This document shows positions 1 through 64,000 of a stretch of DNA of 64,000 nt, one piece after another. The translations under genes and the position numbers were made by a program. Source of the stretch: Rhodococcus sp. Z13 (GTDB lineage Bacteria; Actinomycetota; Actinomycetes; Mycobacteriales; Mycobacteriaceae); assembly GCF_025837095.1 (NCBI RefSeq), contig NZ_CP107551.1, positions 3,590,668 to 3,654,667 on the forward strand, in the 5' to 3' direction. Below the pieces are notes generated by a model, which searched no databases, was not told the DNA's origin, and saw only the letters and a list, made by a program, of their open reading frames with translations. Numbering within the stretch: position 1 is the stretch's first letter; every line of letters begins with the position of its first letter.

Positions 1-1
1 C

Positions 2-184
2 GAGAAGGAGGCCCAGCGGGGCGGCCGGATGGACTTCGACCTCACCCGCGTGGTCATGTCGATGACCCCCGAGGAGACCGCGGCGGCGCGAACGGAACTT
101 CCGCTCCCGCTGCGGATCCTGCTCCCCGTCCTCACGCGCCGGCAACGCCGCCGCGAACGCGCCGTGTTCGGATCCGACGCCTGA
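2..184 (+). CDS. C-terminal fragment of an unknown protein
   Basis: An open frame enters from the left edge and ends at TGA 182-184, giving 60 residues. The fragment is charged at its start, has a short hydrophobic stretch (LPLRILLPVL) and ends in an arginine-rich tail, so it could be a membrane-proximal tail. No family is recognisable from so little sequence. Codon third positions are GC-rich as in the neighbouring genes, which supports real coding. The start lies outside the window. Confidence 0.5.
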   Translation, partial: EKEAQRGGRMDFDLTRVVMSMTPEETAAARTELPLPLRILLPVLTRRQRRRERAVFGSDA

Positions 185-224
185 GCCGCGACACCTGGCA
201 TGATGCCCACCGTGCGTGTTCCCG

Positions 225-270
225 GTGTCGGACAACCCGGGCGGCGAGAGGCCGCTCGGGTGTTCGACAC
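225..270. terminator. Imperfect hairpin between the first two genes
   Basis: Two arms of about 21 bases (225-245 and 250-270) pair with three or four mismatches around a GAGA loop. The hairpin ends one base before the AGGAG ribosome binding site of the gene at 283. It could end transcription of the partial upstream gene, or act as a leader structure controlling translation of the next. No T-run follows, so the terminator label is tentative. Confidence 0.35.
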
Positions 271-282
271 AGGAGAACACAC

Positions 283-573
283 ATGGAATACAACGCGATG
301 ATCGAACTCGACGTGTACATCGATCGTCTGACCGACGACGAGACCGTCGCGCTCCTCGAGCCGATCGGGCCGCACCACGGTGCGCTGGGACGCAGCGACA
401 CCGGCCGTGTCCAGCTCACGATCACCGTCGACGCCCTCGACGCGATCGACACCCTGCGGATCGTGCACGATCTGATGCAGGCCTCGTACGCGTCCTACCG
501 CGTGAACTCGGTGGACGTCATGCTCACCAGCATGTTCGACGCGATCTACGGGCTGGGGCACTACTTCGGCTGA
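283..573 (+). CDS. Small acidic hypothetical protein
   Basis: This is a 96-residue acidic protein without signal peptide or membrane segment. An ACAGGAG ribosome binding site lies 8 bases before the ATG, which supports this start over the longer overlapping frame beginning at 216. The regular alternation of hydrophobic and charged residues suggests a compact alpha/beta fold, but I do not recognise the family. It is followed by a hairpin and a convergent SDR gene, so it is probably transcribed alone or with the partial gene before it. Confidence 0.6.
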   Translation: MEYNAMIELDVYIDRLTDDETVALLEPIGPHHGALGRSDTGRVQLTITVDALDAIDTLRIVHDLMQASYASYRVNSVDVMLTSMFDAIYGLGHYFG

Positions 574-585
574 TGCAGGAGGAGC

Positions 586-612
586 GAGGGTCCGTCCCCG
601 GGGCGGGCCCTC
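586..612. terminator. Bidirectional terminator hairpin
   Basis: GAGGGTCCGTCCC and GGGGCGGGCCCTC form a 13-bp stem with two G-T type mismatches and almost no loop. It lies between two convergent genes (ends at 573 and 611) and overlaps the stop codon of the SDR gene. Confidence 0.5.
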
Positions 613-1456
613 ACCTCCCGCGGGCGAACCGGCGCATGGCGAGCAGGTAGCGCGGAATCGACCGGAAGGGCACGCGGACCGGCCAGTCGTCGGGCCGGAA
701 GTACGCCTCGGTGCCACCGTCGACCACCACGACGCTGCCCGTCATGAAGTCCGCGGCCGGGGACAGCATGAACTCGACCCACTGCGCGATCTCGTCGGGC
801 TTCCCGAAGCCCCCGAGCGGGACGGGGAAGCTCTCCACCGCCTTCTTCAGCGGGCTGTCGAGCTGCGCGTCGAGCAGCGGCGTGGCGATCGCACCCGGCG
901 CGAGGACGTTCAGGCGGATCCCGGCCCCCGCCCACTGCGGGGAGATCGCGGCGCGGCGCGCCCAGCGGGTCACGGCGATCTTCGAGGCCGCATAGGTGAA
1001 CGGGGCACCCGTCCCCGGAATGCGGGTGGCGCGGCGGACACCCTTGTCGATGTCGCCGCCGAGGAAGGCCCGCACCGCGGAGTTCGGCACACCGGGGGTG
1101 GTCGTCGTCGAGTTGGATCCGAACACCACGACCTTGCTGTTCCCGGAGGCGGCCAGGGCGGGACGCCAGCCGACGAGCAGGTCGATCACGCCCTGCACGT
1201 TGACCTGGGCGATGATCTTCTCCTTGCCCGGGGTGGGGCCCAGGCCCGCGGCGAGCACGGCACCGTCGAGCCGGCCCCCGGCCGCGTGGAGCGTCGCGCG
1301 GACCGCGTGGGATCGCCCTTCCGCGGTGGACAGGTCCGCCGTGACCTCGGTGTCCTTCAGGTCGATGCCGATCACCGTGTGGCCCGCCGCGCGCAGTCGT
1401 TCCGCGCTCGCCCGGCCCATTCCCGACGCGGCACCCGTCACCGCATATACCGCCAT
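611..1456 (-). CDS. SDR family NAD(P)-dependent oxidoreductase
   Basis: This is a short-chain dehydrogenase/reductase of 281 residues, expected to oxidise or reduce a carbonyl/alcohol in the cytosol; its substrate is unknown. The dinucleotide-binding motif TGAASGMG is at residues 7-14 and the catalytic YAASK (Tyr155, Lys159) follows a serine-rich strand around residue 118. The ATG at 1456 is preferred to one four codons upstream because a GGAGGGG ribosome binding site lies just before it and overlaps the alternative start. Near the C-terminus, VVVDGG is the usual SDR ending, followed by a basic tail of about 35 residues. It lies 30 bases downstream of an acyltransferase gene on the same strand, so the two are probably cotranscribed. 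Confidence 0.85.
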   Translation of the reverse strand: MAVYAVTGAASGMGRASAERLRAAGHTVIGIDLKDTEVTADLSTAEGRSHAVRATLHAAGGRLDGAVLAAGLGPTPGKEKIIAQVNVQGVIDLLVGWRPALAASGNSKVVVFGSNSTTTTPGVPNSAVRAFLGGDIDKGVRRATRIPGTGAPFTYAASKIAVTRWARRAAISPQWAGAGIRLNVLAPGAIATPLLDAQLDSPLKKAVESFPVPLGGFGKPDEIAQWVEFMLSPAADFMTGSVVVVDGGTEAYFRPDDWPVRVPFRSIPRYLLAMRRFARGR

Positions 1457-1486
1457 GTGCCCCTCCATCGTTCGGTTCGGGGCACG

Positions 1487-2758
1487 TTACAGCGCGGCGA
1501 CCGCCTCGTGCAGCAGGGAGACGTACCGAGCGAGACCTGCGGTGTCGACGACGTCGGGAGAGGTCGTCACCGACAGCGTCACGGTGTCGCCGATCCCGTG
1601 CACGCCGTGGGTGAGCGCCTGCACGGGCGACAAGCCGGGGAAGCCGGAGGTGAACCGCACCCGGCCGCCGCCGAGTTCGAGGTCGGCCGGCCCACGGTCG
1701 ACGCTGGAGACGACGGTGTTGCCGGTGACGGTGGGCGGGACGACGGACAGGTCGAGGCGGTCGGTGCCGAACCGCAGCAGCGGAGCGGGGACGTGGTCGT
1801 CGGTGCGGGCCCGGATCGCCATCGCCGGGTGCCGCGCGCGGATGCGCTGCCGCGCGAGGTCGGCGGCGATCGCCGCGGCGCGTTCGTGCGGGTCTCCGAT
1901 CGCGCAGTGCAGGTCCACCCCGACGTTGCGGTAGCTGTTGCGGGCGCTTCCCGCCGGCACCGCGACCGGCACCTCGGCGGACAACGCGTCGACCCCGAGG
2001 AACTGCGACAGGGCGGCACCGATGGCGGTGAGCGCCCCGACGGTGACCGTGCCGACGCGGCGCAGGTCGGCGGCGTCGAACACGAGGGTGCGCACCGTCC
2101 GGCGCGGGCCGGGCGCGGTGTTCACGGCGACCAGCGGCCGCCCGGAGGTGGGTTGCGGCACGGACGGGTCGGCGAGCTGTCGCTCGGCCTCCACCGCCCG
2201 TCGCCCGTCGGCGATCACCCGCGGGATCGAGAAGGGCAGTCGCAGTGCGGCCCGCGCGAGCATCCCGACCGTCGAGGGAGCGTGCGGCGGGACGGTGGGT
2301 GTCGCGGTGCCCGACAGCAGGTCGCGGGCCAGCGCGGAGGTGCGCACCCCGTCGGCGAAGGCGTGCGACACCTGCAGGACGACGACGAGCGCGGGACCGT
2401 CCCCGCCCGGCGCGTCCGTGACGTGCGGGAACACGTGCAGTCGCCAGGGTGAGACGGTGACGTCGACGCGGCCGGCGACGAGACGTGACAGCACGTCGAG
2501 CAGGTCGTCGTAGCTGCCGCCGCCGTGGAGCACGATCGGATCGACGGGCGGGATCTGCGCCGCCCAGTAGGGATAGTCGAGCCCGGCGGGAACCTCGACG
2601 AGGCGCACCTGCAACTCCCCCATCGCCGCCGCGCGCGACCGCAGGTCGGCGAGCACCCCGGCGACGGGCACCGTGGGGGCGTCGAAGCAGTAGAGGGCGA
2701 ACAGGTCGCCCGGGATGCGGTCGCCGAGCCATTCCCGGCGCGCGTCCGAGGGATGCAT
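1487..2758 (-). CDS. Wax ester synthase/DGAT-like acyltransferase
   Basis: This 423-residue protein carries HAFADG at residues 132-137, a form of the HHxxxDG active-site motif of condensation-type acyltransferases. Its overall architecture resembles wax ester synthase/diacylglycerol acyltransferase proteins (WS/DGAT), which use acyl-CoA to make storage lipids. Only one of the two usual motif histidines is present, as in some divergent members, so catalysis and substrate are uncertain. The start at 2758 is chosen because longer versions run into the divergent peptidase gene at 2820; its ribosome binding site is weak. The 61-bp gap to that gene must hold both promoters. Confidence 0.7.
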   Translation of the reverse strand: MHPSDARREWLGDRIPGDLFALYCFDAPTVPVAGVLADLRSRAAAMGELQVRLVEVPAGLDYPYWAAQIPPVDPIVLHGGGSYDDLLDVLSRLVAGRVDVTVSPWRLHVFPHVTDAPGGDGPALVVVLQVSHAFADGVRTSALARDLLSGTATPTVPPHAPSTVGMLARAALRLPFSIPRVIADGRRAVEAERQLADPSVPQPTSGRPLVAVNTAPGPRRTVRTLVFDAADLRRVGTVTVGALTAIGAALSQFLGVDALSAEVPVAVPAGSARNSYRNVGVDLHCAIGDPHERAAAIAADLARQRIRARHPAMAIRARTDDHVPAPLLRFGTDRLDLSVVPPTVTGNTVVSSVDRGPADLELGGGRVRFTSGFPGLSPVQALTHGVHGIGDTVTLSVTTSPDVVDTAGLARYVSLLHEAVAAL

Positions 2759-2819
2759 CTGCACGAGGTCACAGTCTGCCTGCCGCCCGTGGCAGGGGCG
2801 GGGCGGGTATGAATGGTCC

Positions 2820-4841
2820 ATGAGCGACGACACGACCGACCCCCATCTGTGGCTCGAGGACGTCACCGGCGAGAAGCAGCTCGACTGGGTGCGGGCCCGC
2901 AACGACCGCACGGTCGAGGAATACACCCGTACGGAGAGCTTCGCCGAGCTCGAGACCCGTATCCGCGAGGTCCTCGACACCGACGCCCGCATCCCGTATG
3001 CCCGTCGGCGCGGTGAGTACCTCTACAACTACTGGCGCGACGCCGACCACGTGCGCGGGTTGTGGCGACGCACCACGATGGAGCAGTACCTGCGCGACGA
3101 ACCCGAATGGGACGTGCTCGTCGACCTCGACGCCGTCGCCGAGGAGGAGGAGGACGAGAACTGGGTGTGGTCGGGCGCCCAGGTGCTGCGGCCCGATCAG
3201 AGCCGCGCGCTCATCGGCCTGTCGCGCGGTGGTGCCGACGCGAACGTGATCCGCGAGTTCGATCTCGTCGAGCGGCGTTTCGTGTCGGGCCCGGACAGCT
3301 TCGAGCTCCCCGAGGCCAAGACCGACATCGCCTGGATCGACGCCGACACCGTCTACGTGGGAACGGATTTCGGGGACGGTTCGCTCACCGACTCCGGGTA
3401 TCCGCGGATCGCGAAGCGGTGGAAGCGGGGCACCCCGATCGAGGAGGCCGAGACGGTCTTCGAGGGTGAGCGCAGCGACGTCGCGGTGTCGGCCTGGTTC
3501 GACAACACCCCCGGTTACGAACGCAGCTTCGTCGACCGGGCCATCGACTTCTACCGCTCGTACCGGTTCGAGCTGACCGCCGACGGCGAGCTCGTGAAGC
3601 TGGACGTGCCCGACGACGCGCGGGTGAGCGTCTACCGCGACCACCTGCTCGTGCGCACCCGCTCCGAATGGCTGGGCCATCCGGCGGGCACGCTGCTCGC
3701 CGCGAACTACTCGGACTTCCTCGCCGGGTCGCGCGAGATGACGGTGCTGTTCGCGCCGGACGAGCACACCTCGCTCGAGCAGTATGCGTGGACGAAGAAC
3801 CACCTGCTGGTGGTGACCCTGCAGGACGTGCAGACCCGCATGCGGGTGCTCACCCCCGGCGACGACGGCTGGACCGACGAGGAACTGCCGGGTGTCCCCG
3901 ACGCCACCTCGACCTCCATCATCGACGTCGACCCCCTCACCGGCGACGACTTCTTCCTCAACTCCAGCGGTTTCACGACCCCCGCGACCCTGCTGTCCGG
4001 GACGGTCGGTGGCCCGGTGGAGGCGATCAAGCAGGCGCCGTCGTTCTTCGACGCCGAGGGCATCACCGTCGAGCAGTTCTTCGCGACCTCCGACGACGGC
4101 ACGCAGGTGCCCTACTTCGTGGTGGGGCGCAACACCGGAACCCCGTCGCCGACCCTGCTGTACGGCTACGGCGGGTTCGAGAACTCGATGGTGCCCGCCT
4201 ACAGCGGGGGCGTCGGCCGGGCGTGGCTCGAGAAGGGTTACACCTACGTCGTCGCGAACATCCGCGGTGGCGGCGAGTACGGGCCCACCTGGCACACGCA
4301 GGCGCTGAAGGAGAACCGGCACAAGGTCTTCGAGGACTTCTCGTCCGTCGCGAAGGATCTCGTCGCGCGGGGCATCACGACACCCGAGCAGCTCGGCGCG
4401 CAGGGCGGCAGCAACGGCGGTCTGCTCATGGGCGTGATGCTCACCCGCTATCCGGAGTTGTTCGGGGCGATCGTGTGCCAGGTGCCGCTGCTCGACATGA
4501 AGCGCTACCACCTGCTGCTCGCGGGCGCGTCGTGGATGGCCGAGTACGGCGACCCGGACGACCCGGCAGAGTGGGAGTTCCTGGGCAGGTACTCGCCGTA
4601 CCAGAACACCGATCCGGAGGCGGACTACCCGCCGATCCTCGTCACCACGTCGACGCGCGACGACCGGGTGCATCCCGGCCATGCCCGGAAGATGGTGGCG
4701 CGGCTCGAGGAGCAGGGCCACGAGGTCTGGTACTACGAGAACATCGAGGGCGGCCACGGCGGTGCGGCCGACAACGCGCAGGCCGCGTTCAAGTCGGCGC
4801 TGACGTTCACCTTCCTCGCCGACAAGCTCGCAAACCGGTGA
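2820..4841 (+). CDS. S9 family prolyl oligopeptidase
   Basis: This is a serine peptidase of 673 residues, close to the usual length of prolyl oligopeptidases that cut short proline-containing peptides in the cytosol. The N-terminal 400 residues form the predicted beta-propeller gate, starting with the typical DPHLWLED. The catalytic domain has the nucleophile in GGSNGG (Ser531), the acid in DDRVHPGH (Asp614 or 615) and the base in EGGHGG (His646). No signal peptide is visible. The ATG at 2820 fits the family N-terminus; the ribosome binding site is weak. It stands alone, divergent from the acyltransferase and convergent with the LacI regulator. Confidence 0.93.
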   Translation: MSDDTTDPHLWLEDVTGEKQLDWVRARNDRTVEEYTRTESFAELETRIREVLDTDARIPYARRRGEYLYNYWRDADHVRGLWRRTTMEQYLRDEPEWDVLVDLDAVAEEEEDENWVWSGAQVLRPDQSRALIGLSRGGADANVIREFDLVERRFVSGPDSFELPEAKTDIAWIDADTVYVGTDFGDGSLTDSGYPRIAKRWKRGTPIEEAETVFEGERSDVAVSAWFDNTPGYERSFVDRAIDFYRSYRFELTADGELVKLDVPDDARVSVYRDHLLVRTRSEWLGHPAGTLLAANYSDFLAGSREMTVLFAPDEHTSLEQYAWTKNHLLVVTLQDVQTRMRVLTPGDDGWTDEELPGVPDATSTSIIDVDPLTGDDFFLNSSGFTTPATLLSGTVGGPVEAIKQAPSFFDAEGITVEQFFATSDDGTQVPYFVVGRNTGTPSPTLLYGYGGFENSMVPAYSGGVGRAWLEKGYTYVVANIRGGGEYGPTWHTQALKENRHKVFEDFSSVAKDLVARGITTPEQLGAQGGSNGGLLMGVMLTRYPELFGAIVCQVPLLDMKRYHLLLAGASWMAEYGDPDDPAEWEFLGRYSPYQNTDPEADYPPILVTTSTRDDRVHPGHARKMVARLEEQGHEVWYYENIEGGHGGAADNAQAAFKSALTFTFLADKLANR

Positions 4842-4847
4842 ACCTTC

Positions 4848-4903
4848 GGGAGGTTGTGCGCACTTTCTCCGCGTCAGCTTCAGGTAGCTGGCGCAACCTC
4901 CCT
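4848..4903. terminator. Possible long-loop terminator between convergent genes
   Basis: GGGAGGTTGTGC and GCGCAACCTCCC are complementary in 11 of 12 positions but are separated by about 30 bases that themselves contain small repeats (AGCTTCAGGTAGCT). Position between two convergent stop codons suggests a shared terminator; the long loop makes it less certain. Confidence 0.35.
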
Positions 4904-5907
4904 CATCTCGCGGGTCCGGTGGACTCGCGGACGACGAGCTGGGTGGGCAGGACGAGTTCGTCGGCCACCGCGACCCGCTCATAAGCCTGACGGGCGAGCA
5001 TCTCGACAGCGCGCGCCCCGGCGTCCTGGGTGCGTTCGGCGAGGGTCGTCAGGGTCGGCTGACACAGGTCGGAGCCGAAGATGTTGTCGAAACCGACGAC
5101 ACTCACGTGCTCCGGCACCGACACCCCCCGTTCGCGCAGGCGGCGGAGCACCCCGATGGCGAGCATGTCGTTGTGGCACACCACCGCGGTGGCGTCGGCG
5201 GCCACGGCGGCGTCGGCGGCGGCCGCTCCCCCGCCGAGGGTCGGTGAGTAGGGCCCGAAGCGGCGCACCCGCATGCCGTGGGCGTGGGCCGCGGCCTGCA
5301 GCCCGGCCCAGCGTCGCGCCCCCGACCAGGATTCGGGTGGTCCGCCGAGGAACAGCAGCGAACGGTGCCCGAGCGACGCGAGGTGGTCGACGATCTGTCG
5401 TGTTCCCGTCTCGTAATCGGCTACGACGCAGGAGATTCCGCGGATCGCTCGGTTGACGAGGGTGACGGCCTCGAGGTCGGCGAGGCGGCGCAGCTCGTCG
5501 TCGGGCATGCGGGCGGCGGCGAGGACGAAGCCGTCGACGGCCGGGCCGAGGCGGCGGACGATGTGCGCTTCGGTGGTCGCGCTCTCCTGGGTGTCGGCGA
5601 GGACGAGGGTGCGGCCCGATGCGACGGCGGCGCGCTCGGCGCCCTTGATGACGCCCGCGAAGAACGGGTTGGTGATGTCGGGGACGAGCAGGGCCAGGGT
5701 GTTGGTGCGTCCCGATTCGAGGGCGCGGGCCGTCGGGTTGGGGGTGTAGCCGAGGCGTTCGGCGACCTCGAGGATGTGCTCGCGGGTGGCTGCGTTGACG
5801 CGGCCGGGGTTGGAGAAACTGCGGGAGACGGTGGACGCCGCGACCCCGGCCTCGCGGGCGACGTCGGTGATGGTGGCGCGTTTCCGGGAGCGCGGTGCAG
5901 CCGACAT
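4903..5907 (-). CDS. LacI family transcriptional regulator of the quinate/shikimate operon
   Basis: This is a 334-residue LacI/GalR regulator. Residues 11-30 (ATITDVAREAGVAASTVSRS) form the helix-turn-helix and residues 34-60 the hinge region. The remainder is a periplasmic-binding-protein-like sensor domain. It starts at ATG 5907; longer frames run through the divergent operon. It faces the transporter-aroQ-aroE-quiC operon across 99 bases that contain a LacI-type palindrome, so it most likely represses that operon and perhaps itself, with quinate, shikimate or a downstream intermediate as inducer. As I recall, Corynebacterium glutamicum controls the equivalent genes with a LysR-type protein, QsuR, so this regulator type is different. 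Confidence 0.9.
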   Translation of the reverse strand: MSAAPRSRKRATITDVAREAGVAASTVSRSFSNPGRVNAATREHILEVAERLGYTPNPTARALESGRTNTLALLVPDITNPFFAGVIKGAERAAVASGRTLVLADTQESATTEAHIVRRLGPAVDGFVLAAARMPDDELRRLADLEAVTLVNRAIRGISCVVADYETGTRQIVDHLASLGHRSLLFLGGPPESWSGARRWAGLQAAAHAHGMRVRRFGPYSPTLGGGAAAADAAVAADATAVVCHNDMLAIGVLRRLRERGVSVPEHVSVVGFDNIFGSDLCQPTLTTLAERTQDAGARAVEMLARQAYERVAVADELVLPTQLVVRESTGPAR

Positions 5908-5928
5908 GCACGCAGTATGGCAAAAAAT

Positions 5929-5942
5929 GGCAAACGATTGCC
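5929..5942. promoter_or_regulatory. LacI-type operator
   Basis: GGCAAACGATTGCC is a near-perfect palindrome with the central CG step typical of LacI/GalR operators. It sits in the divergent spacer, 22 bases from the regulator start and 65 bases from the transporter start. A second half-like GGCAAAA lies just upstream at 5919-5926. Confidence 0.65.
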
Positions 5943-6006
5943 GTGTGCTGCGCCACACCCATACGGTCGCTCTATCCGATCCCGAACACACACCCCGAGG
6001 CATCCG

Positions 6007-7365
6007 ATGACTGAAACCACCAGCGTGCAGCGCACGCCCCGCAAGGCGGCGCTCGCCGCGTGGAGCGGCAGTGCTCTGGAGTACTACGACCTGGCGATCT
6101 ACGGCACGGCCGCCGCCCTCGTGTTCCCGAAGATCTTCTTCCCGGAGGGCAACGCCGCCGTCGCGACGGTCGCCTCCCTCGCGACCTTCGGTGTCGCCTA
6201 CGTCGCCCGCCCCTTCGGGTCCGTCCTCATGGGGCACATCGGCGACCGGTTCGGCCGCAAGCTGATCCTCGTGGGCACGCTGCTGCTCATGGGTGTGTCC
6301 ACCTTCCTCATCGGCTGCCTGCCGACCTACGGCCAGGTGGGCATGCTCGCCCCGATCCTGCTGGTCACCCTCAGACTCCTCCAGGGTCTGTCCGCCGCCG
6401 GGGAACAGGCCGGCGCGAACTCGATGTCGTTCGAACACGCCCCCGACGACCGGCGCGGATTCTTCACCAGCTGGACGCTCAGCGGCACCCAGGGCGGCCA
6501 GGTGCTCGCCCCGCTGATGTTCCTGCCGGTGATCGCCCTGCTGTCGGAGGAACAGCTGCAGTCCTGGGGCTGGCGTGTGCCCTTCTGGATCAGCGCCGTG
6601 ATCGTGCTGATCGGATTCCTCATCCGCCGCAGCCTCGACGAGACCCCGGAGTTCCACGCCGAGAAGGCGCACGACGAGACACCCAAGGCGCCGCTGGCCG
6701 TGCTCTTCCGTCAGCACTGGACCGGCGTGCTGCGCGTCTTCTTCGCCGCCTTCATCGCCATGGTCAACACCGTCTTCCAGGTGTTCGCCCTCAACTTCGC
6801 CACCGCCGACGAGTACGGCATCGGCATCAGCGACACCACGATGCTGTGGCTGGCGATCGCCGCCAACGTCATCGCCGTGGGCACCATCCCGCTGTGGGCC
6901 ATGCTGTCGGACCGCATCGGCCGCAAGCCGGTCTTCGTCTCCGGCCTGATCGGCAGTGCCGTCATGGTGACACTGTTCCTGTGGTCGATCTCCCGCGGCG
7001 ACGTGCCGCTCGTGCTCGTCACCGGCATCCTGCTCGCCGGCGTGGTCTACAGCATGCCGAACGCGGTGTGGCCGGCCACCTACGCCGAGTACTTCCCCAC
7101 CAGCGTCCGCCTGTCCGGCATGGCGATCGGCACCCAGTTCGGTTTCGCACTCGCCGGGTTCACGCCCGCCATCGCCGGTGCGCTCATGGACGGCAACGCC
7201 GACAACTGGTACCGCGTGGCGCTGTTCGGCGTCGGCGCCGTGGTGATCTCGCTGATCGCCGTGGCCACCGGCCCCTCCGGCACCCACAAGGTCCCCACCC
7301 GCGAGATCGGGCTGCCCCCGCGCACCCCGGCCGACGCGCCCGTCCCCGCCGGAGCGGCCTCGTGA
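6007..7365 (+). CDS. MFS metabolite:H+ symporter, likely shikimate/quinate uptake
   Basis: This is a 452-residue major facilitator with about 12 membrane segments. The MHS-family signatures are [10 protein letters not shown] in the first half and LSDRIGRK in the second, and the N-terminus [14 protein letters not shown] is typical of the MHS family that includes ShiA and ProP. It should import an organic acid with protons. Its place as first gene of an operon with dehydroquinase, shikimate dehydrogenase and dehydroshikimate dehydratase indicates quinate or shikimate as substrate. It ends with TGA overlapping the GTG of aroQ. Confidence 0.85.
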
Positions 7366-7832
7366 GCCCGCGACGCACGATCGCGGTACTCAACGGTCCG
7401 AACCTGAACCTGCTCGGCACACGCGAACCGCATCTCTACGGCACCGCGACCCTCGCGGACGTCGAGGACCTGTGCCGGCGCACCGCCGACACCCTCGGCT
7501 TCGACGTCGACTTCCGGCAGACCAACCACGAGGGCACCCTGGTGGACTCCGTCCACGAGCTACGCTGCTCCGCCTCGGGTTTCGTGATCAACGCCGCCGC
7601 CTACACCCACACCTCGGTCGCCCTGCACGACGCACTGGCGACCGTCGCGGCCCCCGTCGTGGAGGTGCACCTGACCAACGTGCACGCCCGCGAGGAGTTC
7701 CGGCACCGTTCGTTCGTCGCGCCCGTCGCGACGGCCGTGATCGCCGGATGCGGCCCCGCCGGATACGAGTTCGCCGTCCGCCACCTGGCCGCCCTTGCGA
7801 CCCACACCGACACGAAGGAAAGCTCCCGATGA
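7362..7832 (+). CDS. aroQ: Type II 3-dehydroquinate dehydratase
   Basis: This 156-residue enzyme dehydrates 3-dehydroquinate to 3-dehydroshikimate. The type II signature [15 protein letters not shown] is at residues 9-23, with the catalytic tyrosine in PHLYG, followed by QTNHEG and the NAAAYTHTS substrate loop. The GTG start overlaps the transporter stop (GTGA) and the stop overlaps the next ATG (ATGA), so the operon is translationally coupled. Its company shows that this copy serves quinate/shikimate catabolism rather than aromatic amino acid synthesis; a biosynthetic copy should exist elsewhere. Confidence 0.93.
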
Positions 7833-8695
7833 CCACCGCAGTGCCCGCCCGTACGTCCTTCCTGCTGGGCCTGTTCGGCGCCGGGATCGCCGGTTCGCTC
7901 ACCCCTGCCATGCAGGAACGCGAGGGCTTCGCCTCGGGACTGAACCTGACCTACCGCCTCGTCGACGCCGAGCGGCTCGGTTACGGCGCCGACGACCTGG
8001 CCGAGATGCTCGACTGGGCACGGCGTTTCGGGTTCGACGGGCTCAACATCACGCACCCCTTCAAGCAGGTCGTGATCCCGCTGCTCGACGAATTGTCCGA
8101 CGACGCCTACGATCTCGGAGCAGTCAACACCGTGGTGTTCCGGGACGGACGCGCGCTCGGCCGCAACACCGACTGGTCCGGCTGGGGCCGCGCCTTCCGC
8201 CGCCGGCTGCCCGACGCCGTCGCCGACCGCGCCGTTCTGGTCGGGGCCGGCGGTGCCGGATCGGCCGTCGGCTACGCGCTGCTCGAGCAGGGCGCCGAGC
8301 ACGTCTCCATCGTCGACGTCGACACCGAGAAGGCGCAGGCCTGCGCGACCCGCCTCGCCAAGCGGTTCGGCGACGACCGGGTCCGCGCGACCACCGATCT
8401 CGCCGGGGAGCTGGCCACGGCACAGGGATTGGTCAACGCCACCCCGACCGGCATGACCGGCCACCCCGGCCTGCCGGTGCCCGCCGACCTCGTCCGCGAG
8501 GACCTGTGGGTGTCGGACGTCGTGTACTTCCCGCTCGAGACCGAACTGATCCACCTCGCCCGCTCCCGCGGCTGCCGGGTGGTGCCCGGCGGCGGCATGG
8601 CCGTCTTCCAGGCGGTGGGCGCCTTCGAGTACTTCACCGGCGTCACCCCCGACGCCGACCGAATGGTCCGACACTTCGAGGAGCTGACCAGCTGA
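7829..8695 (+). CDS. Shikimate/quinate dehydrogenase
   Basis: This 288-residue protein belongs to the shikimate dehydrogenase family. The N-terminal substrate domain contains LNITHPFKQ with the catalytic lysine and NTDWSG with the catalytic aspartate. The nucleotide domain carries the glycine-rich loop GAGGAGSA, and IVDVDTEKA lacks the arginines usual for NADP, which suggests NAD use. NAD-linked family members in this context oxidise shikimate to 3-dehydroshikimate and quinate to 3-dehydroquinate for growth, as QsuD does in Corynebacterium. It overlaps aroQ upstream (ATGA) and the dehydratase downstream (TGATG). Confidence 0.88.
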
Positions 8696-10509
8696 TGCAC
8701 CGCGGAATCGCCACCGTCTCGCTCTCCGGTGTTCTCGCCGACAAACTCGACGCGATCGCCGACGCCGGATTCGACGGGATCGAGATCTTCGACAACGACC
8801 TCATCGCGTCGCCGCTGTCCCCCGCCGAGGTGGCCCGCCGCTGCGCCGAGCTCGGTCTGACGATCGATCTGTTCCAGCCGGTCCGTGACATCGAGGGCGT
8901 CGACCCGCGGCGGTTCCCCGACGTCCTGCACCGCGTACGCCGCAAGCTCGAGGTGATGAACGAGCTCGGCGCGACGACCTTCCTGGCCTGCTCGAACGCG
9001 CTGCCGACCGCGATCGACGATCCCGACCTGTCCGCCGAGCAGCTGCACGCCGTCGGTGAGCTCGCCGCCGCGCACGGCGTCACCTTCGCCTACGAGGCAC
9101 TGGCCTGGGGACGGCACGTCAATCGGGTCGGGCAGGCCTGGGAGCTGGTGCAGCGCGCCGGCCATCCGGCGGTGACGCTGGCGGTGGACACCTTCCACAT
9201 GCTCGCCCGCGGCGACGACGGCCGCGCCCTCACCGGCGTCCCGGGCGAGCGCATCGGGTTCCTGCAGGTCGCCGACGCGCCCGTGCTCGAGATGAACGTC
9301 CTCGAATGGAGCCGTCACTTCCGCTGCTTCCCCGGCCAGGGGATGCTCGACGTCTCCGGGGTGGTCGCGGCGGTGCTCGACGCCGGCTACGACGGGCCGC
9401 TGTCGCTGGAGATCTTCAGCGACGTGGTGCGCGAAGCCGATCCGCACGTGACCGCGCGCGACGCGATGCGGTCGCTGCTGTTCCTCGAGGATCGGCTCGG
9501 TGCCCGGCTCACCGGTCCCGCGCGCGAGAAGGTGACGGTGGCCCCGCCCGTCCCGGCGCGCACCGACGCGGCGTTCGTCGAACTCGCCGACCCGGACCGC
9601 GCCGACTACCCCGCGCTGCTCACCGGTCTCGGTTTCCACATCGCCGGCCGGCACCGAAGCAAGCCCGTGGTGTGGTGGCGCAACGGCGGCGCGAACGTCG
9701 TCCTCAACGAGGAGCCCGCCCCGGGCCCGGCGGCGACCGCACTGGGTCTCGTCGCACCCGACGTCACCGCGGTGGCCGAGCGGGCCGCGAACCTGCTGTG
9801 GCCCGCAGTCGATCGCACGCGCGGCGAGGGCGAGGCGGGTCTGCCGGGCATCACCTCGCCGTCGGGTCTGCACGTCTTCGTCAGCGCCGAACCCGGTGAC
9901 GCCGACCACTGGCAGAACGACTTCGTGCCGGGCGACGTCGCGGACACCCCGGGCTGGCTCGGCCTCGACCACGTGGACGTCACCGTCGCCGCGGACGACC
10001 TCAACCAGGAACTGTCGTTCTTCCGCACCCTGTTCGGGCTGCGGCCGGAGGACCCGGAGGAGTACATCCAGCCGCAGGGCCGCCTGCGCATCCGTGCCCT
10101 GCGTGCAGAGAAGGGCGACCTGCGGGTCGCGCTGAACGTCTCGGAGACCGGCACCATCCCGCAGCGGCGGGGCGTGACCCAGCTGGCCTTCGCCACCGCC
10201 GACGTCGTCGACGCGGTCCGGCTCGCGCGGTCGCGCGGGGTGGAGTTCCTCCGGCCTCCCGCGAACTACTACGCCGATCTCGACGCCCGCTTCGCCCTCG
10301 ACCCCGAGCTGTTCACCGTTCTGCAGAGCAACGGTCTGCTCTACGACCGCAACGACGACGGCGGTGAATTCCTGCACGCCTACACCCTTCCCGTGCAGGG
10401 CGGCTTCCAGGTCGAGCTGCTCGAACGGCGCGGTGGTTACACCGGATACGGCGCCCCCAACGCGCACGTGCGGCTCGCGGCGGCCCGGGCGGGTTCAGCG
10501 GTCGCGTAG
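8695..10509 (+). CDS. 3-dehydroshikimate dehydratase, TIM barrel plus HPPD-like domain
   Basis: At 604 residues this is the two-domain type of dehydroshikimate dehydratase (QsuB/QuiC group) that makes protocatechuate. Residues 1 to about 280 form a sugar-phosphate-isomerase-like TIM barrel with metal-ligand candidates in YEALAWGRHVN, AVDTFHML and SLEIFSD. From about 295 to 590 there is a vicinal-oxygen-chelate pair related to 4-hydroxyphenylpyruvate dioxygenase, with GLDHVDVTV as one ligand-bearing strand. The ATG overlaps the previous stop. The last 15 bases overlap the convergent hydrolase gene. With the three preceding genes it completes conversion of quinate and shikimate to protocatechuate, which would enter the beta-ketoadipate pathway encoded elsewhere. 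Confidence 0.9.
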   Translation: MHRGIATVSLSGVLADKLDAIADAGFDGIEIFDNDLIASPLSPAEVARRCAELGLTIDLFQPVRDIEGVDPRRFPDVLHRVRRKLEVMNELGATTFLACSNALPTAIDDPDLSAEQLHAVGELAAAHGVTFAYEALAWGRHVNRVGQAWELVQRAGHPAVTLAVDTFHMLARGDDGRALTGVPGERIGFLQVADAPVLEMNVLEWSRHFRCFPGQGMLDVSGVVAAVLDAGYDGPLSLEIFSDVVREADPHVTARDAMRSLLFLEDRLGARLTGPAREKVTVAPPVPARTDAAFVELADPDRADYPALLTGLGFHIAGRHRSKPVVWWRNGGANVVLNEEPAPGPAATALGLVAPDVTAVAERAANLLWPAVDRTRGEGEAGLPGITSPSGLHVFVSAEPGDADHWQNDFVPGDVADTPGWLGLDHVDVTVAADDLNQELSFFRTLFGLRPEDPEEYIQPQGRLRIRALRAEKGDLRVALNVSETGTIPQRRGVTQLAFATADVVDAVRLARSRGVEFLRPPANYYADLDARFALDPELFTVLQSNGLLYDRNDDGGEFLHAYTLPVQGGFQVELLERRGGYTGYGAPNAHVRLAAARAGSAVA

Positions 10510-11352
10510 CCAGGCGACGATCTGCTCGACGGTGTCGGTGTTGTCGCGGATCCACCCGTTGTGGCCGAGGGCCCGGGGATTGTGCCATTCGGTGACCTCG
10601 GCCGACGGCAGCTTCCCGAGCAGGTGCCGCGCCGACGCGACCGGGGTGAGTTCGTCGCCCTCGATGGTGACGGACAGGACGGGCAGGGTGAGCCGGCCGA
10701 CGCGTTCCTCGTAGTCGATGTCCGCACCGGCCGGTTCGAACCGGCCGGTGCGGGCCAGCCGCGCCCAGTCCGAGATGAGCACCCGCGACTGCGGGCCGAA
10801 CCCGCCGACGTCGAGCCGGTCGCCGGGCCAGAACCCTGTGACCGCGGCGGTGAGCGACATCGCGGTGGACCCGAGCCACAGGCCCGGGCCGCGGATCGCA
10901 CCGTGGTGCCGGTAGTAGGGGGTGCCCGAGGCGACGAGGATCAGTCCGCCGAGCCGGCCCCGGATGCGGGCGGCGTAGAGCACCCCGAGCTGCCCGCCCA
11001 TCGAGTGACCGAGCAGGTAGGGCGTGGAGTCGGGGAACCGTTCCCGCACCACCTCGAAGACCGCCGGGAAGTGCGTCGCCACGATCTCGTGGTAGCCGTA
11101 GGTGCTGTCCGGTCCCGGTCGTGGACGGCTGTCGCCCTGCCCCGCGAGCTCGCAGATCGCGGCGTCGAAGCCGTGCGCGGCGACCGCCTCCGCGAACGGT
11201 TCGTAGTACCCGGCCGGGATACCGAGACCCGGCACGACGACGACCACCGCGCGGGTCGCGTCGCGCCGGGTCTCGTGCTCGTGGTCGGGCCCGGGGAACA
11301 GCCGCACCGGTGCGGTCGTGCCACCGGGGAGCTGGATCTGTACGGTCTCCAC
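10495..11352 (-). CDS. Alpha/beta hydrolase
   Basis: This is a 285-residue alpha/beta hydrolase with oxyanion-region motif VPGLGIPAGYY, the nucleophile elbow GHSMGG, and a late aspartate and histidine in GDELTPV and GHNGW. It looks like a lysophospholipase or esterase acting in the cytosol; the substrate is unknown. No signal peptide is visible. Its stop codon overlaps the end of the dehydroshikimate dehydratase gene by 15 bases, a tight convergent arrangement. The upstream gap to the nitroreductase gene is only 46 bases, so the two may share a transcript. Confidence 0.82.
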   Translation of the reverse strand: METVQIQLPGGTTAPVRLFPGPDHEHETRRDATRAVVVVVPGLGIPAGYYEPFAEAVAAHGFDAAICELAGQGDSRPRPGPDSTYGYHEIVATHFPAVFEVVRERFPDSTPYLLGHSMGGQLGVLYAARIRGRLGGLILVASGTPYYRHHGAIRGPGLWLGSTAMSLTAAVTGFWPGDRLDVGGFGPQSRVLISDWARLARTGRFEPAGADIDYEERVGRLTLPVLSVTIEGDELTPVASARHLLGKLPSAEVTEWHNPRALGHNGWIRDNTDTVEQIVAWLRDR

Positions 11353-11398
11353 GGCTCCAGACTAGGCCGGTGCGGCCCCCGCAGCTGCCGATTCGGTG

Positions 11399-12247
11399 TC
11401 AGTCGAGTCGGAAACCGCGTTCCTGCAATGCATCCCGGAGCGCTTCCCGGGAGCCGAACGCGCCGGGCGCGGAGAAACGGCTCAGCACCCGCGCGACCCA
11501 GCTCTCCGCCAGGCCCTGTTCGCGGTAGAACTCGGCGATCTCCGCCTCGTATGCGGCGACACCATCGTCGGTGTTCTCGGCCGCGTACTGCTCGCGGTGC
11601 AGCACGACGTCCTGGCCGAGCCGCGGCTTGACCTCGGGTGCGGCGTCCGGATCCGGGTGCCCCACCACCTGCCCGACCACCGCGAAGCTGTGGTCGGGCA
11701 GGTTCAGTTCGGCGGCCAGCTCGCGCGGATGGTTGCGCAGGGCCCCGATGTAGACGGCGCCGAGGCCGAGCGACTCGGCGGCGAGCGTCGCGTTCTGCGC
11801 GGCGAGCGCGGCGTCGACCACCCCGAGCAGGGCCGACTCGACGTATCCGGCGTTCACGAGGTCCTTGCCGTGCTGCTGCGCCAGGCGCGCGGCCCGCGCG
11901 AGGTCGGCGACCCAGACCAGCAGCAACGGGGCGTTGCGGACGACCGCCTGGTCGCCGGCGAGGGGCGCGATGCGGGCGAGGCGCTCGCGGTCGGTCACCG
12001 CGATCACGCTCCACAGCTGCAGGTTGCTGGAGCTGGCCGCCGACGACGCTGCCGCGACGATCGCCCGCAGGTGTTCCTCGGAGACCGGCTCCGGGAGGAA
12101 GGTCCGCACCGACCGGTGCGCGAGCTGCAGGGCGAGCACCTCGTTCCAGACCTCGGGGCCGATGTGTTCGGCCGCGCGCTGTGCCGCGCGCGCACCGTAA
12201 CGGCGGTGCAGAGCGGCGACGCGATCGTCGAGAACGGTGTCGGTCAT
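11399..12247 (-). CDS. Nitroreductase family NAD(P)H-dependent flavin oxidoreductase
   Basis: This 282-residue protein matches FMN-dependent nitroreductases of the NfsA/FRP type. RSVRTFLPEPV is the N-terminal FMN-phosphate-binding motif, SSNLQLWSV follows in the usual place, and GLGAVYIGALRNHP and GQVVGHPD are the later conserved blocks. Such enzymes reduce quinones, nitro compounds or flavins with NADPH in the cytosol; a physiological substrate cannot be read from the sequence. It is probably the first gene of a two-gene unit with the hydrolase. Confidence 0.85.
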   Translation of the reverse strand: MTDTVLDDRVAALHRRYGARAAQRAAEHIGPEVWNEVLALQLAHRSVRTFLPEPVSEEHLRAIVAAASSAASSSNLQLWSVIAVTDRERLARIAPLAGDQAVVRNAPLLLVWVADLARAARLAQQHGKDLVNAGYVESALLGVVDAALAAQNATLAAESLGLGAVYIGALRNHPRELAAELNLPDHSFAVVGQVVGHPDPDAAPEVKPRLGQDVVLHREQYAAENTDDGVAAYEAEIAEFYREQGLAESWVARVLSRFSAPGAFGSREALRDALQERGFRLD

Positions 12248-12341
12248 GGGGTCGGACTCCTTCCGTGGGGGTGTTGCCCGCCCAGTCTGCCCGGCCCTTC
12301 CCGCCGAGCCGAGAGTTCCCCTCAGCGTGATCCTGGACGGA

Positions 12342-12622
12342 CCCCGAGACGAGGTTCAGGGTCGATATCCGGGTACTTCCCGGATGTGCCGGAACCTCCC
12401 GGGCGACAGGATGAGGGCATGAACTTCGAGAGCGAAACCCCCCACCCCTTCACCCGGTCCTCCTCGCAGCACATGCTCGGTGGCGTGTGCGGCGGCCTGG
12501 CCGAGTACTTCCGCGTCGACGTCAACCTGGTCCGGGCCGGCACCGTCCTCGCCGGCTTCGTCACCGGCGGCGGAGCGGCGCTGTTCTACCTGGCGATGTG
12601 GATGATCCTCCCGGAGCACTGA
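12342..12622 (+). repeat. Segmental duplication, copy 1 (promoter plus PspC-like gene)
   Basis: About 280 bases, from CCCCGAGACGAGG to the stop codon of the PspC-like gene, are repeated at 14378-14659 in the same orientation with roughly 90 percent or higher identity. The match includes about 77 bases of upstream region, so promoter and gene were duplicated together. Confidence 0.85.
12419..12622 (+). CDS. Small PspC-domain membrane protein, copy 1
   Basis: This is a 67-residue protein consisting of little more than a PspC (phage shock protein C) domain: a hydrophilic N-terminus, the signature MLGGVCGGLAEYF at residues 19-31, and one hydrophobic segment from about residue 37 to 64. PspC domains sit in the inner membrane and take part in envelope-stress responses; this short form is common in actinobacteria. 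The ATG at 12419 follows a GACAGGATGAGG stretch. A near-identical paralogue lies at 14456 on the same strand. Confidence 0.85.
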   Translation: MNFESETPHPFTRSSSQHMLGGVCGGLAEYFRVDVNLVRAGTVLAGFVTGGGAALFYLAMWMILPEH

Positions 12623-12663
12623 CCCGGTCCCGTCACCGCCCGCCGCCCCCGAAGGAAATACGA

Positions 12664-12699
12664 ACGAGCCCGACCCCCGTGCAGCGGGGTCGGGCTCGT
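12664..12699. terminator. Strong bidirectional terminator
   Basis: ACGAGCCCGACCCC and its exact complement form a 14-bp stem with a loop of eight bases. It lies between the end of the PspC-like gene on the plus strand and the end of the mini-peptide gene on the minus strand. Confidence 0.8.
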
Positions 12700-12737
12700 G
12701 GGTCGGGCCGGCCTGAGCGCCTGCCCGGGAACCGCGG

Positions 12738-12830
12738 TTACAGCGAGCTGGTCAACAGGTTCGGCATGATCAGCAGGACCAGCTGGACGAGCTGGCCGAT
12801 GGCGTCGAGTCCGTTCGAGATACTGCCCAT
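12738..12830 (-). CDS. 30-residue hydrophobic mini-protein
   Basis: This is a very short frame, MGSISNGLDAIGQLVQLVLL followed by IMPNLLTSSL, with a strong GGAGG ribosome binding site 4 bases before its ATG. The product would be one amphipathic or hydrophobic helix with a serine-rich tail and no cleavable signal. A terminator follows its stop. It resembles in size and character the mycolated channel-forming peptides PorA and PorH of Corynebacterium (45-57 residues), although I see no sequence identity. Closely similar mini-genes lie at 12925 and 15570 and a mycoloyltransferase-like gene at 13210. Confidence 0.6.
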   Translation of the reverse strand: MGSISNGLDAIGQLVQLVLLIMPNLLTSSL

Positions 12831-12924
12831 CGTTCCTCCAGTTTTCCGCCGGAGACATCGGGTCCCCGGACCTCGGGTACAGCAGGATCGGATACTGCAG
12901 AGCTACGCCGTGCGACGAGCGACG

Positions 12925-13002
12925 TCAGCTGAAGAACTCCGCGGTCTGCGAGAGCAACGAGAAGATGAACGTGATGAGTTCGGTGATCGTGGTGCTACCC
13001 AT
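12925..13002 (-). CDS. 25-residue hydrophobic mini-protein
   Basis: The frame MGSTTITELITFIFSLLSQT plus AEFFS is preceded by an AGGAGG ribosome binding site 5 bases upstream. It shares the start MGS and the hydrophobic-helix-then-polar-tail plan with the peptide at 12738, 94 bases downstream on the same strand, suggesting a small operon or tandem paralogues. Each of the two has GATACTGCAG upstream (12890-12899 and 13026-13035). Its function is unknown; a channel-forming or surface peptide is an inference from its properties and from the adjacent mycoloyltransferase-like gene. Confidence 0.55.
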   Translation of the reverse strand: MGSTTITELITFIFSLLSQTAEFFS

Positions 13003-13209
13003 GGACCCTCCTGGTGTGAGTTCGAAGATACTGCAGCACAACATCTTTCATAACTCTGTGCCGTAACACACCCTACGCACCGATATCGGATCCGTCAACA
13101 CTTCGTAACTCACCGATAAATACCGTATCCCTTGCCCGGGAACACTTTTAACGCGAGGTCCGCGTACCCTGCCGGAGCGGGCCACGCCGGGAGGTCCAGG
13201 TTCGGATGA

Positions 13210-14208
13210 TTACGCGCCGATGGCCCTCGCAATCATGGGCCACGAGGCGTGCAGATCGTCCTGCCAGTAACCCCACGAGTGGGTGCCCACGGGACGGAAC
13301 TCGAAATGTGCTGGGATACCGAGCTCGTCGAGTCGAACGGCGAGGCGTCGGGTGCAGGCGTCCACCGCGGCCTCGATGGCGCCTCCCACCACGATCTGGT
13401 TCAGCAACAGCGCCGGGTCGTTCCCGACCGATCGCGCACCGAGATGCTCGTGCGGGCCCGGCAGGCCGGTGGCCGACGAGATGTACAGGGCGTGTCCGCG
13501 CAACTTGTCGGCATTGACGTACGGATCGTTGTCGACCCATCCCGCACCACCATCCGGCCCCCACATGTTCTCGACGTCCGCCTCGCCGCGACTTTCGACC
13601 ACTGCGCGGACGTAGAGCCGCCCGAGTTCCGTACTGGTCTCGGCGCAACCGCTGTACGCCCCCACCGCCTTGTAGAGACCCGGTCGTGCAATCGCCAGGT
13701 TCAGCACCGATGTCCCGGACATCGACAGTCCCGCAATCGCATTGACTCCGGTGGTACCGAACTGCTCGTCGATGATCGGTGGAAGCTCCTGCGTGAGGAA
13801 GGTGGTCCACTTGTTGCGGCCGAGCACGGGATCGTCACGGATCCAGTCCGTGTAGTAGGTGAAGGATCCGTCCAGCGGAGTGACCACGTTGACATTCTTG
13901 TCGGAGAAGAAGTCGTCCACATCCGTCTGGGCTTCCCAGGTCGCGCGCCCGTTCCCGCCGCCCGCACCGTTCAGGAGGTACAAGGTGGGCCGCGGTTCGC
14001 TCGTGTCGGGAGGTGTCCGGATCCGCAACCGTACGACGCGATCCATTGCCGCCGAGTACACGTGGGCGATGAGCGTGCGGTCACCCTCGGCATCGATCCG
14101 GGTCGGGTGGGAGGCCGGCTGCGCGGACGTTCCGCTCGGCACGACGAGCGCCGCCACCGCGGCCATCGAGAGCACGACGAGCATCCGCCGGATCCGAGTC
14201 GAAACCAA
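13210..14208 (-). CDS. Secreted mycoloyltransferase-like (antigen 85 family) esterase
   Basis: This is a 332-residue exported alpha/beta hydrolase of the esterase D/antigen 85 group. A signal peptide (MLVVLSMAAVAALVVPSG, cut near TSAQPA) is followed by LYLLNGAGGG, the nucleophile in GLSMSG and the late histidine in GTHSWGYW, the antigen 85 order. Family members move mycolic acids between trehalose, arabinogalactan and sometimes proteins in the outer envelope. I chose the TTG at 14208 because a GGGGGAGGTG ribosome binding site lies 8 bases upstream; an ATG at 14184 is possible and the frame is open to 14301. The flanking mini-protein genes make protein mycoloylation a plausible role. Confidence 0.82.
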   Translation of the reverse strand: MVSTRIRRMLVVLSMAAVAALVVPSGTSAQPASHPTRIDAEGDRTLIAHVYSAAMDRVVRLRIRTPPDTSEPRPTLYLLNGAGGGNGRATWEAQTDVDDFFSDKNVNVVTPLDGSFTYYTDWIRDDPVLGRNKWTTFLTQELPPIIDEQFGTTGVNAIAGLSMSGTSVLNLAIARPGLYKAVGAYSGCAETSTELGRLYVRAVVESRGEADVENMWGPDGGAGWVDNDPYVNADKLRGHALYISSATGLPGPHEHLGARSVGNDPALLLNQIVVGGAIEAAVDACTRRLAVRLDELGIPAHFEFRPVGTHSWGYWQDDLHASWPMIARAIGA

Positions 14209-14377
14209 CCGCGTGCACCTCCCCCGCTTATGCGACAAGAGGCTCCGGGCCACCGGAGCGACGAACAGACAACCGCGACCATGTATACCCGAGGGGTTCA
14301 CAGAAATGTCACGGTTCGGTGAAAGTGATCCCGTTCCCGGTCTCCGTCAGGACTCGGGACCGTGGGTCCGGGGTCGT

Positions 14378-14659
14378 CCCCGAGACGAGGATCAGGGTCG
14401 ATATCCGGGTACTTCCCGGATGTGCCGGAACCTCCCGGGCGACAGGATGAATGGCATGAACTTCGAGAGCGAAACCCCCCGTCCCTTCACCCGGTCCTCC
14501 TCGCAGCGCATGCTCGGTGGCGTGTGCGGCGGCCTGGCCGAGTACTTCCGCGTCGACGTCAACCTCGTCCGGGCCGGCACCGTCCTCGCCGGCTTTGTCT
14601 CCGGCGGCGGGGCAGCGCTGCTCTACCTCGCGCTGTGGATGCTGATTCCCGAGCACTGA
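14378..14659 (+). repeat. Segmental duplication, copy 2 (promoter plus PspC-like gene)
   Basis: This is the second copy of the unit at 12342-12622, offset by 2036-2037 bases. A single-base insertion just before the start codon creates an extra in-frame ATG (14447) that copy 1 lacks. Confidence 0.85.
14456..14659 (+). CDS. Small PspC-domain membrane protein, copy 2
   Basis: This is a 67-residue paralogue of the protein at 12419, with only about eight conservative substitutions (for example Ser for Thr in FVSGGG). It has the same PspC signature MLGGVCGGLAEYF and the same hydrophobic C-terminal segment. An in-frame ATG at 14447 would add three residues; I keep the start shared with copy 1. Retention of the reading frame and hydrophobicity shows selection for function in both copies. 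Confidence 0.85.
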   Translation: MNFESETPRPFTRSSSQRMLGGVCGGLAEYFRVDVNLVRAGTVLAGFVSGGGAALLYLALWMLIPEH

Positions 14660-14678
14660 GCCGGGCCTCCCGAGACAC

Positions 14679-14713
14679 GGCTGCGCCCCCGGTGAGCACC
14701 GGGGGCCGCAGCC
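14679..14713. terminator. Bidirectional terminator hairpin
   Basis: GGCTGCG and CCCCCGGTG pair with CACCGGGGG and CGCAGCC around a two-base loop, with one bulged base. It separates the convergent ends of the second PspC-like gene and the glycine-rich gene. Confidence 0.7.
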
Positions 14714-14735
14714 ACGTTCGGAAGGATGGTGGTTG

Positions 14736-14960
14736 CTACATGCTGCCGAGCATTCCGCTTCCACCCAGAGGGCTGCCTCCGCCGCTTCCGCTGCCGAACG
14801 GGAAGCTGCCACCGAGGCCACCGCCGCCCAGACCACCGAGACCCCCGCCGCCCAGACCACCGCCGCCGGAGCCTCCGAGACCGCCTCCGAGACCGCCACC
14901 GCCGAGGCCGCCGCCTCCCTGTAGTTCCATGAGTAGTGCGAGAAGATCCATGAGGCCCAT
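14736..14960 (-). CDS. Glycine-rich 74-residue protein
   Basis: The product begins with an amphipathic helix-like MGLMDLLALLMELQ and continues with about 37 residues made almost only of glycine and leucine (GGGGLGG units), then a Gly-Ser-rich tail with SFPFGSG. An AAGGAG ribosome binding site lies 7 bases before the ATG at 14960. The upstream frame is open but has no supported start. Glycine-rich repeats of this kind occur in surface or cell-wall proteins; no signal peptide is present. It belongs by position and by its short leucine-rich N-terminus with the mini-proteins at 12738, 12925 and 15570. Confidence 0.65.
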   Translation of the reverse strand: MGLMDLLALLMELQGGGGLGGGGLGGGLGGSGGGGLGGGGLGGLGGGGLGGSFPFGSGSGGGSPLGGSGMLGSM

Positions 14961-15503
14961 GTGAAACTCCTTCGTCCGACGATGCACCGAGTGGATTTCG
15001 TCCGCCGGCTTCGCACACACCTGCGAGGTCGGTTGGGCTCGACTCGATTCTGACCGCATCCACCCGGCTTTCGGGTCAGGACGAACGAAAAATACCGGAC
15101 TCGTTATCCGCAGGTGTTCATGATCACGAATTCTTGTACGTCGGCACAGAATTCGTGACGTCGGGAATTCGACGTATTTCCGCTTCGTTCCCTTCACCCG
15201 GAATTCGTCTCCCGGACACGACTCGGCCGCGACACCCCGGGGATAGCGCGGCGGCGTGACCTGCGGCTACAGTCTCTGCGCGGCGGATCCGCCGAGGGGG
15301 CGCTCCGCGGCGGATACCGCCCTACGGCATGAGGCCTCCCCGAGGCCTCAGCCATTCCGACGCGTACCTCGATATCCGTTCGTGATCGATACGCGAATCG
15401 ACAGGGAAATCGTCGGACATCGTCATCGACCTCACCCGGGAACCGAATGCTGCCGACGACTCGGGTCACCCGTCGATCGGCAGAAGAATTTCCCGAGACA
15501 AAA
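14961..15503. other. 543-base non-coding stretch with clustered GAATTC repeats and an inverted repeat
   Basis: I see no supported gene here. Four GAATTC motifs occur at 15128, 15149, 15165 and 15201; the first three are each followed closely by ACGT(C). A perfect inverted repeat, TGAGGCCTC-CCC-GAGGCCTCA, is at 15330-15350. The stretch probably holds the promoter and operators of the glycine-rich gene and could encode a small RNA. Confidence 0.4.
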
Positions 15504-15540
15504 TACTGCGCCCCTCGGCGGAGAGCCGAGGGGCGCAGTA
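15504..15540. terminator. Strong terminator of the 40-residue peptide gene
   Basis: TACTGCGCCCCTCGGC and its exact complement make a perfect 16-bp stem with a GGAGA loop. On the minus strand it is followed by TTTTGTCTC, so it should terminate the mini-gene ending at 15570. Confidence 0.85.
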
Positions 15541-15569
15541 TCAGCTTCGGAGCTGTACAGTCTCCGGAA

Positions 15570-15692
15570 TTACTGAGCGGCGCTGCCCGAATCGATCGCC
15601 GAGCTACCGGCGTCGAGGAGGGTCTGGCCCAGGTCGCTGGTGAGGAAGCTGGCGACAGAGCCGACAAGCTTGATGATCTCGAAGATCTCCAT
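15570..15692 (-). CDS. 40-residue amphipathic mini-protein
   Basis: The frame MEIFEIIKLVGSVASFLTSD then LGQTLLDAGSSAIDSGSAAQ has a GAAGGAGAA ribosome binding site 5 bases before the ATG and a perfect terminator after the stop, so it is very probably expressed. It would form an amphipathic helix with an acidic, serine-rich tail and no signal peptide, much like corynebacterial PorA/PorH channel peptides in size, charge and organisation. I see no identity that would prove homology. It is the third such mini-gene within 3 kb. Confidence 0.65.
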   Translation of the reverse strand: MEIFEIIKLVGSVASFLTSDLGQTLLDAGSSAIDSGSAAQ

Positions 15693-15978
15693 GTGATTCT
15701 CCTTCACCCGTTCATCCCGAGCGGGTATGTAGACCGATTTCAACGCCCGAAATTTACCGAGCTCGCGTCAATTCTGAACACACCCCTGCCAGCTGCGCGA
15801 CCCCCACGCGGGTATATCGGACTGTGATCTTCTTCACATCACGTTCCCGTTCTTGAAACATTTCGGATAACCGCAGGTCAGAGGTATGAGCGACTAAAAC
15901 GGAACGACCGTACCTGATTCGCCACGCCGTGTCGGAGCGCCGATTCGACACGCGGACGGCGGCCCACTCCACGGTAAT
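15693..15978. other. Non-coding spacer before the catabolic island
   Basis: These 286 bases are lower in GC than the rest and contain no supported frame. They should carry the promoter of the minus-strand mini-gene and, at the right end, that of the MFS gene. The island operator begins directly after. Confidence 0.4.
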
Positions 15979-16010
15979 ATTGGATCCAATCATAAATTTA
16001 TTGAATCCAA
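15979..16010. promoter_or_regulatory. GntR operator pair (site A) before the MFS gene
   Basis: The perfect palindrome ATTGGATCCAAT is at 15979-15990 and a one-mismatch copy TTGAATCCAA at 16001-16010, two helical turns apart, directly before the MFS gene start. This is one of six perfect sites in the island. Two phased sites suggest cooperative binding. Confidence 0.75.
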
Positions 16011-16022
16011 GTGAGGAATCTC

Positions 16023-17225
16023 ATGCCCTTCACCCCTCCGGGTCTCCTGGGGCGCCGATTCTGGCTCCTGTTCGCCGCCTCGACGCTCGTGTGCACCACG
16101 ACCGGCACGGTCACCCCTGCCCTTCCCCAGTACATCCAGAACGATCTGGGTCACAGCGCCACCGTGGTGGGGATCGTCGTGGGCGCGGCATCGGTCCTGT
16201 CGGTGATCGCCAACCCCGTCCTGGGGTGGATCACCGATCGGGCCGGACGTCGCCGGATGGGGATGGCCGGTGCCGTGCTGGGGGTCGTCGGCATGGGGGT
16301 GCTCCTGCCGGCCGGCAGCCTGTGGAACGTCGTCGGCGGACGGGCGCTGTTCGGGATCGGAGCGATCGCTCTGAACGTCGCACTCACCGCCTGGGTGGTG
16401 GACGCGGCCCGGGCGGACGCGCGGGGACGCACGCTGGGGATGTTCGGCATCAGCGTGTGGATCGGCCTGGCGGCGGGTCCTCAGATCGGCCAGACCCTGC
16501 TGCACGGGTACGGCTTCGCCGCCGTCTGGCTCGCCTGCGCCGCCATGCAGGTGGGCGCGTTCGGGTGTGTCGCGGCCGCTCCTCGTCGCCCCCGGACCAT
16601 CGTGGTGGACAGGACCCCGCAGAAGTGGGGGCCGGTGGTGGCCGCGACCGCCCGGCCCAGCGTCATCGCCGCGGCCGCGTGGACCGGCGAGTCGATCCTG
16701 ATGTCCTTTCTCATCCTCCACCTCGTCGACCGCGGTGTGCCGCCCACCGGGCCGACCGGCGCGGCGGCGGTCTTCGCGGTCTTCTCCGCCAGCGTGGTCG
16801 GTTTCCGGTTGCTGCTCGGGGCCCGGGTGGACCGGTGGCGCCCGCAGGCCACGGCGGCGGGGGCACTGGCCGCCACCACCGCCGGGTACGTCGTCCTCGC
16901 CGTCGCGAGCAGCTTCCCCGTCGCCGCGATCGGGGCCGCACTGCTCGGCTGCGGGTTCTCCCCCCTGTATCCGGCGTTGCTGATGCTCACGACCGGCCGG
17001 CTCCACCCCAACAGCCGCGCGGCAGGGCTCGGCGTGTTCACCTCGGGTGTCGAACTGGGCCTCGCCGTCGGGGTGTTCGTCGGCGGCGTCCTCGTGGACC
17101 GGGCCGGGGGTGGTGCCGCGATGTTCGGGGCGGCCGCGTTCCAGATCGTCGCGCTGGTCGTGCTGCTGTGCCGTCCGTGGCCCGTCCCCGAACCGACTTC
17201 CTCGGCCGTGTCCGCGAAGGTCTGA
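16023..17225 (+). CDS. MFS transporter of the catabolic island
   Basis: This is a 400-residue major facilitator with 12 predicted membrane segments; the DRAGRRRMG loop between segments 2 and 3 is the MFS signature. An AGGA ribosome binding site 6 bases before ATG 16023 supports this start; a GTG at 16011 is less likely. It is probably a drug/H+-antiporter-type exporter or an uptake carrier for the island substrate or a product. It is the only gene of its transcript, controlled by the operator pair just upstream, and is followed by a terminator shared with the amine oxidase gene. Confidence 0.82.
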   Translation: MPFTPPGLLGRRFWLLFAASTLVCTTTGTVTPALPQYIQNDLGHSATVVGIVVGAASVLSVIANPVLGWITDRAGRRRMGMAGAVLGVVGMGVLLPAGSLWNVVGGRALFGIGAIALNVALTAWVVDAARADARGRTLGMFGISVWIGLAAGPQIGQTLLHGYGFAAVWLACAAMQVGAFGCVAAAPRRPRTIVVDRTPQKWGPVVAATARPSVIAAAAWTGESILMSFLILHLVDRGVPPTGPTGAAAVFAVFSASVVGFRLLLGARVDRWRPQATAAGALAATTAGYVVLAVASSFPVAAIGAALLGCGFSPLYPALLMLTTGRLHPNSRAAGLGVFTSGVELGLAVGVFVGGVLVDRAGGGAAMFGAAAFQIVALVVLLCRPWPVPEPTSSAVSAKV

Positions 17226-17248
17226 ACGGGGTCTCCCTGCAAAAGGAT

Positions 17249-17283
17249 TCGGCCGCGCCGCCCGAAAGGGACGGCGCGGCCGA
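17249..17283. terminator. Bidirectional terminator
   Basis: TCGGCCGCGCCG and its exact complement form a 12-bp stem around an 11-base loop, between the convergent MFS and amine oxidase genes. Confidence 0.8.
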
Positions 17284-17296
17284 TGTGTTCGGTCCG

Positions 17297-19249
17297 TCAG
17301 CTACCGCAGCACGCCGACTCGCCACCGGACTCGGTGGAGCAGTGCGGCGTGGGCGCGGGGATGTCCATCGCCGGGTTCCGGTCGAAGAAACCGTCCGGCT
17401 CGAGCATGAAACCGATCTGCTCGACCGGCATGACCGGCCACTGCTCGGGACGCGGGAAGTGCATCACACCGATGACCGGCCACAGCACCAGTTCGACGCC
17501 GTCGAGCGAACGACCCTTCTGCTGCCACACCTGCACGCCGTCCTCACCTGGCTCGGCCTGGTTCGGATACTGGCCACCGACGTACTGCTCGGCGGGATCG
17601 TAGGGGGTGGCCCACAGGTGGTTGTGGGTGAACGGTGCCCGCCGGGCCATCACGGAGTCCGGGGTGGAGAACGGAATCGTGGTGTTGGGCAGCAGGAGTC
17701 GGTAACCGGTGGGTTCGCCGTAGCGGTTGGTGTGCTCGGCGCTCTCGATCCGCCAGTGCCGCGAGACCGACGCGTCGTTGCGCTGCGCGGCGTCCTTCTC
17801 GTTCAGCAGCGGGACCCGCACGGTCCGCACCGCGTTGCCCCAGGGGTTCTTCTCGGGATCCGGCTCGACCTCGGCGTGCTCCTCGACGATCCGGTTGAGC
17901 GGGCCGTCGATCGCGGTGTCGAGCCGCAGACCGAAGAAGTGCTGGTGGTTGGGGGTCTGCACGTTCTTGGAGACGACCCGGCCGTAGGGGGCCTCCTCGC
18001 CCTCCTCGATGCCGGAGGCCGACATCAGGCCGGTGAGCTTGACGGCGAGCTTGATGGTGCCGTCCTGGTGCAGCGACCAGTAGAAGCCGTAGTCGTAGTT
18101 CGCGACGGTCTGGAAGTTGGAGATGATGAGCTTGCGGGCGCGGCGCACCTGCCCGACGTCGCGGCGCATGTCGGTGTGCTTCCACAGGACGCTGTCGTCC
18201 TCTTCGTGCATGCAGATCGCCTGCGGGATGGTCCGGCCCACCCCGTCGCCGCCGAGCACGGTCGCGTCGAAGTAGTGGATGACACCGAGGCAGTCGCAGC
18301 CGAGCGCGAGGGAGTTGGTCAGCGGGCCGGCGCCGTACTCGCCCCAGTCGAAGAAGTTCTTGCGGTACTGGGTGGAGTTCGAGTCGAGGTACGGGACGTA
18401 CATCTCGTTGCAGGCGGCGCGCTTGAGGACCGAGCGGCCCTTGAACGTGAGGTCGTACAGCACGAGGCCCTCGCGGTGGGTGAAGCCGACGCGGAACTCC
18501 CAGCCCTGCCAGGTGACCTTCCAGCCCTCGACGTCGAAGCTCGTGCCCTCCGGCTGGACGACCTCGAGCGGGGCGAGACCCTCGCGGTCGGGTTCCCACA
18601 GGCCGTTGTCGTAGTTGCCGGTCTCCTCCGAGATGGGCACGACACCGTGGTCCTCGACCTCGAGGACCTCCATGGTCTGCATGTCGATGATGGGCACGAC
18701 GCCCTGGACGGGGCGGGCGTAGCCGTTGTCGTCCTCGTCGACGCGGTGCCAGACGGTGCCCCAGGTGACGCGGCGGTCCTTGTACTTGTCGGGGACGAAC
18801 CCGCCCATCGACTCCGCGTCGACCATCACGAGAGAGACGTCGGTGATGCCGCGCTTGGCGAGGGCCGCGCGGAACTCGGGATTCTCGCGGCAGGCCTGGG
18901 CGGCGGCACGGGCCTCCTCGGAGGTGATGCCCGGACGGCGGGGATCGATGGCCCGCCAGTCGAGGATGCGCGACTCCTCGCCGAGGAGGACGTCGACCTC
19001 CCAGGCCGCGTCGTTGCCGTAGTCCATGACCACGAGGCCGACCTTGCGGTCGCCGGCCGGGGCCGCGCCGGCGAGTACGGCGCGGGCGTGGGCCTCGTCC
19101 AGGGTGGCGCCCCAGAAACGGAGCCGGTCGCCGGTGCGCGCGTCGGCACGCACCAGGGCCACGGCGGCGTCGATCTCCTCGCGGGAGAGCGGATCGAGCG
19201 GGTGGCTGCTGGCGGCGGCTTTGCCTTGCGTGGGTGCGTAGGCGCTCAC
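17297..19249 (-). CDS. Copper-containing primary amine oxidase
   Basis: This 650-residue enzyme oxidises a primary amine to the aldehyde with release of ammonia and hydrogen peroxide. Tyr385 in NYDYG is the tyrosine converted to topaquinone; HQHFF and THNHLW supply the copper histidines, and YLDSNS carries the likely catalytic aspartate. Length matches Arthrobacter phenylethylamine/tyramine/histamine oxidases. The GTG at 19249 has an AAGGAG ribosome binding site 6 bases upstream; the longer frame lacks one. The C-terminus ends in a cysteine-rich tail (CSTESGGESACCG), unusual for the family. It is a single-gene transcript under operator B and fits with the aldehyde dehydrogenase at 22838. Confidence 0.95.
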   Translation of the reverse strand: MSAYAPTQGKAAASSHPLDPLSREEIDAAVALVRADARTGDRLRFWGATLDEAHARAVLAGAAPAGDRKVGLVVMDYGNDAAWEVDVLLGEESRILDWRAIDPRRPGITSEEARAAAQACRENPEFRAALAKRGITDVSLVMVDAESMGGFVPDKYKDRRVTWGTVWHRVDEDDNGYARPVQGVVPIIDMQTMEVLEVEDHGVVPISEETGNYDNGLWEPDREGLAPLEVVQPEGTSFDVEGWKVTWQGWEFRVGFTHREGLVLYDLTFKGRSVLKRAACNEMYVPYLDSNSTQYRKNFFDWGEYGAGPLTNSLALGCDCLGVIHYFDATVLGGDGVGRTIPQAICMHEEDDSVLWKHTDMRRDVGQVRRARKLIISNFQTVANYDYGFYWSLHQDGTIKLAVKLTGLMSASGIEEGEEAPYGRVVSKNVQTPNHQHFFGLRLDTAIDGPLNRIVEEHAEVEPDPEKNPWGNAVRTVRVPLLNEKDAAQRNDASVSRHWRIESAEHTNRYGEPTGYRLLLPNTTIPFSTPDSVMARRAPFTHNHLWATPYDPAEQYVGGQYPNQAEPGEDGVQVWQQKGRSLDGVELVLWPVIGVMHFPRPEQWPVMPVEQIGFMLEPDGFFDRNPAMDIPAPTPHCSTESGGESACCGS

Positions 19250-19294
19250 GGCGTGCTCCTTCTGTGAACGGGTATCGGGTACCGAAGACGATTT

Positions 19295-19306
19295 TTTGGA
19301 TCCAAT
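19295..19306. promoter_or_regulatory. GntR operator (site B) before the amine oxidase gene
   Basis: TTGGATCCAA is perfect and the outer pair is T/T instead of A/T. It lies 46 bases upstream of the amine oxidase start and could overlap a -35 element (TTGGAT) on the minus strand. Confidence 0.72.
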
Positions 19307-19406
19307 AATTTCTGTACTGTATCCGAAAGATGCGTCGGTGGCGCGCCAACGTGTCCACGGCAACACCGGAAGGAGTTTGGTAGGTTGGCATCCGATTCGA
19401 TCCGAG

Positions 19407-19416
19407 TTGGATCCGG
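19407..19416. promoter_or_regulatory. Degenerate GntR operator upstream of the regulator gene
   Basis: GTTGGATCCGGTT matches eight of ten core positions. It lies 82 bases before the GntR start and could give weak autoregulation. Being imperfect, it may also be chance. Confidence 0.35.
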
Positions 19417-19497
19417 TTCCGCCGGATCGACGCGCGGCGTAGACGCCGAGGATTCACGCGGTGCGGGGGGCGCGCCGCCCTGCAGAAGAGGTCACTC

Positions 19498-20193
19498 ATG
19501 AGCGACACCAGTACCGGGCACGCTTTGGTGGACGACACCGCAGCAGCCATCCGAGCGAAGATCATGTCCGGCGAGATCCCCATCGGAGCGCAGCTCCGGC
19601 AGGCCGAACTCGCGAAATCCCTCGGCGTCAGCCGCACCCCGGTGCGCGAGGCCCTGCGGCAGCTCCAGGCCGGAGGACTGATCGAGGTCGTCCCCAATCG
19701 TGGTGCGGTCGTGCGCGTCCCGGTCCCCTGGGAGGTTCGGGAGGCCTACGAGGTCCGTGCCGAACTCGAGGCCCTCGCCTGCGAGCGGGCCGTCGACCGG
19801 ATCACCGACGACGCCCTCGAGGAGCTGCGGGAGACGAACCGCATTCTGCGCGAGTCTCCCTCGGAACGGAGCGAGCCGGGCAAGCCCGCCGCCAGCACCC
19901 TCGCCAACGACCGCTTCCACACCCTCATCCACGAAGCGGCCGGCAACGAACGGCTCACCCGGGTGATCGCCCAGCTCAACGAGACCTTCCCCCGGAACGT
20001 CTCCGCCATGGTGCTGCAGGACAATTCGCGCCACCGGGAGGACAACCTGCGCGAGCACGAGCAGATCGTGGCCGCCATCGAGGCCGGCGACCACGCCGCC
20101 GCGCGCGAGGCGATGCGCCGGCACGTGCTCAGTGCGGGCGAGCAGCTCGCCCGCTGGTACGAACGCCGGTCCTCGACGGTCTTCAAGGGCTGA
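19498..20193 (+). CDS. GntR family (FCD) regulator of the catabolic island
   Basis: This 231-residue regulator has a winged-helix domain at residues 10-75 (LRQAELAKSLGVSRTPVREA is the recognition region) and an all-helical FCD ligand domain from about 82. Candidate metal/ligand residues of the FCD pocket are ANDRFHTLIH and the later HEQIV and HVL. An AGAGG site precedes the ATG. It is the only DNA-binding regulator inside the island. The repeated palindrome ATTGGATCCAAT has the form expected for FCD GntR repressors; as I recall, the Caulobacter VanR operator has the same core. I infer that it represses all island promoters until the substrate or an intermediate binds. Confidence 0.9.
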   Translation: MSDTSTGHALVDDTAAAIRAKIMSGEIPIGAQLRQAELAKSLGVSRTPVREALRQLQAGGLIEVVPNRGAVVRVPVPWEVREAYEVRAELEALACERAVDRITDDALEELRETNRILRESPSERSEPGKPAASTLANDRFHTLIHEAAGNERLTRVIAQLNETFPRNVSAMVLQDNSRHREDNLREHEQIVAAIEAGDHAAAREAMRRHVLSAGEQLARWYERRSSTVFKG

Positions 20194-20227
20194 CGCCCGC
20201 GTCCGGAACCGGACGAGCACGGTCGGG

Positions 20228-20269
20228 AACGGCACACGAGCACACGCGGGAACCGCACACGAGCACACG
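20228..20269. repeat. Short imperfect direct repeat
   Basis: GGCACACGAGCACACG and CGCACACGAGCACACG occur 21 bases apart between the GntR stop and the terminator. Two units only; no function is evident. Confidence 0.5.
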
Positions 20270-20273
20270 GAGA

Positions 20274-20308
20274 ACCGGCCCGGACGCCCCTGCGACGTCC
20301 GGGCCGGT
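20274..20308. terminator. Bidirectional terminator
   Basis: ACCGGCCCGGACG and CGTCCGGGCCGGT form a perfect 13-bp stem with a 9-base loop. It ends both the GntR gene and the convergent PLP-FAD fusion gene. Confidence 0.8.
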
Positions 20309-20319
20309 CCGTTTCCCGG

Positions 20320-22677
20320 TCAGACCCGGGCGGGGGCCAGCATCCGATCCGGTTCCAGGAAGTCCAGATCGGGTCGCTCCACTCCCGTCACCAGGTCCGC
20401 GAGCGCCTCGCCGACCGCGGGCCCGAACTTGAATCCGTGGCCCGAGCACGCGGCCGCCACGAGGATCTGCGGGGTCTCCGGCAGCGGGCCGAGCGCGAAG
20501 CGATTGTTCGGTGCCATCGTGTACCGGCAGGACAGCGAGTCGACCACCGCCCCGTCGGCGGCCGGCAGGAAGCGGCGGACCAGATCGTGCAGGATGTCGA
20601 TCTCGCTCTGCGACACCGGCTTGCGCGCGACGGTGAGGTCGTCCGCGGGGCCGTGGTCGAGGCCCACCTTGAGGGTGTCGCCGCCGTAGGACGGGATGCC
20701 GTACATCAGGCCGACCTCGGGCACCTCGATCGAGAAGGGGCCGAGGTTCGGGGGCGCGAGCATCTCCGGCCGGGACCCGGCCACATGGATGTTGACGATG
20801 CGCACCACGTCGAGCACGGGTGCGAACTGCGGGAGCAGCTCCGAGATCCACGGTCCCGCACAGACCACCACGCGCGCGGCGCGGATGCGCCCGGCGGTGG
20901 TGGTGACCACGGCGCCGTCGCCGTCGGCGTCGATGCCGAGCACTCGGACGCCCTCGCGACGGTCCACCCCGGCACGCCGGCCGATCGCGGTCAGCTGGGC
21001 CATCGCGGCCGCAGCGTCGACGACACCCGCGGCGGGGTCGTACAGTGCGCGGAAACCGGCGCCGAGTTCGAGTCCGGGGAAACGCCGGGCCGCCTCGACG
21101 TGGTCGACCATCACGCAGTCCGGCCCGTCGAGCCCGGACTCGGCGTCCAGCGCACGGGCGTAGAGGCCGCCGGTCGTGGTGATCAGCGGCCGGGCGATCT
21201 CCTCCTCGAGCTCGGCCCAGGCCCGGTAGGCGCGGTCGACGAAGGGGTACCAGATCGGATTCGGGTAGGCGCGCCGGATCATCCGGGCGCGACCGTGCGA
21301 CGAGCCCTCCACGTGTCCTTCGGAGAACTGTTCGAGCTGGATCACCCGCACACCGCGCCGCGCGAGTTGCCAGGCGGTGGAGTTGCCGTGGATGCCCGCC
21401 CCGACGACGACCACGTCCGTCGACTCCGCGGTCTCCACCGGTGCCGAGCGACGCGGGGCGAGGTCGGCGAGCGAGGGGGTGGCGGGCAGCGGCACCCGCA
21501 CAACTCCCTCGGGTTCCTGCAGCACCTCGACGAGGGCGTCGAGGTCGTCCTGCCCGTTGTAGACGTGCATCGAGGCGCGGACCACGGCGTCGATACCGCG
21601 GTCGCCGAGATCCCACTGGGCGTGGGCGGCGGGTACCGCGACGACGCGGATTCCGCGCCGGCGCAGGTGTTCCTTGACCTCGAGGGCGGACCGTCCGTCC
21701 ACGCCGAAGGTGACGATGCCACCGCCCGCGGCCGGTGGGTCGAGGACGGTGACACCGTCGACCTCGGCGAGCTTCGTGCGCAGCAGGCTCCCGAGGCCGT
21801 CGATGTGCCGGGCGATCGCGTCGATGCCGGTGGCGAGTGCCTCGTCGAGAGCGGTGCCGAGGCCGAGTTCGAGGGCGTGTGAGGCCTCCCAGGTCTCGAA
21901 CCGCACCGCCGAGTCCTTCAGTGCGTAGGAGTCGTCGGCGTTCCACGCCGCTCCCCGCACGTCCGGGGCGCCGGGACGCAGGGTCTCGCGCGCGGCCGGG
22001 GAGACGTACAGCAGGCCGGTGCCGCGCGGGCCGCGCAGGAACTTGCGTCCGGTGGTGACGAGGATGTCGCAGCCGATCGTCGCGACGTCCACCGGCAGCT
22101 GGCCGACGGACTGTGTCGCATCGAGCAGGTAGGTGACGCCCGCTGCGCGGCAAAGCGTTCCGACCTCGGTGACGGGTTCGACGAGCCCGGAGGAGGTGGG
22201 CACGTGCGCGACGGTGACGAGCCGGGCGGGTGTCCTCAGGGCTTCGGCGAGGGCGTCGAGGTCGATGCGACCGGCCGCGTCGTTGGGGACGATCTCGATC
22301 TCGATACCGACGCTGTCGCGCAGTTCCAGGAGGTGCAGAGCCGAGCTCACATAGCTCGACCGGGAGACGAGCACCCGGTCGCCGCGCTGCAGTCTCAGTG
22401 CGGCGAGGGCGCGGTGCCAGCCGTCGGTGGCACTGTTCACCAGTGCGATGTCGGTGGCTTCGGCGCCGAGCAGCCGGGCCGCACTGTCGTACACCGCGTC
22501 GATGCGCCCACGGGCGAGGGCGTCGGCCTCGTATCCACCGATGCGGGACTCGACTTCGAGATGCTGCCGCACCGTGGACAGCACCCCCGACGAGAGCAGC
22601 GCGGCGCCCGCGGCGTTGAGATGGTGGGAGAGGCCGGCCCCGGGCGTGTGCGCGCGGTGGTCTGCAACGTCGATCAC
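20320..22677 (-). CDS. Fusion of a class V aminotransferase-fold PLP enzyme and a sarcosine/N-methyltryptophan oxidase-like flavoprotein
   Basis: This 785-residue protein joins two enzymes usually found apart. Residues 1 to about 395 form a fold-type I PLP domain of the cysteine desulfurase/isopenicillin epimerase group, with LLDATQS (Asp186) and TTGRKF (Lys212, the PLP lysine). Residues 420-785 form a DAO-type flavoprotein: GAGIHG at 426-431, and SCRYTMAPNN with Cys717 where monomeric sarcosine oxidase binds FAD covalently. The GTG start at 22677 has an AGGAG site 6 bases upstream, and no stop or frameshift separates the halves. It could remove an N-methyl or amino group oxidatively and then cleave a C-N or C-S bond. 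The substrate is unknown. It is a single-gene transcript under operator C. Confidence 0.88.
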   Translation of the reverse strand: MIDVADHRAHTPGAGLSHHLNAAGAALLSSGVLSTVRQHLEVESRIGGYEADALARGRIDAVYDSAARLLGAEATDIALVNSATDGWHRALAALRLQRGDRVLVSRSSYVSSALHLLELRDSVGIEIEIVPNDAAGRIDLDALAEALRTPARLVTVAHVPTSSGLVEPVTEVGTLCRAAGVTYLLDATQSVGQLPVDVATIGCDILVTTGRKFLRGPRGTGLLYVSPAARETLRPGAPDVRGAAWNADDSYALKDSAVRFETWEASHALELGLGTALDEALATGIDAIARHIDGLGSLLRTKLAEVDGVTVLDPPAAGGGIVTFGVDGRSALEVKEHLRRRGIRVVAVPAAHAQWDLGDRGIDAVVRASMHVYNGQDDLDALVEVLQEPEGVVRVPLPATPSLADLAPRRSAPVETAESTDVVVVGAGIHGNSTAWQLARRGVRVIQLEQFSEGHVEGSSHGRARMIRRAYPNPIWYPFVDRAYRAWAELEEEIARPLITTTGGLYARALDAESGLDGPDCVMVDHVEAARRFPGLELGAGFRALYDPAAGVVDAAAAMAQLTAIGRRAGVDRREGVRVLGIDADGDGAVVTTTAGRIRAARVVVCAGPWISELLPQFAPVLDVVRIVNIHVAGSRPEMLAPPNLGPFSIEVPEVGLMYGIPSYGGDTLKVGLDHGPADDLTVARKPVSQSEIDILHDLVRRFLPAADGAVVDSLSCRYTMAPNNRFALGPLPETPQILVAAACSGHGFKFGPAVGEALADLVTGVERPDLDFLEPDRMLAPARV

Positions 22678-22739
22678 GAAGCACTCCTGGATTGAAGGGG
22701 CGAGTTCGCCCGGTCCGCTTTGTATACCGACATTAGCAG

Positions 22740-22751
22740 ATTGGATCCAAT
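22740..22751. promoter_or_regulatory. GntR operator (site C) before the fusion gene
   Basis: This is a perfect ATTGGATCCAAT. On the minus strand TTGGAT could be a -35 element with TATACA 18 bases further as -10, so bound repressor would block polymerase. It lies 63 bases before the fusion gene start. Confidence 0.8.
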
Positions 22752-22774
22752 AATGTCGCGCCGGAGAAAGACGA

Positions 22775-22817
22775 AAACGGCATCCACGGAGCGCTTTTCG
22801 CTCCGCGGATGCCGTTT
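22775..22817. terminator. Terminator after the aldehyde dehydrogenase gene
   Basis: A stem of about 18 bp (AAACGGCATCC-CGGAGCG with its complement and one mismatch) surrounds CTTTT. It separates the aldehyde dehydrogenase operon from the fusion gene promoter. Confidence 0.8.
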
Positions 22818-22837
22818 CGGCAGCACGAGTGCCTCGT

Positions 22838-24289
22838 CTACAAGGCGACGACCACGCTCTTCGGTTCACAGAATCCGAAGAGTGCCTCGTCGCCGAGATC
22901 CCGGCCCACACCCGAGTCCCCGACCCCGCCGAAGGGCAACGCGGGATCGAAGACGTTGTAGGTGTTGACCCACACCGTGCCGACTCGCAGCCTCGCCGCC
23001 ATCCGGTGGGCCCGGGAGACGTCCTTCGTCCAGACGCCCGCGGCGAGACCGTAATTCGTGTCGTTGCCGATCGCGACGGCCTCCTCCTCGTCCTCGAACG
23101 GGATGACCCCGACCACCGGCCCGAAGATCTCCTCGCGCGCGATGGTCATCGAGTTGTCGACCCCGACGAACAGGGTCGGTTCGACGAAGAAGCCCGGCCG
23201 ATCGGGCACCCCACCGCCGACGAGCACCTGCGCGCCCTCCTCGCGGCCGATCCCGATGTAACGCAGGACCTGCTGCCTCTGCTCCTCGGAGACGAGGGGG
23301 CCGACGGTGATGCCGCCGTCGAGACCGTTGCCCACGGGCACCTTCTTCACCGCCGCGGCGAGCCGCTCGTGCATCTCGTCGAGGATGGACCGCTGTACCA
23401 GCAGACGGCTTCCCGCCGTGCACATCTGGCCCGAGTGACCGAACGAGGCGCGCATCGCGGTGAGGACCGCCGCGTCGAGGTCGGCGTCCTCGAACACGAT
23501 GTTGGGACTCTTGCCGCCGAGTTCGAGGGTGAGCCGCTTGCTGGTGGGGGCCGCCGCTGCCATCACCGCGCGCCCCACCTCGGTGGAGCCGGTGAACGAC
23601 ACCTTCGCGACGCCGGGATGCTCGACGAGCCGGGCGCCGACGCGACCGTCGCCGGTGACGACGTTCACCACACCGGCGGGAACACCGGCCTGCTCGCACA
23701 GCGCCGCGACGCGCAGCATCGTCAGCGGGGTCTGCTCGGCGGGCTTGACCACGACGGTGCAGCCGGCGGCGAGCGCGGGCGCGAGCTTGAAGCAGCCCGT
23801 CATGATGGGGAAGTTCCACGGCAGGATGAGCGCGGCCACCCCGACGGGTTCGCGGGTGGTGTAGACGTGGTGCTCCCCGGCGATCGGGACGGTGGTGCCC
23901 GTCAGGCGGGTCGTCGCTCCGGCGAAGTGCCGGAAGGTGTTCGCGCTCGACTGCGTGTCGGCGCGGGACCGCTCGATGGGCTTGCCGTTGTCGCGGGTCT
24001 CGAGCACCGCCAGTTCCTCGAGGTTCTCCTCGATGAGATCGGCGATGCGGGTGAGGATCCTGGCCCGTTCCAGGGGCGGCAGTGTGCGCCAGCGTCCGTC
24101 CTCGTGGGCGGCGGCCGCGGCGGCGACGGCAGCGTCGACGTCCGCGTCGGTGGCCGACACCGCGCGGGTGAGGACCTCCCCGGTGGCGGGGTCGAGGACG
24201 TCGAAGCATTCACGGTCCCCGGCGGGGATCCACCGGCCGTCGACGTAGAACGGTTCGGCGGCCGAGACTGCGGGTTCGGTGACGGTCAA
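22838..24289 (-). CDS. NAD(P)-dependent aldehyde dehydrogenase
   Basis: This 483-residue enzyme oxidises an aldehyde to the acid. ILPWNFP (residues 155-161) and the cofactor loop FTGSTEVG are present, with the general base Glu256 in LELGGKSP and the nucleophile Cys290 in GQMCTAG. It resembles betaine/aminobutyraldehyde or aromatic aldehyde dehydrogenases, but specificity cannot be told. It is the last gene of a three-gene operon with the amidohydrolase and creatininase-like genes under operator D, 25 bases after the latter. It is a natural partner for the copper amine oxidase, whose product is an aldehyde. Confidence 0.93.
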   Translation of the reverse strand: MTVTEPAVSAAEPFYVDGRWIPAGDRECFDVLDPATGEVLTRAVSATDADVDAAVAAAAAAHEDGRWRTLPPLERARILTRIADLIEENLEELAVLETRDNGKPIERSRADTQSSANTFRHFAGATTRLTGTTVPIAGEHHVYTTREPVGVAALILPWNFPIMTGCFKLAPALAAGCTVVVKPAEQTPLTMLRVAALCEQAGVPAGVVNVVTGDGRVGARLVEHPGVAKVSFTGSTEVGRAVMAAAAPTSKRLTLELGGKSPNIVFEDADLDAAVLTAMRASFGHSGQMCTAGSRLLVQRSILDEMHERLAAAVKKVPVGNGLDGGITVGPLVSEEQRQQVLRYIGIGREEGAQVLVGGGVPDRPGFFVEPTLFVGVDNSMTIAREEIFGPVVGVIPFEDEEEAVAIGNDTNYGLAAGVWTKDVSRAHRMAARLRVGTVWVNTYNVFDPALPFGGVGDSGVGRDLGDEALFGFCEPKSVVVAL

Positions 24290-24314
24290 CGAAGAAACTC
24301 CTGACAGGCGTGGA

Positions 24315-25127
24315 TCAGCGTGGGGTGGGCCAAGGTTCGGCGATCGCGGCGGCCACCGCCTTCGCGGTGGTACGGATGCACCGTTCCATCTCGCGGGCCC
24401 CGTTCTCCTCGGTGGCCTGCTCGACGTCCCGGCCCCACACGCCCGAGCGACTGACCTGGTCGGTGCGGTAGTCCCAGAAGGTGTCGCGGTCCTCGAGCGA
24501 CTCGGCCCGGTCCATGTGCACGACCTCCGGGTCGATGTGCAGCATGAGCGAGGTCTCGAAGTAGTTGGCGTGCATCAATCCTCGTCCGTAGGTGACGCGG
24601 CCGTCGACCTCCGGGCCCGGATAGCAGGTGACGTAGAAGATGCAGCGCACCCGCACGTCGTCGTACTTGACGCGGAGCTTGTCGGCGACGACCTCCATCG
24701 GACCCGCGTTCCAGGTGTGGGCGTTGACGAAGACGAACTGCCGCACCCCGAGTGCGTAGAGGGAGTCGGTGATGTCCTCGAGCATCGCGATCATCGTCTC
24801 GGGACGCAGCGTGAGGGTGCCGGGCAGGGTGCCGTGGGAGCCGGAGACCCCGTAGACCAGCGGCGGCACGACCGGGACACCGGTCAGCGCGGAGACCCCG
24901 AGGCAGACGTGGTGGGCGATCTCCCCGTCGACACACAGTCCCAGATGCGGTCCGTGCTGCTCGGTCGCGCCGAGGGGGATCAGCACGGAATCGACGTTCT
25001 CGAGCATGCTTTCGCACTCGCGTGCGGTGAGGCGCTCCCACTGGATCGGCTCCCCCGTGCCGCCGAGTTCGGCCGCGAGTTCGGCGGAGACGACCGGCGA
25101 GTAGAGGCGTTCGAATCGTGGGCTCAC
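24315..25127 (-). CDS. Creatininase family amidohydrolase
   Basis: This 270-residue protein belongs to the creatininase/MftE family of metal-dependent cyclic-amide or amide hydrolases. LPLGATEQHGPH-type sequence (IPLGATEQHGPHLGL, Glu56 and His58) and VDGEIAH (Asp68, His72) supply the two-metal site; VNAHTWN and later residues complete it. The GTG start overlaps the upstream stop (GTGA), so translation is coupled to the amidohydrolase. Members open rings such as creatinine or formylaminopyrimidine, so here it probably opens or cleaves an amide in the island substrate. Confidence 0.85.
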   Translation of the reverse strand: MSPRFERLYSPVVSAELAAELGGTGEPIQWERLTARECESMLENVDSVLIPLGATEQHGPHLGLCVDGEIAHHVCLGVSALTGVPVVPPLVYGVSGSHGTLPGTLTLRPETMIAMLEDITDSLYALGVRQFVFVNAHTWNAGPMEVVADKLRVKYDDVRVRCIFYVTCYPGPEVDGRVTYGRGLMHANYFETSLMLHIDPEVVHMDRAESLEDRDTFWDYRTDQVSRSGVWGRDVEQATEENGAREMERCIRTTAKAVAAAIAEPWPTPR

Positions 25128-25894
25128 ACCGTCACCTCGAGCTTCAGCAGGCGGGCCATGTTGAGTCCCTCGACCTTCGCGCGATCCGCGTCGTCGGGGA
25201 TCGCCTTGCGGATCTTGAGTCGTTCGATGTCGAAGTCGCTGCCGGGCCATTCGGTGCCCATGAGGATCTTGTCGGGGCCGAGGCGGTTGTAGGCGCGCTT
25301 GACGTCGGAGAGCAGGGTCGCGGAGGTCTCGAGGTAGATGTTCTCGGTGCGCTCGGCCACGGTGATGGCGTCGGGCACGTTCCACACCGCCCCCATGTGG
25401 GCGATGATGGTCGGCACCTCGGGGTAGTACCTGGCGACCTCCTCGATCGCGAACGGCGAGCAGAACGCGTCGTCGAGGGAGTTGAACAGCACGATGAGGC
25501 CGCGCTCGCGGCACACCTCGAAGATGGGGTCCAGCAGGCCGTGGTCGGAGGCGATGTAGCCGTGCAGGGAGGGGTGCAGCTTCAGCCCGGGCAGGCCGGC
25601 GTCGGCGATCCGGTGGATCTCGCGCTCGGCATCGTCGTCCTGCGGCATGACCTGCCCGAATCCGAAGAACCGGTCGGGATGGGCCGCGACGAGGTCGATG
25701 AGGAAGTCGTTCTCGATGCGCTGAGCGAGCGAGCAGACCATCGCCATGTCCACGCCGGCGGCGTCCATGCTGTCGAGGATGCGCTGCGGGTCGAACGGGG
25801 TGTAGGGCGGCGGGGCCTCACCGCGCCGCACGCCGGTCAGATAGTCCGACCGGCCACGAACGTCCTGCGTGGTGTTGTAGGCGTCGATGATCAT
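25124..25894 (-). CDS. ACMSD-like amidohydrolase with altered metal site
   Basis: This is a 256-residue TIM-barrel protein of the amidohydrolase-2 group (decarboxylases and hydrolases such as ACMSD). GLKLHPSLHGY, IIAHMGAVWN and LMGTEWPGSDF follow the family order. The N-terminus starts MIIDAYNTTQ, where most members have the metal-binding HxH, and the terminal metal aspartate of the usual GTDWP is glutamate, so the metal site is reduced or altered. The ATG at 25894 follows a GGGGA sequence. It is the first gene of the operator D operon. A C-C or C-N bond-cleaving role on a ring-opened intermediate is possible. Confidence 0.8.
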   Translation of the reverse strand: MIIDAYNTTQDVRGRSDYLTGVRRGEAPPPYTPFDPQRILDSMDAAGVDMAMVCSLAQRIENDFLIDLVAAHPDRFFGFGQVMPQDDDAEREIHRIADAGLPGLKLHPSLHGYIASDHGLLDPIFEVCRERGLIVLFNSLDDAFCSPFAIEEVARYYPEVPTIIAHMGAVWNVPDAITVAERTENIYLETSATLLSDVKRAYNRLGPDKILMGTEWPGSDFDIERLKIRKAIPDDADRAKVEGLNMARLLKLEVTV

Positions 25895-25975
25895 TCGGGG
25901 ATTCCCCTTCGTCGGGTGGATGCACGCCTGCAAGGCAATCCGGCTCGCCCGAGGCACGAGTACGAAGCTAACAGA

Positions 25976-25987
25976 ATTGGATCCAAT
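25976..25987. promoter_or_regulatory. GntR operator (site D) in a divergent promoter
   Basis: ATTGGATCCAAT is perfect and extends to a 14-bp palindrome (AATTGGATCCAATT). It lies 82 bases from the minus-strand amidohydrolase start and 61 bases from the plus-strand deaminase-like start, so one site can control both directions. Confidence 0.8.
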
Positions 25988-26047
25988 TATTGCCATACAG
26001 AATCCATTCTTAACGCCGATGTAACGCGTCGCTGCGAACCTGACGGA

Positions 26048-26602
26048 ATGACAAGCATTTCCGGATCCGTACCCGACACCCCACCCCCGCCCGGCCTCGC
26101 CCTCGAGGACACCGACCTGTGGGACGCGGCCGTCTCCCTCCTGCGGCGCACCTACCGCTCGGGCCGGCACGAGGTCGCCGCGGCCGTGCGGACCCGCTCG
26201 AGCGGCATCCACGTGGGCGTCCACATGGCGGGGTCGGCCGGCCGCACGTCGATCTGCGCGGAGGGCATGGCGCTGGGGGCGGTGCTCGCCGCCACTCCCC
26301 CGGAGCTGTCGCTCGCCGACGAGATCGACACCGTCCTCGCCGTCCTGCACCGGCCGGGAATCGGGATGCGCATCGTCTCGGCCTGCGGGGTGTGCCGCGA
26401 GCTGCTGTTCGACTACTGCCCCGAGGCGTGGAACTACGTCCACCGGTTCCCCGACGATGCGCCGCCTCCGGGAACGCCGGAGGCCGTGTACCTGCCGGAG
26501 ACCGGACGCGGAATCCGCGAGGTTCCCGCACTCGCCCCCGGATCGGCAGAGCGTCTGCGGGTGCGGGAACTGATGCCCGCCAAGAACGTTCGGTCCTGGT
26601 GA
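26048..26602 (+). CDS. Cytidine deaminase-like zinc protein
   Basis: This 184-residue protein has the zinc-deaminase fingerprint CAEG (Cys70, Glu72) and CGVC (Cys113, Cys116), with a preceding ICAEGMALGAVLA helix as in cytidine and blasticidin-S deaminases. The usual proline before the first CxxC cysteine is replaced by alanine (SACGVC). The region after residue 125 is longer than in cytidine deaminase and may shape a different pocket. The role is probably hydrolytic deamination of an amidine-like or heteroaromatic amine in the island substrate. It shares operator D and ends four bases before the convergent GMC gene. Confidence 0.75.
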   Translation: MTSISGSVPDTPPPPGLALEDTDLWDAAVSLLRRTYRSGRHEVAAAVRTRSSGIHVGVHMAGSAGRTSICAEGMALGAVLAATPPELSLADEIDTVLAVLHRPGIGMRIVSACGVCRELLFDYCPEAWNYVHRFPDDAPPPGTPEAVYLPETGRGIREVPALAPGSAERLRVRELMPAKNVRSW

Positions 26603-26606
26603 CGTC

Positions 26607-27965
26607 TCAGCGCAGCCCGGCCGCGAGTGCGGTCGCGCTGCGCCAGGCCAGGGCCTCGACGGTCTGCACGGGGCCGCGGCCCCCGCAGGTGGGGAAGGTC
26701 GCCGTGCCGGTGACCACCAGGCCCGGCACCCCGTGGACCCGTCCGTAACCGTCGACCACCGAGGTCTGCGGGTCGGTTCCCATTCTCGCCCCGCCGTAGA
26801 GGTGCGTGCCGAGGGGGTGCGCGGCGAACTCCTCGGCTGCGGTGATGGCGGCCCCGGCCGCGACGAGCCAGTCGCGCATCACGCCCTGCAGACGGCGGGC
26901 GCGGCGGTGGTCGTCGTCGTGCAGCGCGAAGGTGAGCCGTGCGACCGGCCGGCCCAGCACGTCGACCGCCACCGGATCGAGGTCGATCGCGTTGTCCCGG
27001 TGGGGCAGCTGCTCGGGCTGGGCCCACACCGCACCCCACTCGGGGTCCGGCGACGGAGCGGGGCCGGTCATCGCCGCCTGCAGGATCGAGCCTCCGACGA
27101 ATCCCTCGCGGGTGCAGTCGATCCCGTCGGCGTCGTACTCGGCGACCGCCGTGGCCGTCGCGGGCCCCGCCGATCCCCGGTCGAGATTCACCCCAGGGAA
27201 GTGCCCGCGCACGCGAAGGAAGTTGTGCGACATGAAGTACCGCCCGACGGCCGGGCCGCCGAGCCCTGAGAGCAACAGCAGGCGCACGTTCGCGAGCACC
27301 GACCCGGCGAGCACCACGGCCCGGGCGGTAACCGTACGGATCCGCCCCTCGTGGTGGACGCGGACACCGGCGACACCCGACCGGTCGGTGAGCACCTCCA
27401 GGACGGTGGTGCCGGGCATCGTGGTCACCCGCCCGGTGGCCACCGCCTGCCCGAGGAGGACTCCGGTGTCGCGGGACGCCGCGGCCGGAGCCGCGAAGGG
27501 CTGCAGGCCGAGGGTCCGGGCAGCCGCCGCCATACGGCGGGTCCACTCCGTCGGCGGCCGCGGTCCGACCCGCAGGAGGTGTTCGACCCGCTCGTACCAC
27601 TCGTGCAGGTCGGCGGGGTCGAGCGGCCAGTCGCGAACGTCCGTGCCGGGCGGCAGGACACCGGCGCCGTGACGCACCTCGACCCGTGTGCGCATCCGCA
27701 GCGTCCACGGGTCCAGGCGGTAGCTCTGCGGCGCAGCGAGGAGTTTCGATCCCCCGATCCCGTCGCGGCCGGCCTGCGGGCCCGGCGCGCGCACCGCCTC
27801 CTCGTACACCGTCGAGCGCACCGTCGGCGTGGCCGCCGCGAGCGGCGCCCGGGACTCGCTCCCGGACGTCCCGGCGTCGATCGCGGTGACGGCGTGCCCG
27901 GCACGGGCCAGCGCCCACGTCGCGATCGTCCCGGCCGGCCCGAGGCCCACCACGACGACGCTCAC
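26607..27965 (-). CDS. GMC family FAD-dependent oxidoreductase
   Basis: This is a 452-residue flavoprotein. VVGLGPAGTIATWALA at the N-terminus is the FAD nucleotide-binding motif, followed by DGIGGSKLL. The C-terminal catalytic block has HPLGTHLYGGARMG and GTATFPTCGGRGPV, as in GMC alcohol/sugar dehydrogenases of the gluconate 2-dehydrogenase large-subunit type. Dedicated small or cytochrome subunits are not encoded nearby. The GTG start overlaps the upstream stop (GTGTGA). It is the last gene of the Rieske operon and probably oxidises an alcohol intermediate to a carbonyl. Confidence 0.8.
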   Translation of the reverse strand: MSVVVVGLGPAGTIATWALARAGHAVTAIDAGTSGSESRAPLAAATPTVRSTVYEEAVRAPGPQAGRDGIGGSKLLAAPQSYRLDPWTLRMRTRVEVRHGAGVLPPGTDVRDWPLDPADLHEWYERVEHLLRVGPRPPTEWTRRMAAAARTLGLQPFAAPAAASRDTGVLLGQAVATGRVTTMPGTTVLEVLTDRSGVAGVRVHHEGRIRTVTARAVVLAGSVLANVRLLLLSGLGGPAVGRYFMSHNFLRVRGHFPGVNLDRGSAGPATATAVAEYDADGIDCTREGFVGGSILQAAMTGPAPSPDPEWGAVWAQPEQLPHRDNAIDLDPVAVDVLGRPVARLTFALHDDDHRRARRLQGVMRDWLVAAGAAITAAEEFAAHPLGTHLYGGARMGTDPQTSVVDGYGRVHGVPGLVVTGTATFPTCGGRGPVQTVEALAWRSATALAAGLR

Positions 27966-29494
27966 ACCACCGGGCCGGTCACGATCTCCGCCGCCCCGTC
28001 CGCGCGGGGGTCGGATGCGGTGGACAGGTTCCCGCCGGCGAGGCGGGAGACCTGGACGTGGCCCGCCTCGTCCCAGCGCGCACCCCGTGCCGTGCTGCGC
28101 AGCCCGGCGCGTGCCGCGACCTCCGCGAGATCGTCGGCGACACCGTCGTGTTCGACGACGAGGGTGGGCTCGTCCGCGCCGATGTCGCGGGCACCGAACA
28201 CCCACCGTTGCCGGCCGAGCACCTCGGCGGCATCGGCGCCGGGGTCGGTGAGGTCGCCGGCGACCTGCGACAGGATCCACGGCTGCGCCCGTCCGCCCTG
28301 GCAGCCGAGGGCCAGCACCAGGTCGTCGCCGACCGCGACGGCAGGGCTGAGGGTGTGCGGCGGCCGGGCTCCGGGGCGCAGGAAGGCGGGATGGCCGGGG
28401 TCGAGGGAGAACGCCGATCCGCGGCTGTGCAGCACGATCCCGGTCTCGGATTCGAGCAGGCCCGCGCCGAAACTCTGGTACACGCTCTGGATGAGCGTCA
28501 CGGCACGGCCCTCGTCGTCGACTGCGGTGACGGCGACGGTGTCACCCTGCGGGCGGGGGACACCGGGCCCGGTGAGCGCCGCGAAGACGTCCGTGCCCTC
28601 CGCGGCCGCGAAGAACCGGTCGAGGTCGACCTCGGCCACCCGCGGGTCGGCGAGCAGCGCGTCGCGGGCCTGCGCGACGCGGATGGACCGGTCGAGCAGG
28701 TCGGCGGCGGGCCGGTGGGCGTCGTCGCCGAGGACGGCGAGCAGCGCCGAGGCCTGGCTCGGGGCGGGCGCGGCGAACCACGTCACCCCGGAGATCGTGC
28801 GGGAGACCGGGGTGGTCGTCTCGGCCCGGTGGGCGGCGAGATCGTCGGCGGTGATCGGGCTGCCGAGTTTCTGCAGTCCGGCGGTGAGGGTGGCGGCGAG
28901 TTCGCCGGTGTAGAGGGCGGACGGATCGTCGGCCAGGGTCCGCAGGGTGCGGGCCAGGACGGGTTGCCGCCACAGGGCGCCCTCGGCGAGGGGCTGTCCG
29001 TCCTCGTCGAAGAAGGCCGCTCGCGAACCCGGATCGGTGCGCAGCAGTTCGGCGTTGGCGAGCAACGCGCGCCGCATGCCCGCGGACACGGCGGTGCCCT
29101 CCTCGGCGACCCGGGCCGCCTCGGTCAGCGCCGAGGACAGGGGCAGGGCCGCGCCGAGACCTTCGAGGGTCCGCCAGCCCGCCACCACACCGGGCACGGT
29201 CACCGCGAGCGGTCCGCGGCCGGGCATGCGGTCGTGGGCGGCGCGGATCGCGGCCACGTCGATTCCGGTGGCCGCGGCCCCCACCGAGACGACGGTGTGC
29301 ACGGAACCATCCGGCTCGCGCACCACGGCGATGAGGTCGCCGCCGAGGGCGCACTGGTGCGGGTAGACGACCGTGAGGACGGCGGCGGCGGCGAGGGCCG
29401 CGTCGAGGGCGTTGCCACCCGACTGCACGGCCTGCCGGGCCGCCGCGGTCGCCTCGTGGTGCGGTGCCGCGACCGCGACGCGCCGCGTGCTCAT
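27962..29494 (-). CDS. Gamma-glutamyltransferase family protein
   Basis: This 510-residue Ntn hydrolase should self-cleave before Thr319 in GDTVAVTAVD, with an N-terminal half containing NALDAALAAA and GGDLIAVV and a small subunit containing HTLSPAVAV. No signal peptide is visible, so it would act in the cytosol, unlike classical periplasmic enzymes. The gene overlaps the cyclase gene (ATGA). In this operon the glutamine synthetase-like ligase could attach glutamate to an amine and this protein could remove it again, giving a gamma-glutamyl protected route. Confidence 0.85.
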   Translation of the reverse strand: MSTRRVAVAAPHHEATAAARQAVQSGGNALDAALAAAAVLTVVYPHQCALGGDLIAVVREPDGSVHTVVSVGAAATGIDVAAIRAAHDRMPGRGPLAVTVPGVVAGWRTLEGLGAALPLSSALTEAARVAEEGTAVSAGMRRALLANAELLRTDPGSRAAFFDEDGQPLAEGALWRQPVLARTLRTLADDPSALYTGELAATLTAGLQKLGSPITADDLAAHRAETTTPVSRTISGVTWFAAPAPSQASALLAVLGDDAHRPAADLLDRSIRVAQARDALLADPRVAEVDLDRFFAAAEGTDVFAALTGPGVPRPQGDTVAVTAVDDEGRAVTLIQSVYQSFGAGLLESETGIVLHSRGSAFSLDPGHPAFLRPGARPPHTLSPAVAVGDDLVLALGCQGGRAQPWILSQVAGDLTDPGADAAEVLGRQRWVFGARDIGADEPTLVVEHDGVADDLAEVAARAGLRSTARGARWDEAGHVQVSRLAGGNLSTASDPRADGAAEIVTGPVV

Positions 29495-30126
29495 CGCCGG
29501 ATGAGGATGGTCCGGGCCGGCGCCGCCTCGCTGCCCTGCAGCTTCAGTGGCAGGCACACCATCTCGTACGGACCGGCCTCGACGGCGGCGAGATCGAGCC
29601 CCTCGAGGATGATGACGCCGTTGGGCAGCAGCTCGTGGTGGGTGTCCCACTCGACGGTGTTCTCGGGGGATTCCAGGGTCAGGTAGTCGATCGCGATGAT
29701 CTTCACGCCGCGTTCGCGGAGCAGCGCCGCACCGTCCGGTGCGAGACCGACCCACTGCGAAGGCTTCTCGTCGGCACGCAGCGCGCCGGACTCGGACGAG
29801 TTGACGGTCTTGAGGATGACGCGGGTGGCGTCGCCGATCCCGGCCGCCTCGAGTTCGGCGGCACCGATCTGTCCCGTCACGCCGGTCAGGTCCAGCACGA
29901 CGGCGGGGCCGACGAGCACGTCCATGTCGATCCGGTCGACGGGCAGTTCGCCGTCCTTGAAGTGCAGCGGGGCGTCGACGTGGGTGCCGGTGTGCGAACC
30001 GATCAGCCAGCGGGTGACATTCGAGGCGTCGCCGGCGGCGATGGACTCGACGGTGGTGATCTCGGGCTTGCGTCCCCAGTGCAGCATCTGCGGGTGGATG
30101 GGGAGGGAGATGTCGAAGATTTGCAC
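29491..30126 (-). CDS. Cyclase family metal-dependent hydrolase (kynurenine formamidase-like)
   Basis: This 211-residue protein carries HTGTHVDAPLHF (His45, His49, Asp51), the metal-binding motif of the cyclase/kynurenine formamidase family, and the second conserved block IDYLTLESP. Members hydrolyse formamides, isatin or other cyclic amides. The GTG start at 30126 fits the family N-terminus (IFDISLPIHP); its AAAGAGA site is weak. It overlaps the gamma-glutamyltransferase gene and follows the ligase gene after 83 bases. Confidence 0.85.
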   Translation of the reverse strand: MQIFDISLPIHPQMLHWGRKPEITTVESIAAGDASNVTRWLIGSHTGTHVDAPLHFKDGELPVDRIDMDVLVGPAVVLDLTGVTGQIGAAELEAAGIGDATRVILKTVNSSESGALRADEKPSQWVGLAPDGAALLRERGVKIIAIDYLTLESPENTVEWDTHHELLPNGVIILEGLDLAAVEAGPYEMVCLPLKLQGSEAAPARTILIRR

Positions 30127-30209
30127 GGTGTCTCTTTCTGTCGGGTCCCCCGCGGGACCGAGCGTAGCGGGCGCATCGGGTCGACTGCGCCGGCGGTGAG
30201 GGGTGCGGC

Positions 30210-31730
30210 TCAGAGCAGGCCGAAGTATTCGCGTTGTTCCCAGTCCGAGACGTGCGCGAGATAGCGTGCGAACTCGGAGCGTTTGAGCGCGAGATACCAA
30301 CCGACGAAGTCGGATCCGAAGGCGGCGGTGAGCTGTTCGTCGGCCTCGAGGGCGTCGAGTGCCTCCCCCAGCGAACGCGGCAGGCGCGGTGCGCCCGGTT
30401 CGTAGGGGTTCTCGGTGGGCATGCCCGGGTCGAGTTCGCGGACGATGCCGTCGAGGCCGCTCGCCACCTGCGCCCCGATGTAGAGATAGGGGTTGGCGGC
30501 GGGCTCGCCCGATCGATTCTCGAGCCGGGTGTTCGGGTCGCCGGGGGAACCGACCACGCGGACCATCGCGCCCTTGTTGTCGATGCCCCACACCACCGCG
30601 TCGGGGGCGAGGGAGAACGGCATGTACCGCTTGTAGCCGTTGACGGTCGGGGTGGCGAAAGCGGTGGCGGCCGGTGCGTGGGTGAGCAGTCCGGCGAGAT
30701 AGTGCATGCCCTCGGCCGAGAGCGTTCCGGAGCCCTCGGAGGTGAAGACCGGTGCGCCCGTGGAGATCTGCCGCAGCGACTGGTGCAGGTGCCATCCGGT
30801 GGAGGCGGTCTGCGTGCCGGCGGGCCGCGACATGAAGGTGGCGTGGTAGCCGTGGCGGCGGCAGATCTGCCGGATCGCGGCGCGGGCGAGGACGACGTTG
30901 TCGGCGGTCTGCAGGGCGGAGCCCGGTGCGAGCGTGATCTCGAGCTGGCTCGGGCCGAATTCGAGTTCGATCGAGCGCAGCGGCAGGTCCGCCCGGGTCA
31001 GACCGTCGTGCAGCGCCTGCACGAGATGGTCGAGCGAGTCGAGCCCCTCCTCGTGCAGCAGTTGCGAGCCGGTGCTCACCGGGGTGACGGTGGCCGCCCG
31101 GCCGGGTGCACCGGGGGTGCCGATGCGGTCGGCGGTGAGCTCGTCCTCGGTGGCGCGGAAGACGTGGAATTCGAGTTCCGCGCCGGTGACCATCTCCAGG
31201 TCGTGCTCGGCCAGGCGGGCGAGCTGGTGGCGCAGCACGGTGCGCGGGCACAGCGGCACCGGCCGGCCGTCGGGAAAGTGCACCTGGCACAGCAGCCATC
31301 CGGTGCGGGCCGCCCAGGGCAGGACCCGGAAGGTCGTCGGGTCGGGCACGAGCACGATGTCGCCCGCGCCGGAGAAGCCGGCGACCCCGACGCCGGTGTC
31401 GGAGGAGAACACCGAGAAGGCCGAACGTCCCGAGGTGTCCTTGAGCAGCAGGGACGACGGTGCCGTCACCCCGGCGCGCATGGCGCCGGGGACGGCGTCG
31501 CGGGTCATGGTCTTGCCGCGCAGCACCCCGTGCTGGTCGACGAACGAGAAGCGCACCATCTCGATGCCGAGTTCGTCGATGACACGGCGCATCTGCGCGG
31601 CGGCGGCGTAGTGTTCCTCGGTCCACAGCCCGTGGGTGTCGACGAATCCGCCGCGTTCGGACGCGAGCAGCGGGCGGGCGCTCGACCCGTCACCGCCCTC
31701 GGAGATCGGGCGCTCGTCGATGCTACGCAT
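30210..31730 (-). CDS. Glutamine synthetase-like gamma-glutamyl-amine ligase
   Basis: This 506-residue protein has the glutamine synthetase catalytic fold: ELEFHVF and SIELEFGPSQLEI carry metal glutamates, GWHLHQSL is the ATP/metal histidine region, and NGYKRYMP and RLENRSGEPAANPYLYIGA provide substrate arginines. The Tyr-adenylylation loop of GlnA is absent. Such divergent members (PuuA, IpuC and TdnQ types) join glutamate to an amine other than ammonia. The N-terminus is about 40 residues longer than usual. It overlaps the Rieske gene by eight bases; that pairing recalls aniline degradation, in which a gamma-glutamylanilide is the substrate of a Rieske dioxygenase. Confidence 0.85.
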   Translation of the reverse strand: MRSIDERPISEGGDGSSARPLLASERGGFVDTHGLWTEEHYAAAAQMRRVIDELGIEMVRFSFVDQHGVLRGKTMTRDAVPGAMRAGVTAPSSLLLKDTSGRSAFSVFSSDTGVGVAGFSGAGDIVLVPDPTTFRVLPWAARTGWLLCQVHFPDGRPVPLCPRTVLRHQLARLAEHDLEMVTGAELEFHVFRATEDELTADRIGTPGAPGRAATVTPVSTGSQLLHEEGLDSLDHLVQALHDGLTRADLPLRSIELEFGPSQLEITLAPGSALQTADNVVLARAAIRQICRRHGYHATFMSRPAGTQTASTGWHLHQSLRQISTGAPVFTSEGSGTLSAEGMHYLAGLLTHAPAATAFATPTVNGYKRYMPFSLAPDAVVWGIDNKGAMVRVVGSPGDPNTRLENRSGEPAANPYLYIGAQVASGLDGIVRELDPGMPTENPYEPGAPRLPRSLGEALDALEADEQLTAAFGSDFVGWYLALKRSEFARYLAHVSDWEQREYFGLL

Positions 31731-33069
31731 CGGCCAGATCCTGTGCGTCGTCCGAGGAGGACTCCGACGCCCACGGCGAGGCGTTGCGGCGCTCGGCCTC
31801 CCGCTTGCGCCAGTGCTGCTCCCAGTCGTCTGCGGGGGCGATCGTGTCGACGGCGAGGGGTCCGCGCAGTGCCGCGGCGGTGGCGCCGTCGACGGGCAGG
31901 CCCGGGACGGTGTTGCCGGCCTCGAACGCCTCGATGGCGCGCAGCAGCATGCGGCGGTTGGCGGTGACGGCGCGGTCGGAGACACCGAGGCGTTCCTGGG
32001 TTCGGTCCTGGATCGGCCCCATCGACTCGACGGCCCACTGGTCGTGGACGTTGATGTCGAGACCCATACCGGTGTAGGTGAGGTCGCGCTGTTCGGCCGG
32101 GTCGAATCCCCAGTTGTTGGAACGGTTCCGGATGGGGCGGTAGTCCGGGAGGGTGACGCCCTCGAGGCGCTGTGCGAGCAGTGTCTCCTTGTCGGTCTCG
32201 TCCTGGAAGTCGTAGAAGATCATGTACCAGTAGTGGTTCTCGTCGTCGATGGGGACGTGCCACTGGATGAAGACCTTGTTGTTGCCGAACGGCACGACGA
32301 AGGCGTTGGGGAACACCAGGTTCGTGATGCGGACGTGCTTGATCTCCTCGGTCAGGTCCCGCAGCGCGAAGACCCGCAGGCCGTATTCGGTCTGCTCGAC
32401 CTCGATGTCGGGGCGGTAGCTCTCGCCCACGAGCTTGGAGAGCTTCTTGCCGGTCCCCTCGACCTCCTCGCTGAACTGCTGGCCGTAGACCTCGCGCGGG
32501 TCCTCGCCGACGAAGCGGTGCAGGAAGGAGACGTGGCTGGGGTCGATGCCGCCCTCGAGTCCCTGCAGCCAGTTGCACTCCCACAGGCCCTTGAACGCGA
32601 AGGTGTACTCGTCGGGGGCGGTGAAGCAGTCGTAGGCGGGGAACGGGGGCGGGTCGCCGGCCCCGAGATAGGCGAAGATGATGCCGTTGCGTTCCTCGCA
32701 GGGGTAGCTGGCGATGCGGACGCGCTCGGCGAAGCGGCTGTGCTCGGGTTCGGCGGGCTGTTCGAGACACTGGCCGTCGGCGCCGTAGAGCCAGCCGTGG
32801 TACAGGCAGCGCAGGCCGCCGTCCTCGAGGCGCCCGAAGGACAGGTCGACGCCGCGGTGGGCGCAGAAGCGGCTCACCAGGCCCCAGCCGCCGTCGGGCC
32901 GCTTGAACAGCACGAGGTCCTCGCCCATGAGCCGGACGGCCTTGACGGGACGGTCCTCGGGCATCTCCGAGACCAGGGCCGCGGGTTGCCAGTAGGCGCG
33001 CATCATCTTGCCCAGCGGGGTTCCCGGTCCGGTGCGGGTGAGCCGTTCGTTGTCTTCCTGCTTCAGCAT
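31723..33069 (-). CDS. Rieske non-heme iron oxygenase, phthalate 4,5-dioxygenase type
   Basis: This 448-residue oxygenase subunit has the Rieske cluster ligands Cys69-His71 (CAHRGV) and Cys88-His91 (CLYHGW) and the mononuclear iron ligands His179 and His184 in DPSHVSFLH. Length and the YWQPAAL start fit the phthalate 4,5-dioxygenase group, which are alpha-only oxygenases that hydroxylate or O/N-dealkylate aromatic compounds with a flavin-[2Fe-2S] reductase. I chose ATG 33069, which has GAGGTG 6 bases upstream, over a GTG at 33078. It is the first gene of a five-gene operon under operator E; the reductase is at 33634. Confidence 0.92.
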   Translation of the reverse strand: MLKQEDNERLTRTGPGTPLGKMMRAYWQPAALVSEMPEDRPVKAVRLMGEDLVLFKRPDGGWGLVSRFCAHRGVDLSFGRLEDGGLRCLYHGWLYGADGQCLEQPAEPEHSRFAERVRIASYPCEERNGIIFAYLGAGDPPPFPAYDCFTAPDEYTFAFKGLWECNWLQGLEGGIDPSHVSFLHRFVGEDPREVYGQQFSEEVEGTGKKLSKLVGESYRPDIEVEQTEYGLRVFALRDLTEEIKHVRITNLVFPNAFVVPFGNNKVFIQWHVPIDDENHYWYMIFYDFQDETDKETLLAQRLEGVTLPDYRPIRNRSNNWGFDPAEQRDLTYTGMGLDINVHDQWAVESMGPIQDRTQERLGVSDRAVTANRRMLLRAIEAFEAGNTVPGLPVDGATAAALRGPLAVDTIAPADDWEQHWRKREAERRNASPWASESSSDDAQDLADA

Positions 33070-33099
33070 GCTCGACACCTCGTATCCTATTACTATTGG

Positions 33100-33111
33100 A
33101 TTGGATCCAAT
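33100..33111. promoter_or_regulatory. GntR operator (site E) in a divergent promoter
   Basis: This is a perfect ATTGGATCCAAT preceded by an additional ATTGG half at 33095-33099. It lies 31 bases before the Rieske start on the minus strand and 46 bases before the membrane protein start on the plus strand. Confidence 0.8.
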
Positions 33112-33156
33112 ATTGCCAGATTGTCATCCACGCGCAAATCGAGAACGGAGCCGCAC

Positions 33157-33603
33157 GTGACCGCAGCCTCTTCCCCGGCACGCCCCGACCATCTCGGCAG
33201 GCTCGCAGCCGTCCTCGCCGGCGCCACCGCGACGACGCATCTCGTGACGGCGGCGTTCCACCACACCGCCTCCCCCACCACCGCGCTGCTCGTCGTCATG
33301 GCCGTCGCCTGCCTCACCTGCTGCCGGCATCTCTGGCGCGCACCGGGCCCGGCCACCTTCGCCACCGCGGCCGTGACGACGACGCTCATGCTGGCCCTGC
33401 ACATCCCGCTGCCCCACCACGACCACGGCACCGGACACGTCGCCGTCGACCTCACCACCACCGGTTCCCTCGATCTGCTCATGACCACGGCGACCGGGCT
33501 GGCGCTGATCGAACTCGCGGTCACCGTCACCGCGGTCTTCGTGCGCACCCGCACGATTCCCGAAGCGGTGCTGGGCCGTCCGGCCGGCGCGGCGCACTCC
33601 TGA
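33157..33603 (+). CDS. Small four-helix membrane protein with a histidine-rich loop
   Basis: This is a 148-residue protein with about four hydrophobic segments and a loop HIPLPHHDHGTGH that could bind metal. A GGAG site 6 bases before the GTG supports the start. I do not recognise the family. Its promoter is shared with the Rieske operon through operator E, so it is presumably expressed with the pathway. Copper or iron handling for the amine oxidase or oxygenase, or a transport accessory role, are possibilities only. It ends 30 bases before the convergent reductase gene. Confidence 0.65.
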   Translation: MTAASSPARPDHLGRLAAVLAGATATTHLVTAAFHHTASPTTALLVVMAVACLTCCRHLWRAPGPATFATAAVTTTLMLALHIPLPHHDHGTGHVAVDLTTTGSLDLLMTTATGLALIELAVTVTAVFVRTRTIPEAVLGRPAGAAHS

Positions 33604-33633
33604 CGCCGGGGCACGCCGCGCTCGGCCGGCACG

Positions 33634-34590
33634 TCAGACGTCCAGGACGAGCCGCGGCGTCCGCGACCGGCCGACGCAGATCATCATCGTCGTCCCGGAT
33701 TCGCGTTCCGCCTTCGTCAGCACCGAATCCCGGTGGTCCGGAACACCCTCCAACACCTTCGTCTCGCACGAACCGCAGAAGCCGTCCTCGCACGAGAACG
33801 CGACATCCGGGTCGACCTCACGGACCACCTCGAGCAGCGACCGGTCCGCGGGGACCGGCAGAACCACCCCACTACGCCGCAGCTCCACCTCGAATGCCTC
33901 GTCGGGATCCACCACGGCATCCGGGTCCACGGGGGCGGCACCGAACCGCTCGTAGTGGAAGGCCTCCTCCCCCAACGCCGTCCGGGTGGCCTCCGCCGCG
34001 GCTCTCAGGAGCGGCTCGGGACCGCAGCAGTGCACCGCGGTACCGGCGGGTGCGGCCGCCAGCGCGCCGGCGAGATCGGGATGCCCGAGCTCGTCCTGCG
34101 GCACCACGACGACGTCCGGTCCCAGCGCCCGCGCCTCGTCGACGAACGCCATCGACGCCCGGCTCCGGCCACCGTAGAGCAGCGACCAGGACGCACCCCG
34201 GGCGGTGAGCTCACGCGCCATCGCCAGCAGCGGCGTGATGCCGATGCCACCCGCGATCAGCAGGTGATGCTCCGAGTCGGCCAGCGGGAACAGGTTGCGG
34301 GGCGGGCGGTATCCGACCCGGTTTCCGGGGCGCAGGGTGTGCACCTCGGCGGAACCACCGCGACCGGCCGCCTCGCGCAGCACGGCGATGCGGTAGCTGT
34401 GCTCGTCGGCCGGGTCGCCGCACAGGCTGTACTGGCGCACGGTCCCGGAGGGCAGCACGAGGTCGATGTGCGCGCCCGGTTCCCAGCCCGGCAGCGGCGC
34501 TCCCTCCGGATCCTCGAGCAGCAGCGAGATCACGTCCTGCGCCTCCCAGCGCACTTGGCGGATCAGCAGTTCGGGTGCGGCAGTGGACAC
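33634..34590 (-). CDS. Ferredoxin-NAD(P)H reductase, phthalate dioxygenase reductase type
   Basis: This 318-residue reductase has a flavin domain with RQYSLCG, a nucleotide domain with IAGGIGITP and CCGPEP, and a C-terminal plant-type [2Fe-2S] domain with Cys267, Cys272, Cys275 and Cys305. This order is that of phthalate dioxygenase reductase and VanB. It should pass electrons from NADH through FMN to the Rieske oxygenase encoded next to it in the island. The GTG at 34590 has a GGAGG site 9 bases upstream. It follows the YtcJ gene after 56 bases containing a hairpin and has no operator of its own. Confidence 0.93.
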   Translation of the reverse strand: MSTAAPELLIRQVRWEAQDVISLLLEDPEGAPLPGWEPGAHIDLVLPSGTVRQYSLCGDPADEHSYRIAVLREAAGRGGSAEVHTLRPGNRVGYRPPRNLFPLADSEHHLLIAGGIGITPLLAMARELTARGASWSLLYGGRSRASMAFVDEARALGPDVVVVPQDELGHPDLAGALAAAPAGTAVHCCGPEPLLRAAAEATRTALGEEAFHYERFGAAPVDPDAVVDPDEAFEVELRRSGVVLPVPADRSLLEVVREVDPDVAFSCEDGFCGSCETKVLEGVPDHRDSVLTKAERESGTTMMICVGRSRTPRLVLDV

Positions 34591-34614
34591 GGTCGAAAAC
34601 CTCCATGTACGAGT

Positions 34615-34642
34615 GCGACCCCGGAGCGGTCTCCGGGGTCGC
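34615..34642. terminator. Hairpin between amidohydrolase and reductase genes
   Basis: GCGACCCCGGAG and its exact complement form a 12-bp stem with a CGGT loop and no clear T-run. It could terminate or attenuate transcription of the ABC operon before the reductase gene, or protect the messenger end. Confidence 0.6.
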
Positions 34643-34646
34643 GGGA

Positions 34647-36242
34647 TCATCCGATGGTCGTGAACCGCCCGGACGCCACGGTGCCGCGCACGAAATCCGG
34701 TTCGGTCATCCGGTCGTCGGGAGCGGTGAGAGGGTCGTCGGCGAGCAGTACGAGATCCCCCGGCCCGCCGGGGACGAGGCATCCACCGGCCCTGCCGAGG
34801 AGCGCCGCGGCGCCGGTGGTGTGCAGTCTCCAGGCCGCCTCGGCCCCGATCTCGCCGACGGCCAGGGCCATTCCCGCTGCCGGAGACAGCTCCGGGCCGG
34901 GGGCGTCCGATCCGCCTCCGACGACGACGCCGTGGGCGAGCCAGTCCTCGAGGCGGCCGAGCGTGGCCGCGGCGGGTTCGCCGAGACGGTTGCGGATCGA
35001 GGGCACAGCCGCGCCGCTGAGCGCGGGTTGTGCGGCGACCCCGACACCGAGTTCGGCTGCCTGTGCCGCGAACTCGGCGCGGTGCTCGAGATAGGCGTGG
35101 ATGAGGTGCGTGCCCGTCCCGGCCCAGGACGGGAGGACCCCGGTGGCGACGGGCCGGCGGAGCAGGTCGAGCACCAGTTCCACCGCGGCGGGTCCGACGG
35201 TGTGCAGGGCCAGACCGCTGCGGCGCTGCGCGGCCCACGCGATGTAGCGCTCGAGGGTGTCCGTCGACGTGGACTGCACCCCGCAACTGTCGGTTCCGGG
35301 CCAGGGATCGTGGCGCAGGGCTGTGCCGAGCATTCCCCCACCGTCGACGAACAGCTTGACGGGCCCGAGGGACAACCGGGCGTCCGGATCCTCCGGGATA
35401 CCGACGGATTCGACCTGCTTCCGGAAGTGTTCGGGGTCGCTCCCGTCCGGGGCGTGGGGGAACACGACGATGCGGACGGGCGGGTCCTCGCTCGCGTACA
35501 GGTCCCGGTAGGCGGCGAGTTCGTCGATCCCCAGCGCGGGGTCGGCCGCGCAGGTGACGCCGACGCGGACGAGTTCGTCCAGACCGGCACGGATCCATCC
35601 ACGGCGCTGCGACTCGGTCGGAGCCGGGACGACCGCCGAGACCACGGCCACGGCACCGTGTTCGACGAGTTCACCGGTGAGGTGCCCGTCGGCGTCACGG
35701 CCGAAGTGCCCGCCCACCGGATCCGGTGAGTCGTCCCGGATCCCGGCGCAGTGCAGCGCAGCCGAGCTGGCGAGCCCGTCGTGGCCCCGCCGGTCGAGGA
35801 GCATCGGGCGCCCGCCGGCGGCCTCGTCGAGTTCCGCGAGGGTCGGCAGACGCCGTTCCTCGAGGGACGTCTCGTCGAAACCGGCACTGCCGAGCAGCCA
35901 GGAGGACCGGGGCAGGCCGGACGCGGCGGCACGGATACGGTCGAGTACCTGCGGGATCGAGGTGCAGTCGTCGAGCCGCAGTCGGCCGGCGGCGCGCCCG
36001 AGCCACATGACGTGGACATGGGAGTCGACGAAGGCGGGTGCGATCACCCCGTCGTGGTGCACCGTGCGGATCCCCTGCGGCGCAGCCGCGGTCACCTCGG
36101 CGATCGAACCGATCGCCGTCACCGTTCCGTCGACGATGCACACCGCCTCGGCGGTGCGGGTGCCCGCGGCCGGTCGGACGTCCCCGCACACGACAAGCGA
36201 GGATGCCGGATCGAACCCCTCCCGGGGTGCTCGGGTGGGCAT
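34647..36242 (-). CDS. YtcJ-like metal-dependent amidohydrolase
   Basis: This 531-residue protein is of the amidohydrolase-3 group. PAFVDSHVHVMWLG holds the HxH metal ligands, LIHAYLEHR and GGGSDAPGP carry the later histidine and aspartate, and the end GDLVLLADDPL is the family's usual C-terminal strand. Known members include N-substituted formamide deformylases, so removal of an N-acyl group is plausible. The ATG at 36242 begins one base after the stop of the ABC gene; a GTG at 36251 would overlap it. It follows the importer genes, so it may act first on the imported compound. Confidence 0.85.
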   Translation of the reverse strand: MPTRAPREGFDPASSLVVCGDVRPAAGTRTAEAVCIVDGTVTAIGSIAEVTAAAPQGIRTVHHDGVIAPAFVDSHVHVMWLGRAAGRLRLDDCTSIPQVLDRIRAAASGLPRSSWLLGSAGFDETSLEERRLPTLAELDEAAGGRPMLLDRRGHDGLASSAALHCAGIRDDSPDPVGGHFGRDADGHLTGELVEHGAVAVVSAVVPAPTESQRRGWIRAGLDELVRVGVTCAADPALGIDELAAYRDLYASEDPPVRIVVFPHAPDGSDPEHFRKQVESVGIPEDPDARLSLGPVKLFVDGGGMLGTALRHDPWPGTDSCGVQSTSTDTLERYIAWAAQRRSGLALHTVGPAAVELVLDLLRRPVATGVLPSWAGTGTHLIHAYLEHRAEFAAQAAELGVGVAAQPALSGAAVPSIRNRLGEPAAATLGRLEDWLAHGVVVGGGSDAPGPELSPAAGMALAVGEIGAEAAWRLHTTGAAALLGRAGGCLVPGGPGDLVLLADDPLTAPDDRMTEPDFVRGTVASGRFTTIG

Positions 36243-36243
36243 G

Positions 36244-37231
36244 TCAGGCACTCAGCGAGTCCGGGAAGTGGCAGCGCACCGCACGGCCGTCCTTCCGTTC
36301 CGCCAGCGGCGGCGCCACCTCGCGGCACATCGGGTCCACCACGGGGCAGATGTCCGCGAACCGGCAGCCGGTGGCCGCACGGGGAATCGACGGCACGTCC
36401 CGGTCGAGGTCACCGGCGGCCCCGGAGTGGCCGGGCACGGCGTCGAGCAGCATGCGGCTGTAGGGGTGAAGGGGCTCGTCGAAGAACTCGTCGGCGGGGG
36501 CGATCTCGACGATCCGCCCCAGATAGACCACGCACACCCGGTCGGCGATGTGCCGCACGACGCCCATGTCGTGCGAGACGAACATCATCGTCAGGTTGCG
36601 TTCCTTCTGCAGGTCCACGAGCAGGTTCACGACCTGCGCCTGGATCGACACGTCGAGCGCGGAGACCGGTTCGTCGGCGACGACGAAGCGCGGGCTCACG
36701 GCCAGGGCCCGGGCGATCCCGACGCGCTGGCGCTGGCCACCCGAGAACTGCGTGGGATAGCGGTCGAGGAGCGCCTTCGAGATGCCGACCTGCCCGAGCA
36801 GTTCCTCGACGTAGCCGTCGATGCGATCGCGTTTCATGATGCCGAAGTTGCGCAGGGGCGCGGCGACGATCTCGCGGACGGTCATCCGCGGATTGAGCGA
36901 ACCGAAGGGGTCCTGGAAGATCATCTGCATCTCGCGGTGGAACTCCCGCATCTGCGGCGGCGCGAGCGACTCGATCCTCCGGCCCCGGTAGGTGATCGTC
37001 CCACCCACCACCGGGGCGAGCCCGAGCAAGGCCTTGCCGAGAGTGGACTTCCCGCTGCCGGATTCGCCGACGACGCCGAGCACCTCACCTTCGAGGATCT
37101 CGAGCGAGACACCGTCGAGCGCGACCGGGGCACCCGAACGGGCGCGGCCGTATCGCACGGTCAGGTTCTCGACTTCGATCAGCGGTGCACGCTGGGGCTG
37201 CTCCGTGTGCGGTTCGTGTCGCGTGGCGGTT

Positions 37232-37239
<8 letters not shown>
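36244..37239 (-). CDS. Dipeptide/oligopeptide ABC transporter ATP-binding protein (OppF type)
   Basis: This is a 331-residue ATPase with Walker A GESGSGKST, the Q-loop, signature FSGGQRQRV, Walker B VVADEP and switch SHD. The C-terminal oligopeptide-transporter extension contains cysteines (CRFADICPVVDPMC) of the kind that bind an iron-sulfur cluster in some Dpp/Opp ATPases. It pairs with the other ATPase gene, which overlaps it by eight bases, to energise the importer. Confidence 0.92.
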
Positions 37240-38232
<993 letters not shown>

Positions 38233-38236
<4 letters not shown>

Positions 38237-39360
38237 GACATTCCCTTCCGCAGGCGGGGATCGATCGCGATCTGGATCAGATCCACGACGAGGTTGACGA
38301 GGATGAACACGGTCGCGATCGCGAGGACCGCGCCCTGGACGACGAGGTAGTCCCGCTGGATCACCGACGACACCAACAGGTTTCCGATGCCGGGATAGGA
38401 GAACACCGACTCGGTGATGACGGCGCCGCCGATGAGCGAACCGAACTGGATACCGAGCGCGGTGACGATCGGCAGAGACGCGTTGGGCAGCAGGTGCCGG
38501 AACACGATGCGGGACTCGGAGGCACCCTTCATCCGGGCGGTGCGGATGAAGTCCTCACCGCGGACGTCGAGCACCGCGGTCCGGGCCATGCGGGTGAAGA
38601 AACCGGCCATGGAGATCGCCAGTGTCGTCGCGGGCAGGACGAGATGCTCGATCCAGGGCATCACGAGATCGGGACGGTTCTGCAGGATCGCATCGAGCAG
38701 AACGAAATTGGTGGTCGGGGTGTAGTCGAGGGAGGACGGCATGCGGCCGAGCACCGGCAGCCACCCCAGCACCACACCGAACAGGTAGATCGACGCGACA
38801 CCGAGCGCGAACCACGGCAACGCGAAGGTGAGGGTGGACAGCGCGCGGATGCCGGTGTCGATCCAGGTGTCCTTCGTCAGGGCGGCGACGATGCCGCCCG
38901 CCACCCCGATGAGGACGGCGAGGAACATCGCGGCCACGGCCAGTTCGAGGGTCGCGGGCAGCGCGGTCCACAGCAGGTTCGCGACGTCGTTGCCGCCGTA
39001 GTACGACGAGCCGAGATCGAAGGTGACGAACGAGCGCAGGAAGTCGACGTACTGCTGCCACAGCGGCCGGTCCAGCCCGAGCTGTTCGTTGATCAGGGCG
39101 GTGTTGGCCTCGATCTCGGCGGAGGTCAGGCCCTGGGTTCCGTTGGTGGCGAGCGAGGATGCCGGTGAGCCCGGCATCAGGCGCATCGCGAGGAACACGA
39201 AGGTCGTGATCGCCAGCAGCATCGGCGGAACGAGCGCGATGCGCTTGAGTACGGCGATCCCCACCCCGCTGCGGTCCCGGCGGGACGGGAGGGCGGCCTT
39301 CTCGGCCGGGATCGCGGGCGGGGCGGTGAGTCCGGTGGCAACCGGTTGGGTCACTGTCAT
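38233..39360 (-). CDS. ABC transporter permease (DppB type)
   Basis: This 375-residue permease has six membrane segments; the first follows a 35-residue hydrophilic N-terminus. The EAA coupling loop (RTARMKGASESRIVFRHLLP) lies near residue 280. MRLMPGSPA after the first helix is typical of DppB/OppB. Its stop overlaps the next GTG, and its start overlaps the DppC-type gene (ATGA). Confidence 0.92.
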
Positions 39361-40223
39361 CGCATGTCCTTGACGTCGATGGCATCGCGCAGGTCGTCGC
39401 CGACGAAACTGCAGGCGGCCACGAACAGCACCGTCAGCAGCGCCGGCAGCAGCACGAGCTGCGGGGCGGAGTAGATGAACTCCTGGCCGGCCTGGACCAT
39501 GTAACCCCAGTCGGGCGTGGGCGGCTGGATCCCCAGTCCCAGATAGGACATTCCGGCAGCGAACCCGGCCGCGATCGACAGCGTCGTGACGAACTGGACG
39601 AGGATCGGTCCGGCGATGTTCGGCAGGATCTCACGGAAGAGCGTGCGGGTCAGCCGCGATCCGCCCACGCGGGCGGCGAGGACATAGTCCTTCGACGCCT
39701 CCCGCAGCGCGAGCGTGCGGGTCAGTCGTGCGAAGGCGGGCGCCAGGGCGATGCCCACGCCGACGACGAGGGTGCCGGCACCGGGGCCGGCGATCGCGAC
39801 GGCGATGATGATCAGCACGATCGACGGCATGGCCATACCCAGGTCGGTGAACCGCATGAGCAGCTGGTCGAGACGGCCACCGCGGTAGCCCGCGACGAAA
39901 CCGAGCACGACGCCGATGATGCAGCTCAGTGCCGCGGCCAGGATCGACACCTCGACGAGCGGCCGCGCCCCGTACACGAGACGGGCGAGCTGGTCGCGGC
40001 CGAGATCGTCGGTGCCGAGCAGGTGCCCGGACGAACCGATGGGCAGCAGCGGGGCCGCGTCCTGGCGGAGCGGATCGGTGCCGACGAGCATCGGCCCGAG
40101 GATCGCCAAGAGCACGAAGAAGATCGCTGTGCCCCAGGCGATCACCGCGACGGGGCGGCGGGCGATCCGGCGACCGGACCGCTTCCGCCCCGAGCGTTCC
40201 TTCGGTGGGGCCGAGCTAGACAC
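39357..40223 (-). CDS. ABC transporter permease (DppC type)
   Basis: This 288-residue permease has an N-terminal membrane anchor, GTDDLGRDQLARLVYGAR (the DppC/OppC signature), and the coupling loop YVLAARVGGSRLTRTLFRE. The GTG start overlaps the stop of the binding protein gene by eight bases. It forms the membrane channel with the DppB-type subunit. Confidence 0.92.
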   Translation of the reverse strand: MSSSAPPKERSGRKRSGRRIARRPVAVIAWGTAIFFVLLAILGPMLVGTDPLRQDAAPLLPIGSSGHLLGTDDLGRDQLARLVYGARPLVEVSILAAALSCIIGVVLGFVAGYRGGRLDQLLMRFTDLGMAMPSIVLIIIAVAIAGPGAGTLVVGVGIALAPAFARLTRTLALREASKDYVLAARVGGSRLTRTLFREILPNIAGPILVQFVTTLSIAAGFAAGMSYLGLGIQPPTPDWGYMVQAGQEFIYSAPQLVLLPALLTVLFVAACSFVGDDLRDAIDVKDMR

Positions 40224-41877
40224 GAGCGGTCTCCGCGAAGCACCGGTGGTTGGCGAGCGCCGCGAGGTTGAGGTCGCTCACCCCCGCTCCGGTGACGACG
40301 GGGTTGCTCGCGCACGCGAGCATCGCGATGCCCATGATCTCGTCGGCGAACTTCTTCTGCAGCGCCGTGTAGATCTCCTTGCGCTCCGCGGGATTCGTGA
40401 GGGCGCGGGCCTGTTTCACCATCGGATCGAAGGTCTCGGCGTAGCCGGGGAGCGTGTTGTAGCCGCCGACCACGCCGGCGTAGACACCGGTGGAGATGGT
40501 CATCTCGCCGGCGAGGTTGTCGGGATCGGGGACGTAGGAGTTGCGCTCCCAGATCATCAGCTCGTGGCCGGACGAGGTGGGGTCGAACACGCGGGACGAG
40601 AAGGTCGCCGGGTCGATGGTCTCGACCGTGACCTCGAGTCCGATGTCCTTCAGGTTCTGCTCGACGATCTGGGCGGCGCGAGGGTGCCACGCGTCGGAGG
40701 CGGCGAGCAGGGTGAGGCGGCGGCCGCTCGCGCCGACGGATTCGAGCAGGCGGCGCGCCTCGGCCGGATCGCTCTTGCTGATGCCGGCGAGGGAGGTGTC
40801 GTAGCCCTCCACGGACGGCGGCAGCAGGTAGCCCTCCGGCAGCGCGCCGACGCCGAAGAAGACCTGTTCGAGGATGGCCTTGCGGTCGATGGCGAGGTTG
40901 ATGGCCTTGCGCACCTCGAGTTCGGCGAGCGCCGGCTGACGCACGTCCATGATGACGAAGGCGTCGAAGGACGGGTCGGGTTCGTAGACGACGACCTTGT
41001 CGTTGCCGCGCAACTGGCCGAGCGACGAGTGCGGGGTCAGCTCGGTCGCCGAGATGTCTCCGGAGATCAGCGACGAGATGATCGTCGAGGGGTCCTGGAT
41101 CTGCTGCAGGACGAGACGGCGGGTGGCGGGGGCGCCCTCGTAGTAGTCGTCGAACGCCTCGAGCACGACGTTCTGGCCCGAGGTGGAGGACACGAGCTTG
41201 TACGGTCCCGTGCCGATGAGGTTCTTGCCGATGTCCTGGCCGTACTGCTCGATGGCGGCGGCGGGCATGATGCGGCCGCCGATGTCGGACAGCTTCGACA
41301 GCACGGTGCCGTCCGGGGCCTGCAGGACGAGCTCGACGGTGGAGTCGTCGACGGCGCGGATGGACTCGAGGTTGTTGCCGATGGACTTGAGCGGCCGCGA
41401 CGAGCCGGTGGGCAGGGTCGGGTCGTTCTTGTCGAACTGGCGGCTGAGCGAGCGCACGACGTCGTTCGCGGTGAGCGTGCTGCCGTCGTGGAAGGTGACG
41501 CCCTGGCGCAGGGTGAAGGTGTAGGTGCGGCCGTCCTCGCTGACCGTCCAGGACTCGGCGAGATCGGGCTGCGGTTCGTTGGTCTCGAAGTCGATGAAGG
41601 TCAGGCCGCGGCAGACGCAGTCGACGACCATCCAGTCACCGAGGGTGGTGTAGAAGGCGGGGTCGTGGATGGCGCTGGTGCCGTCGATGCCGATGGTCAG
41701 GGTTCCGCCCGAACCACCCGAACCCGCCCCGGAGCCGCCACCGTTCGGCTGGGCGGTGCCGCACGCCGCGGCGAGAGTCGTGACACCGAGTCCGAGTCCG
41801 AGCACCCCCACGCCGCGCAGCAGCGAACGCCGAGAGAAGGACGGGGTCTCCGCAGTGCGTTTCGTCGAATCCACCAT
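40216..41877 (-). CDS. ABC transporter substrate-binding lipoprotein (family 5)
   Basis: This 553-residue lipoprotein has an N-terminal SRRSLLRG twin-arginine-like motif, a hydrophobic stretch and the lipobox LAAAC, so it should be exported and anchored on the outer face of the membrane. A Gly-Ser linker leads into a family 5 binding domain (FIDFETNEPQPDLAESW is the signature region). These proteins bind peptides, nickel chelates, glycosides or opine-like amines. It is the first gene of the importer operon, 29 bases after operator F, with AGGAAA as ribosome binding site. Confidence 0.92.
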   Translation of the reverse strand: MVDSTKRTAETPSFSRRSLLRGVGVLGLGLGVTTLAAACGTAQPNGGGSGAGSGGSGGTLTIGIDGTSAIHDPAFYTTLGDWMVVDCVCRGLTFIDFETNEPQPDLAESWTVSEDGRTYTFTLRQGVTFHDGSTLTANDVVRSLSRQFDKNDPTLPTGSSRPLKSIGNNLESIRAVDDSTVELVLQAPDGTVLSKLSDIGGRIMPAAAIEQYGQDIGKNLIGTGPYKLVSSTSGQNVVLEAFDDYYEGAPATRRLVLQQIQDPSTIISSLISGDISATELTPHSSLGQLRGNDKVVVYEPDPSFDAFVIMDVRQPALAELEVRKAINLAIDRKAILEQVFFGVGALPEGYLLPPSVEGYDTSLAGISKSDPAEARRLLESVGASGRRLTLLAASDAWHPRAAQIVEQNLKDIGLEVTVETIDPATFSSRVFDPTSSGHELMIWERNSYVPDPDNLAGEMTISTGVYAGVVGGYNTLPGYAETFDPMVKQARALTNPAERKEIYTALQKKFADEIMGIAMLACASNPVVTGAGVSDLNLAALANHRCFAETARV

Positions 41878-41905
41878 GAGTTTTCCTCATCATTGGTCCA
41901 GTGAG

Positions 41906-41917
41906 ATTGGATCCAAT
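41906..41917. promoter_or_regulatory. GntR operator (site F) before the ABC importer operon
   Basis: This is a perfect ATTGGATCCAAT directly downstream of a likely -10 element (TATAGA) with TTGCAT as -35 on the minus strand. A repressor bound here would block transcription start. Confidence 0.8.
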
Positions 41918-42022
41918 CTATAAGGTTACGTATGCAATCCATGTAACCGATTGCTACGTTCATGTTTCGAGGTGGGCCGAACGACCCGGTCCGAAGGTCC
42001 GGTGCAGGGGCTGCCGAGACGG

Positions 42023-42059
42023 CACGAGGCCCGATCCCGTGACGGGATCGGGCCTCGTG
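42023..42059. terminator. groEL2 terminator
   Basis: CACGAGGCCCGATCCCGT and its complement form an 18-bp stem with almost no loop, just downstream of the groEL2 stop. It marks the boundary between the island and the core region. Confidence 0.85.
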
Positions 42060-42075
42060 TGGCGCTAGGGGCGGA

Positions 42076-43821
<1,746 letters not shown>

Positions 43822-43834
43822 TCACCCTACCGAC

Positions 43835-43861
43835 CTGGCACTCACGTGTTGCGAGTGCTAA
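43835..43861. promoter_or_regulatory. CIRCE-like element 1 (HrcA operator)
   Basis: CTGGCACTC, nine bases, GAGTGCTAA. The right arm matches the CIRCE consensus exactly and the left arm has two mismatches. Confidence 0.8.
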
Positions 43862-43869
43862 GTGCATTC

Positions 43870-43896
43870 TTAGCACTCGGGGGTGGTGAGTGCAAG
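43870..43896. promoter_or_regulatory. CIRCE-like element 2 (HrcA operator)
   Basis: TTAGCACTC, nine bases, GAGTGCAAG. The left arm is exact and the right arm has two mismatches. It starts eight bases after element 1. Confidence 0.8.
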
Positions 43897-43945
43897 ATTA
43901 CAGGCACCCACCACCCCCGTCACGAAATCCGCGGATCCGGGCCGA

Positions 43946-44470
43946 TCAGCGCAGGGTGGACCCCAGCCCGAGGGCGCACCACCGACCGGTCGCCGTGTTG
44001 ACCGCGAAGGACTGCGCACCCACGCACGTCACGCCCGTCGTGTCCGCCGTCGCACCCGAACCCCAGCCCGCCACGGACAGGGTGATCGCCGGGCCCTCCG
44101 CCCACGAGTGGCTCAGGCCGCCGCCGAGCGCGTAGGCGAAGGAACGGCCACCGCCGCGCGCCGCGCTCAGGGCGGTACCGAAACCGGTCGCGTGGGCCTC
44201 CGCGGCGCCGGCCGACTCGGCCACCGACACCGCGGTGCCGCTGTCGGCCGCGTAGGAGCGGGCGAAGGCGTCGGTGGCGGTCGCGCCGCAGCTGGCCGTC
44301 TCGGACACGAGGATCTCGTTCGGCGAGGGCGGCGACACGCACGTCACCGGCGCCGCCGCGGCGGTCCCGGTGCCGAGGACCGCGGCCGAGGCCACGCCCA
44401 GGGCGACCAGCACGCCGGCACGGAGCGAGCGGCGGGCGGTGAGAAGGGAACGGAAGGAACGAATGGACAA
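43946..44470 (-). CDS. Secreted protein of unknown function
   Basis: This 174-residue protein has a signal peptide (a basic start, then VLVALGVASAAVLGTG, cut after TAAAA) and a mature part rich in alanine, glycine and serine, with four cysteines (CVSPP, SCGAT, TCVGA, WCALG) that may form two disulfides. I chose the TTG at 44470 because GAGGAG lies 6 bases upstream. I do not recognise the family beyond its likeness to small exported actinobacterial proteins. It lies next to the CIRCE region, on the same strand as groEL2. Confidence 0.7.
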   Translation of the reverse strand: MSIRSFRSLLTARRSLRAGVLVALGVASAAVLGTGTAAAAPVTCVSPPSPNEILVSETASCGATATDAFARSYAADSGTAVSVAESAGAAEAHATGFGTALSAARGGGRSFAYALGGGLSHSWAEGPAITLSVAGWGSGATADTTGVTCVGAQSFAVNTATGRWCALGLGSTLR

Positions 44471-44579
44471 GAACGGCTCCTCTGCGCTGGAAGTGCCCCA
44501 CGCGGCATGCGGCGGCGAGACGAGGGCTGACCCCCGGGCGTAGGGTACCGACCACACCCCGCGCGCGCGAGAGCGCATG

Positions 44580-45356
44580 TCACAGACGCGCGAGGAGCTC
44601 CGGCAGATCCGCCACGGAATCGAGGACGTGGTTCGGCCGCTCGACCGCGAGGTCGAGCACCGACTGCCGAAACTTGCCCGTACGCACCAGGATTCCCGTC
44701 ATACCGAGCCGCTGACCGGGCAGCACCTCGCCGGCGAGATCGTCCCCGACGACGACCATCCGATCCGGTTCGACACCCATGCGCTCCGCCGCGACGAGGA
44801 AGCCGCGCATCGACGGTTTGCCGACCGTGACGACCGAGCGGCGGGTGAGCTCCTCGAGCCCGGCGAGATAGACCCCGGTGTCGACGCGCAGCCCGTCGGA
44901 CGCCTGCCACGACAGCGCACGGTGCATCGCGACCACGGGCACCCCGTCGAGCATGAGATCGGCGACGCGGCTGATCGCCCGGTGACCGAACACGTCGCCC
45001 GCACCGCCGAGGATCACGACCTCGGGATCGGTGTCGTCGAGCGGGATCCCGTCGAGATCCTCGGCGATATCGCCGTCGTTGAGCACCCAGCACCGCTGAC
45101 CCGGATAGGTCTGCTGCACGTGCTCGGCGGTGAGGGAGACGGCGGTGACGATCTCGTCGGGATCGACCGGCATCCCGAGATCGGTGAGGCTCTGCGCGAT
45201 CCGGACGCGGGTCCGCGAGGTGGTGTTGGTCAGGAACGCGCGCCGGATCCCGTCGGCCCGCAGCCGGGCCATGACGTCCGCCGCGCCCGGGACGGGCTGC
45301 CACTCCGTGACGAGAACACCCTCGATATCGAACAGCACACCGTCCACGCCTGCCAT
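44580..45356 (-). CDS. HAD-IIA family phosphatase
   Basis: This 258-residue protein has the HAD nucleophile motif FDIEGVL (Asp10), TNTTSRTR as motif II, a lysine in GKPS and VVVGDDLAGEV as motif IV. The cap between motifs II and III is of type IIA, as in NagD and 4-nitrophenylphosphatases. The second residue of the catalytic pair is glutamate instead of aspartate (D-I-E), which may reduce phosphatase activity. Its substrate is unknown. Confidence 0.85.
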   Translation of the reverse strand: MAGVDGVLFDIEGVLVTEWQPVPGAADVMARLRADGIRRAFLTNTTSRTRVRIAQSLTDLGMPVDPDEIVTAVSLTAEHVQQTYPGQRCWVLNDGDIAEDLDGIPLDDTDPEVVILGGAGDVFGHRAISRVADLMLDGVPVVAMHRALSWQASDGLRVDTGVYLAGLEELTRRSVVTVGKPSMRGFLVAAERMGVEPDRMVVVGDDLAGEVLPGQRLGMTGILVRTGKFRQSVLDLAVERPNHVLDSVADLPELLARL

Positions 45357-45387
45357 GTGTCGAGACTAGCCGCCCCGCACGGGCACG

Positions 45388-47313
45388 TCAGACGGTGCCG
45401 GCGAGACGCTCGGCGAGGATGCGGGTGAACCGCGCCGGATCCTCCACCTCACCGCCCTCGGCGATGAGGGCCATGCCGTGGAGCAGTTCCGCGATCTCGG
45501 CGAGCGAGGTGTCGTCGGGACGCTCGGCGTGGGCAGTGCGCAGCCCGGTCACGAGCGGGTGGCCGGGGTTGAGTTCGAGGATGCGCTTGACGCGCGGCAC
45601 CGGCTGACCCGACGCCTTGTACATGCGCTCGAGCGCGGGCGACATGCTGAAGGTGTCGCCGACGATGCAGGCGGGCGAGGTCGTCAGGCGCGAGGACAGC
45701 CGCACGTCCTTCACCTGTTCCTTCAGCGCCTCCTTCATCCACGACAGCAGGTCGCCGAACTCCTTCTCCTTCTCCTCGCGTTCGGCCTCGGCGGCCTTCT
45801 TCTCGTCCTCGCTGCCGAGGTCCACCTCGCCCTTGGCGATGGACTGGAAACGCTTGCCCTGGTACTCCGGAACCGAGGTCACCCACATCTCGTCGACCGG
45901 GTCGGTGAGCAGCAGCACCTCGATGCCCTTGTCGCGGAACGCCTCCATGTGCGGGGAGCTCTCGAGCAGCTGACGCGACTCGCCGGTGAGGTAGTAGATC
46001 GCGTCCTGCCCCTCCTTCATCCGTTCGACGTAGGCGGCGAGGGTGGTCTGCTCCTCCTCGCTCGCGGTGGAGTCGAACGACGAGATCTCGAGCAGGGTCT
46101 CGCGGTTGTCGGTGTCGGAGATCAGGCCCTCCTTGAGGACCCGGCCGAACTCGCGCCAGAACTTCCCGTACTTGTCCCGGTCGTTGACCGCCATGTCCTT
46201 GATCGTCGACAGCACCTTCTTCGTGAGGCGGCGACGGATGGCGCGGATCTGCCGGTCCTGCTGCAGGATCTCACGGGATACGTTGAGCGACAGGTCCTGT
46301 GCGTCGACCACACCCTTGACGAAGCGGAGGTACTCGGGGACGAGGTCCTCGCAGTCGTCCATGATGAACACGCGCTTGACGTACAGCTGGACGCCGGTGC
46401 GGCGCTCGCGCGCGAACAGGTCGAAGGGTGCGTGCTCGGGGATGAACAGCAGCGCCTGGTACTCGAAGGTGCCCTCCGCCTTGAGCGGGATGATCTCGAG
46501 CGGCTCGTCCCAGGCGTGGGCGATGTGCTTGTAGAAGTCCTTGTACTCCTCCTCGGACACCTCGTCCTTCGGGCGCGCCCACAGCGCCTTCTGCGAGTTG
46601 AGGGTCTTCGTCTCGAAGCTCACCTCGTCGGTGCCGTCCTCGGACTTCGTGGTGCGCTGGACCTCCATGCGGATGGGCCAGGAGATGAAATCCGAGTACT
46701 TCTTGACGATCTCCTCGAGCTTCCACTGCGAGGTGTAGTCGTAGAGGTGGTCGTCGGTGTCCTCGGGCTTGAGGTGGAGGGTCACCGCGGTGCCCTGCGG
46801 GGCGTCGTCGACGTCGGCGATGGTGTAGGTGGACTCGCCGCTCGACTCCCAGCGGGTGCCGGTCTTCTCCCCCGCCTTGCGGGTGACGAGGGTGACCTTG
46901 TCGGCGACCATGAACGACGAGTAGAAGCCGATGCCGAACTGGCCGATCAGTTCCTCCGAGGCCGCGGCGTCCTTCGCCTCCTTCAGCTTCTGGCGCAGCT
47001 CCCCGGTGCCCGACTTCGCCAGGGTGCCGATGAGATCGACGACCTCGTCGCGGGTCATGCCGATGCCGTTGTCGCGGACCGTGAGGGTGCGGGCCTCCTT
47101 GTCCACCTCGAGTTCGATGTGGAGATCGGAGATGTCGACGTCGAGATCCTTGTCCCGGAAGGATTCCAGCCGGAGCTTGTCGAGAGCGTCGGACGCATTG
47201 GAGATCAACTCGCGCAGGAAGGTGTCCTTGTTCGAGTAGATCGAGTGGATCATCAGATCCAGCAGCTGTCGGGTCTCGGCCTGGAACTCACGCTGTTCGA
47301 CGTTCGTACTCAT
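45388..47313 (-). CDS. htpG: Molecular chaperone HtpG (Hsp90)
   Basis: This 641-residue bacterial Hsp90 has the ATP-binding blocks NASDALDKLR, DNGIGM and GQFGIGFYSSFM, the middle-domain loop LNVSREILQQ with the catalytic arginine, and the usual C-terminal dimer domain. It remodels client proteins with the DnaK system. The ATG at 47313 begins the family N-terminus MSTNVEQREFQAE. The 121-base gap to the divergent oxidase gene contains no clear CIRCE element. Confidence 0.96.
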   Translation of the reverse strand: MSTNVEQREFQAETRQLLDLMIHSIYSNKDTFLRELISNASDALDKLRLESFRDKDLDVDISDLHIELEVDKEARTLTVRDNGIGMTRDEVVDLIGTLAKSGTGELRQKLKEAKDAAASEELIGQFGIGFYSSFMVADKVTLVTRKAGEKTGTRWESSGESTYTIADVDDAPQGTAVTLHLKPEDTDDHLYDYTSQWKLEEIVKKYSDFISWPIRMEVQRTTKSEDGTDEVSFETKTLNSQKALWARPKDEVSEEEYKDFYKHIAHAWDEPLEIIPLKAEGTFEYQALLFIPEHAPFDLFARERRTGVQLYVKRVFIMDDCEDLVPEYLRFVKGVVDAQDLSLNVSREILQQDRQIRAIRRRLTKKVLSTIKDMAVNDRDKYGKFWREFGRVLKEGLISDTDNRETLLEISSFDSTASEEEQTTLAAYVERMKEGQDAIYYLTGESRQLLESSPHMEAFRDKGIEVLLLTDPVDEMWVTSVPEYQGKRFQSIAKGEVDLGSEDEKKAAEAEREEKEKEFGDLLSWMKEALKEQVKDVRLSSRLTTSPACIVGDTFSMSPALERMYKASGQPVPRVKRILELNPGHPLVTGLRTAHAERPDDTSLAEIAELLHGMALIAEGGEVEDPARFTRILAERLAGTV

Positions 47314-47434
47314 CCTGGGTTCCCTTTCCACAAGCAGAACTTCCTCCGAAATAGTAGGTCGTCGTCGAGACCCGGCCCGAAGCGTGCTTCCGGTCCATGA
47401 TGGAGATGCAGGCCCGTCGTCGAGGGAGGTTGCA

Positions 47435-48682
47435 ATGACTGTTCGTCGAACGGTGGTCGTGGGTGCGGGGATCGTCGGACTGTCCACCGCGTGGTTCCTC
47501 CAGGACCGTGGCGTCGAGGTCACCGTCCTCGATCGGAAGGGAGTCGCGGCCGACGCGTCGTGGGGCAACGCCGGGTGGATCGCGCCGGCCCTCACGTTGC
47601 CGCTGCCCGAGCCGGGGGTGCTGCGGTACGGCCTCCGCTCGATGTTCCGGTCGTCGTCCCCGGTGTACGTGCCGCCCACCGCCGATCCGAAACTGCTGGC
47701 CTTCCTCGCCGACTTCGCGCGGCACTGCACGACCCGGCGCTGGACGTCGGCGATGGAGGTGTTCGCGCGCGCCAACCGCCTCGCGCTCGACGCCTACGAC
47801 GATCTCGCCCGCAGCCCCGAGGGGGCGGTCGCCGAACCGACGCGGGTCGCCGATCCGTTCCTGGCGGCGTTCACCTCGAACGACGACCGCCGGTTGCTGG
47901 TCGAGGAGTTCGAACACGCACGGGCCGCCGGCAACGGGATCGACTTCGACCTGCTCGACACCGACACGCTGCACTCGCTCGAGCCGCTGCTCGGCGACGA
48001 GGTACGGGTGGGTATCCGCATCCGCGGCCAGCGCTACGTGGACCCGCCGCGGTTCGTCGAGTCGCTCGCCGAGTCGGTGCGGGCACGCGGCGGCGAGATC
48101 GTCGCCGGCGCCGAGGTGCACGACGTGCGGGACACCGGCCGCGGCGTCGAGGTGCTCGTCGACGACGGAGAGAACCACACCGCCGACGCGGTGGTGCTCG
48201 CGACCGGGGCGTGGCTGAACGCGCTCGCCCGCCCGTTCGGGGTGAGTACCCGGGTACAGGCCGGTCGCGGCTACAGCTTCAGTGTGCTGCCGGAGAGCAT
48301 GCCGAAGAATCCGGTCTACTTCCCGGCGCAGCGGGTGGCGTGCACGCCGCTGCAGGACCGCTTCCGGATCGCGGGGATGATGGAGTTCCGCGCGCCGGAG
48401 ACCCCGCTGGATCCGCGGCGGATCCGCGCGATCGTCGACGCCACCCGCCCGCTGCTGCGGGGCATCGACTGGGACGCCCGCCGGGAGGAGTGGGTGGGTT
48501 CGCGGCCGTGCACCGCCGACGGCCTGCCTCTGATCGGCGGCACCCGATCGGAACGGGTGTTCGTCGCGGGCGGCCACGGCATGTGGGGTGTGGCGCTCGG
48601 GCCGCTCACCGGCCGGTTGCTCGCCGGCGCTGTGACGGGAGAGCCGGATCCGCTGCTGCGGTCGTTCGATCCGCTGCGCTGA
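47435..48682 (+). CDS. DadA-like FAD-dependent amino acid dehydrogenase/oxidase
   Basis: This 415-residue flavoprotein has the FAD motif VVVGAGIVGLSTAW at the N-terminus, SWGNAGWIAP as in D-amino acid dehydrogenase DadA, and C-terminal RPCTADGLPLIGG and GGHGMWGVALGP. It should oxidise a D-amino acid or related secondary amine. A GGGAGG site 5 bases before the ATG is strong. Its last 77 bases overlap the convergent PadR regulator gene. Confidence 0.88.
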   Translation: MTVRRTVVVGAGIVGLSTAWFLQDRGVEVTVLDRKGVAADASWGNAGWIAPALTLPLPEPGVLRYGLRSMFRSSSPVYVPPTADPKLLAFLADFARHCTTRRWTSAMEVFARANRLALDAYDDLARSPEGAVAEPTRVADPFLAAFTSNDDRRLLVEEFEHARAAGNGIDFDLLDTDTLHSLEPLLGDEVRVGIRIRGQRYVDPPRFVESLAESVRARGGEIVAGAEVHDVRDTGRGVEVLVDDGENHTADAVVLATGAWLNALARPFGVSTRVQAGRGYSFSVLPESMPKNPVYFPAQRVACTPLQDRFRIAGMMEFRAPETPLDPRRIRAIVDATRPLLRGIDWDARREEWVGSRPCTADGLPLIGGTRSERVFVAGGHGMWGVALGPLTGRLLAGAVTGEPDPLLRSFDPLR

Positions 48683-49235
48683 CGGCCCCGGCCGGGTCGG
48701 TTCCGGTCGCTGCCGGGTCGAGGCCGAGCCGGTCACCGACACGCTCGAACCATTCGAGAACCGCCCGCTCGTAGAGGATCCCGAATTCGAGTGTGGCGGC
48801 GCCGTGCGGGGGCATCCACCCGGCGGCGAGTTCGCGTTCGTACTCCGCGAGCTGCTGCTCGTGACTCCTCCGGTGGGCGGCGAGCATCGCCGCGAGGCGT
48901 TCGGGGTGCAGGTGGTCGCCGAAGGCGACGGTGAGCAGCAGCGGGTAGCGGATGTTCTCGGCGCCCGGCTCCCGGTCGATCCACTCGGCGAAGGCGAGTC
49001 GCCCGGCATCGGTGAGCACGTAGGGCTTGCGGTCGCGCGGCCCCTTCTCCCCCGCCTCGATCAGGCCGGCGCGTTCCATCGCCGCGAGTTCCCGGTAGAC
49101 CTGGCTGGTGGTGAGCGACCAGAACTTGCCGATGCGGGCCTGCGCGATCGACACCAAATCCCAGCCGGTCATGGGTCCTTCGTGCAGGAACCCGAGCAGC
49201 GACGCCGCCGTCGCGTTGAGGGGCCGAGCGGTCAT
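48606..49235 (-). CDS. PadR family transcriptional regulator
   Basis: This 209-residue regulator has a winged helix with the PadR pattern LLGFLHEGPMTGWDL, FWSLTTSQVYRELAAMERAGLIE and KPYVLTDAGR, followed by a helical Vir-type dimer domain (HRRSHEQQLAEYERE). The C-terminal 35 residues are low-complexity and overlap the oxidase gene. It probably represses itself and the divergent DUF1707 gene through the repeats at 49272-49323. The inducer is unknown. Confidence 0.88.
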   Translation of the reverse strand: MTARPLNATAASLLGFLHEGPMTGWDLVSIAQARIGKFWSLTTSQVYRELAAMERAGLIEAGEKGPRDRKPYVLTDAGRLAFAEWIDREPGAENIRYPLLLTVAFGDHLHPERLAAMLAAHRRSHEQQLAEYERELAAGWMPPHGAATLEFGILYERAVLEWFERVGDRLGLDPAATGTDPAGAVSAADRTTAAADPALPSQRRRATGR

Positions 49236-49271
49236 CCGGGCACCTTTCCCGATCCGACACCGAAAGGGGTT

Positions 49272-49323
49272 GACATTCCACTGTGGCACATCCACCCTGG
49301 AATCAGGCGACATTCCACTGTGG
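49272..49323. promoter_or_regulatory. Direct-repeat operator between padR and the DUF1707 gene
   Basis: GACATTCCACTGTGG occurs twice, at 49272-49286 and 49309-49323, each containing the dyad CCACTGTGG. A weaker relative (CCACCCTGGAA) sits between them. Spacing is 37 bases centre to centre. The likely binding protein is the adjacent PadR regulator. Confidence 0.65.
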
Positions 49324-49340
49324 AAGATCCGGAGGGCATC

Positions 49341-49865
49341 ATGGAACCCTTGTCCGCCGCCCCGAACACTCCGGCCTCGCCCCTGCGCATCTCCGACGAG
49401 GAGCGGTCAGGACTGGTCGACGAGCTCGGCACCCACCTCACGGCCGGGCGCCTGACGATCTCCGAGTTCGACGACCGCGTGGCCACCGTCTACCGGGCGC
49501 GCACCCGGGCGGAGGCCGACACCGTCCTCGCCGACCTCCCCTCGGCCGATCCCTCCCCGGCACGGGCACCCCGTTCCGCCGCCCCGAGCACCGCCGGCAG
49601 GACCCGGCGCACGTTCGCGGGGCTGCCGCTGCACCAGCGCATCGAATGGGGCGGCTGGCTCGCCGCCGGCTCGGTGAATCTCGTCGTGTGGGCTCTGGTG
49701 TCGCTCGGGACCGGCTCGTTCGTCTACTTCTGGCCGGTGTGGGTGATCGTGCCGTGGGGTCTCGTGCTGGCCGTGCGCACCGGCCTGGGCCTCGAGGGGC
49801 CGCTCACGCACGGCGCACAGGTCCACCGGGGCGCACCGTACCCCCACTGCGGCCGTCGCGCGTGA
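49341..49865 (+). CDS. DUF1707 and 2TM domain membrane protein
   Basis: This 174-residue protein has a DUF1707 domain at residues 15-67 (LRISDEERSGLVDELGTHLT, GRLTISEFDDRV and ADTVLADLP), a Pro/Ala-rich linker, and two membrane segments between about 105 and 150 with a 2TM-like FYF-WPVWVIVPWG pattern. A GGAGG site precedes the ATG. Such proteins are often controlled by neighbouring regulators; here PadR repeats lie directly upstream. Its role at the membrane is unknown. Confidence 0.85.
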   Translation: MEPLSAAPNTPASPLRISDEERSGLVDELGTHLTAGRLTISEFDDRVATVYRARTRAEADTVLADLPSADPSPARAPRSAAPSTAGRTRRTFAGLPLHQRIEWGGWLAAGSVNLVVWALVSLGTGSFVYFWPVWVIVPWGLVLAVRTGLGLEGPLTHGAQVHRGAPYPHCGRRA

Positions 49866-49959
49866 CGCCGTTCACATACTCCGCTAGGATCGTCGTCGAT
49901 TCTGTTACTTCCAGTAGCAGACACCTGGTGTACGACCGACCGCTGGAACAGGAGTACCC

Positions 49960-50424
49960 GTGTCGAAGACCCTCGAGGCCACGATCGAGATCGCCGCATC
50001 CCCCGAGGCCGTGTGGGCGGTGGTGTCCGACCTGAAGCGGATGGGCGAGTGGAGCCCGCAGTGCCGCCGGATGATCGTCCGCGGAGGACCGGTCACCGAA
50101 GGCACCACCACGATCAACATCAACCGCAAGGGACTGCTGGTCTGGCCCACCACCGCCAAGGTCGTCACCTTCGAACCGGCCCGGCGCCTGCGCTTCCGCA
50201 TCAACGAGAACCGCACCATCTGGTCGTTCGAACTCGAACCCACCGCCACCGGCACCCGGGTGGTGCAGCGCCGCGAGGCACCCACCGGGACGAGCAAGGT
50301 CTCGCAGACGCTGGTGAAGTACGTTCTCGGGGGCACCGAGGCGTTCGACGACGAACTGACGGCGGGCATGAACGCGACCCTCGCGCGGCTCAAGACCGAG
50401 ATCGAGGCGAGCGCGAGGGTCTGA
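49960..50424 (+). CDS. SRPBCC family (polyketide cyclase/START-like) protein
   Basis: This 154-residue protein has the START-like pattern IEIAASPEAVWAVVSDLKRMGEWSP and a long C-terminal helix. Members bind hydrophobic ligands; many actinobacterial ones have no known function. The GTG start at 49960 fits the family N-terminus. It stands 84 bases before psd on the same strand and may be transcribed separately. Confidence 0.85.
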   Translation: MSKTLEATIEIAASPEAVWAVVSDLKRMGEWSPQCRRMIVRGGPVTEGTTTININRKGLLVWPTTAKVVTFEPARRLRFRINENRTIWSFELEPTATGTRVVQRREAPTGTSKVSQTLVKYVLGGTEAFDDELTAGMNATLARLKTEIEASARV

Positions 50425-50508
50425 CCTTCCGTTTTCGGCTCACGTACGCTGGAGTGCCTGCGGACCCCCGGTCCGCAGTACACAGATCTCCAGCGATAAG
50501 AGGAGCCC

Positions 50509-51231
50509 GTGGCACGAAAGCCGACACCCGCCGGAACCCCTCCCACCGGCGGTGTAGCCCACGTCGTCGACCTGGTCCGGCACGCGATCCCGCCGATGCA
50601 CCCCGCAGGGATCCCCTTCGTCGCAGCACCCCTGGCGGTGGCGGCACTCGGCCGCCGCAGGTCGTGGGTGCGTCGCGCCGGCCTGGCCTCCGCCCTCGCG
50701 ACCGCAACGTTCTTCCGGCACCCGCACCGAGTCCCGCCGAACCGGGTCGGGGTCGTCGTGGCACCCGCCGACGGTGAGGTCGCCCTCGTCGACAGCGCGG
50801 TCCCGCCCGCCGAACTCGGTCTCGGCGACGAGCCGCGGCGCCGCGTCAGCATCTTCCTGTCCGTGCTCGACGTGCACGTGCAGCGCAGCCCGGTCGGCGG
50901 CACCGTCCGCCAGGTCGTCCACACCCCGGGGAAGTTCCTGTCCGCCGATCTCGCCGACGCGAGCGAGGTCAACGAGCGCACCAGCATGCTGCTCGAGACC
51001 CGCGACGGCGCGGAGGTCGCCGTGGTCCAGATCGCCGGTCTCCTCGCGCGGCGCATCGTCAACGACGCGAAGGTCGGCGACACGCTGCCCATCGGCGACA
51101 CCTACGGCCTGATCCGCTTCGGCTCGCGCGTCGACACCTACCTCCCGCCCGGCAGCACGCTGCTGGTCGAGCGCGGTCAGCGCACGATCGGCGCCGAGAC
51201 CGTCATCGCCCAGCTGCCGTCGGTGTCGTGA
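50509..51231 (+). CDS. psd: Phosphatidylserine decarboxylase
   Basis: This 240-residue proenzyme makes phosphatidylethanolamine from phosphatidylserine at the membrane. The self-cleavage site is FGSRVD (Gly205-Ser206, giving the pyruvoyl group), with PADGE (Asp88) and LDVHVQRSP (His123) as the supporting catalytic residues. The short actinobacterial (PSD-B-related) length fits. An AGAGGAG-type site precedes the ATG, and the stop overlaps pssA (GTGA). Confidence 0.95.
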
Positions 51232-52148
51232 GCCCCCACACGACGGGTTCGCGTGCCGCGGCCACCGACGGCCCGAACCGGAATCGTCCCAAGGTGGTCC
51301 GGCTGCTGCCGAGCGTGATCACGATCCTCGCGTTCTCCGCGGGACTGTCCGCGGTGCGCTTCGCCCTCGACGGGCAGCTCGGCACCGCGCTCGGCCTGGT
51401 CGGCGCCGCAGCCGTGCTCGACTCGCTCGACGGCCGGGTCGCACGCATGCTCGACGCGACCAGCAAGATCGGCGCCGAGCTCGACTCGCTGTCCGACGCC
51501 GTCGCCTTCGGTGTCGCACCGGCACTGGTGCTGTACGTGACGATGCTCGACGGCAGCCCCTTCGGCTGGGTCGTCGCCCTGCTCTACGCCGTGAGCCTGG
51601 TGCTGCGGCTCGCCCGGTTCAACACCCTCATCGACGACGACAGCGTCCCCGCCTACTCCCGCGAGTTCTTCGTCGGCGTCCCCGCCCCCGCGGCGGCGCT
51701 CGTCGCGCTCGCGCCGGTCGCCGCGTACATCCAGTGGGGCGACGGCTGGTGGACCTCCTACGGGCTGGTCGTGCTGTGGATCCTCGGCACCGCCGGTCTG
51801 GCGGTCAGCCGCATCCCCACCTACGCGATGAAGTCGGCGTCGGTGCCGGCGCGGCTCGCCGTGCTGCTGCTGGTGCTGGTCGCCGTGGCCGCCGCGGCGC
51901 TGGTCACCTATCCGTACATCCTCCTGCTGGTGCTGGTCGCGGTGTACCTCGCGCACATCCCGTTCGCGATCCGCTCCCGCCGCTGGGTGGCGGCCCGGCC
52001 CGAGACCTGGGACATCAAGCCCGCCGAGCGGCGCGCGATCCGCGCCCGCAACCGGGCCGAGCGCCCCCGCCGCGTCGGTGTGCGGCGCGTGAACACCACG
52101 ACACGCTCCCAGGCGCGTCTGGGGCTGCGTCGCCCGCGCGGACGGTAG
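51228..52148 (+). CDS. pssA: CDP-diacylglycerol-serine O-phosphatidyltransferase
   Basis: This 306-residue membrane enzyme makes phosphatidylserine. The CDP-alcohol phosphatidyltransferase motif runs from Asp68 to Asp90 ([19 protein letters not shown] with the final Asp). Several membrane segments are present, and a basic tail of about 50 residues is rich in arginine. It is translated together with psd, giving consecutive steps to phosphatidylethanolamine. Confidence 0.95.
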
Positions 52149-52169
52149 TCACGTTCTAGGCTCGGCGAG

Positions 52170-54353
52170 GTGACGACCCGACAACTCGCGCTGACCGTCC
52201 GACTCAACACGTCCGCCGCCGATTCCCGACGCGGGGTCGTCCGCCTCCACCCCGAGGCGCTCACCGCCCTGGGCCTGCGGGAATGGGACGGCATCGCGCT
52301 GGTGGGGGCGCGGCGCACCGCGGCGGTCGCCGGGTACGCTCCGGCCGGCACCCCGACCGGCACGATCCTGCTCGACGACGTGGTGCTGTCCAACACCGGT
52401 CTGCGGGAGGACGCCACCGTGGTCGTCGAACCCGTCACCGTCCACGGCGCCCGCACCGTCACCGTCACCGGCTCCGCTCTCGCGCGCCAGTCGATCCCCG
52501 AGACCACCCTGCGGCAGGCGCTGCTCGGCAAGGTCCTCACCGTAGGCGATGCGGTGTCGCTGCTGCCGCGCGATCTCGGTCCCGGCACCAGCAACGCCGA
52601 GACGACGCGCGCTCTGTCGCGGACCTTCGCGGTCGCGTGGACCACCGAACTGCTCACGGTCGCCGCCGTCGATCCCGCCGGTCCGGTCAGCGTCCAGCCG
52701 AACACCGCGGTGGTCTGGGGCGGTGCCGGCGTGCCGCTCGTCTCCTCCCCCGCTCCCACGCCCACCCCGGCCTACGCACCGGCGCCGGAGCAGGCCGGCC
52801 CACCAGCGCCCGCCGTCGAGGATCTCGTCGGGGTGCAGGCGCAGGTCGCCAAGCTCACCGAGTGGCTGACGCTGTCCCTCGACGAACCCGAACTGCTGCG
52901 CACCCTCAACGCCTCCCCGCACCTGGGGGTGCTGGTCACCGGCCCGGCCGGGGTCGGCAAGGCGACCTTCGTCCGCTCGGTGGTCGCCGGGCGCCGTCTC
53001 GTCGAGGTCGACGGCCCGAGCGTCGGAGCCCTCGCCGCCGAGGACCGGCTGCGGCGGGTCTCAGCTGCGGCCGAGACCGTCCGCAGCGGCGGGATCCTGC
53101 TGCTCACCGACGTCGACGCGCTCCTGCCCGCGGACGCCGATCCGGTCGCGACGCTGATCCTCGACGAGCTGCGGCGCGTCGTCGACACCGACGGTGCGGT
53201 GCTGATCGCGACCACCGCGCATCCCGACGACGTCGACCCCCGGCTGCGCGTCCCCGAGATCTGCGACCGCGAACTGTCGCTGCCGCTGCCCGACGGCGCC
53301 ACCCGCCGGGCCCTGCTCGACGTGCTACTGCGCTCCGTCCCGGCCGACGGCCTCGACCTCACCGCCGTCGCCGGGCGCACCCCCGGTTTCGTCGCCGCCG
53401 ACCTCGCCGCGCTGTGCCGCGAGGCCGCGCTGCGGGCGGCGTCCCGCGCGAGCCGCGAGTCGGAGGACCCCGTCCTCACGCAGGACGACCTGATCGGGGC
53501 ACTCGGGGTGATCCGGCCGCTGTCCCGCTCCGGCACCGAAGAGCTGGCCATCGGCAGCGTGAGTCTCGACGACGTCGGCGACATGGTCGAGACCAAGCAG
53601 GCCCTCACCGAGGCGGTGCTGTGGCCGCTGCAGCATCCCGACTCGTTCGCCCGGCTCGGCGTCGACCCGCCGCGCGGGGTGCTGCTCTACGGCCCGCCCG
53701 GTTGCGGCAAGACCTATCTGGTGCGGGCGCTCGCCGGCACCGGGCGCCTGAGCGTCCACGCCGTCAAGGGCGCCGAGCTGATGGACAAGTGGGTCGGTGC
53801 CTCCGAGAAGGCGGTGCGCGAGCTGTTCCAGCGTGCCCGCAACTCCGCACCCGCCCTCGTCTTCCTCGACGAGGTCGACGCCCTCGCGCCGCGCCGCGGC
53901 CAGAGCTCGGACTCGGGGGTGTCCGACCGGGTGGTCGCCGCGCTGCTGACCGAGCTCGACGGTGTCGAACCGTTGCGCGACGTCGTGGTGGTGGGTGCGA
54001 CGAACCGCCCCGACCTGATCGACCCGGCCCTGCTGCGTCCCGGCCGGCTCGAGCGGCTGGTGTTCGTGCCGCCGCCGGACGAGGAGGCGCGCGCGGAGAT
54101 CCTGCGGACCGCCGGGCGGTCGGTGCCGCTCGCCGAGGACGTCGACCTCGCCGCCCTGGCCGCCGACCTCGACGGCTATTCGGCGGCGGACTGCTCGGCG
54201 CTGCTGCGGGAGGCCGCCCTCGCCGCGATGCGGCGGCACGTCGACGCCGCGGTGGTCACCGCCGAGGACGTCGCCGTCGCCCGCGAGAAGGTGCGGCCGT
54301 CGCTGGATCCGGTGCAGGTCGCGCACCTGCAGGCGTACGCGGAGGGCCGCTGA
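52170..54353 (+). CDS. CDC48-like double AAA+ ATPase
   Basis: This 727-residue protein has an N-terminal Cdc48 double-psi-barrel domain (residues 1-195), a Pro/Ala linker and two AAA+ modules. D1 has Walker A GPAGVGKAT (near 258) but Walker B reads LLLTDVDAL, without the catalytic glutamate. D2 has intact GPPGCGKTY (near 508), VFLDEVDAL, the GATNRPD sensor and RPGRLERL arginine fingers. It should unfold or extract proteins, D2 doing the hydrolysis. As I recall, the orthologue of M. tuberculosis is Rv0435c, also beside pssA and psd. The GTG start is 21 bases after pssA. Confidence 0.92.
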   Translation: MTTRQLALTVRLNTSAADSRRGVVRLHPEALTALGLREWDGIALVGARRTAAVAGYAPAGTPTGTILLDDVVLSNTGLREDATVVVEPVTVHGARTVTVTGSALARQSIPETTLRQALLGKVLTVGDAVSLLPRDLGPGTSNAETTRALSRTFAVAWTTELLTVAAVDPAGPVSVQPNTAVVWGGAGVPLVSSPAPTPTPAYAPAPEQAGPPAPAVEDLVGVQAQVAKLTEWLTLSLDEPELLRTLNASPHLGVLVTGPAGVGKATFVRSVVAGRRLVEVDGPSVGALAAEDRLRRVSAAAETVRSGGILLLTDVDALLPADADPVATLILDELRRVVDTDGAVLIATTAHPDDVDPRLRVPEICDRELSLPLPDGATRRALLDVLLRSVPADGLDLTAVAGRTPGFVAADLAALCREAALRAASRASRESEDPVLTQDDLIGALGVIRPLSRSGTEELAIGSVSLDDVGDMVETKQALTEAVLWPLQHPDSFARLGVDPPRGVLLYGPPGCGKTYLVRALAGTGRLSVHAVKGAELMDKWVGASEKAVRELFQRARNSAPALVFLDEVDALAPRRGQSSDSGVSDRVVAALLTELDGVEPLRDVVVVGATNRPDLIDPALLRPGRLERLVFVPPPDEEARAEILRTAGRSVPLAEDVDLAALAADLDGYSAADCSALLREAALAAMRRHVDAAVVTAEDVAVAREKVRPSLDPVQVAHLQAYAEGR

Positions 54354-54354
54354 C

Positions 54355-55548
54355 GTGTCGGCTTCCACCGCGGTCCGGGTCGCCGGGCCGGCAGCGGTCC
54401 TCGCCGCCTTCCTCGCCGCCGGTGTCGCCGTGCTCGTCCTCGCGATCGGTGAGTCCGTGCTACCTGCTGCGACCCGCAGCGAGGCCGGGCCCGTCGTCTC
54501 GGCGGTCCTGGCCGTGCTCGCGGCGGCGGGTCTGCAACGCACCGGGTCGCGGCGCACCGCGTGGGCGCTGGCCGCCGGCGCGGTGGTGGTGCTGGCCTCG
54601 GTCCGCTATCTGGTCCCCGCCGACGCCTCGGCCGACACCCTCACCGTCATGGGTCTGGTGGTCGCCGCGACGACCGGTGTGCTGCTCGGCGCCGCGACCG
54701 CCGCGGCCTGGGGGTCCCCGGACGGCCAGTGGGTGCTCGTCGCCGGGGGCTGGTCCGCCTTCCTCGTCGCCGCGGCCGTCGGCACCGAGATCCCGTTCGA
54801 GGTCGTGCGGTGGACGGTGCCTCAGTGGACGCTGGTCGTCGCGCTCGTCGCGACCCTCGCCGCGGCGCTGACGATTCCCGTCGGGATGCGGGTGCAGCGC
54901 GCCGATCCGCGCCTGCTCGCGATGGCGATCGGGGCGGCGGCCGTCCTGTCGGTGGGCTACCTCCTGCTCGGCGACCTGGTGTCCGACCGGGCGACGAGCG
55001 CCGGGCTGTTGTCCTGGCTGATCGTCGGGGGTGCCCTCACCGTCACCGTCGTCGGCGCCGAGATCACCGCGCGGGTCGTGGCGCCGGGTGACGACCGGTT
55101 CGTCCTCACCGTCACCGGTGCCCTGGCCGCGTCCTATCCGATGGTCGCGGAGGTGTGGTCGGGCATGCAGACGTCGATCATGCCGTGGTGGGTGCTGCTC
55201 GTCGTGGTCGCCGCGGTGGTCGCCGGGGTGCGGCTGGCCGGCTACATGCCCTACGCGCTACCCGGCCTGCTGCTCGCGGCGGCGGTGACGGCGGCGACGG
55301 TGTGGTGGCCGGACGAGATCGGCGACGGGATCCCGCTGGCGGTGCGGGCCGCGCTCGTCGCGCTCGGGACGGGACTGGCGCTCGGGGCGTCGCTGCCGGG
55401 GTCGACGTCGGTGGCCGCGCTGGGTCTGGCATTGCCGGTGCCGATGGCCGCGGTGATCGGCGCGGTGTGGGTGATGCCCGCCGATCCGAAGTGGGTCGTT
55501 CTCGCGCTGGTCGCCACCGCCTCGGTGTGCGCCTGGCAGGTGCGCTAG
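54355..55548 (+). CDS. Integral membrane protein of unknown function
   Basis: This 397-residue protein is nearly all hydrophobic, with about eleven or twelve membrane segments and no recognisable family signature. Its GTG start lies one base after the ATPase stop, so the two are translated together and may cooperate, for instance as a membrane partner of the ATPase. A transporter or a membrane scaffold are both possible. Confidence 0.75.
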   Translation: MSASTAVRVAGPAAVLAAFLAAGVAVLVLAIGESVLPAATRSEAGPVVSAVLAVLAAAGLQRTGSRRTAWALAAGAVVVLASVRYLVPADASADTLTVMGLVVAATTGVLLGAATAAAWGSPDGQWVLVAGGWSAFLVAAAVGTEIPFEVVRWTVPQWTLVVALVATLAAALTIPVGMRVQRADPRLLAMAIGAAAVLSVGYLLLGDLVSDRATSAGLLSWLIVGGALTVTVVGAEITARVVAPGDDRFVLTVTGALAASYPMVAEVWSGMQTSIMPWWVLLVVVAAVVAGVRLAGYMPYALPGLLLAAAVTAATVWWPDEIGDGIPLAVRAALVALGTGLALGASLPGSTSVAALGLALPVPMAAVIGAVWVMPADPKWVVLALVATASVCAWQVR

Positions 55549-55747
55549 CGAATTCCTCGCAACCCCCCGATTCGCAAGTCTGTGAAGACTGCCGTTAGGA
55601 TGGTCACATCCGTTTTGCCCGATGGCGAGCGGCGTGCATGTCGGGGCGTTCCCCGTTTCGGCGGTGTGCCGTGCGCTGTGTGGACAGCAAGGCGAACAGC
55701 CGATCAGCTTCACCCCGCCGACAGGCCCGACCCCGACGGAGTGCCAT
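55549..55747. other. Spacer before the mrp operon
   Basis: These 199 bases contain no supported gene. They should hold the mrp promoter; TGGTCACATCCG-type sequences near 55600 give no clear consensus. Confidence 0.4.
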
Positions 55748-58585
55748 TTGCTCGCCATACTCGTCGCCCACGCGGTCGCCGCACTTCTGGCGCCGCCCCT
55801 GGTCAGAGTCATGGGGAGAAACGCGTTCCTACCGCTGGCGCTGGTGCCGCTCGCGAGCCTGGGCTGGGTGGTCGCGCACTGGGGCACCGAGCAGCGGGTG
55901 CAGATCACCTGGGCCTCGACCCTGTCGATGGACCTCGACCTGCGCTTCGACACCCTCGCGTCGATCATGTGCGTGCTGGTCCTCGGTATCGGCGCGCTGA
56001 TCCTGCTCTACTGCTCCCGCTACTTCGAGGACGACGAACCCCGGCTCGGGCTCTTCGCCGCCGAGATGGTCGCCTTCGCCGGTGCGATGTTCGGCCTGGT
56101 CGTCAGCGACAACATGCTGCTGCTCTACACCTTCTGGGAACTGACCTCGGTGCTGTCGTTCCTGCTGGTCGGGCACTACGCCGAACGCGCCTCGAGCCGC
56201 CGCGCCGCCACCCAGGCCCTGCTCGTCACCACCGCCGGTGGCCTCGCGATGCTCGTCGGCATCATCGTCCTCGGAGAGCTGGCGGGCAGCTACAACCTCT
56301 CCGACGTCGTGGCCACGGCCCCGCACGGATGGCTCGCCGGGGTGGCGATCGTCCTCGTCCTCGTCGGTGCCCTGTCGAAGTCCGCGGTCGTGCCGCTGCA
56401 CTTCTGGCTCCCGGGCGCGATGGCCGCCCCCACCCCGGTGTCCGGCTACCTGCACGCCGCGGCCATGGTCAAGGCCGGTATCTACCTCGTCGCGCGCCTG
56501 GCACCCGGCTTCGCCGACAGCCCCGCGTGGAAACCCATCGTCATCGGTCTCGGCCTGGCGTCGATGATCCTCGCCGGCTGGCGGGCCTTCCGCGCCTTCG
56601 ACCTCAAGCTCATCCTCGCCTTCGGCACCGTCAGCCAGCTCGGTTTCCTCACCGCGCTGGTCGGCACGGGCAGCCGCGAGGCGGCCCTCGCCGGCATCGC
56701 GATGATGATCGCGCACGCCATGTTCAAGGCCTGCCTGTTCATGATCGTCGGCATCATCGACCACGCCACCGGCACCCGCGACATCCGCAAGCTCGCGCAC
56801 CTCGGCAAGGCCGCCCCCTTCCTGGCGGTCCTCGCGATCATGGCGGCGTCGAGCATGGCCGGCCTGCCCGTCTTCTTCGGGTTCGTCGCGAAGGAGGCCG
56901 CGCTCGAATCCGAGCTGGTCGCGGTGGTGCTCCCGGAGTGGGCGCGCATCGTGACGACCGCGGGCATCGTGGTGGGCTCGATCCTCACCCTCGCCTACAG
57001 CATCCGGTTCGTGTGGGGCGCCTTCGGCCGCAAGCAGCTCAAGCGCCCGAGCCCGGCGGTGGAGGGCATGCACGCCCCCGGTGCGCTGCTGCTGACCGCG
57101 CCGACGATCCTCGCCTTCGCGGGCCTGGCCGCCGGTTTCGCGGCGCCGTGGATCGACCACCTGATCAGCCCCTACGCCGACACCCTCCCGACCGACCTGG
57201 CGAAGCCCTACCACCTCGCGCTGTGGCACGGCTTCACTCTGCCGCTGGGCCTGACGGCCGTGGTGATCGCCGGTGGTATCGCGCTGTATCTCGCGCACCG
57301 CACCATCGCCCGGCTGCGCTTCGAGCACCCGCCGCTCGGCAACGCCGACCGCATGTACGACGCGACGCTGCGCGGCATGGACACCCTCTCGCTGCGCCTG
57401 ACGGCCTTCCTGCAGCGCGGTTCGCTGCCGCTGACGCAGGCGACGATCCTCATCACGCTGGTACTGCTGCCCACCACCCTGATGCTCTTCTTCGGGATGA
57501 GCGCGATGCCCGCGACGCGGCCCTGGGACTCGGTGTGGCAGCTCGCGGTGGGCGTGATCATCGTGGTCGCCGCGATCACCGCGACGGTGCTGCGCAACCG
57601 CCTCGGCGGCGTCCTCGTCGTCGGTGTGACGGGCTACGGCCTCGGCGTGCTGTTCGCGCTGCAGGGCGCCCCCGACCTGGCGCTCACCCAGTTCCTCGTC
57701 GAGACCGTCACGCTGGTGATGTTCGTGCTGGTGCTGCGCAAGCTGCCGGCCGAGGTGGATCCGAGCTCCGTGGCGCGCAGCAAGCCGGCCCGCGCCCTCC
57801 TCGGCATCGTGGTGGGTCTGGCGGTCGCCGGGCTCGGCGCCTTCGCCGTGGTCGCCCGCTCCGCCGAACCGGTCTCGGTGCTGCTGCCCGACGCCGCCTA
57901 CTACGGCGGTCACGGCAAGAACGTCGTCAACGTCCTGCTCGTCGACATCCGCGCCTGGGACACCCTCGGCGAGATCTCGGTGCTGCTCGTCGCCGCGACC
58001 GGCGTGGCCAGCCTGGTGTTCCGCACCCGCCGGTTCGGCAGCGCACCCCGCGTCGCCGACGCGCCCGCCGCGCAGCTCGACGCGCTGTCCTCCAGCAACG
58101 AGACCACCTGGCTGCTCGGCGGCGACCTCATCGATCCGCGGCACCGCTCCCTCATCCTCGAGGTGACCACCCGTCTGGTGTTCCCGACGATGATGGTGCT
58201 GTCGGTCTACTTCTTCTTCTCCGGACACAACGCACCCGGTGGCGGGTTCTCCGGCGGTCTCGTCGCCGGTCTGGCGCTCGTGCTGCGGTACCTCGCCGGA
58301 GGACGCTACGAGCTCGGAGAGGCGGTTCCCATCGACGCCGGAAAGATCCTCGGCCTCGGCCTGACCTTCGCAGCCGGCACCGCGCTGGTGTCGATGTTCC
58401 TCGGCGCCCCGGCACTGTCGTCGGCGGTCCTCGAGGTGACCCTGCCGGTTCTCGGCGACATCAAGGTCGTCACGGCCCTGTTCTTCGATCTCGGCGTCTA
58501 CCTCATCGTCGTCGGCCTGATCCTCGACGTGCTCCGCAGTCTCGGTGCCCGTCTCGACGCCGAGAACGTGGGTGAGACCCGATGA
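55748..58585 (+). CDS. mrpA: Na+/H+ antiporter subunit A with fused subunit B domain
   Basis: This 945-residue protein is the large subunit of the Mrp multisubunit cation/proton antiporter. The first 500 residues resemble NADH dehydrogenase NuoL (LLYTFWELTSVLSFLLVG, HFWLPGAMAAPTPVSGYLHAAAMVKAG, and the proton-path lysines). Residues 690-750 hold the DUF4040 domain and the end (GHNAPGGGFSGGLVAGLAL) is the MrpB domain, so no separate mrpB is needed. The TTG at 55748, with GGAG 6 bases upstream, gives the best start; the frame is open from 55622. Its stop overlaps mrpC (ATGA). Confidence 0.92.
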   Translation: MLAILVAHAVAALLAPPLVRVMGRNAFLPLALVPLASLGWVVAHWGTEQRVQITWASTLSMDLDLRFDTLASIMCVLVLGIGALILLYCSRYFEDDEPRLGLFAAEMVAFAGAMFGLVVSDNMLLLYTFWELTSVLSFLLVGHYAERASSRRAATQALLVTTAGGLAMLVGIIVLGELAGSYNLSDVVATAPHGWLAGVAIVLVLVGALSKSAVVPLHFWLPGAMAAPTPVSGYLHAAAMVKAGIYLVARLAPGFADSPAWKPIVIGLGLASMILAGWRAFRAFDLKLILAFGTVSQLGFLTALVGTGSREAALAGIAMMIAHAMFKACLFMIVGIIDHATGTRDIRKLAHLGKAAPFLAVLAIMAASSMAGLPVFFGFVAKEAALESELVAVVLPEWARIVTTAGIVVGSILTLAYSIRFVWGAFGRKQLKRPSPAVEGMHAPGALLLTAPTILAFAGLAAGFAAPWIDHLISPYADTLPTDLAKPYHLALWHGFTLPLGLTAVVIAGGIALYLAHRTIARLRFEHPPLGNADRMYDATLRGMDTLSLRLTAFLQRGSLPLTQATILITLVLLPTTLMLFFGMSAMPATRPWDSVWQLAVGVIIVVAAITATVLRNRLGGVLVVGVTGYGLGVLFALQGAPDLALTQFLVETVTLVMFVLVLRKLPAEVDPSSVARSKPARALLGIVVGLAVAGLGAFAVVARSAEPVSVLLPDAAYYGGHGKNVVNVLLVDIRAWDTLGEISVLLVAATGVASLVFRTRRFGSAPRVADAPAAQLDALSSSNETTWLLGGDLIDPRHRSLILEVTTRLVFPTMMVLSVYFFFSGHNAPGGGFSGGLVAGLALVLRYLAGGRYELGEAVPIDAGKILGLGLTFAAGTALVSMFLGAPALSSAVLEVTLPVLGDIKVVTALFFDLGVYLIVVGLILDVLRSLGARLDAENVGETR

Positions 58586-59298
58586 GCGCGAACCTCACGC
58601 TGCTGGGCATCGTCGCGGTGCTCGTCGCCGCCGGCGTCTACCTGCTGCTCGAACGCAGCATCATCAAGATGCTGCTGGGCCTGCTGCTGGCCGGCAACGG
58701 CATCAACCTGCTGGTGCTCACCCTCGGCGGCCCGGCCGGGCGCGCCCCGGTGATCGGCACCGGCAGCGACCTGCACGAGGGCATGGCCGACCCGCTGGCG
58801 CAGGCGATGATCCTCACCGCCATCGTCATCACGATGGGTGTCGCGGCGTTCGTGCTGGCGCTGACCTACCGGTCCTACACCTTCCGTGCCCGCGACGAGG
58901 TCGAGAACGACCCCGAGGACACCCTGGTGTCGCAGCGGCGTCGGCTGGCCGATCTGCCCTCGCGCGACCGGTCCGACGACCCGCTCACCGGCGAGCCGAG
59001 CAAGAGCGGCGACGCGTTCGACGCCGCAGGTAATCCGATCCCGCTCGACCAGCTCAAGAACATCGAGGACCTCGAGGTCTACGAGGACCTGCACGACGGC
59101 GACTTCGACGATCCCACCGACTCCGCGTACACGCAGTACCCGGACGACCCCGGTGAGGGCACCGGCGGGAACACCGAGGCCGGGAAGGCCGGCGGGGACA
59201 CCGAGGCCGGGAAGGCCGGCAGGGACACCGAGGCCGGGAAGGCCGGCGGGGACGACGACAAGGACGACGCGACGAGCGGGAAGGAGGACCGCCGATGA
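58582..59298 (+). CDS. mrpC: Na+/H+ antiporter subunit C with repetitive acidic tail
   Basis: This is a 238-residue NuoK-like subunit. Three membrane segments fill residues 1 to about 95 (VYLLLERSIIKMLLGLLLAGNGINLLV is the signature region). The remaining 140 residues are cytoplasmic, charged and unusual, ending in three copies of a nine-residue unit (D/N)TEAGKAGG/R before DDDKDD. MrpC is normally about 110-125 residues, so the tail doubles the protein. Start and stop overlap the neighbouring mrp genes. Confidence 0.92.
   Translation: MSANLTLLGIVAVLVAAGVYLLLERSIIKMLLGLLLAGNGINLLVLTLGGPAGRAPVIGTGSDLHEGMADPLAQAMILTAIVITMGVAAFVLALTYRSYTFRARDEVENDPEDTLVSQRRRLADLPSRDRSDDPLTGEPSKSGDAFDAAGNPIPLDQLKNIEDLEVYEDLHDGDFDDPTDSAYTQYPDDPGEGTGGNTEAGKAGGDTEAGKAGRDTEAGKAGGDDDKDDATSGKEDRR
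59170..59250 (+). repeat. Three 27-bp tandem repeats inside mrpC
   Basis: Three head-to-tail units (59170-59196, 59197-59223, 59224-59250) differ at one or two bases. Each codes for (N/D)TEAGKAG(G/R). Copy number may vary between strains by slippage without breaking the frame. Confidence 0.9.
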
Positions 59299-60884
59299 AC
59301 CTCGGCCCCGCACACCTCATTCCCCTGCCCGTCCTCATCCCCCTCCTCGCCGCGGCCGTGACCCTCATCCTGGGCCGCCGCCCGCGCGCCCAGCGGTGGG
59401 TCACCGTCGCGGCGCTCGTCGCCTCGCTCGTCGTGGCGGTGGCGCTGCTGTACTACGCCGACGCCGACGGCATCGCGGTCCTGCAGATCGGTGGGTGGGA
59501 GGCGCCGATCGGCATCTCGCTCGTCCTCGACCGCCTCGCTGCGTTGATGCTGCTGGTCTCGGCGATCGTGCTGCTGTCGGTCATGCTGTTCGCCGTCGGG
59601 CAGGGTATCCACGACGGCAACGAGCAGCAGCCGGTGTCGATCTTCCTACCCACCTATCTGGCGCTGACCGCGGGCGTCAACATCGCCTTCCTCGCCGGCG
59701 ACCTGTTCAACCTGTTCGTCGGCTTCGAGGTGCTGCTCGCCGCGTCGTTCGTGCTGCTGACGCTCGGGGCGAGCGCCGACCGTGTCCGCGCCGGCGTCTC
59801 GTACGTGATGGTCTCGATGGTGTCGTCGCTGGTGTTCCTCATCGGCATCGCCCTCGCCTACGCCGCCACCGGCACGCTGAACCTCGCGCAGATGGCCGTC
59901 CGCATGGACGACATCGCCCCCGGCACCCGGGTGGCGATCTTCGGGGTGCTGCTCGTCGCCTTCGGCATCAAGGCCGCTGTCTTCCCGCTGTCGTCCTGGC
60001 TGCCCGACTCCTATCCCACCGCGCCCGCGCCGGTCACGGCGGTGTTCGCCGGTCTGCTCACCAAGGTCGGTGTGTACGCGATCATCCGCGCCCACACCCT
60101 GCTGTTCCCGGGCGGGGAGCTCGACGACGTCCTGCTCGTCGCGGGTCTGCTCACGATGATCGTCGGCATCCTCGGCGCCATCGCGCAGAACGACATCAAG
60201 CGTCTGCTGTCGTTCACCCTGGTCAGCCACATCGGCTACATGATCTTCGGGGTGGCGTTGTCGTCGCAGACCGGCCTGGCCGGTGCGGTCTACTACGTCG
60301 GCCACCACATCCTCGTGCAGACCACCCTGTTCCTCGTCGTCGGCCTGATCGAACGACAGGCCGGATCGGCGTCGCTGCGGCGCCTCGGCAGCCTCGCCCT
60401 GATGAGTCCGCTGCTGGCGATCCTGTTCCTGATCCCGGCGCTCAACCTCGGCGGCATACCGCCCTTCTCCGGTTTCATCGGCAAGGTCGCGTTGCTGCAG
60501 GCCGGCGCCGAGGACGGTTCGGTGCTGGCCTGGGTGCTCGTCGCCGGCGGTGTCGTGACCAGCCTGCTCACCCTCTACGTCGTGGCCCGCATCTGGACGA
60601 AGGCGTTCTGGCGGGCCCGCGCCGACGCCCCCGAGGGCGACCTCGCCGACATCGGCCCGTCCGCGCTGATCGACGAGTCCGCCACCGACATCTCCTTCGA
60701 GGACCGCCCCGACGTGGGGCGGATGCCCGCGGCGATGCTCGTGCCGACGGTGTGGCTGGTCGTGATCGGGGTGTCGCTGACGGTGTTCGCCGGCCCGCTC
60801 CTGGACATCAGCAACCGGGCCGCGGCGAACCTGCGCGACCGCTCCGTCTACATCGAGGCCGTGCTGGGGGGTGAGCAGGGATGA
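59295..60884 (+). CDS. mrpD: Na+/H+ antiporter subunit D
   Basis: This is a 529-residue NuoM/N-like membrane subunit with about 14 helices. FGIKAAVFPLSSWLPDSYPTAPAP and FAGLLTKVGVYAIIR hold the conserved lysines and prolines of the proton channel. It is central to cation/proton exchange together with MrpA. The start overlaps the mrpC stop and the end overlaps mrpE. Confidence 0.94.
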   Translation: MNLGPAHLIPLPVLIPLLAAAVTLILGRRPRAQRWVTVAALVASLVVAVALLYYADADGIAVLQIGGWEAPIGISLVLDRLAALMLLVSAIVLLSVMLFAVGQGIHDGNEQQPVSIFLPTYLALTAGVNIAFLAGDLFNLFVGFEVLLAASFVLLTLGASADRVRAGVSYVMVSMVSSLVFLIGIALAYAATGTLNLAQMAVRMDDIAPGTRVAIFGVLLVAFGIKAAVFPLSSWLPDSYPTAPAPVTAVFAGLLTKVGVYAIIRAHTLLFPGGELDDVLLVAGLLTMIVGILGAIAQNDIKRLLSFTLVSHIGYMIFGVALSSQTGLAGAVYYVGHHILVQTTLFLVVGLIERQAGSASLRRLGSLALMSPLLAILFLIPALNLGGIPPFSGFIGKVALLQAGAEDGSVLAWVLVAGGVVTSLLTLYVVARIWTKAFWRARADAPEGDLADIGPSALIDESATDISFEDRPDVGRMPAAMLVPTVWLVVIGVSLTVFAGPLLDISNRAAANLRDRSVYIEAVLGGEQG

Positions 60885-61432
60885 TGAAACGCTCCACCGT
60901 TCTGCGGTTGTTCGTGCTGGGGTGGATGACCCTGGTGTGGATGCTGCTGTGGGGCACCTTCAGCATCGCGAACGTCCTCGGCGGCCTGGTCGTGTCGATC
61001 CTGATCATGACGGTGCTGCCGCTGCCGCGGGTGCCCGTCGAGGGTCGTCTGCACGTGATGTCCGCGCTGCGGCTCGGCGGGGTGATCTTCGTCGAGACGA
61101 TCCGGTCGACGATCAACGTGGCGTGGCTGGCGGTCCGGCCCGCCCCGCCGCCGGTGACCGGGGTGCTGCGCTGCCGGCTGACCATCAAGTCCGACCTGGT
61201 GCTCACGCTGTGGACGGACATCATGAACAACATCCCCGGCACCATGGTCCTCGAGATCGACCAGGCCCGCCGCATCGTGTACGTGCACGTCCTCGACGTG
61301 AGCACCGACCGGGCCGTCGCCGACTTCTACCGGTCGGCGCGGCTGATCGAACGGCTCCTCGTCGACACGTTCGAGCGCGAGTCGGAATGGCAGGCCAGCC
61401 CGTGGCGCAGCGGAACGGAGGAACTGACGTGA
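60881..61432 (+). CDS. mrpE: Na+/H+ antiporter subunit E
   Basis: This is a 183-residue subunit with two N-terminal membrane segments and a cytoplasmic MrpE domain (LRCRLTIKSDLVLTLWTDIMN and PGTMVLEID are the conserved blocks). It is needed for assembly of the Mrp complex. It overlaps mrpD by four bases and mrpF by four. Confidence 0.93.
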   Translation: MMKRSTVLRLFVLGWMTLVWMLLWGTFSIANVLGGLVVSILIMTVLPLPRVPVEGRLHVMSALRLGGVIFVETIRSTINVAWLAVRPAPPPVTGVLRCRLTIKSDLVLTLWTDIMNNIPGTMVLEIDQARRIVYVHVLDVSTDRAVADFYRSARLIERLLVDTFERESEWQASPWRSGTEELT

Positions 61433-61689
61433 CCGTGATGCTCACGATCTCGGGGACGCTGCTGTTCGCGGCGGCGCTCCTGATCACCTACCGCATGGTC
61501 GCGGGCCCGAATTCCCTGGACCGGTTGGTCGCGGTCGACGCGCTGCTCGCCCTGGGGATCTGCGGGATCGCGGTCTGGGCGGTGTACACCCGCGACACCA
61601 CCGTCCTCCCCGCGACCGCCGCGCTGGCTCTGGTCGGGTTCATCGGGTCGGTGTCCGTCGCACGATTCCGGGTGCGTGACGACCAGTGA
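61429..61689 (+). CDS. mrpF: Na+/H+ antiporter subunit F
   Basis: This 86-residue protein has three membrane segments. The family motif RMVAGPNSLDRLVAVDAL follows the first. The GTG start overlaps the mrpE stop and the end overlaps mrpG, so all subunits are translationally coupled. Confidence 0.92.
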   Translation: MTVMLTISGTLLFAAALLITYRMVAGPNSLDRLVAVDALLALGICGIAVWAVYTRDTTVLPATAALALVGFIGSVSVARFRVRDDQ

Positions 61690-62003
61690 GCACGATCCTC
61701 GACGTCTTCGCGCATGTCCTGATCCTCATCGGGGCACTCGTCTCACTGACCGCCGCGATCGGCGTGGTGCGTTTCCGCGACACCCTGTCCCGCATGCATC
61801 CCGCGACGAAACCGCAGGTGGTGGGTCTGCTGTTCGTGCTCGGCGGGGCGATGATCGCGCTGCGCGGCTCGGTCGACATCTGGCTGATGGCGCTGGCGGG
61901 CATGTTCATGGTGCTCACCGCACCGGTGATCGCCCACCGCATCGGCCGCGTCGCCTACCGCGAGCAGCTCGGCCGCGACGGTCTGCTCGACGAGGACGCC
62001 TGA
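61686..62003 (+). CDS. mrpG: Na+/H+ antiporter subunit G
   Basis: This 105-residue protein has three membrane segments and the MrpG motif GVVRFRDTLSRMHPATKPQ. The GTG start overlaps the mrpF stop. It completes the six-gene A(B)CDEFG set. The gene is convergent with the carboxylate-amine ligase gene, 23 bases away. Confidence 0.92.
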   Translation: MSTILDVFAHVLILIGALVSLTAAIGVVRFRDTLSRMHPATKPQVVGLLFVLGGAMIALRGSVDIWLMALAGMFMVLTAPVIAHRIGRVAYREQLGRDGLLDEDA

Positions 62004-62026
62004 CCGGAACCGGCCGAGCGGAAGGC

Positions 62027-63148
62027 TCAGTCGCGCAGTTCCTGCACCAGCGAGTCCACCACGGCGACGAGATCGCCGCCGGTCTCCTCCTCGATGCGCC
62101 GCTGCCGCTGGTAGGACGCTCCCCGCACCGGGATGTCCGCGACCTTCGCGAGTTCGTCCTCGCACCCGAGCCGCCGCGCGGTAGGGGTGATCTGCTCGAG
62201 CAGGTCGTCGAGATCGTCGGTGACGAGCCGTTCGGTGCACGCCGGATCGAGGATCACCTCGGCGTCGAGGCCGTAACGGGCCGCGCGCCACTTGTTCTCC
62301 TTGACGTGCCAGGGCTGCAGCACCGGCAACTCCTCGCCGCGTTCGAGACATTCGTCGAAGTACACGACGAGAGAGTGCACGAACGCCACGAGTGCGGACA
62401 GTTCGGCACGGTTGGTGATGCCGTCGAACACCCGGACCTCGAGCGTCCCCCATTTCGGGGCGGGCCGGATGTCCCAGTGCATGCCGCCCGGATGGCTGAT
62501 GACACCGGACCGGAGCTGGTCGTCGATGAACTGCGCGTACTGCGCCCAGTCGGCGAAGTGGTAGGGCAGACCGGCAGTGGGCAGCTGCTGGAACATCAGC
62601 GCCCGGTTGCTGGCGTAGCCGGTGTCGTAACCGGCCCAGATCGGGGAGGACGCCGACAGCGCCAGCATGTGCGGATACTTCACGAGCATCGCGTTGAGGA
62701 TGGGGATGACCTTCTCCGCCGACGAGACGCCGACGTGCACGTGCACGCCCCAGATGAGCATCTGCCGTCCCCACCAGCGGGTGCGGTCGACCATCTCGTC
62801 GTAGTCCGGGGAGGAGGTGACGATCTGGTCGGTCCACTGCGCGAAGGGGTGGGTGCCGGCGCACATGAGGTCGACACCGAACGGGTCCGCGGCGCGGCGT
62901 AGCAGCGACAGCGACTCGGTGAGGTCGTCCACGGCCTCGGCGACCGTGTCGTGGACGTCGGTGACGAGTTCGACGGTGTTGCGCAGGAATTCCTTGGTCA
63001 ACCGCGGGGTCTCCCCCGCGATCGCCTTCACCTCGTCGAAGACGACCGCCGCGCTGTTGGAGAGATCGCGAGTGGTCTTGTCCACGAGAGCGATCTCCCA
63101 TTCCACACCGAGTGTGGGGCGGGGCGAACCCGGAAACGCGACTGCCAC
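62027..63148 (-). CDS. Glutamate-cysteine ligase-like carboxylate-amine ligase (YbdK type)
   Basis: This 373-residue protein is of the GCS2 group. LGVEWEIALVD carries metal glutamates; GVHVHVGV and the end segment (KWRAARYGLDAEV) are further ATP and metal blocks. Known members join glutamate to an amine with weak glutamate-cysteine ligase activity; mycolic-acid bacteria use mycothiol, so the substrate here is not clear. A GTG at 63148 has a possible GGA site; a TTG at 63160 is also open but touches the upstream terminator. As I recall, the orthologue next to sodC in M. tuberculosis is Rv0433. Confidence 0.88.
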   Translation of the reverse strand: MAVAFPGSPRPTLGVEWEIALVDKTTRDLSNSAAVVFDEVKAIAGETPRLTKEFLRNTVELVTDVHDTVAEAVDDLTESLSLLRRAADPFGVDLMCAGTHPFAQWTDQIVTSSPDYDEMVDRTRWWGRQMLIWGVHVHVGVSSAEKVIPILNAMLVKYPHMLALSASSPIWAGYDTGYASNRALMFQQLPTAGLPYHFADWAQYAQFIDDQLRSGVISHPGGMHWDIRPAPKWGTLEVRVFDGITNRAELSALVAFVHSLVVYFDECLERGEELPVLQPWHVKENKWRAARYGLDAEVILDPACTERLVTDDLDDLLEQITPTARRLGCEDELAKVADIPVRGASYQRQRRIEEETGGDLVAVVDSLVQELRD

Positions 63149-63160
63149 GTCTCGATCCAA

Positions 63161-63204
63161 CCACAGGGCCCCGCAGACCGAAGACGATCTGCGGGGCCCT
63201 GTGG
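63161..63204. terminator. Very strong hairpin between sodC and the ligase gene
   Basis: CCACAGGGCCCCGCAGA and its exact complement form a 17-bp stem with a 10-base loop. It lies 35 bases after the sodC stop and directly before the ligase start, so it should end sodC transcription. Confidence 0.85.
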
Positions 63205-63238
63205 CTGGAATTACGTGGGCGGTCGGATGCCGTCCCGA

Positions 63239-63868
63239 TTACTCGACGACGCCGCAGGCCAGACGCGCACCGAGGTTGTCCTGGTGGACGATCACCGAGG
63301 CGCCGTCCTCGTCCTGCAGATCCTCGAGGGAGAAGGCGGAGGTGGTGACGGTCGCGGTGGCGCTGCCGTCCTCGCGGACGACCAGCGAGACCAGGTCGCC
63401 GCTCTCCGGGACGGAGGTGTTGCCACCGGCCTGCAGGTGCGCACCCGCGGACAGGAACGCGCCGGGCTCGCCACCGGCCGGCGGCGCGGACTCGGCCTCG
63501 CAACGGCCGAACTCGTGGATGTGCACGCCGTGGTAGCCGGGCTCGAGGCCCTCGACCTCGATGGTCACCTCGACGTCGTCGCCGTGCTCGACGAAGGTGA
63601 CGGTGCCGGCGGAGTCACCGGTGACGGTCTCCAGCTCGGCGGTGAGCGTGGCGGACGAGGCCGCACCGGCGGCGGTGGGCTCGGTGCCGTGGTCGTCGCC
63701 GTGGCCCTCGGAGGCCGGAGCAGCGGCCCCGGTCCACACCGGCGGCGTGGTACCCACCTCGGTCGTCGGTTCCTCGGAGTTCGAGCACGCGGTCAGGCCC
63801 ACCGCAGCGATCGCGACGATCGGGGCCAGAGCACGCCAGGACATGCGACGGGTGGAACTGGAGACCAT
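63239..63868 (-). CDS. sodC: Cu-Zn type superoxide dismutase lipoprotein
   Basis: This 209-residue exported protein has a lipobox (VGLTACS) and an acidic/histidine linker (SEGHGDDHG). The SOD domain has copper ligands in HGVHIHEFGRC and AHLQAGG and a late IVHQDN. The stretch GGNTSVPESGDLVSL lacks the histidines and HxGDL pattern of zinc-binding family members, as described for the zinc-free but active M. tuberculosis SodC. ATG 63868 is chosen because AGGAG is 7 bases upstream. It detoxifies superoxide at the cell surface. Confidence 0.93.
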   Translation of the reverse strand: MVSSSTRRMSWRALAPIVAIAAVGLTACSNSEEPTTEVGTTPPVWTGAAAPASEGHGDDHGTEPTAAGAASSATLTAELETVTGDSAGTVTFVEHGDDVEVTIEVEGLEPGYHGVHIHEFGRCEAESAPPAGGEPGAFLSAGAHLQAGGNTSVPESGDLVSLVVREDGSATATVTTSAFSLEDLQDEDGASVIVHQDNLGARLACGVVE

Positions 63869-63975
63869 CAAACCGCTCCTTCGAAGTGCCGAAAAGTCAC
63901 CCGATCATAACCGGGGCCCCGGAAGGCCTCGAGGCGTGTCGGGGCGCAACCGTCCCGGGCTATCCGGAGGTGACG

Positions 63976-64000
63976 ATGACGATGACACCGGGAGCGGCGT
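63976..64000 (+). CDS. Start of a gene running off the right edge
   Basis: A GGAGG site at 63966-63970 precedes in-frame ATG codons at 63976 and 63982 (and an overlapping GTG at 63970). The peptide begins MTMTPGAA. It would be divergent from sodC. Too little is present to name it. Confidence 0.35.

Follow-up and report, generated by a model that had tools for sequence, protein, structure and literature searches.

Organization of the cluster

The window analysed here is a stretch of 64,000 nt from Rhodococcus sp. Z13 (GCF_025837095.1, contig NZ_CP107551.1, forward strand, 3,590,668-3,654,667), and all positions are counted within it. It harbors a catabolic cluster of about 26 kb (15979..41917) with the following genes.

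16023..17225, + strand: MFS transporter (PF07690, E 3.9e-40)
17297..19249, - strand: copper primary-amine oxidase (PF01179, E 3.2e-143; NF008559 above cut-off)
19498..20193, + strand: GntR-FCD (VanR-group) regulator, 231 aa (PF00392, PF07729, orthologs, structural model and Foldseek)
20320..22677, - strand: fusion of an EgtE-like class-V PLP enzyme and a sarcosine/N-methyl-tryptophan oxidase-like FAD domain (PF00266, PF01266)
22838..24289, - strand: aldehyde dehydrogenase (nearest to phenylacetaldehyde/betaine-aldehyde dehydrogenases, below their cut-offs)
24315..25127, - strand: creatininase-family amidohydrolase (PF02633, E 8.2e-59)
25124..25933, - strand: amidohydrolase, Amidohydro_2 (PF04909)
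26048..26602, + strand: cytidine-deaminase-like protein (PF00383 and NF005314, both below cut-off)
26607..27965, - strand: GMC-type FAD oxidoreductase (PF05199)
27962..29494, - strand: gamma-glutamyltranspeptidase family protein (PF01019, E 4.5e-81)
29491..30126, - strand: cyclase/arylformamidase-like metal hydrolase (PF04199; TIGR03035 below cut-off; kynurenine formamidase structures)
30210..31730, - strand: glutamine-synthetase-like gamma-glutamyl-amine ligase, NpaA1 relative (PF00120; best solved match 8wwu, E 3.5e-130)
31723..33078, - strand: Rieske oxygenase, LigXa_C type (PF00355, PF19301; structures 9ina, 7fjl)
33157..33603, + strand: doubtful ORF (starting at 33157 or 33244; no family match; substitutions without codon-position bias)
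33634..34554, - strand: ferredoxin reductase with 2Fe-2S domain (PF00111, PF00175)
34647..36191, - strand: amidohydrolase family 3 (PF07969)
36244..41877, - strand: Opp/Dpp-type ABC importer of five genes, namely two ATPases, two permeases and a substrate-binding protein (PF00005, PF00528, PF00496)

By content, these genes point to a pathway in which an amine would be gamma-glutamylated, oxygenated by the Rieske enzyme and de-glutamylated, and would pass through amine and aldehyde oxidation; we infer the order of these reactions and the substrate. The NYDYG motif of the copper amine oxidase, which we take to be the TPQ-site motif, aligns with phenylethylamine oxidase. In the PLP-FAD fusion, TIGR04343 is below its cut-off and NF008425 just at it. 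The preliminary description had excluded a vanillate operon by content, and the family assignments, which are those of an amine pathway, agree: no vanillate demethylase family was found for the Rieske protein or any other cluster gene among the Pfam/NCBIfam matches listed, the Rieske protein matching LigXa_C instead. The cluster very probably represents one local regulon for amine breakdown, comprising about 20 genes by our recount rather than the 18 or so first estimated.

Operators at the cluster promoters

Perfect copies of a 12-bp palindrome, ATTGGATCCAAT, occur at 15979, 22740, 25976, 33100 and 41906; the copy at 19295 has one mismatch. These six positions, reported earlier as perfect or near-perfect palindromes before the units of the cluster, were reproduced by a pattern scan. 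The promoter elements are listed with their matches to the palindrome.

15979..16011: composite operator A, upstream of the MFS gene; 15979-15990 (12/12) and 16000-16011 (10/12), 21 bp apart
19295..19327: composite operator B, upstream of the copper amine oxidase gene; 19295-19306 (11/12) and 19316-19327 (8/12)
19395..19417: degenerate pair preceding the regulator gene; 19395 (9/12) and 19406 (9/12), 11 bp apart with a one-base overlap
22719..22751: operator C, upstream of the PLP-FAD fusion gene; 22740-22751 (12/12) and 22719-22730 (6/12, individually unconvincing)
25976..26008: composite operator D, divergent between the amidohydrolase operon and the deaminase-like gene; 25976-25987 (12/12) and 25997-26008 (8/12)
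33079..33132: composite operator E, upstream of the Rieske operon; 33100-33111 (12/12), 33079 (8/12) and 33121 (6/12)
41906..41938: operator F, upstream of the ABC importer operon; 41906-41917 (12/12) and 41927-41938 (7/12, individually unconvincing)

The degenerate copy formerly placed at 19407 reads 9/12 in register at 19406, beside the overlapping copy at 19395; in the G017 ortholog of this pair both copies match 10/12. Operators D and E had each been assigned to two divergent units. This holds for D, but for E it is doubtful because substitutions in the rightward ORF lack codon-position bias: against its G017 counterpart there are 8/6/7 at codon positions 1/2/3, whereas three neighbouring genes have 6/9/32, 8/5/54 and 6/6/28.

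With up to two mismatches, seven matches were observed in the window against a mean of 0.31 in 100 shuffles. Over the whole genome, here one contig of 4,532,339 b (4.53 Mb), all six sites with up to one mismatch lie within the cluster and before genes, and the reversed-pattern control gave none; composition predicts 0.017 perfect sites and 0.94 at this threshold. Equal sites scattered elsewhere, named in advance as evidence that would overturn the single-regulator reading, were therefore absent at up to one mismatch. At up to two mismatches there were 12 sites (seven in the cluster, five outside) and 10 in the control. In the seven family-identified units with a strong site, the operator begins 33-74 b before the start codon, a distance that depends on the start codons chosen in the present analysis. 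The sequence departs from the canonical GntR operator (NyGT-Nx-ACNy / TKGT-ACMA), with GG..CC where GT..AC is expected.

Conservation among actinobacterial genomes

We compared 17 clusters (the window's included) from Rhodococcus, Microbacterium, Salinibacterium and Streptomyces, all found through the regulator. Each encodes the same GntR-FCD regulator (58-100% identical) with many shared enzymes, the PLP-FAD fusion appearing as two separate matches in 5/17, and each has at least one site of at least 10/12, giving 49 sites in all; 10 clusters have only one or two strong sites. Among 46 oriented sites, the fifth base is G in 45 and the eighth is C in all 46. The comparison of orthologous islands proposed in the preliminary description therefore found the sites kept in four genera.

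Two of the 18 genomes from the genus have a regulator ortholog, and each of these has six sites with up to one mismatch in the cluster; the other 16 have no or one perfect site. In Streptomyces, perfect sites number nine in 11 regulator-bearing genomes, all of them in the cluster, and are absent from 12 genomes that lack the regulator. With one mismatch allowed, 21 of 32 sites in the regulator-bearing genomes lie in the cluster and 11 outside, and the 12 regulator-free genomes have five. The single 12-mer is thus not fully specific in Streptomyces.

Because the palindrome marks the cluster promoters and is found again in corresponding clusters of distant actinobacteria, it is very probably worked by the in-cluster regulator. 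The single-regulator reading put forward earlier is well supported at the sequence level by site exclusivity, conservation across genera and co-occurrence of regulator and sites in genomes.

A second copy at 21 bp

The operator is usually composite, a feature absent from the preliminary description and new here. Of the 49 sites, 37 have a weaker copy (at least 8/12) at a spacing of exactly 21 bp, while other spacings of 12-100 bp reach at most 3 (mean 0.17). When one cluster per clade was retained (seven clusters), 15 of 22 sites had such a partner. It is lacking at 12 of the 49 sites; in the window it is present at four of six promoters, those at 22719 and 41927 being weak, and a core partner as weak as these is expected by chance on either side at about 5% of sites. 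A genome search for two cores at this spacing (up to three mismatches in 16 positions) gave 17 matches, seven at the cluster's six promoters and 10 outside, the latter about equal to the 11 of the reversed-pattern control. In five relatives without the regulator, single perfect palindromes have no 21-bp partner above 5/12.

A distance of 21 bp is two helical turns, which suggests that two dimers sit on one face of the DNA. The strict pairing also hints at a cooperative mode that is not described in the portion of the FCD-regulator literature covered here.

It is also conceivable, although rather unlikely, that the 12-bp palindrome alone is the operator and its partner a conserved half-site or promoter element instead of a second dimer site. 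The best-kept part of the weaker copy is G-N-ATCCA, with the distal half (ATCCA) kept far better than the proximal half, and the sections of Suvorova et al. 2015 covered here describe extra weaker half-sites beside GntR-family palindromes (PMC4494728). However, those half-sites are found 7-12 nt from the centre of the palindrome, whereas the conserved half here is at a distance of about 21-25 nt. A near-complete palindrome is seen in several partners (10/12 at 16000 and in the two Microbacterium pairs). Unlike a promoter element, the partner also has no fixed side relative to the gene: at some promoters it falls between the palindrome and the gene, at others beyond the palindrome.

The regulator and its proposed action

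The regulator combines a winged helix (PF00392, E 1.6e-18) with an FCD domain (PF07729, E 3.2e-25), both above cut-off. Asn137, His141, His187 and His209 are invariant in 31/31 aligned orthologs and match the Zn ligands of Atu1419 by spacing, as given in the part of PMC7797058 covered; on these residues the protein is predicted to have the FCD metal site and to belong to the metal-binding subset. VanR-group proteins have a six-helix effector domain that lacks an extra helix after the linker. In the model (pLDDT 84.2) no short helix is seen between residues 72 and 77, and DSSP divides the effector domain into seven segments, with 166-175 and 177-195 one residue apart. The best Foldseek matches of the model are VanR-group regulators.

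The regulator has Gln (residue 35) at the position of FadR residue 34, which is occupied by Glu in most of the FCD proteins examined. In the FCD proteins compared, Gln goes with TTGGATCCAA and Glu with TTGTATACAA. We propose as a new hypothesis that this position is linked to operator choice. Section 10 of PMC4494728 discusses helix-turn-helix positions 28, 39, 40 and 59 and names no Glu/Gln change.

In the proposed mechanism, the regulator (19498-20193) would bind the strong palindrome WTTGGATCCAAT at six promoters and, at most of them, also the weaker copy centred 21 bp away on the same face, as two dimers or a dimer of dimers side by side. Since 33-74 b separate the start of the strong palindrome from the start codon of each marked unit, the bound protein would block RNA polymerase and act as a repressor. 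A pathway metabolite, probably an acid, would enter the putative metal-containing FCD pocket and free the regulator from DNA. The regulon would then take up the amine and process it by NpaA1-like ligation, the Rieske step, glutamyl removal, and amine and aldehyde oxidation. The regulator gene may be weakly autoregulated, since its promoter has only weak overlapping copies.

Sigma-70-like hexamer pairs were detected by a simple scan near the operator at two of nine promoters, so repression by promoter overlap is presumed. An activator or dual regulator would also fit this scarcity; we consider it improbable, since the operators occupy a repressor-like place and both the PDB titles and the part of PMC7797058 covered describe Atu1419, a VanR-group relative, as a repressor.

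It is very improbable that the sites are bound by one of the 10 further FCD regulators or by a global one and that the cluster GntR has another target. The genome encodes 11 FCD proteins, and another Gln-type FCD lineage shares a contig with single palindromes in G004, G008, G026 and G055, so unrelated regulators can share the palindrome core. However, those relatives' single sites lack the 21-bp partner, the lineage-B regulator was not found in the window's genome at E<=1e-30 (16 of 26 candidates scored), the regulator ortholog accompanies the sites in all 17 clusters (found through the regulator), and the cluster GntR, the only FCD protein inside the cluster, is alone among the 11 in having Gln aligned at residue 35.

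Relation to known systems

VanR of Caulobacter, an FCD regulator, binds ATTGGATCCAAT. The match to this core given in the preliminary description fits: in the part of PMC6538847 covered, constructs described as vanillate-promoter-driven contain the same 12-mer as the cluster and a second ATTGGATCCA, in a stretch that we read as the vanillate promoter of Caulobacter. There, 39 bp separate the starts of the two copies, compared with 21 in the cluster, whose genes are not vanillate genes.

Atu1419 of Agrobacterium fabrum (PDB 6z74, 6za3) is the best Foldseek match by E-value (TM about 0.6), but a Brucella GntR protein superposes better on the model (TM 0.81). According to the portion of PMC7797058 covered, Atu1419 is tetrameric and binds one palindrome plus a degenerate one. 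It has Glu34 where the cluster regulator has Gln35. Its operator, ATGTATACAT, has GT/AC, and the distance between its paired sites is 109 or 190 bp with looping proposed, whereas the cluster's are adjacent. FadR-subfamily regulons, in the sections of PMC4494728 covered, share palindromic A/T-rich operators, divergons and weaker extra boxes with the cluster, but their consensus is TKGT/ACMA instead of TTGG/CCAA.

We tentatively suggest, as a possibility short of an even chance, that a branch of VanR-type FCD regulators uses an operator of about 33 bp, with two palindromes 21 bp apart on one face bound by a cooperative dimer of dimers; that a single Glu-to-Gln change at FadR-34 rewires TTGTATACAA to TTGGATCCAA; and that, in the clusters compared, this operator governs an undescribed gamma-glutamylation-dependent amine pathway in several actinobacterial genera. 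The regulon of a 20-gene cluster is proposed here almost in full (regulator, operator and targets), and the inducer would point to the substrate. Paired operators may be useful as inducible promoter parts, and the Glu/Gln correlation offers a hypothesis that ties operator choice to one residue in a regulator family of very large size.

8WWU is NpaA1 (PMC11335346). The cluster ligase aligns to it over residues 25-506 with a score of 438 bits, the next distinct sequence reaching 187, which places it with NpaA1 rather than with true glutamine synthetase. As in the NpaA1/AtdA1 systems, which gamma-glutamylate aromatic amines, a Rieske oxygenase is present; their oxygenase is two-component (PMC11335346), and the cluster adds a copper amine oxidase, an aldehyde dehydrogenase, a transpeptidase and the PLP-FAD fusion. 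By our reading of the alignment, the amine-tunnel residues F75, W235 and V201 of NpaA1 are replaced by Lys, Phe and Leu in the cluster ligase.

Results

A palindrome, ATTGGATCCAAT, marks the promoters of a 26-kb amine-catabolism cluster. Scanning of the window confirmed the copies noted in the preliminary description, perfect ones at 15979, 22740, 25976, 33100 and 41906 and a one-mismatch copy at 19295. In the single contig of the genome (4,532,339 b), exactly six sites were found at up to one mismatch, and 6/6 are in the cluster; no equal sites are scattered elsewhere in this genome, in agreement with the single-regulator regulon proposed earlier. The reversed-pattern control gave 0 matches, and the composition of the genome predicts 0.017 perfect sites and 0.94 at up to one mismatch. 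The chance of six randomly placed sites all falling in the cluster stretch is p ~3.5e-14. At up to two mismatches, five matches in the genome lie outside the cluster, fewer than those of the reversed-pattern control (10). The G+C content of the window is about 70%. Chance or low complexity is ruled out as the source of the palindromes by the genome-wide count, the control and the composition expectation. The operator of a global regulator is likewise excluded, since all the sites at up to one mismatch are confined to the cluster. The palindrome observation and the single-regulator reading both stand, with binding predicted from the sequence.

Gene families were assigned by Pfam, NCBIfam and PDB comparisons. 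The cluster comprises 20 genes rather than the about 18 counted previously, and the GroEL and HSP90 genes that come next on the right are left out of this number. The genes, assigned by family comparison unless otherwise stated, are as follows.

Genes of the cluster
MFS transporter (Pfam/NCBIfam/PDB comparison)
copper amine oxidase, NYDYG motif kept
19498-20193, + strand, GntR-FCD regulator
20320-22677, - strand, fusion of an EgtE-like PLP enzyme and a sarcosine / N-methyl-tryptophan oxidase-like FAD domain
aldehyde dehydrogenase (ALDH)
creatininase-family hydrolase
Amidohydro_2 protein
cytidine-deaminase-like protein, below family cut-offs
GMC oxidoreductase
gamma-glutamyltranspeptidase (GGT)
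arylformamidase-like cyclase
GS-like ligase, best solved match 8wwu
LigXa-like Rieske oxygenase
ferredoxin reductase
Amidohydro_3 protein
Opp/Dpp-type importer, five genes

By Pfam and NCBIfam gene content, this amine-type enzyme set excludes a vanillate operon, in agreement with the preliminary description. Judged from strand and gaps, the apparent transcription units are MFS, amine oxidase, GntR, fusion, deaminase-like, Amidohydro_2-creatininase-ALDH, Rieske-GS-cyclase-GGT-GMC and importer-Amidohydro_3-reductase. Every unit except GntR was said to carry the palindrome, and indeed seven units have a strong site (at least 10/12) starting 33-74 b before the start codon, while the GntR unit alone has only degenerate copies (19395-19417). 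The site at 33100 had also been assigned a rightward unit, which is doubtful: the substitutions in its ORF (33157/33244) relative to G017, a genome with a matching cluster taken as Rhodococcus rhodochrous, have no codon-position bias (8/6/7), unlike those in three neighbours, and the ORF is not counted as a gene here.

Among named regulator proteins, those of Rhodococcus rhodochrous are nearest (96% identical). Two of the 18 genomes of the genus carry an ortholog; others, among the matches listed, are those of Microbacterium (2), Salinibacterium and S. hokutonensis. In the genus to which G173 belongs, taken to be Streptomyces, 11 of 392 genomes have one; the phylum and Streptomyces searches scored the seven best candidates per genome, and absence there is provisional. 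A scan yielded at least 80 loci; among those listed, four are at 59% identity or more (L030-L033) and were used with a further locus, L089, the rest entering only the Glu/Gln comparison below. In total, 17 clusters were compared, the window included; in each, the regulator (58-100% identical) has many of the same enzymes around it. Because the regulator protein was the route to the other 16 clusters, its occurrence in 17/17 is by construction; that of the sites is not. All 17 have one or more sites of at least 10/12, so that the sites are conserved in orthologous islands, a point that the preliminary description had singled out for checking. These strong sites number 49, being all those found in stretches of 20-60 kb each with the best one kept per 60 bp. 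In the 11 regulator-bearing Streptomyces genomes, 9/9 perfect sites and 21/32 sites at up to one mismatch are in the cluster. The comparison set, 12 Streptomyces genomes taken as lacking the regulator, has 0 perfect sites and five at one mismatch. The Salinibacterium genome has 25 TGGATCCA sites; 7 of them lie within the 60 kb around the regulator, where about 0.5 would be expected.

The predicted operator is a conserved two-site element at most sites. Across the 49 strong sites, the palindrome match averages 6.0/12 at an offset of 21 bp; the remaining offsets between 12 and 60 average 2.8 (sd 0.38). Of these sites, 37/49 have a partner scoring 8/12 or more at 21 bp, and any other offset from 12 to 100 gives one for at most 3 (mean 0.17). 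The same spacing recurs when one cluster per clade is taken (7 clusters; 15/22 sites, other offsets at most 1) and in the window alone (4/6 sites, other offsets at most 1). The two weakest partners in the window (6/12 and 7/12) are individually unconvincing; about 5% of sites would be expected to have a core partner that good on one side or the other. The oriented profile, built on the 46/49 sites whose partner scores 7/12 or more, reads WTTGGATCCAAT-N9-NNNGNATCCAWT, and the distal ATCCA is its best-kept part. This choice of sites favours the partner, a bias of which the offset test is free. A genome search for two cores at the 21-bp spacing with up to 3/16 mismatches gave 17 matches. Seven are in the cluster and cover all six promoters, the site at 33100 having one on each side, and the ten outside are about as many as in the reversed-pattern control (11). 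In five relatives without the regulator, each with one perfect palindrome, no partner above 5/12 was found at 21 bp.

Discussion

The system is a predicted local FCD regulon whose operators are unusual in geometry and whose pathway is uncharacterised. The 12-mer itself occurs in 37 papers, PMC6538847 among them, and TTGGATCCAA and GntR occur together in one paper, whose title is unrelated. The AlphaFold model of the regulator has a pLDDT of 84.2, and its best structural matches by E-value include Atu1419, PmiR, a Brucella GntR protein, McbR, AlkR(VanR) and TM0439. Asn137, His141, His187 and His209 are invariant in 31/31 aligned orthologs and correspond by spacing to the zinc ligands of Atu1419 as given in excerpts of its description. 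By this analogy, the regulator is predicted to take up a small acid in a metal-assisted pocket. According to the same excerpts (PMC7797058), Atu1419, a member of the VanR group, is a tetramer that binds one palindrome and one degenerate palindrome, which resembles the strong site and weaker copy found here. However, the sites of Atu1419 are 109 and 190 bp apart, whereas the spacing here is 21 bp. Since 21 bp is two helical turns, both copies would be on the same face, and the paired operator is compatible with the predicted binding of two adjacent dimers.

The FCD operator consensus given in PMC4494728 is TKGT/ACMA, but the cluster operator has GG/CC where GT/AC would be expected from it. Gln35 of the regulator is invariant in the aligned orthologs, whereas Glu is the usual residue at that position in the FCD proteins examined. 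From the fetched loci, 115 non-orthologous FCD regulators were taken (78 Glu, 29 Gln and 8 others, which were dropped), and a palindrome was counted only if it matched at least 9/10 within 350 b upstream and was better for one form than for the other. Five of the 29 Gln regulators have a TTGGATCCAA-like palindrome, none a TTGTATACAA-like one and 24 neither; among the 78 Glu regulators, 21 have a near-perfect TTGTATACAA upstream, one has a TTGGATCCAA-like site (it reads TTGCATCCAA) and 56 have neither. The Fisher p is 7e-5, which overstates independence because L020-L022 are from one genus, leaving about three independent Gln lineages. That Gln may go with TTGGATCCAA and Glu with TTGTATACAA is a specificity hypothesis, a lead and not a result. 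In its DNA complex, Atu1419 is reported in the excerpts of PMC7797058 to contact a phosphate through the main-chain amide of Glu34; a base contacted directly by Gln would therefore be new. A narrow literature search found no paper on Glu/Gln specificity in GntR proteins.

Solved-structure comparisons of the cluster proteins give enzyme classes only. The GS-like protein matches 8wwu at 438 bits, the next structure at 187. This is NpaA1 of the 1-naphthylamine pathway, which, according to PMC11335346, glutamylates 1-naphthylamine and anilines ahead of a Rieske-type dioxygenase step. By alignment reading, however, the amine-tunnel residues differ from those of NpaA1 (Lys for F75, Phe for W235 and Leu for V201), and therefore the substrate is probably another amine, perhaps a more polar one. 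The transpeptidase could take off the glutamyl group, and the copper amine oxidase and aldehyde dehydrogenase could turn an aminoalkyl side chain into an acid. The presence of the hydrolases suggests ring or amide opening. No described cluster with this gene set was found in the literature search, as judged from listings.

The PLP-FAD protein is one match in 12/17 clusters and two separate matches in 5/17 (two Microbacterium, Salinibacterium, S. hokutonensis and the genome G605). The fusion has 335 relatives at E<=1e-60, of which the 120 listed have generic family names at best. In Streptomyces clusters, e.g. that of G883 (10170-10883 in locus L125), about 700 bp absent from the window separate the dppB-like and dppD-like matches, perhaps an additional gene.

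TTGGATCCAA-like palindromes are directly upstream of non-orthologous Gln-type FCD genes in loci L185 (position 2249), L177 (position 1387) and L020-L022. Relatives without the cluster have single perfect ATTGGATCCAAT copies (L026 9683, L027 9186, G055 C11:26410 and G026 C12:16590), and in 4/4 loci a different Gln-type FCD regulator is on the same contig, 4.5-15 kb from the palindrome. These single palindromes probably represent a second regulon sharing the core. Flanking genes were identified for two of the four. The L026 copy is flanked by short-chain dehydrogenase and enoyl-CoA hydratase genes, with a KshA-like Rieske gene nearby; acyl-CoA dehydrogenase, enoyl-CoA hydratase and CoA-transferase genes flank the copy in locus L150. 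In the genome of the window, a hybrid palindrome, ATTGGATACAAC (C1:3885395; L148 position 1000), adjoins a Glu-type FCD gene (3884599-3884955, SRLP) and is likely its own putative operator. In the genome G128 (L028 6541 and 8445), the one-mismatch palindromes ATTGCATCCAAT and ATTGGATGCAAT are near a GntR gene whose product is 41-42% identical, possibly a related regulon; they adjoin Opp-type transporter genes and a partial GGT match.
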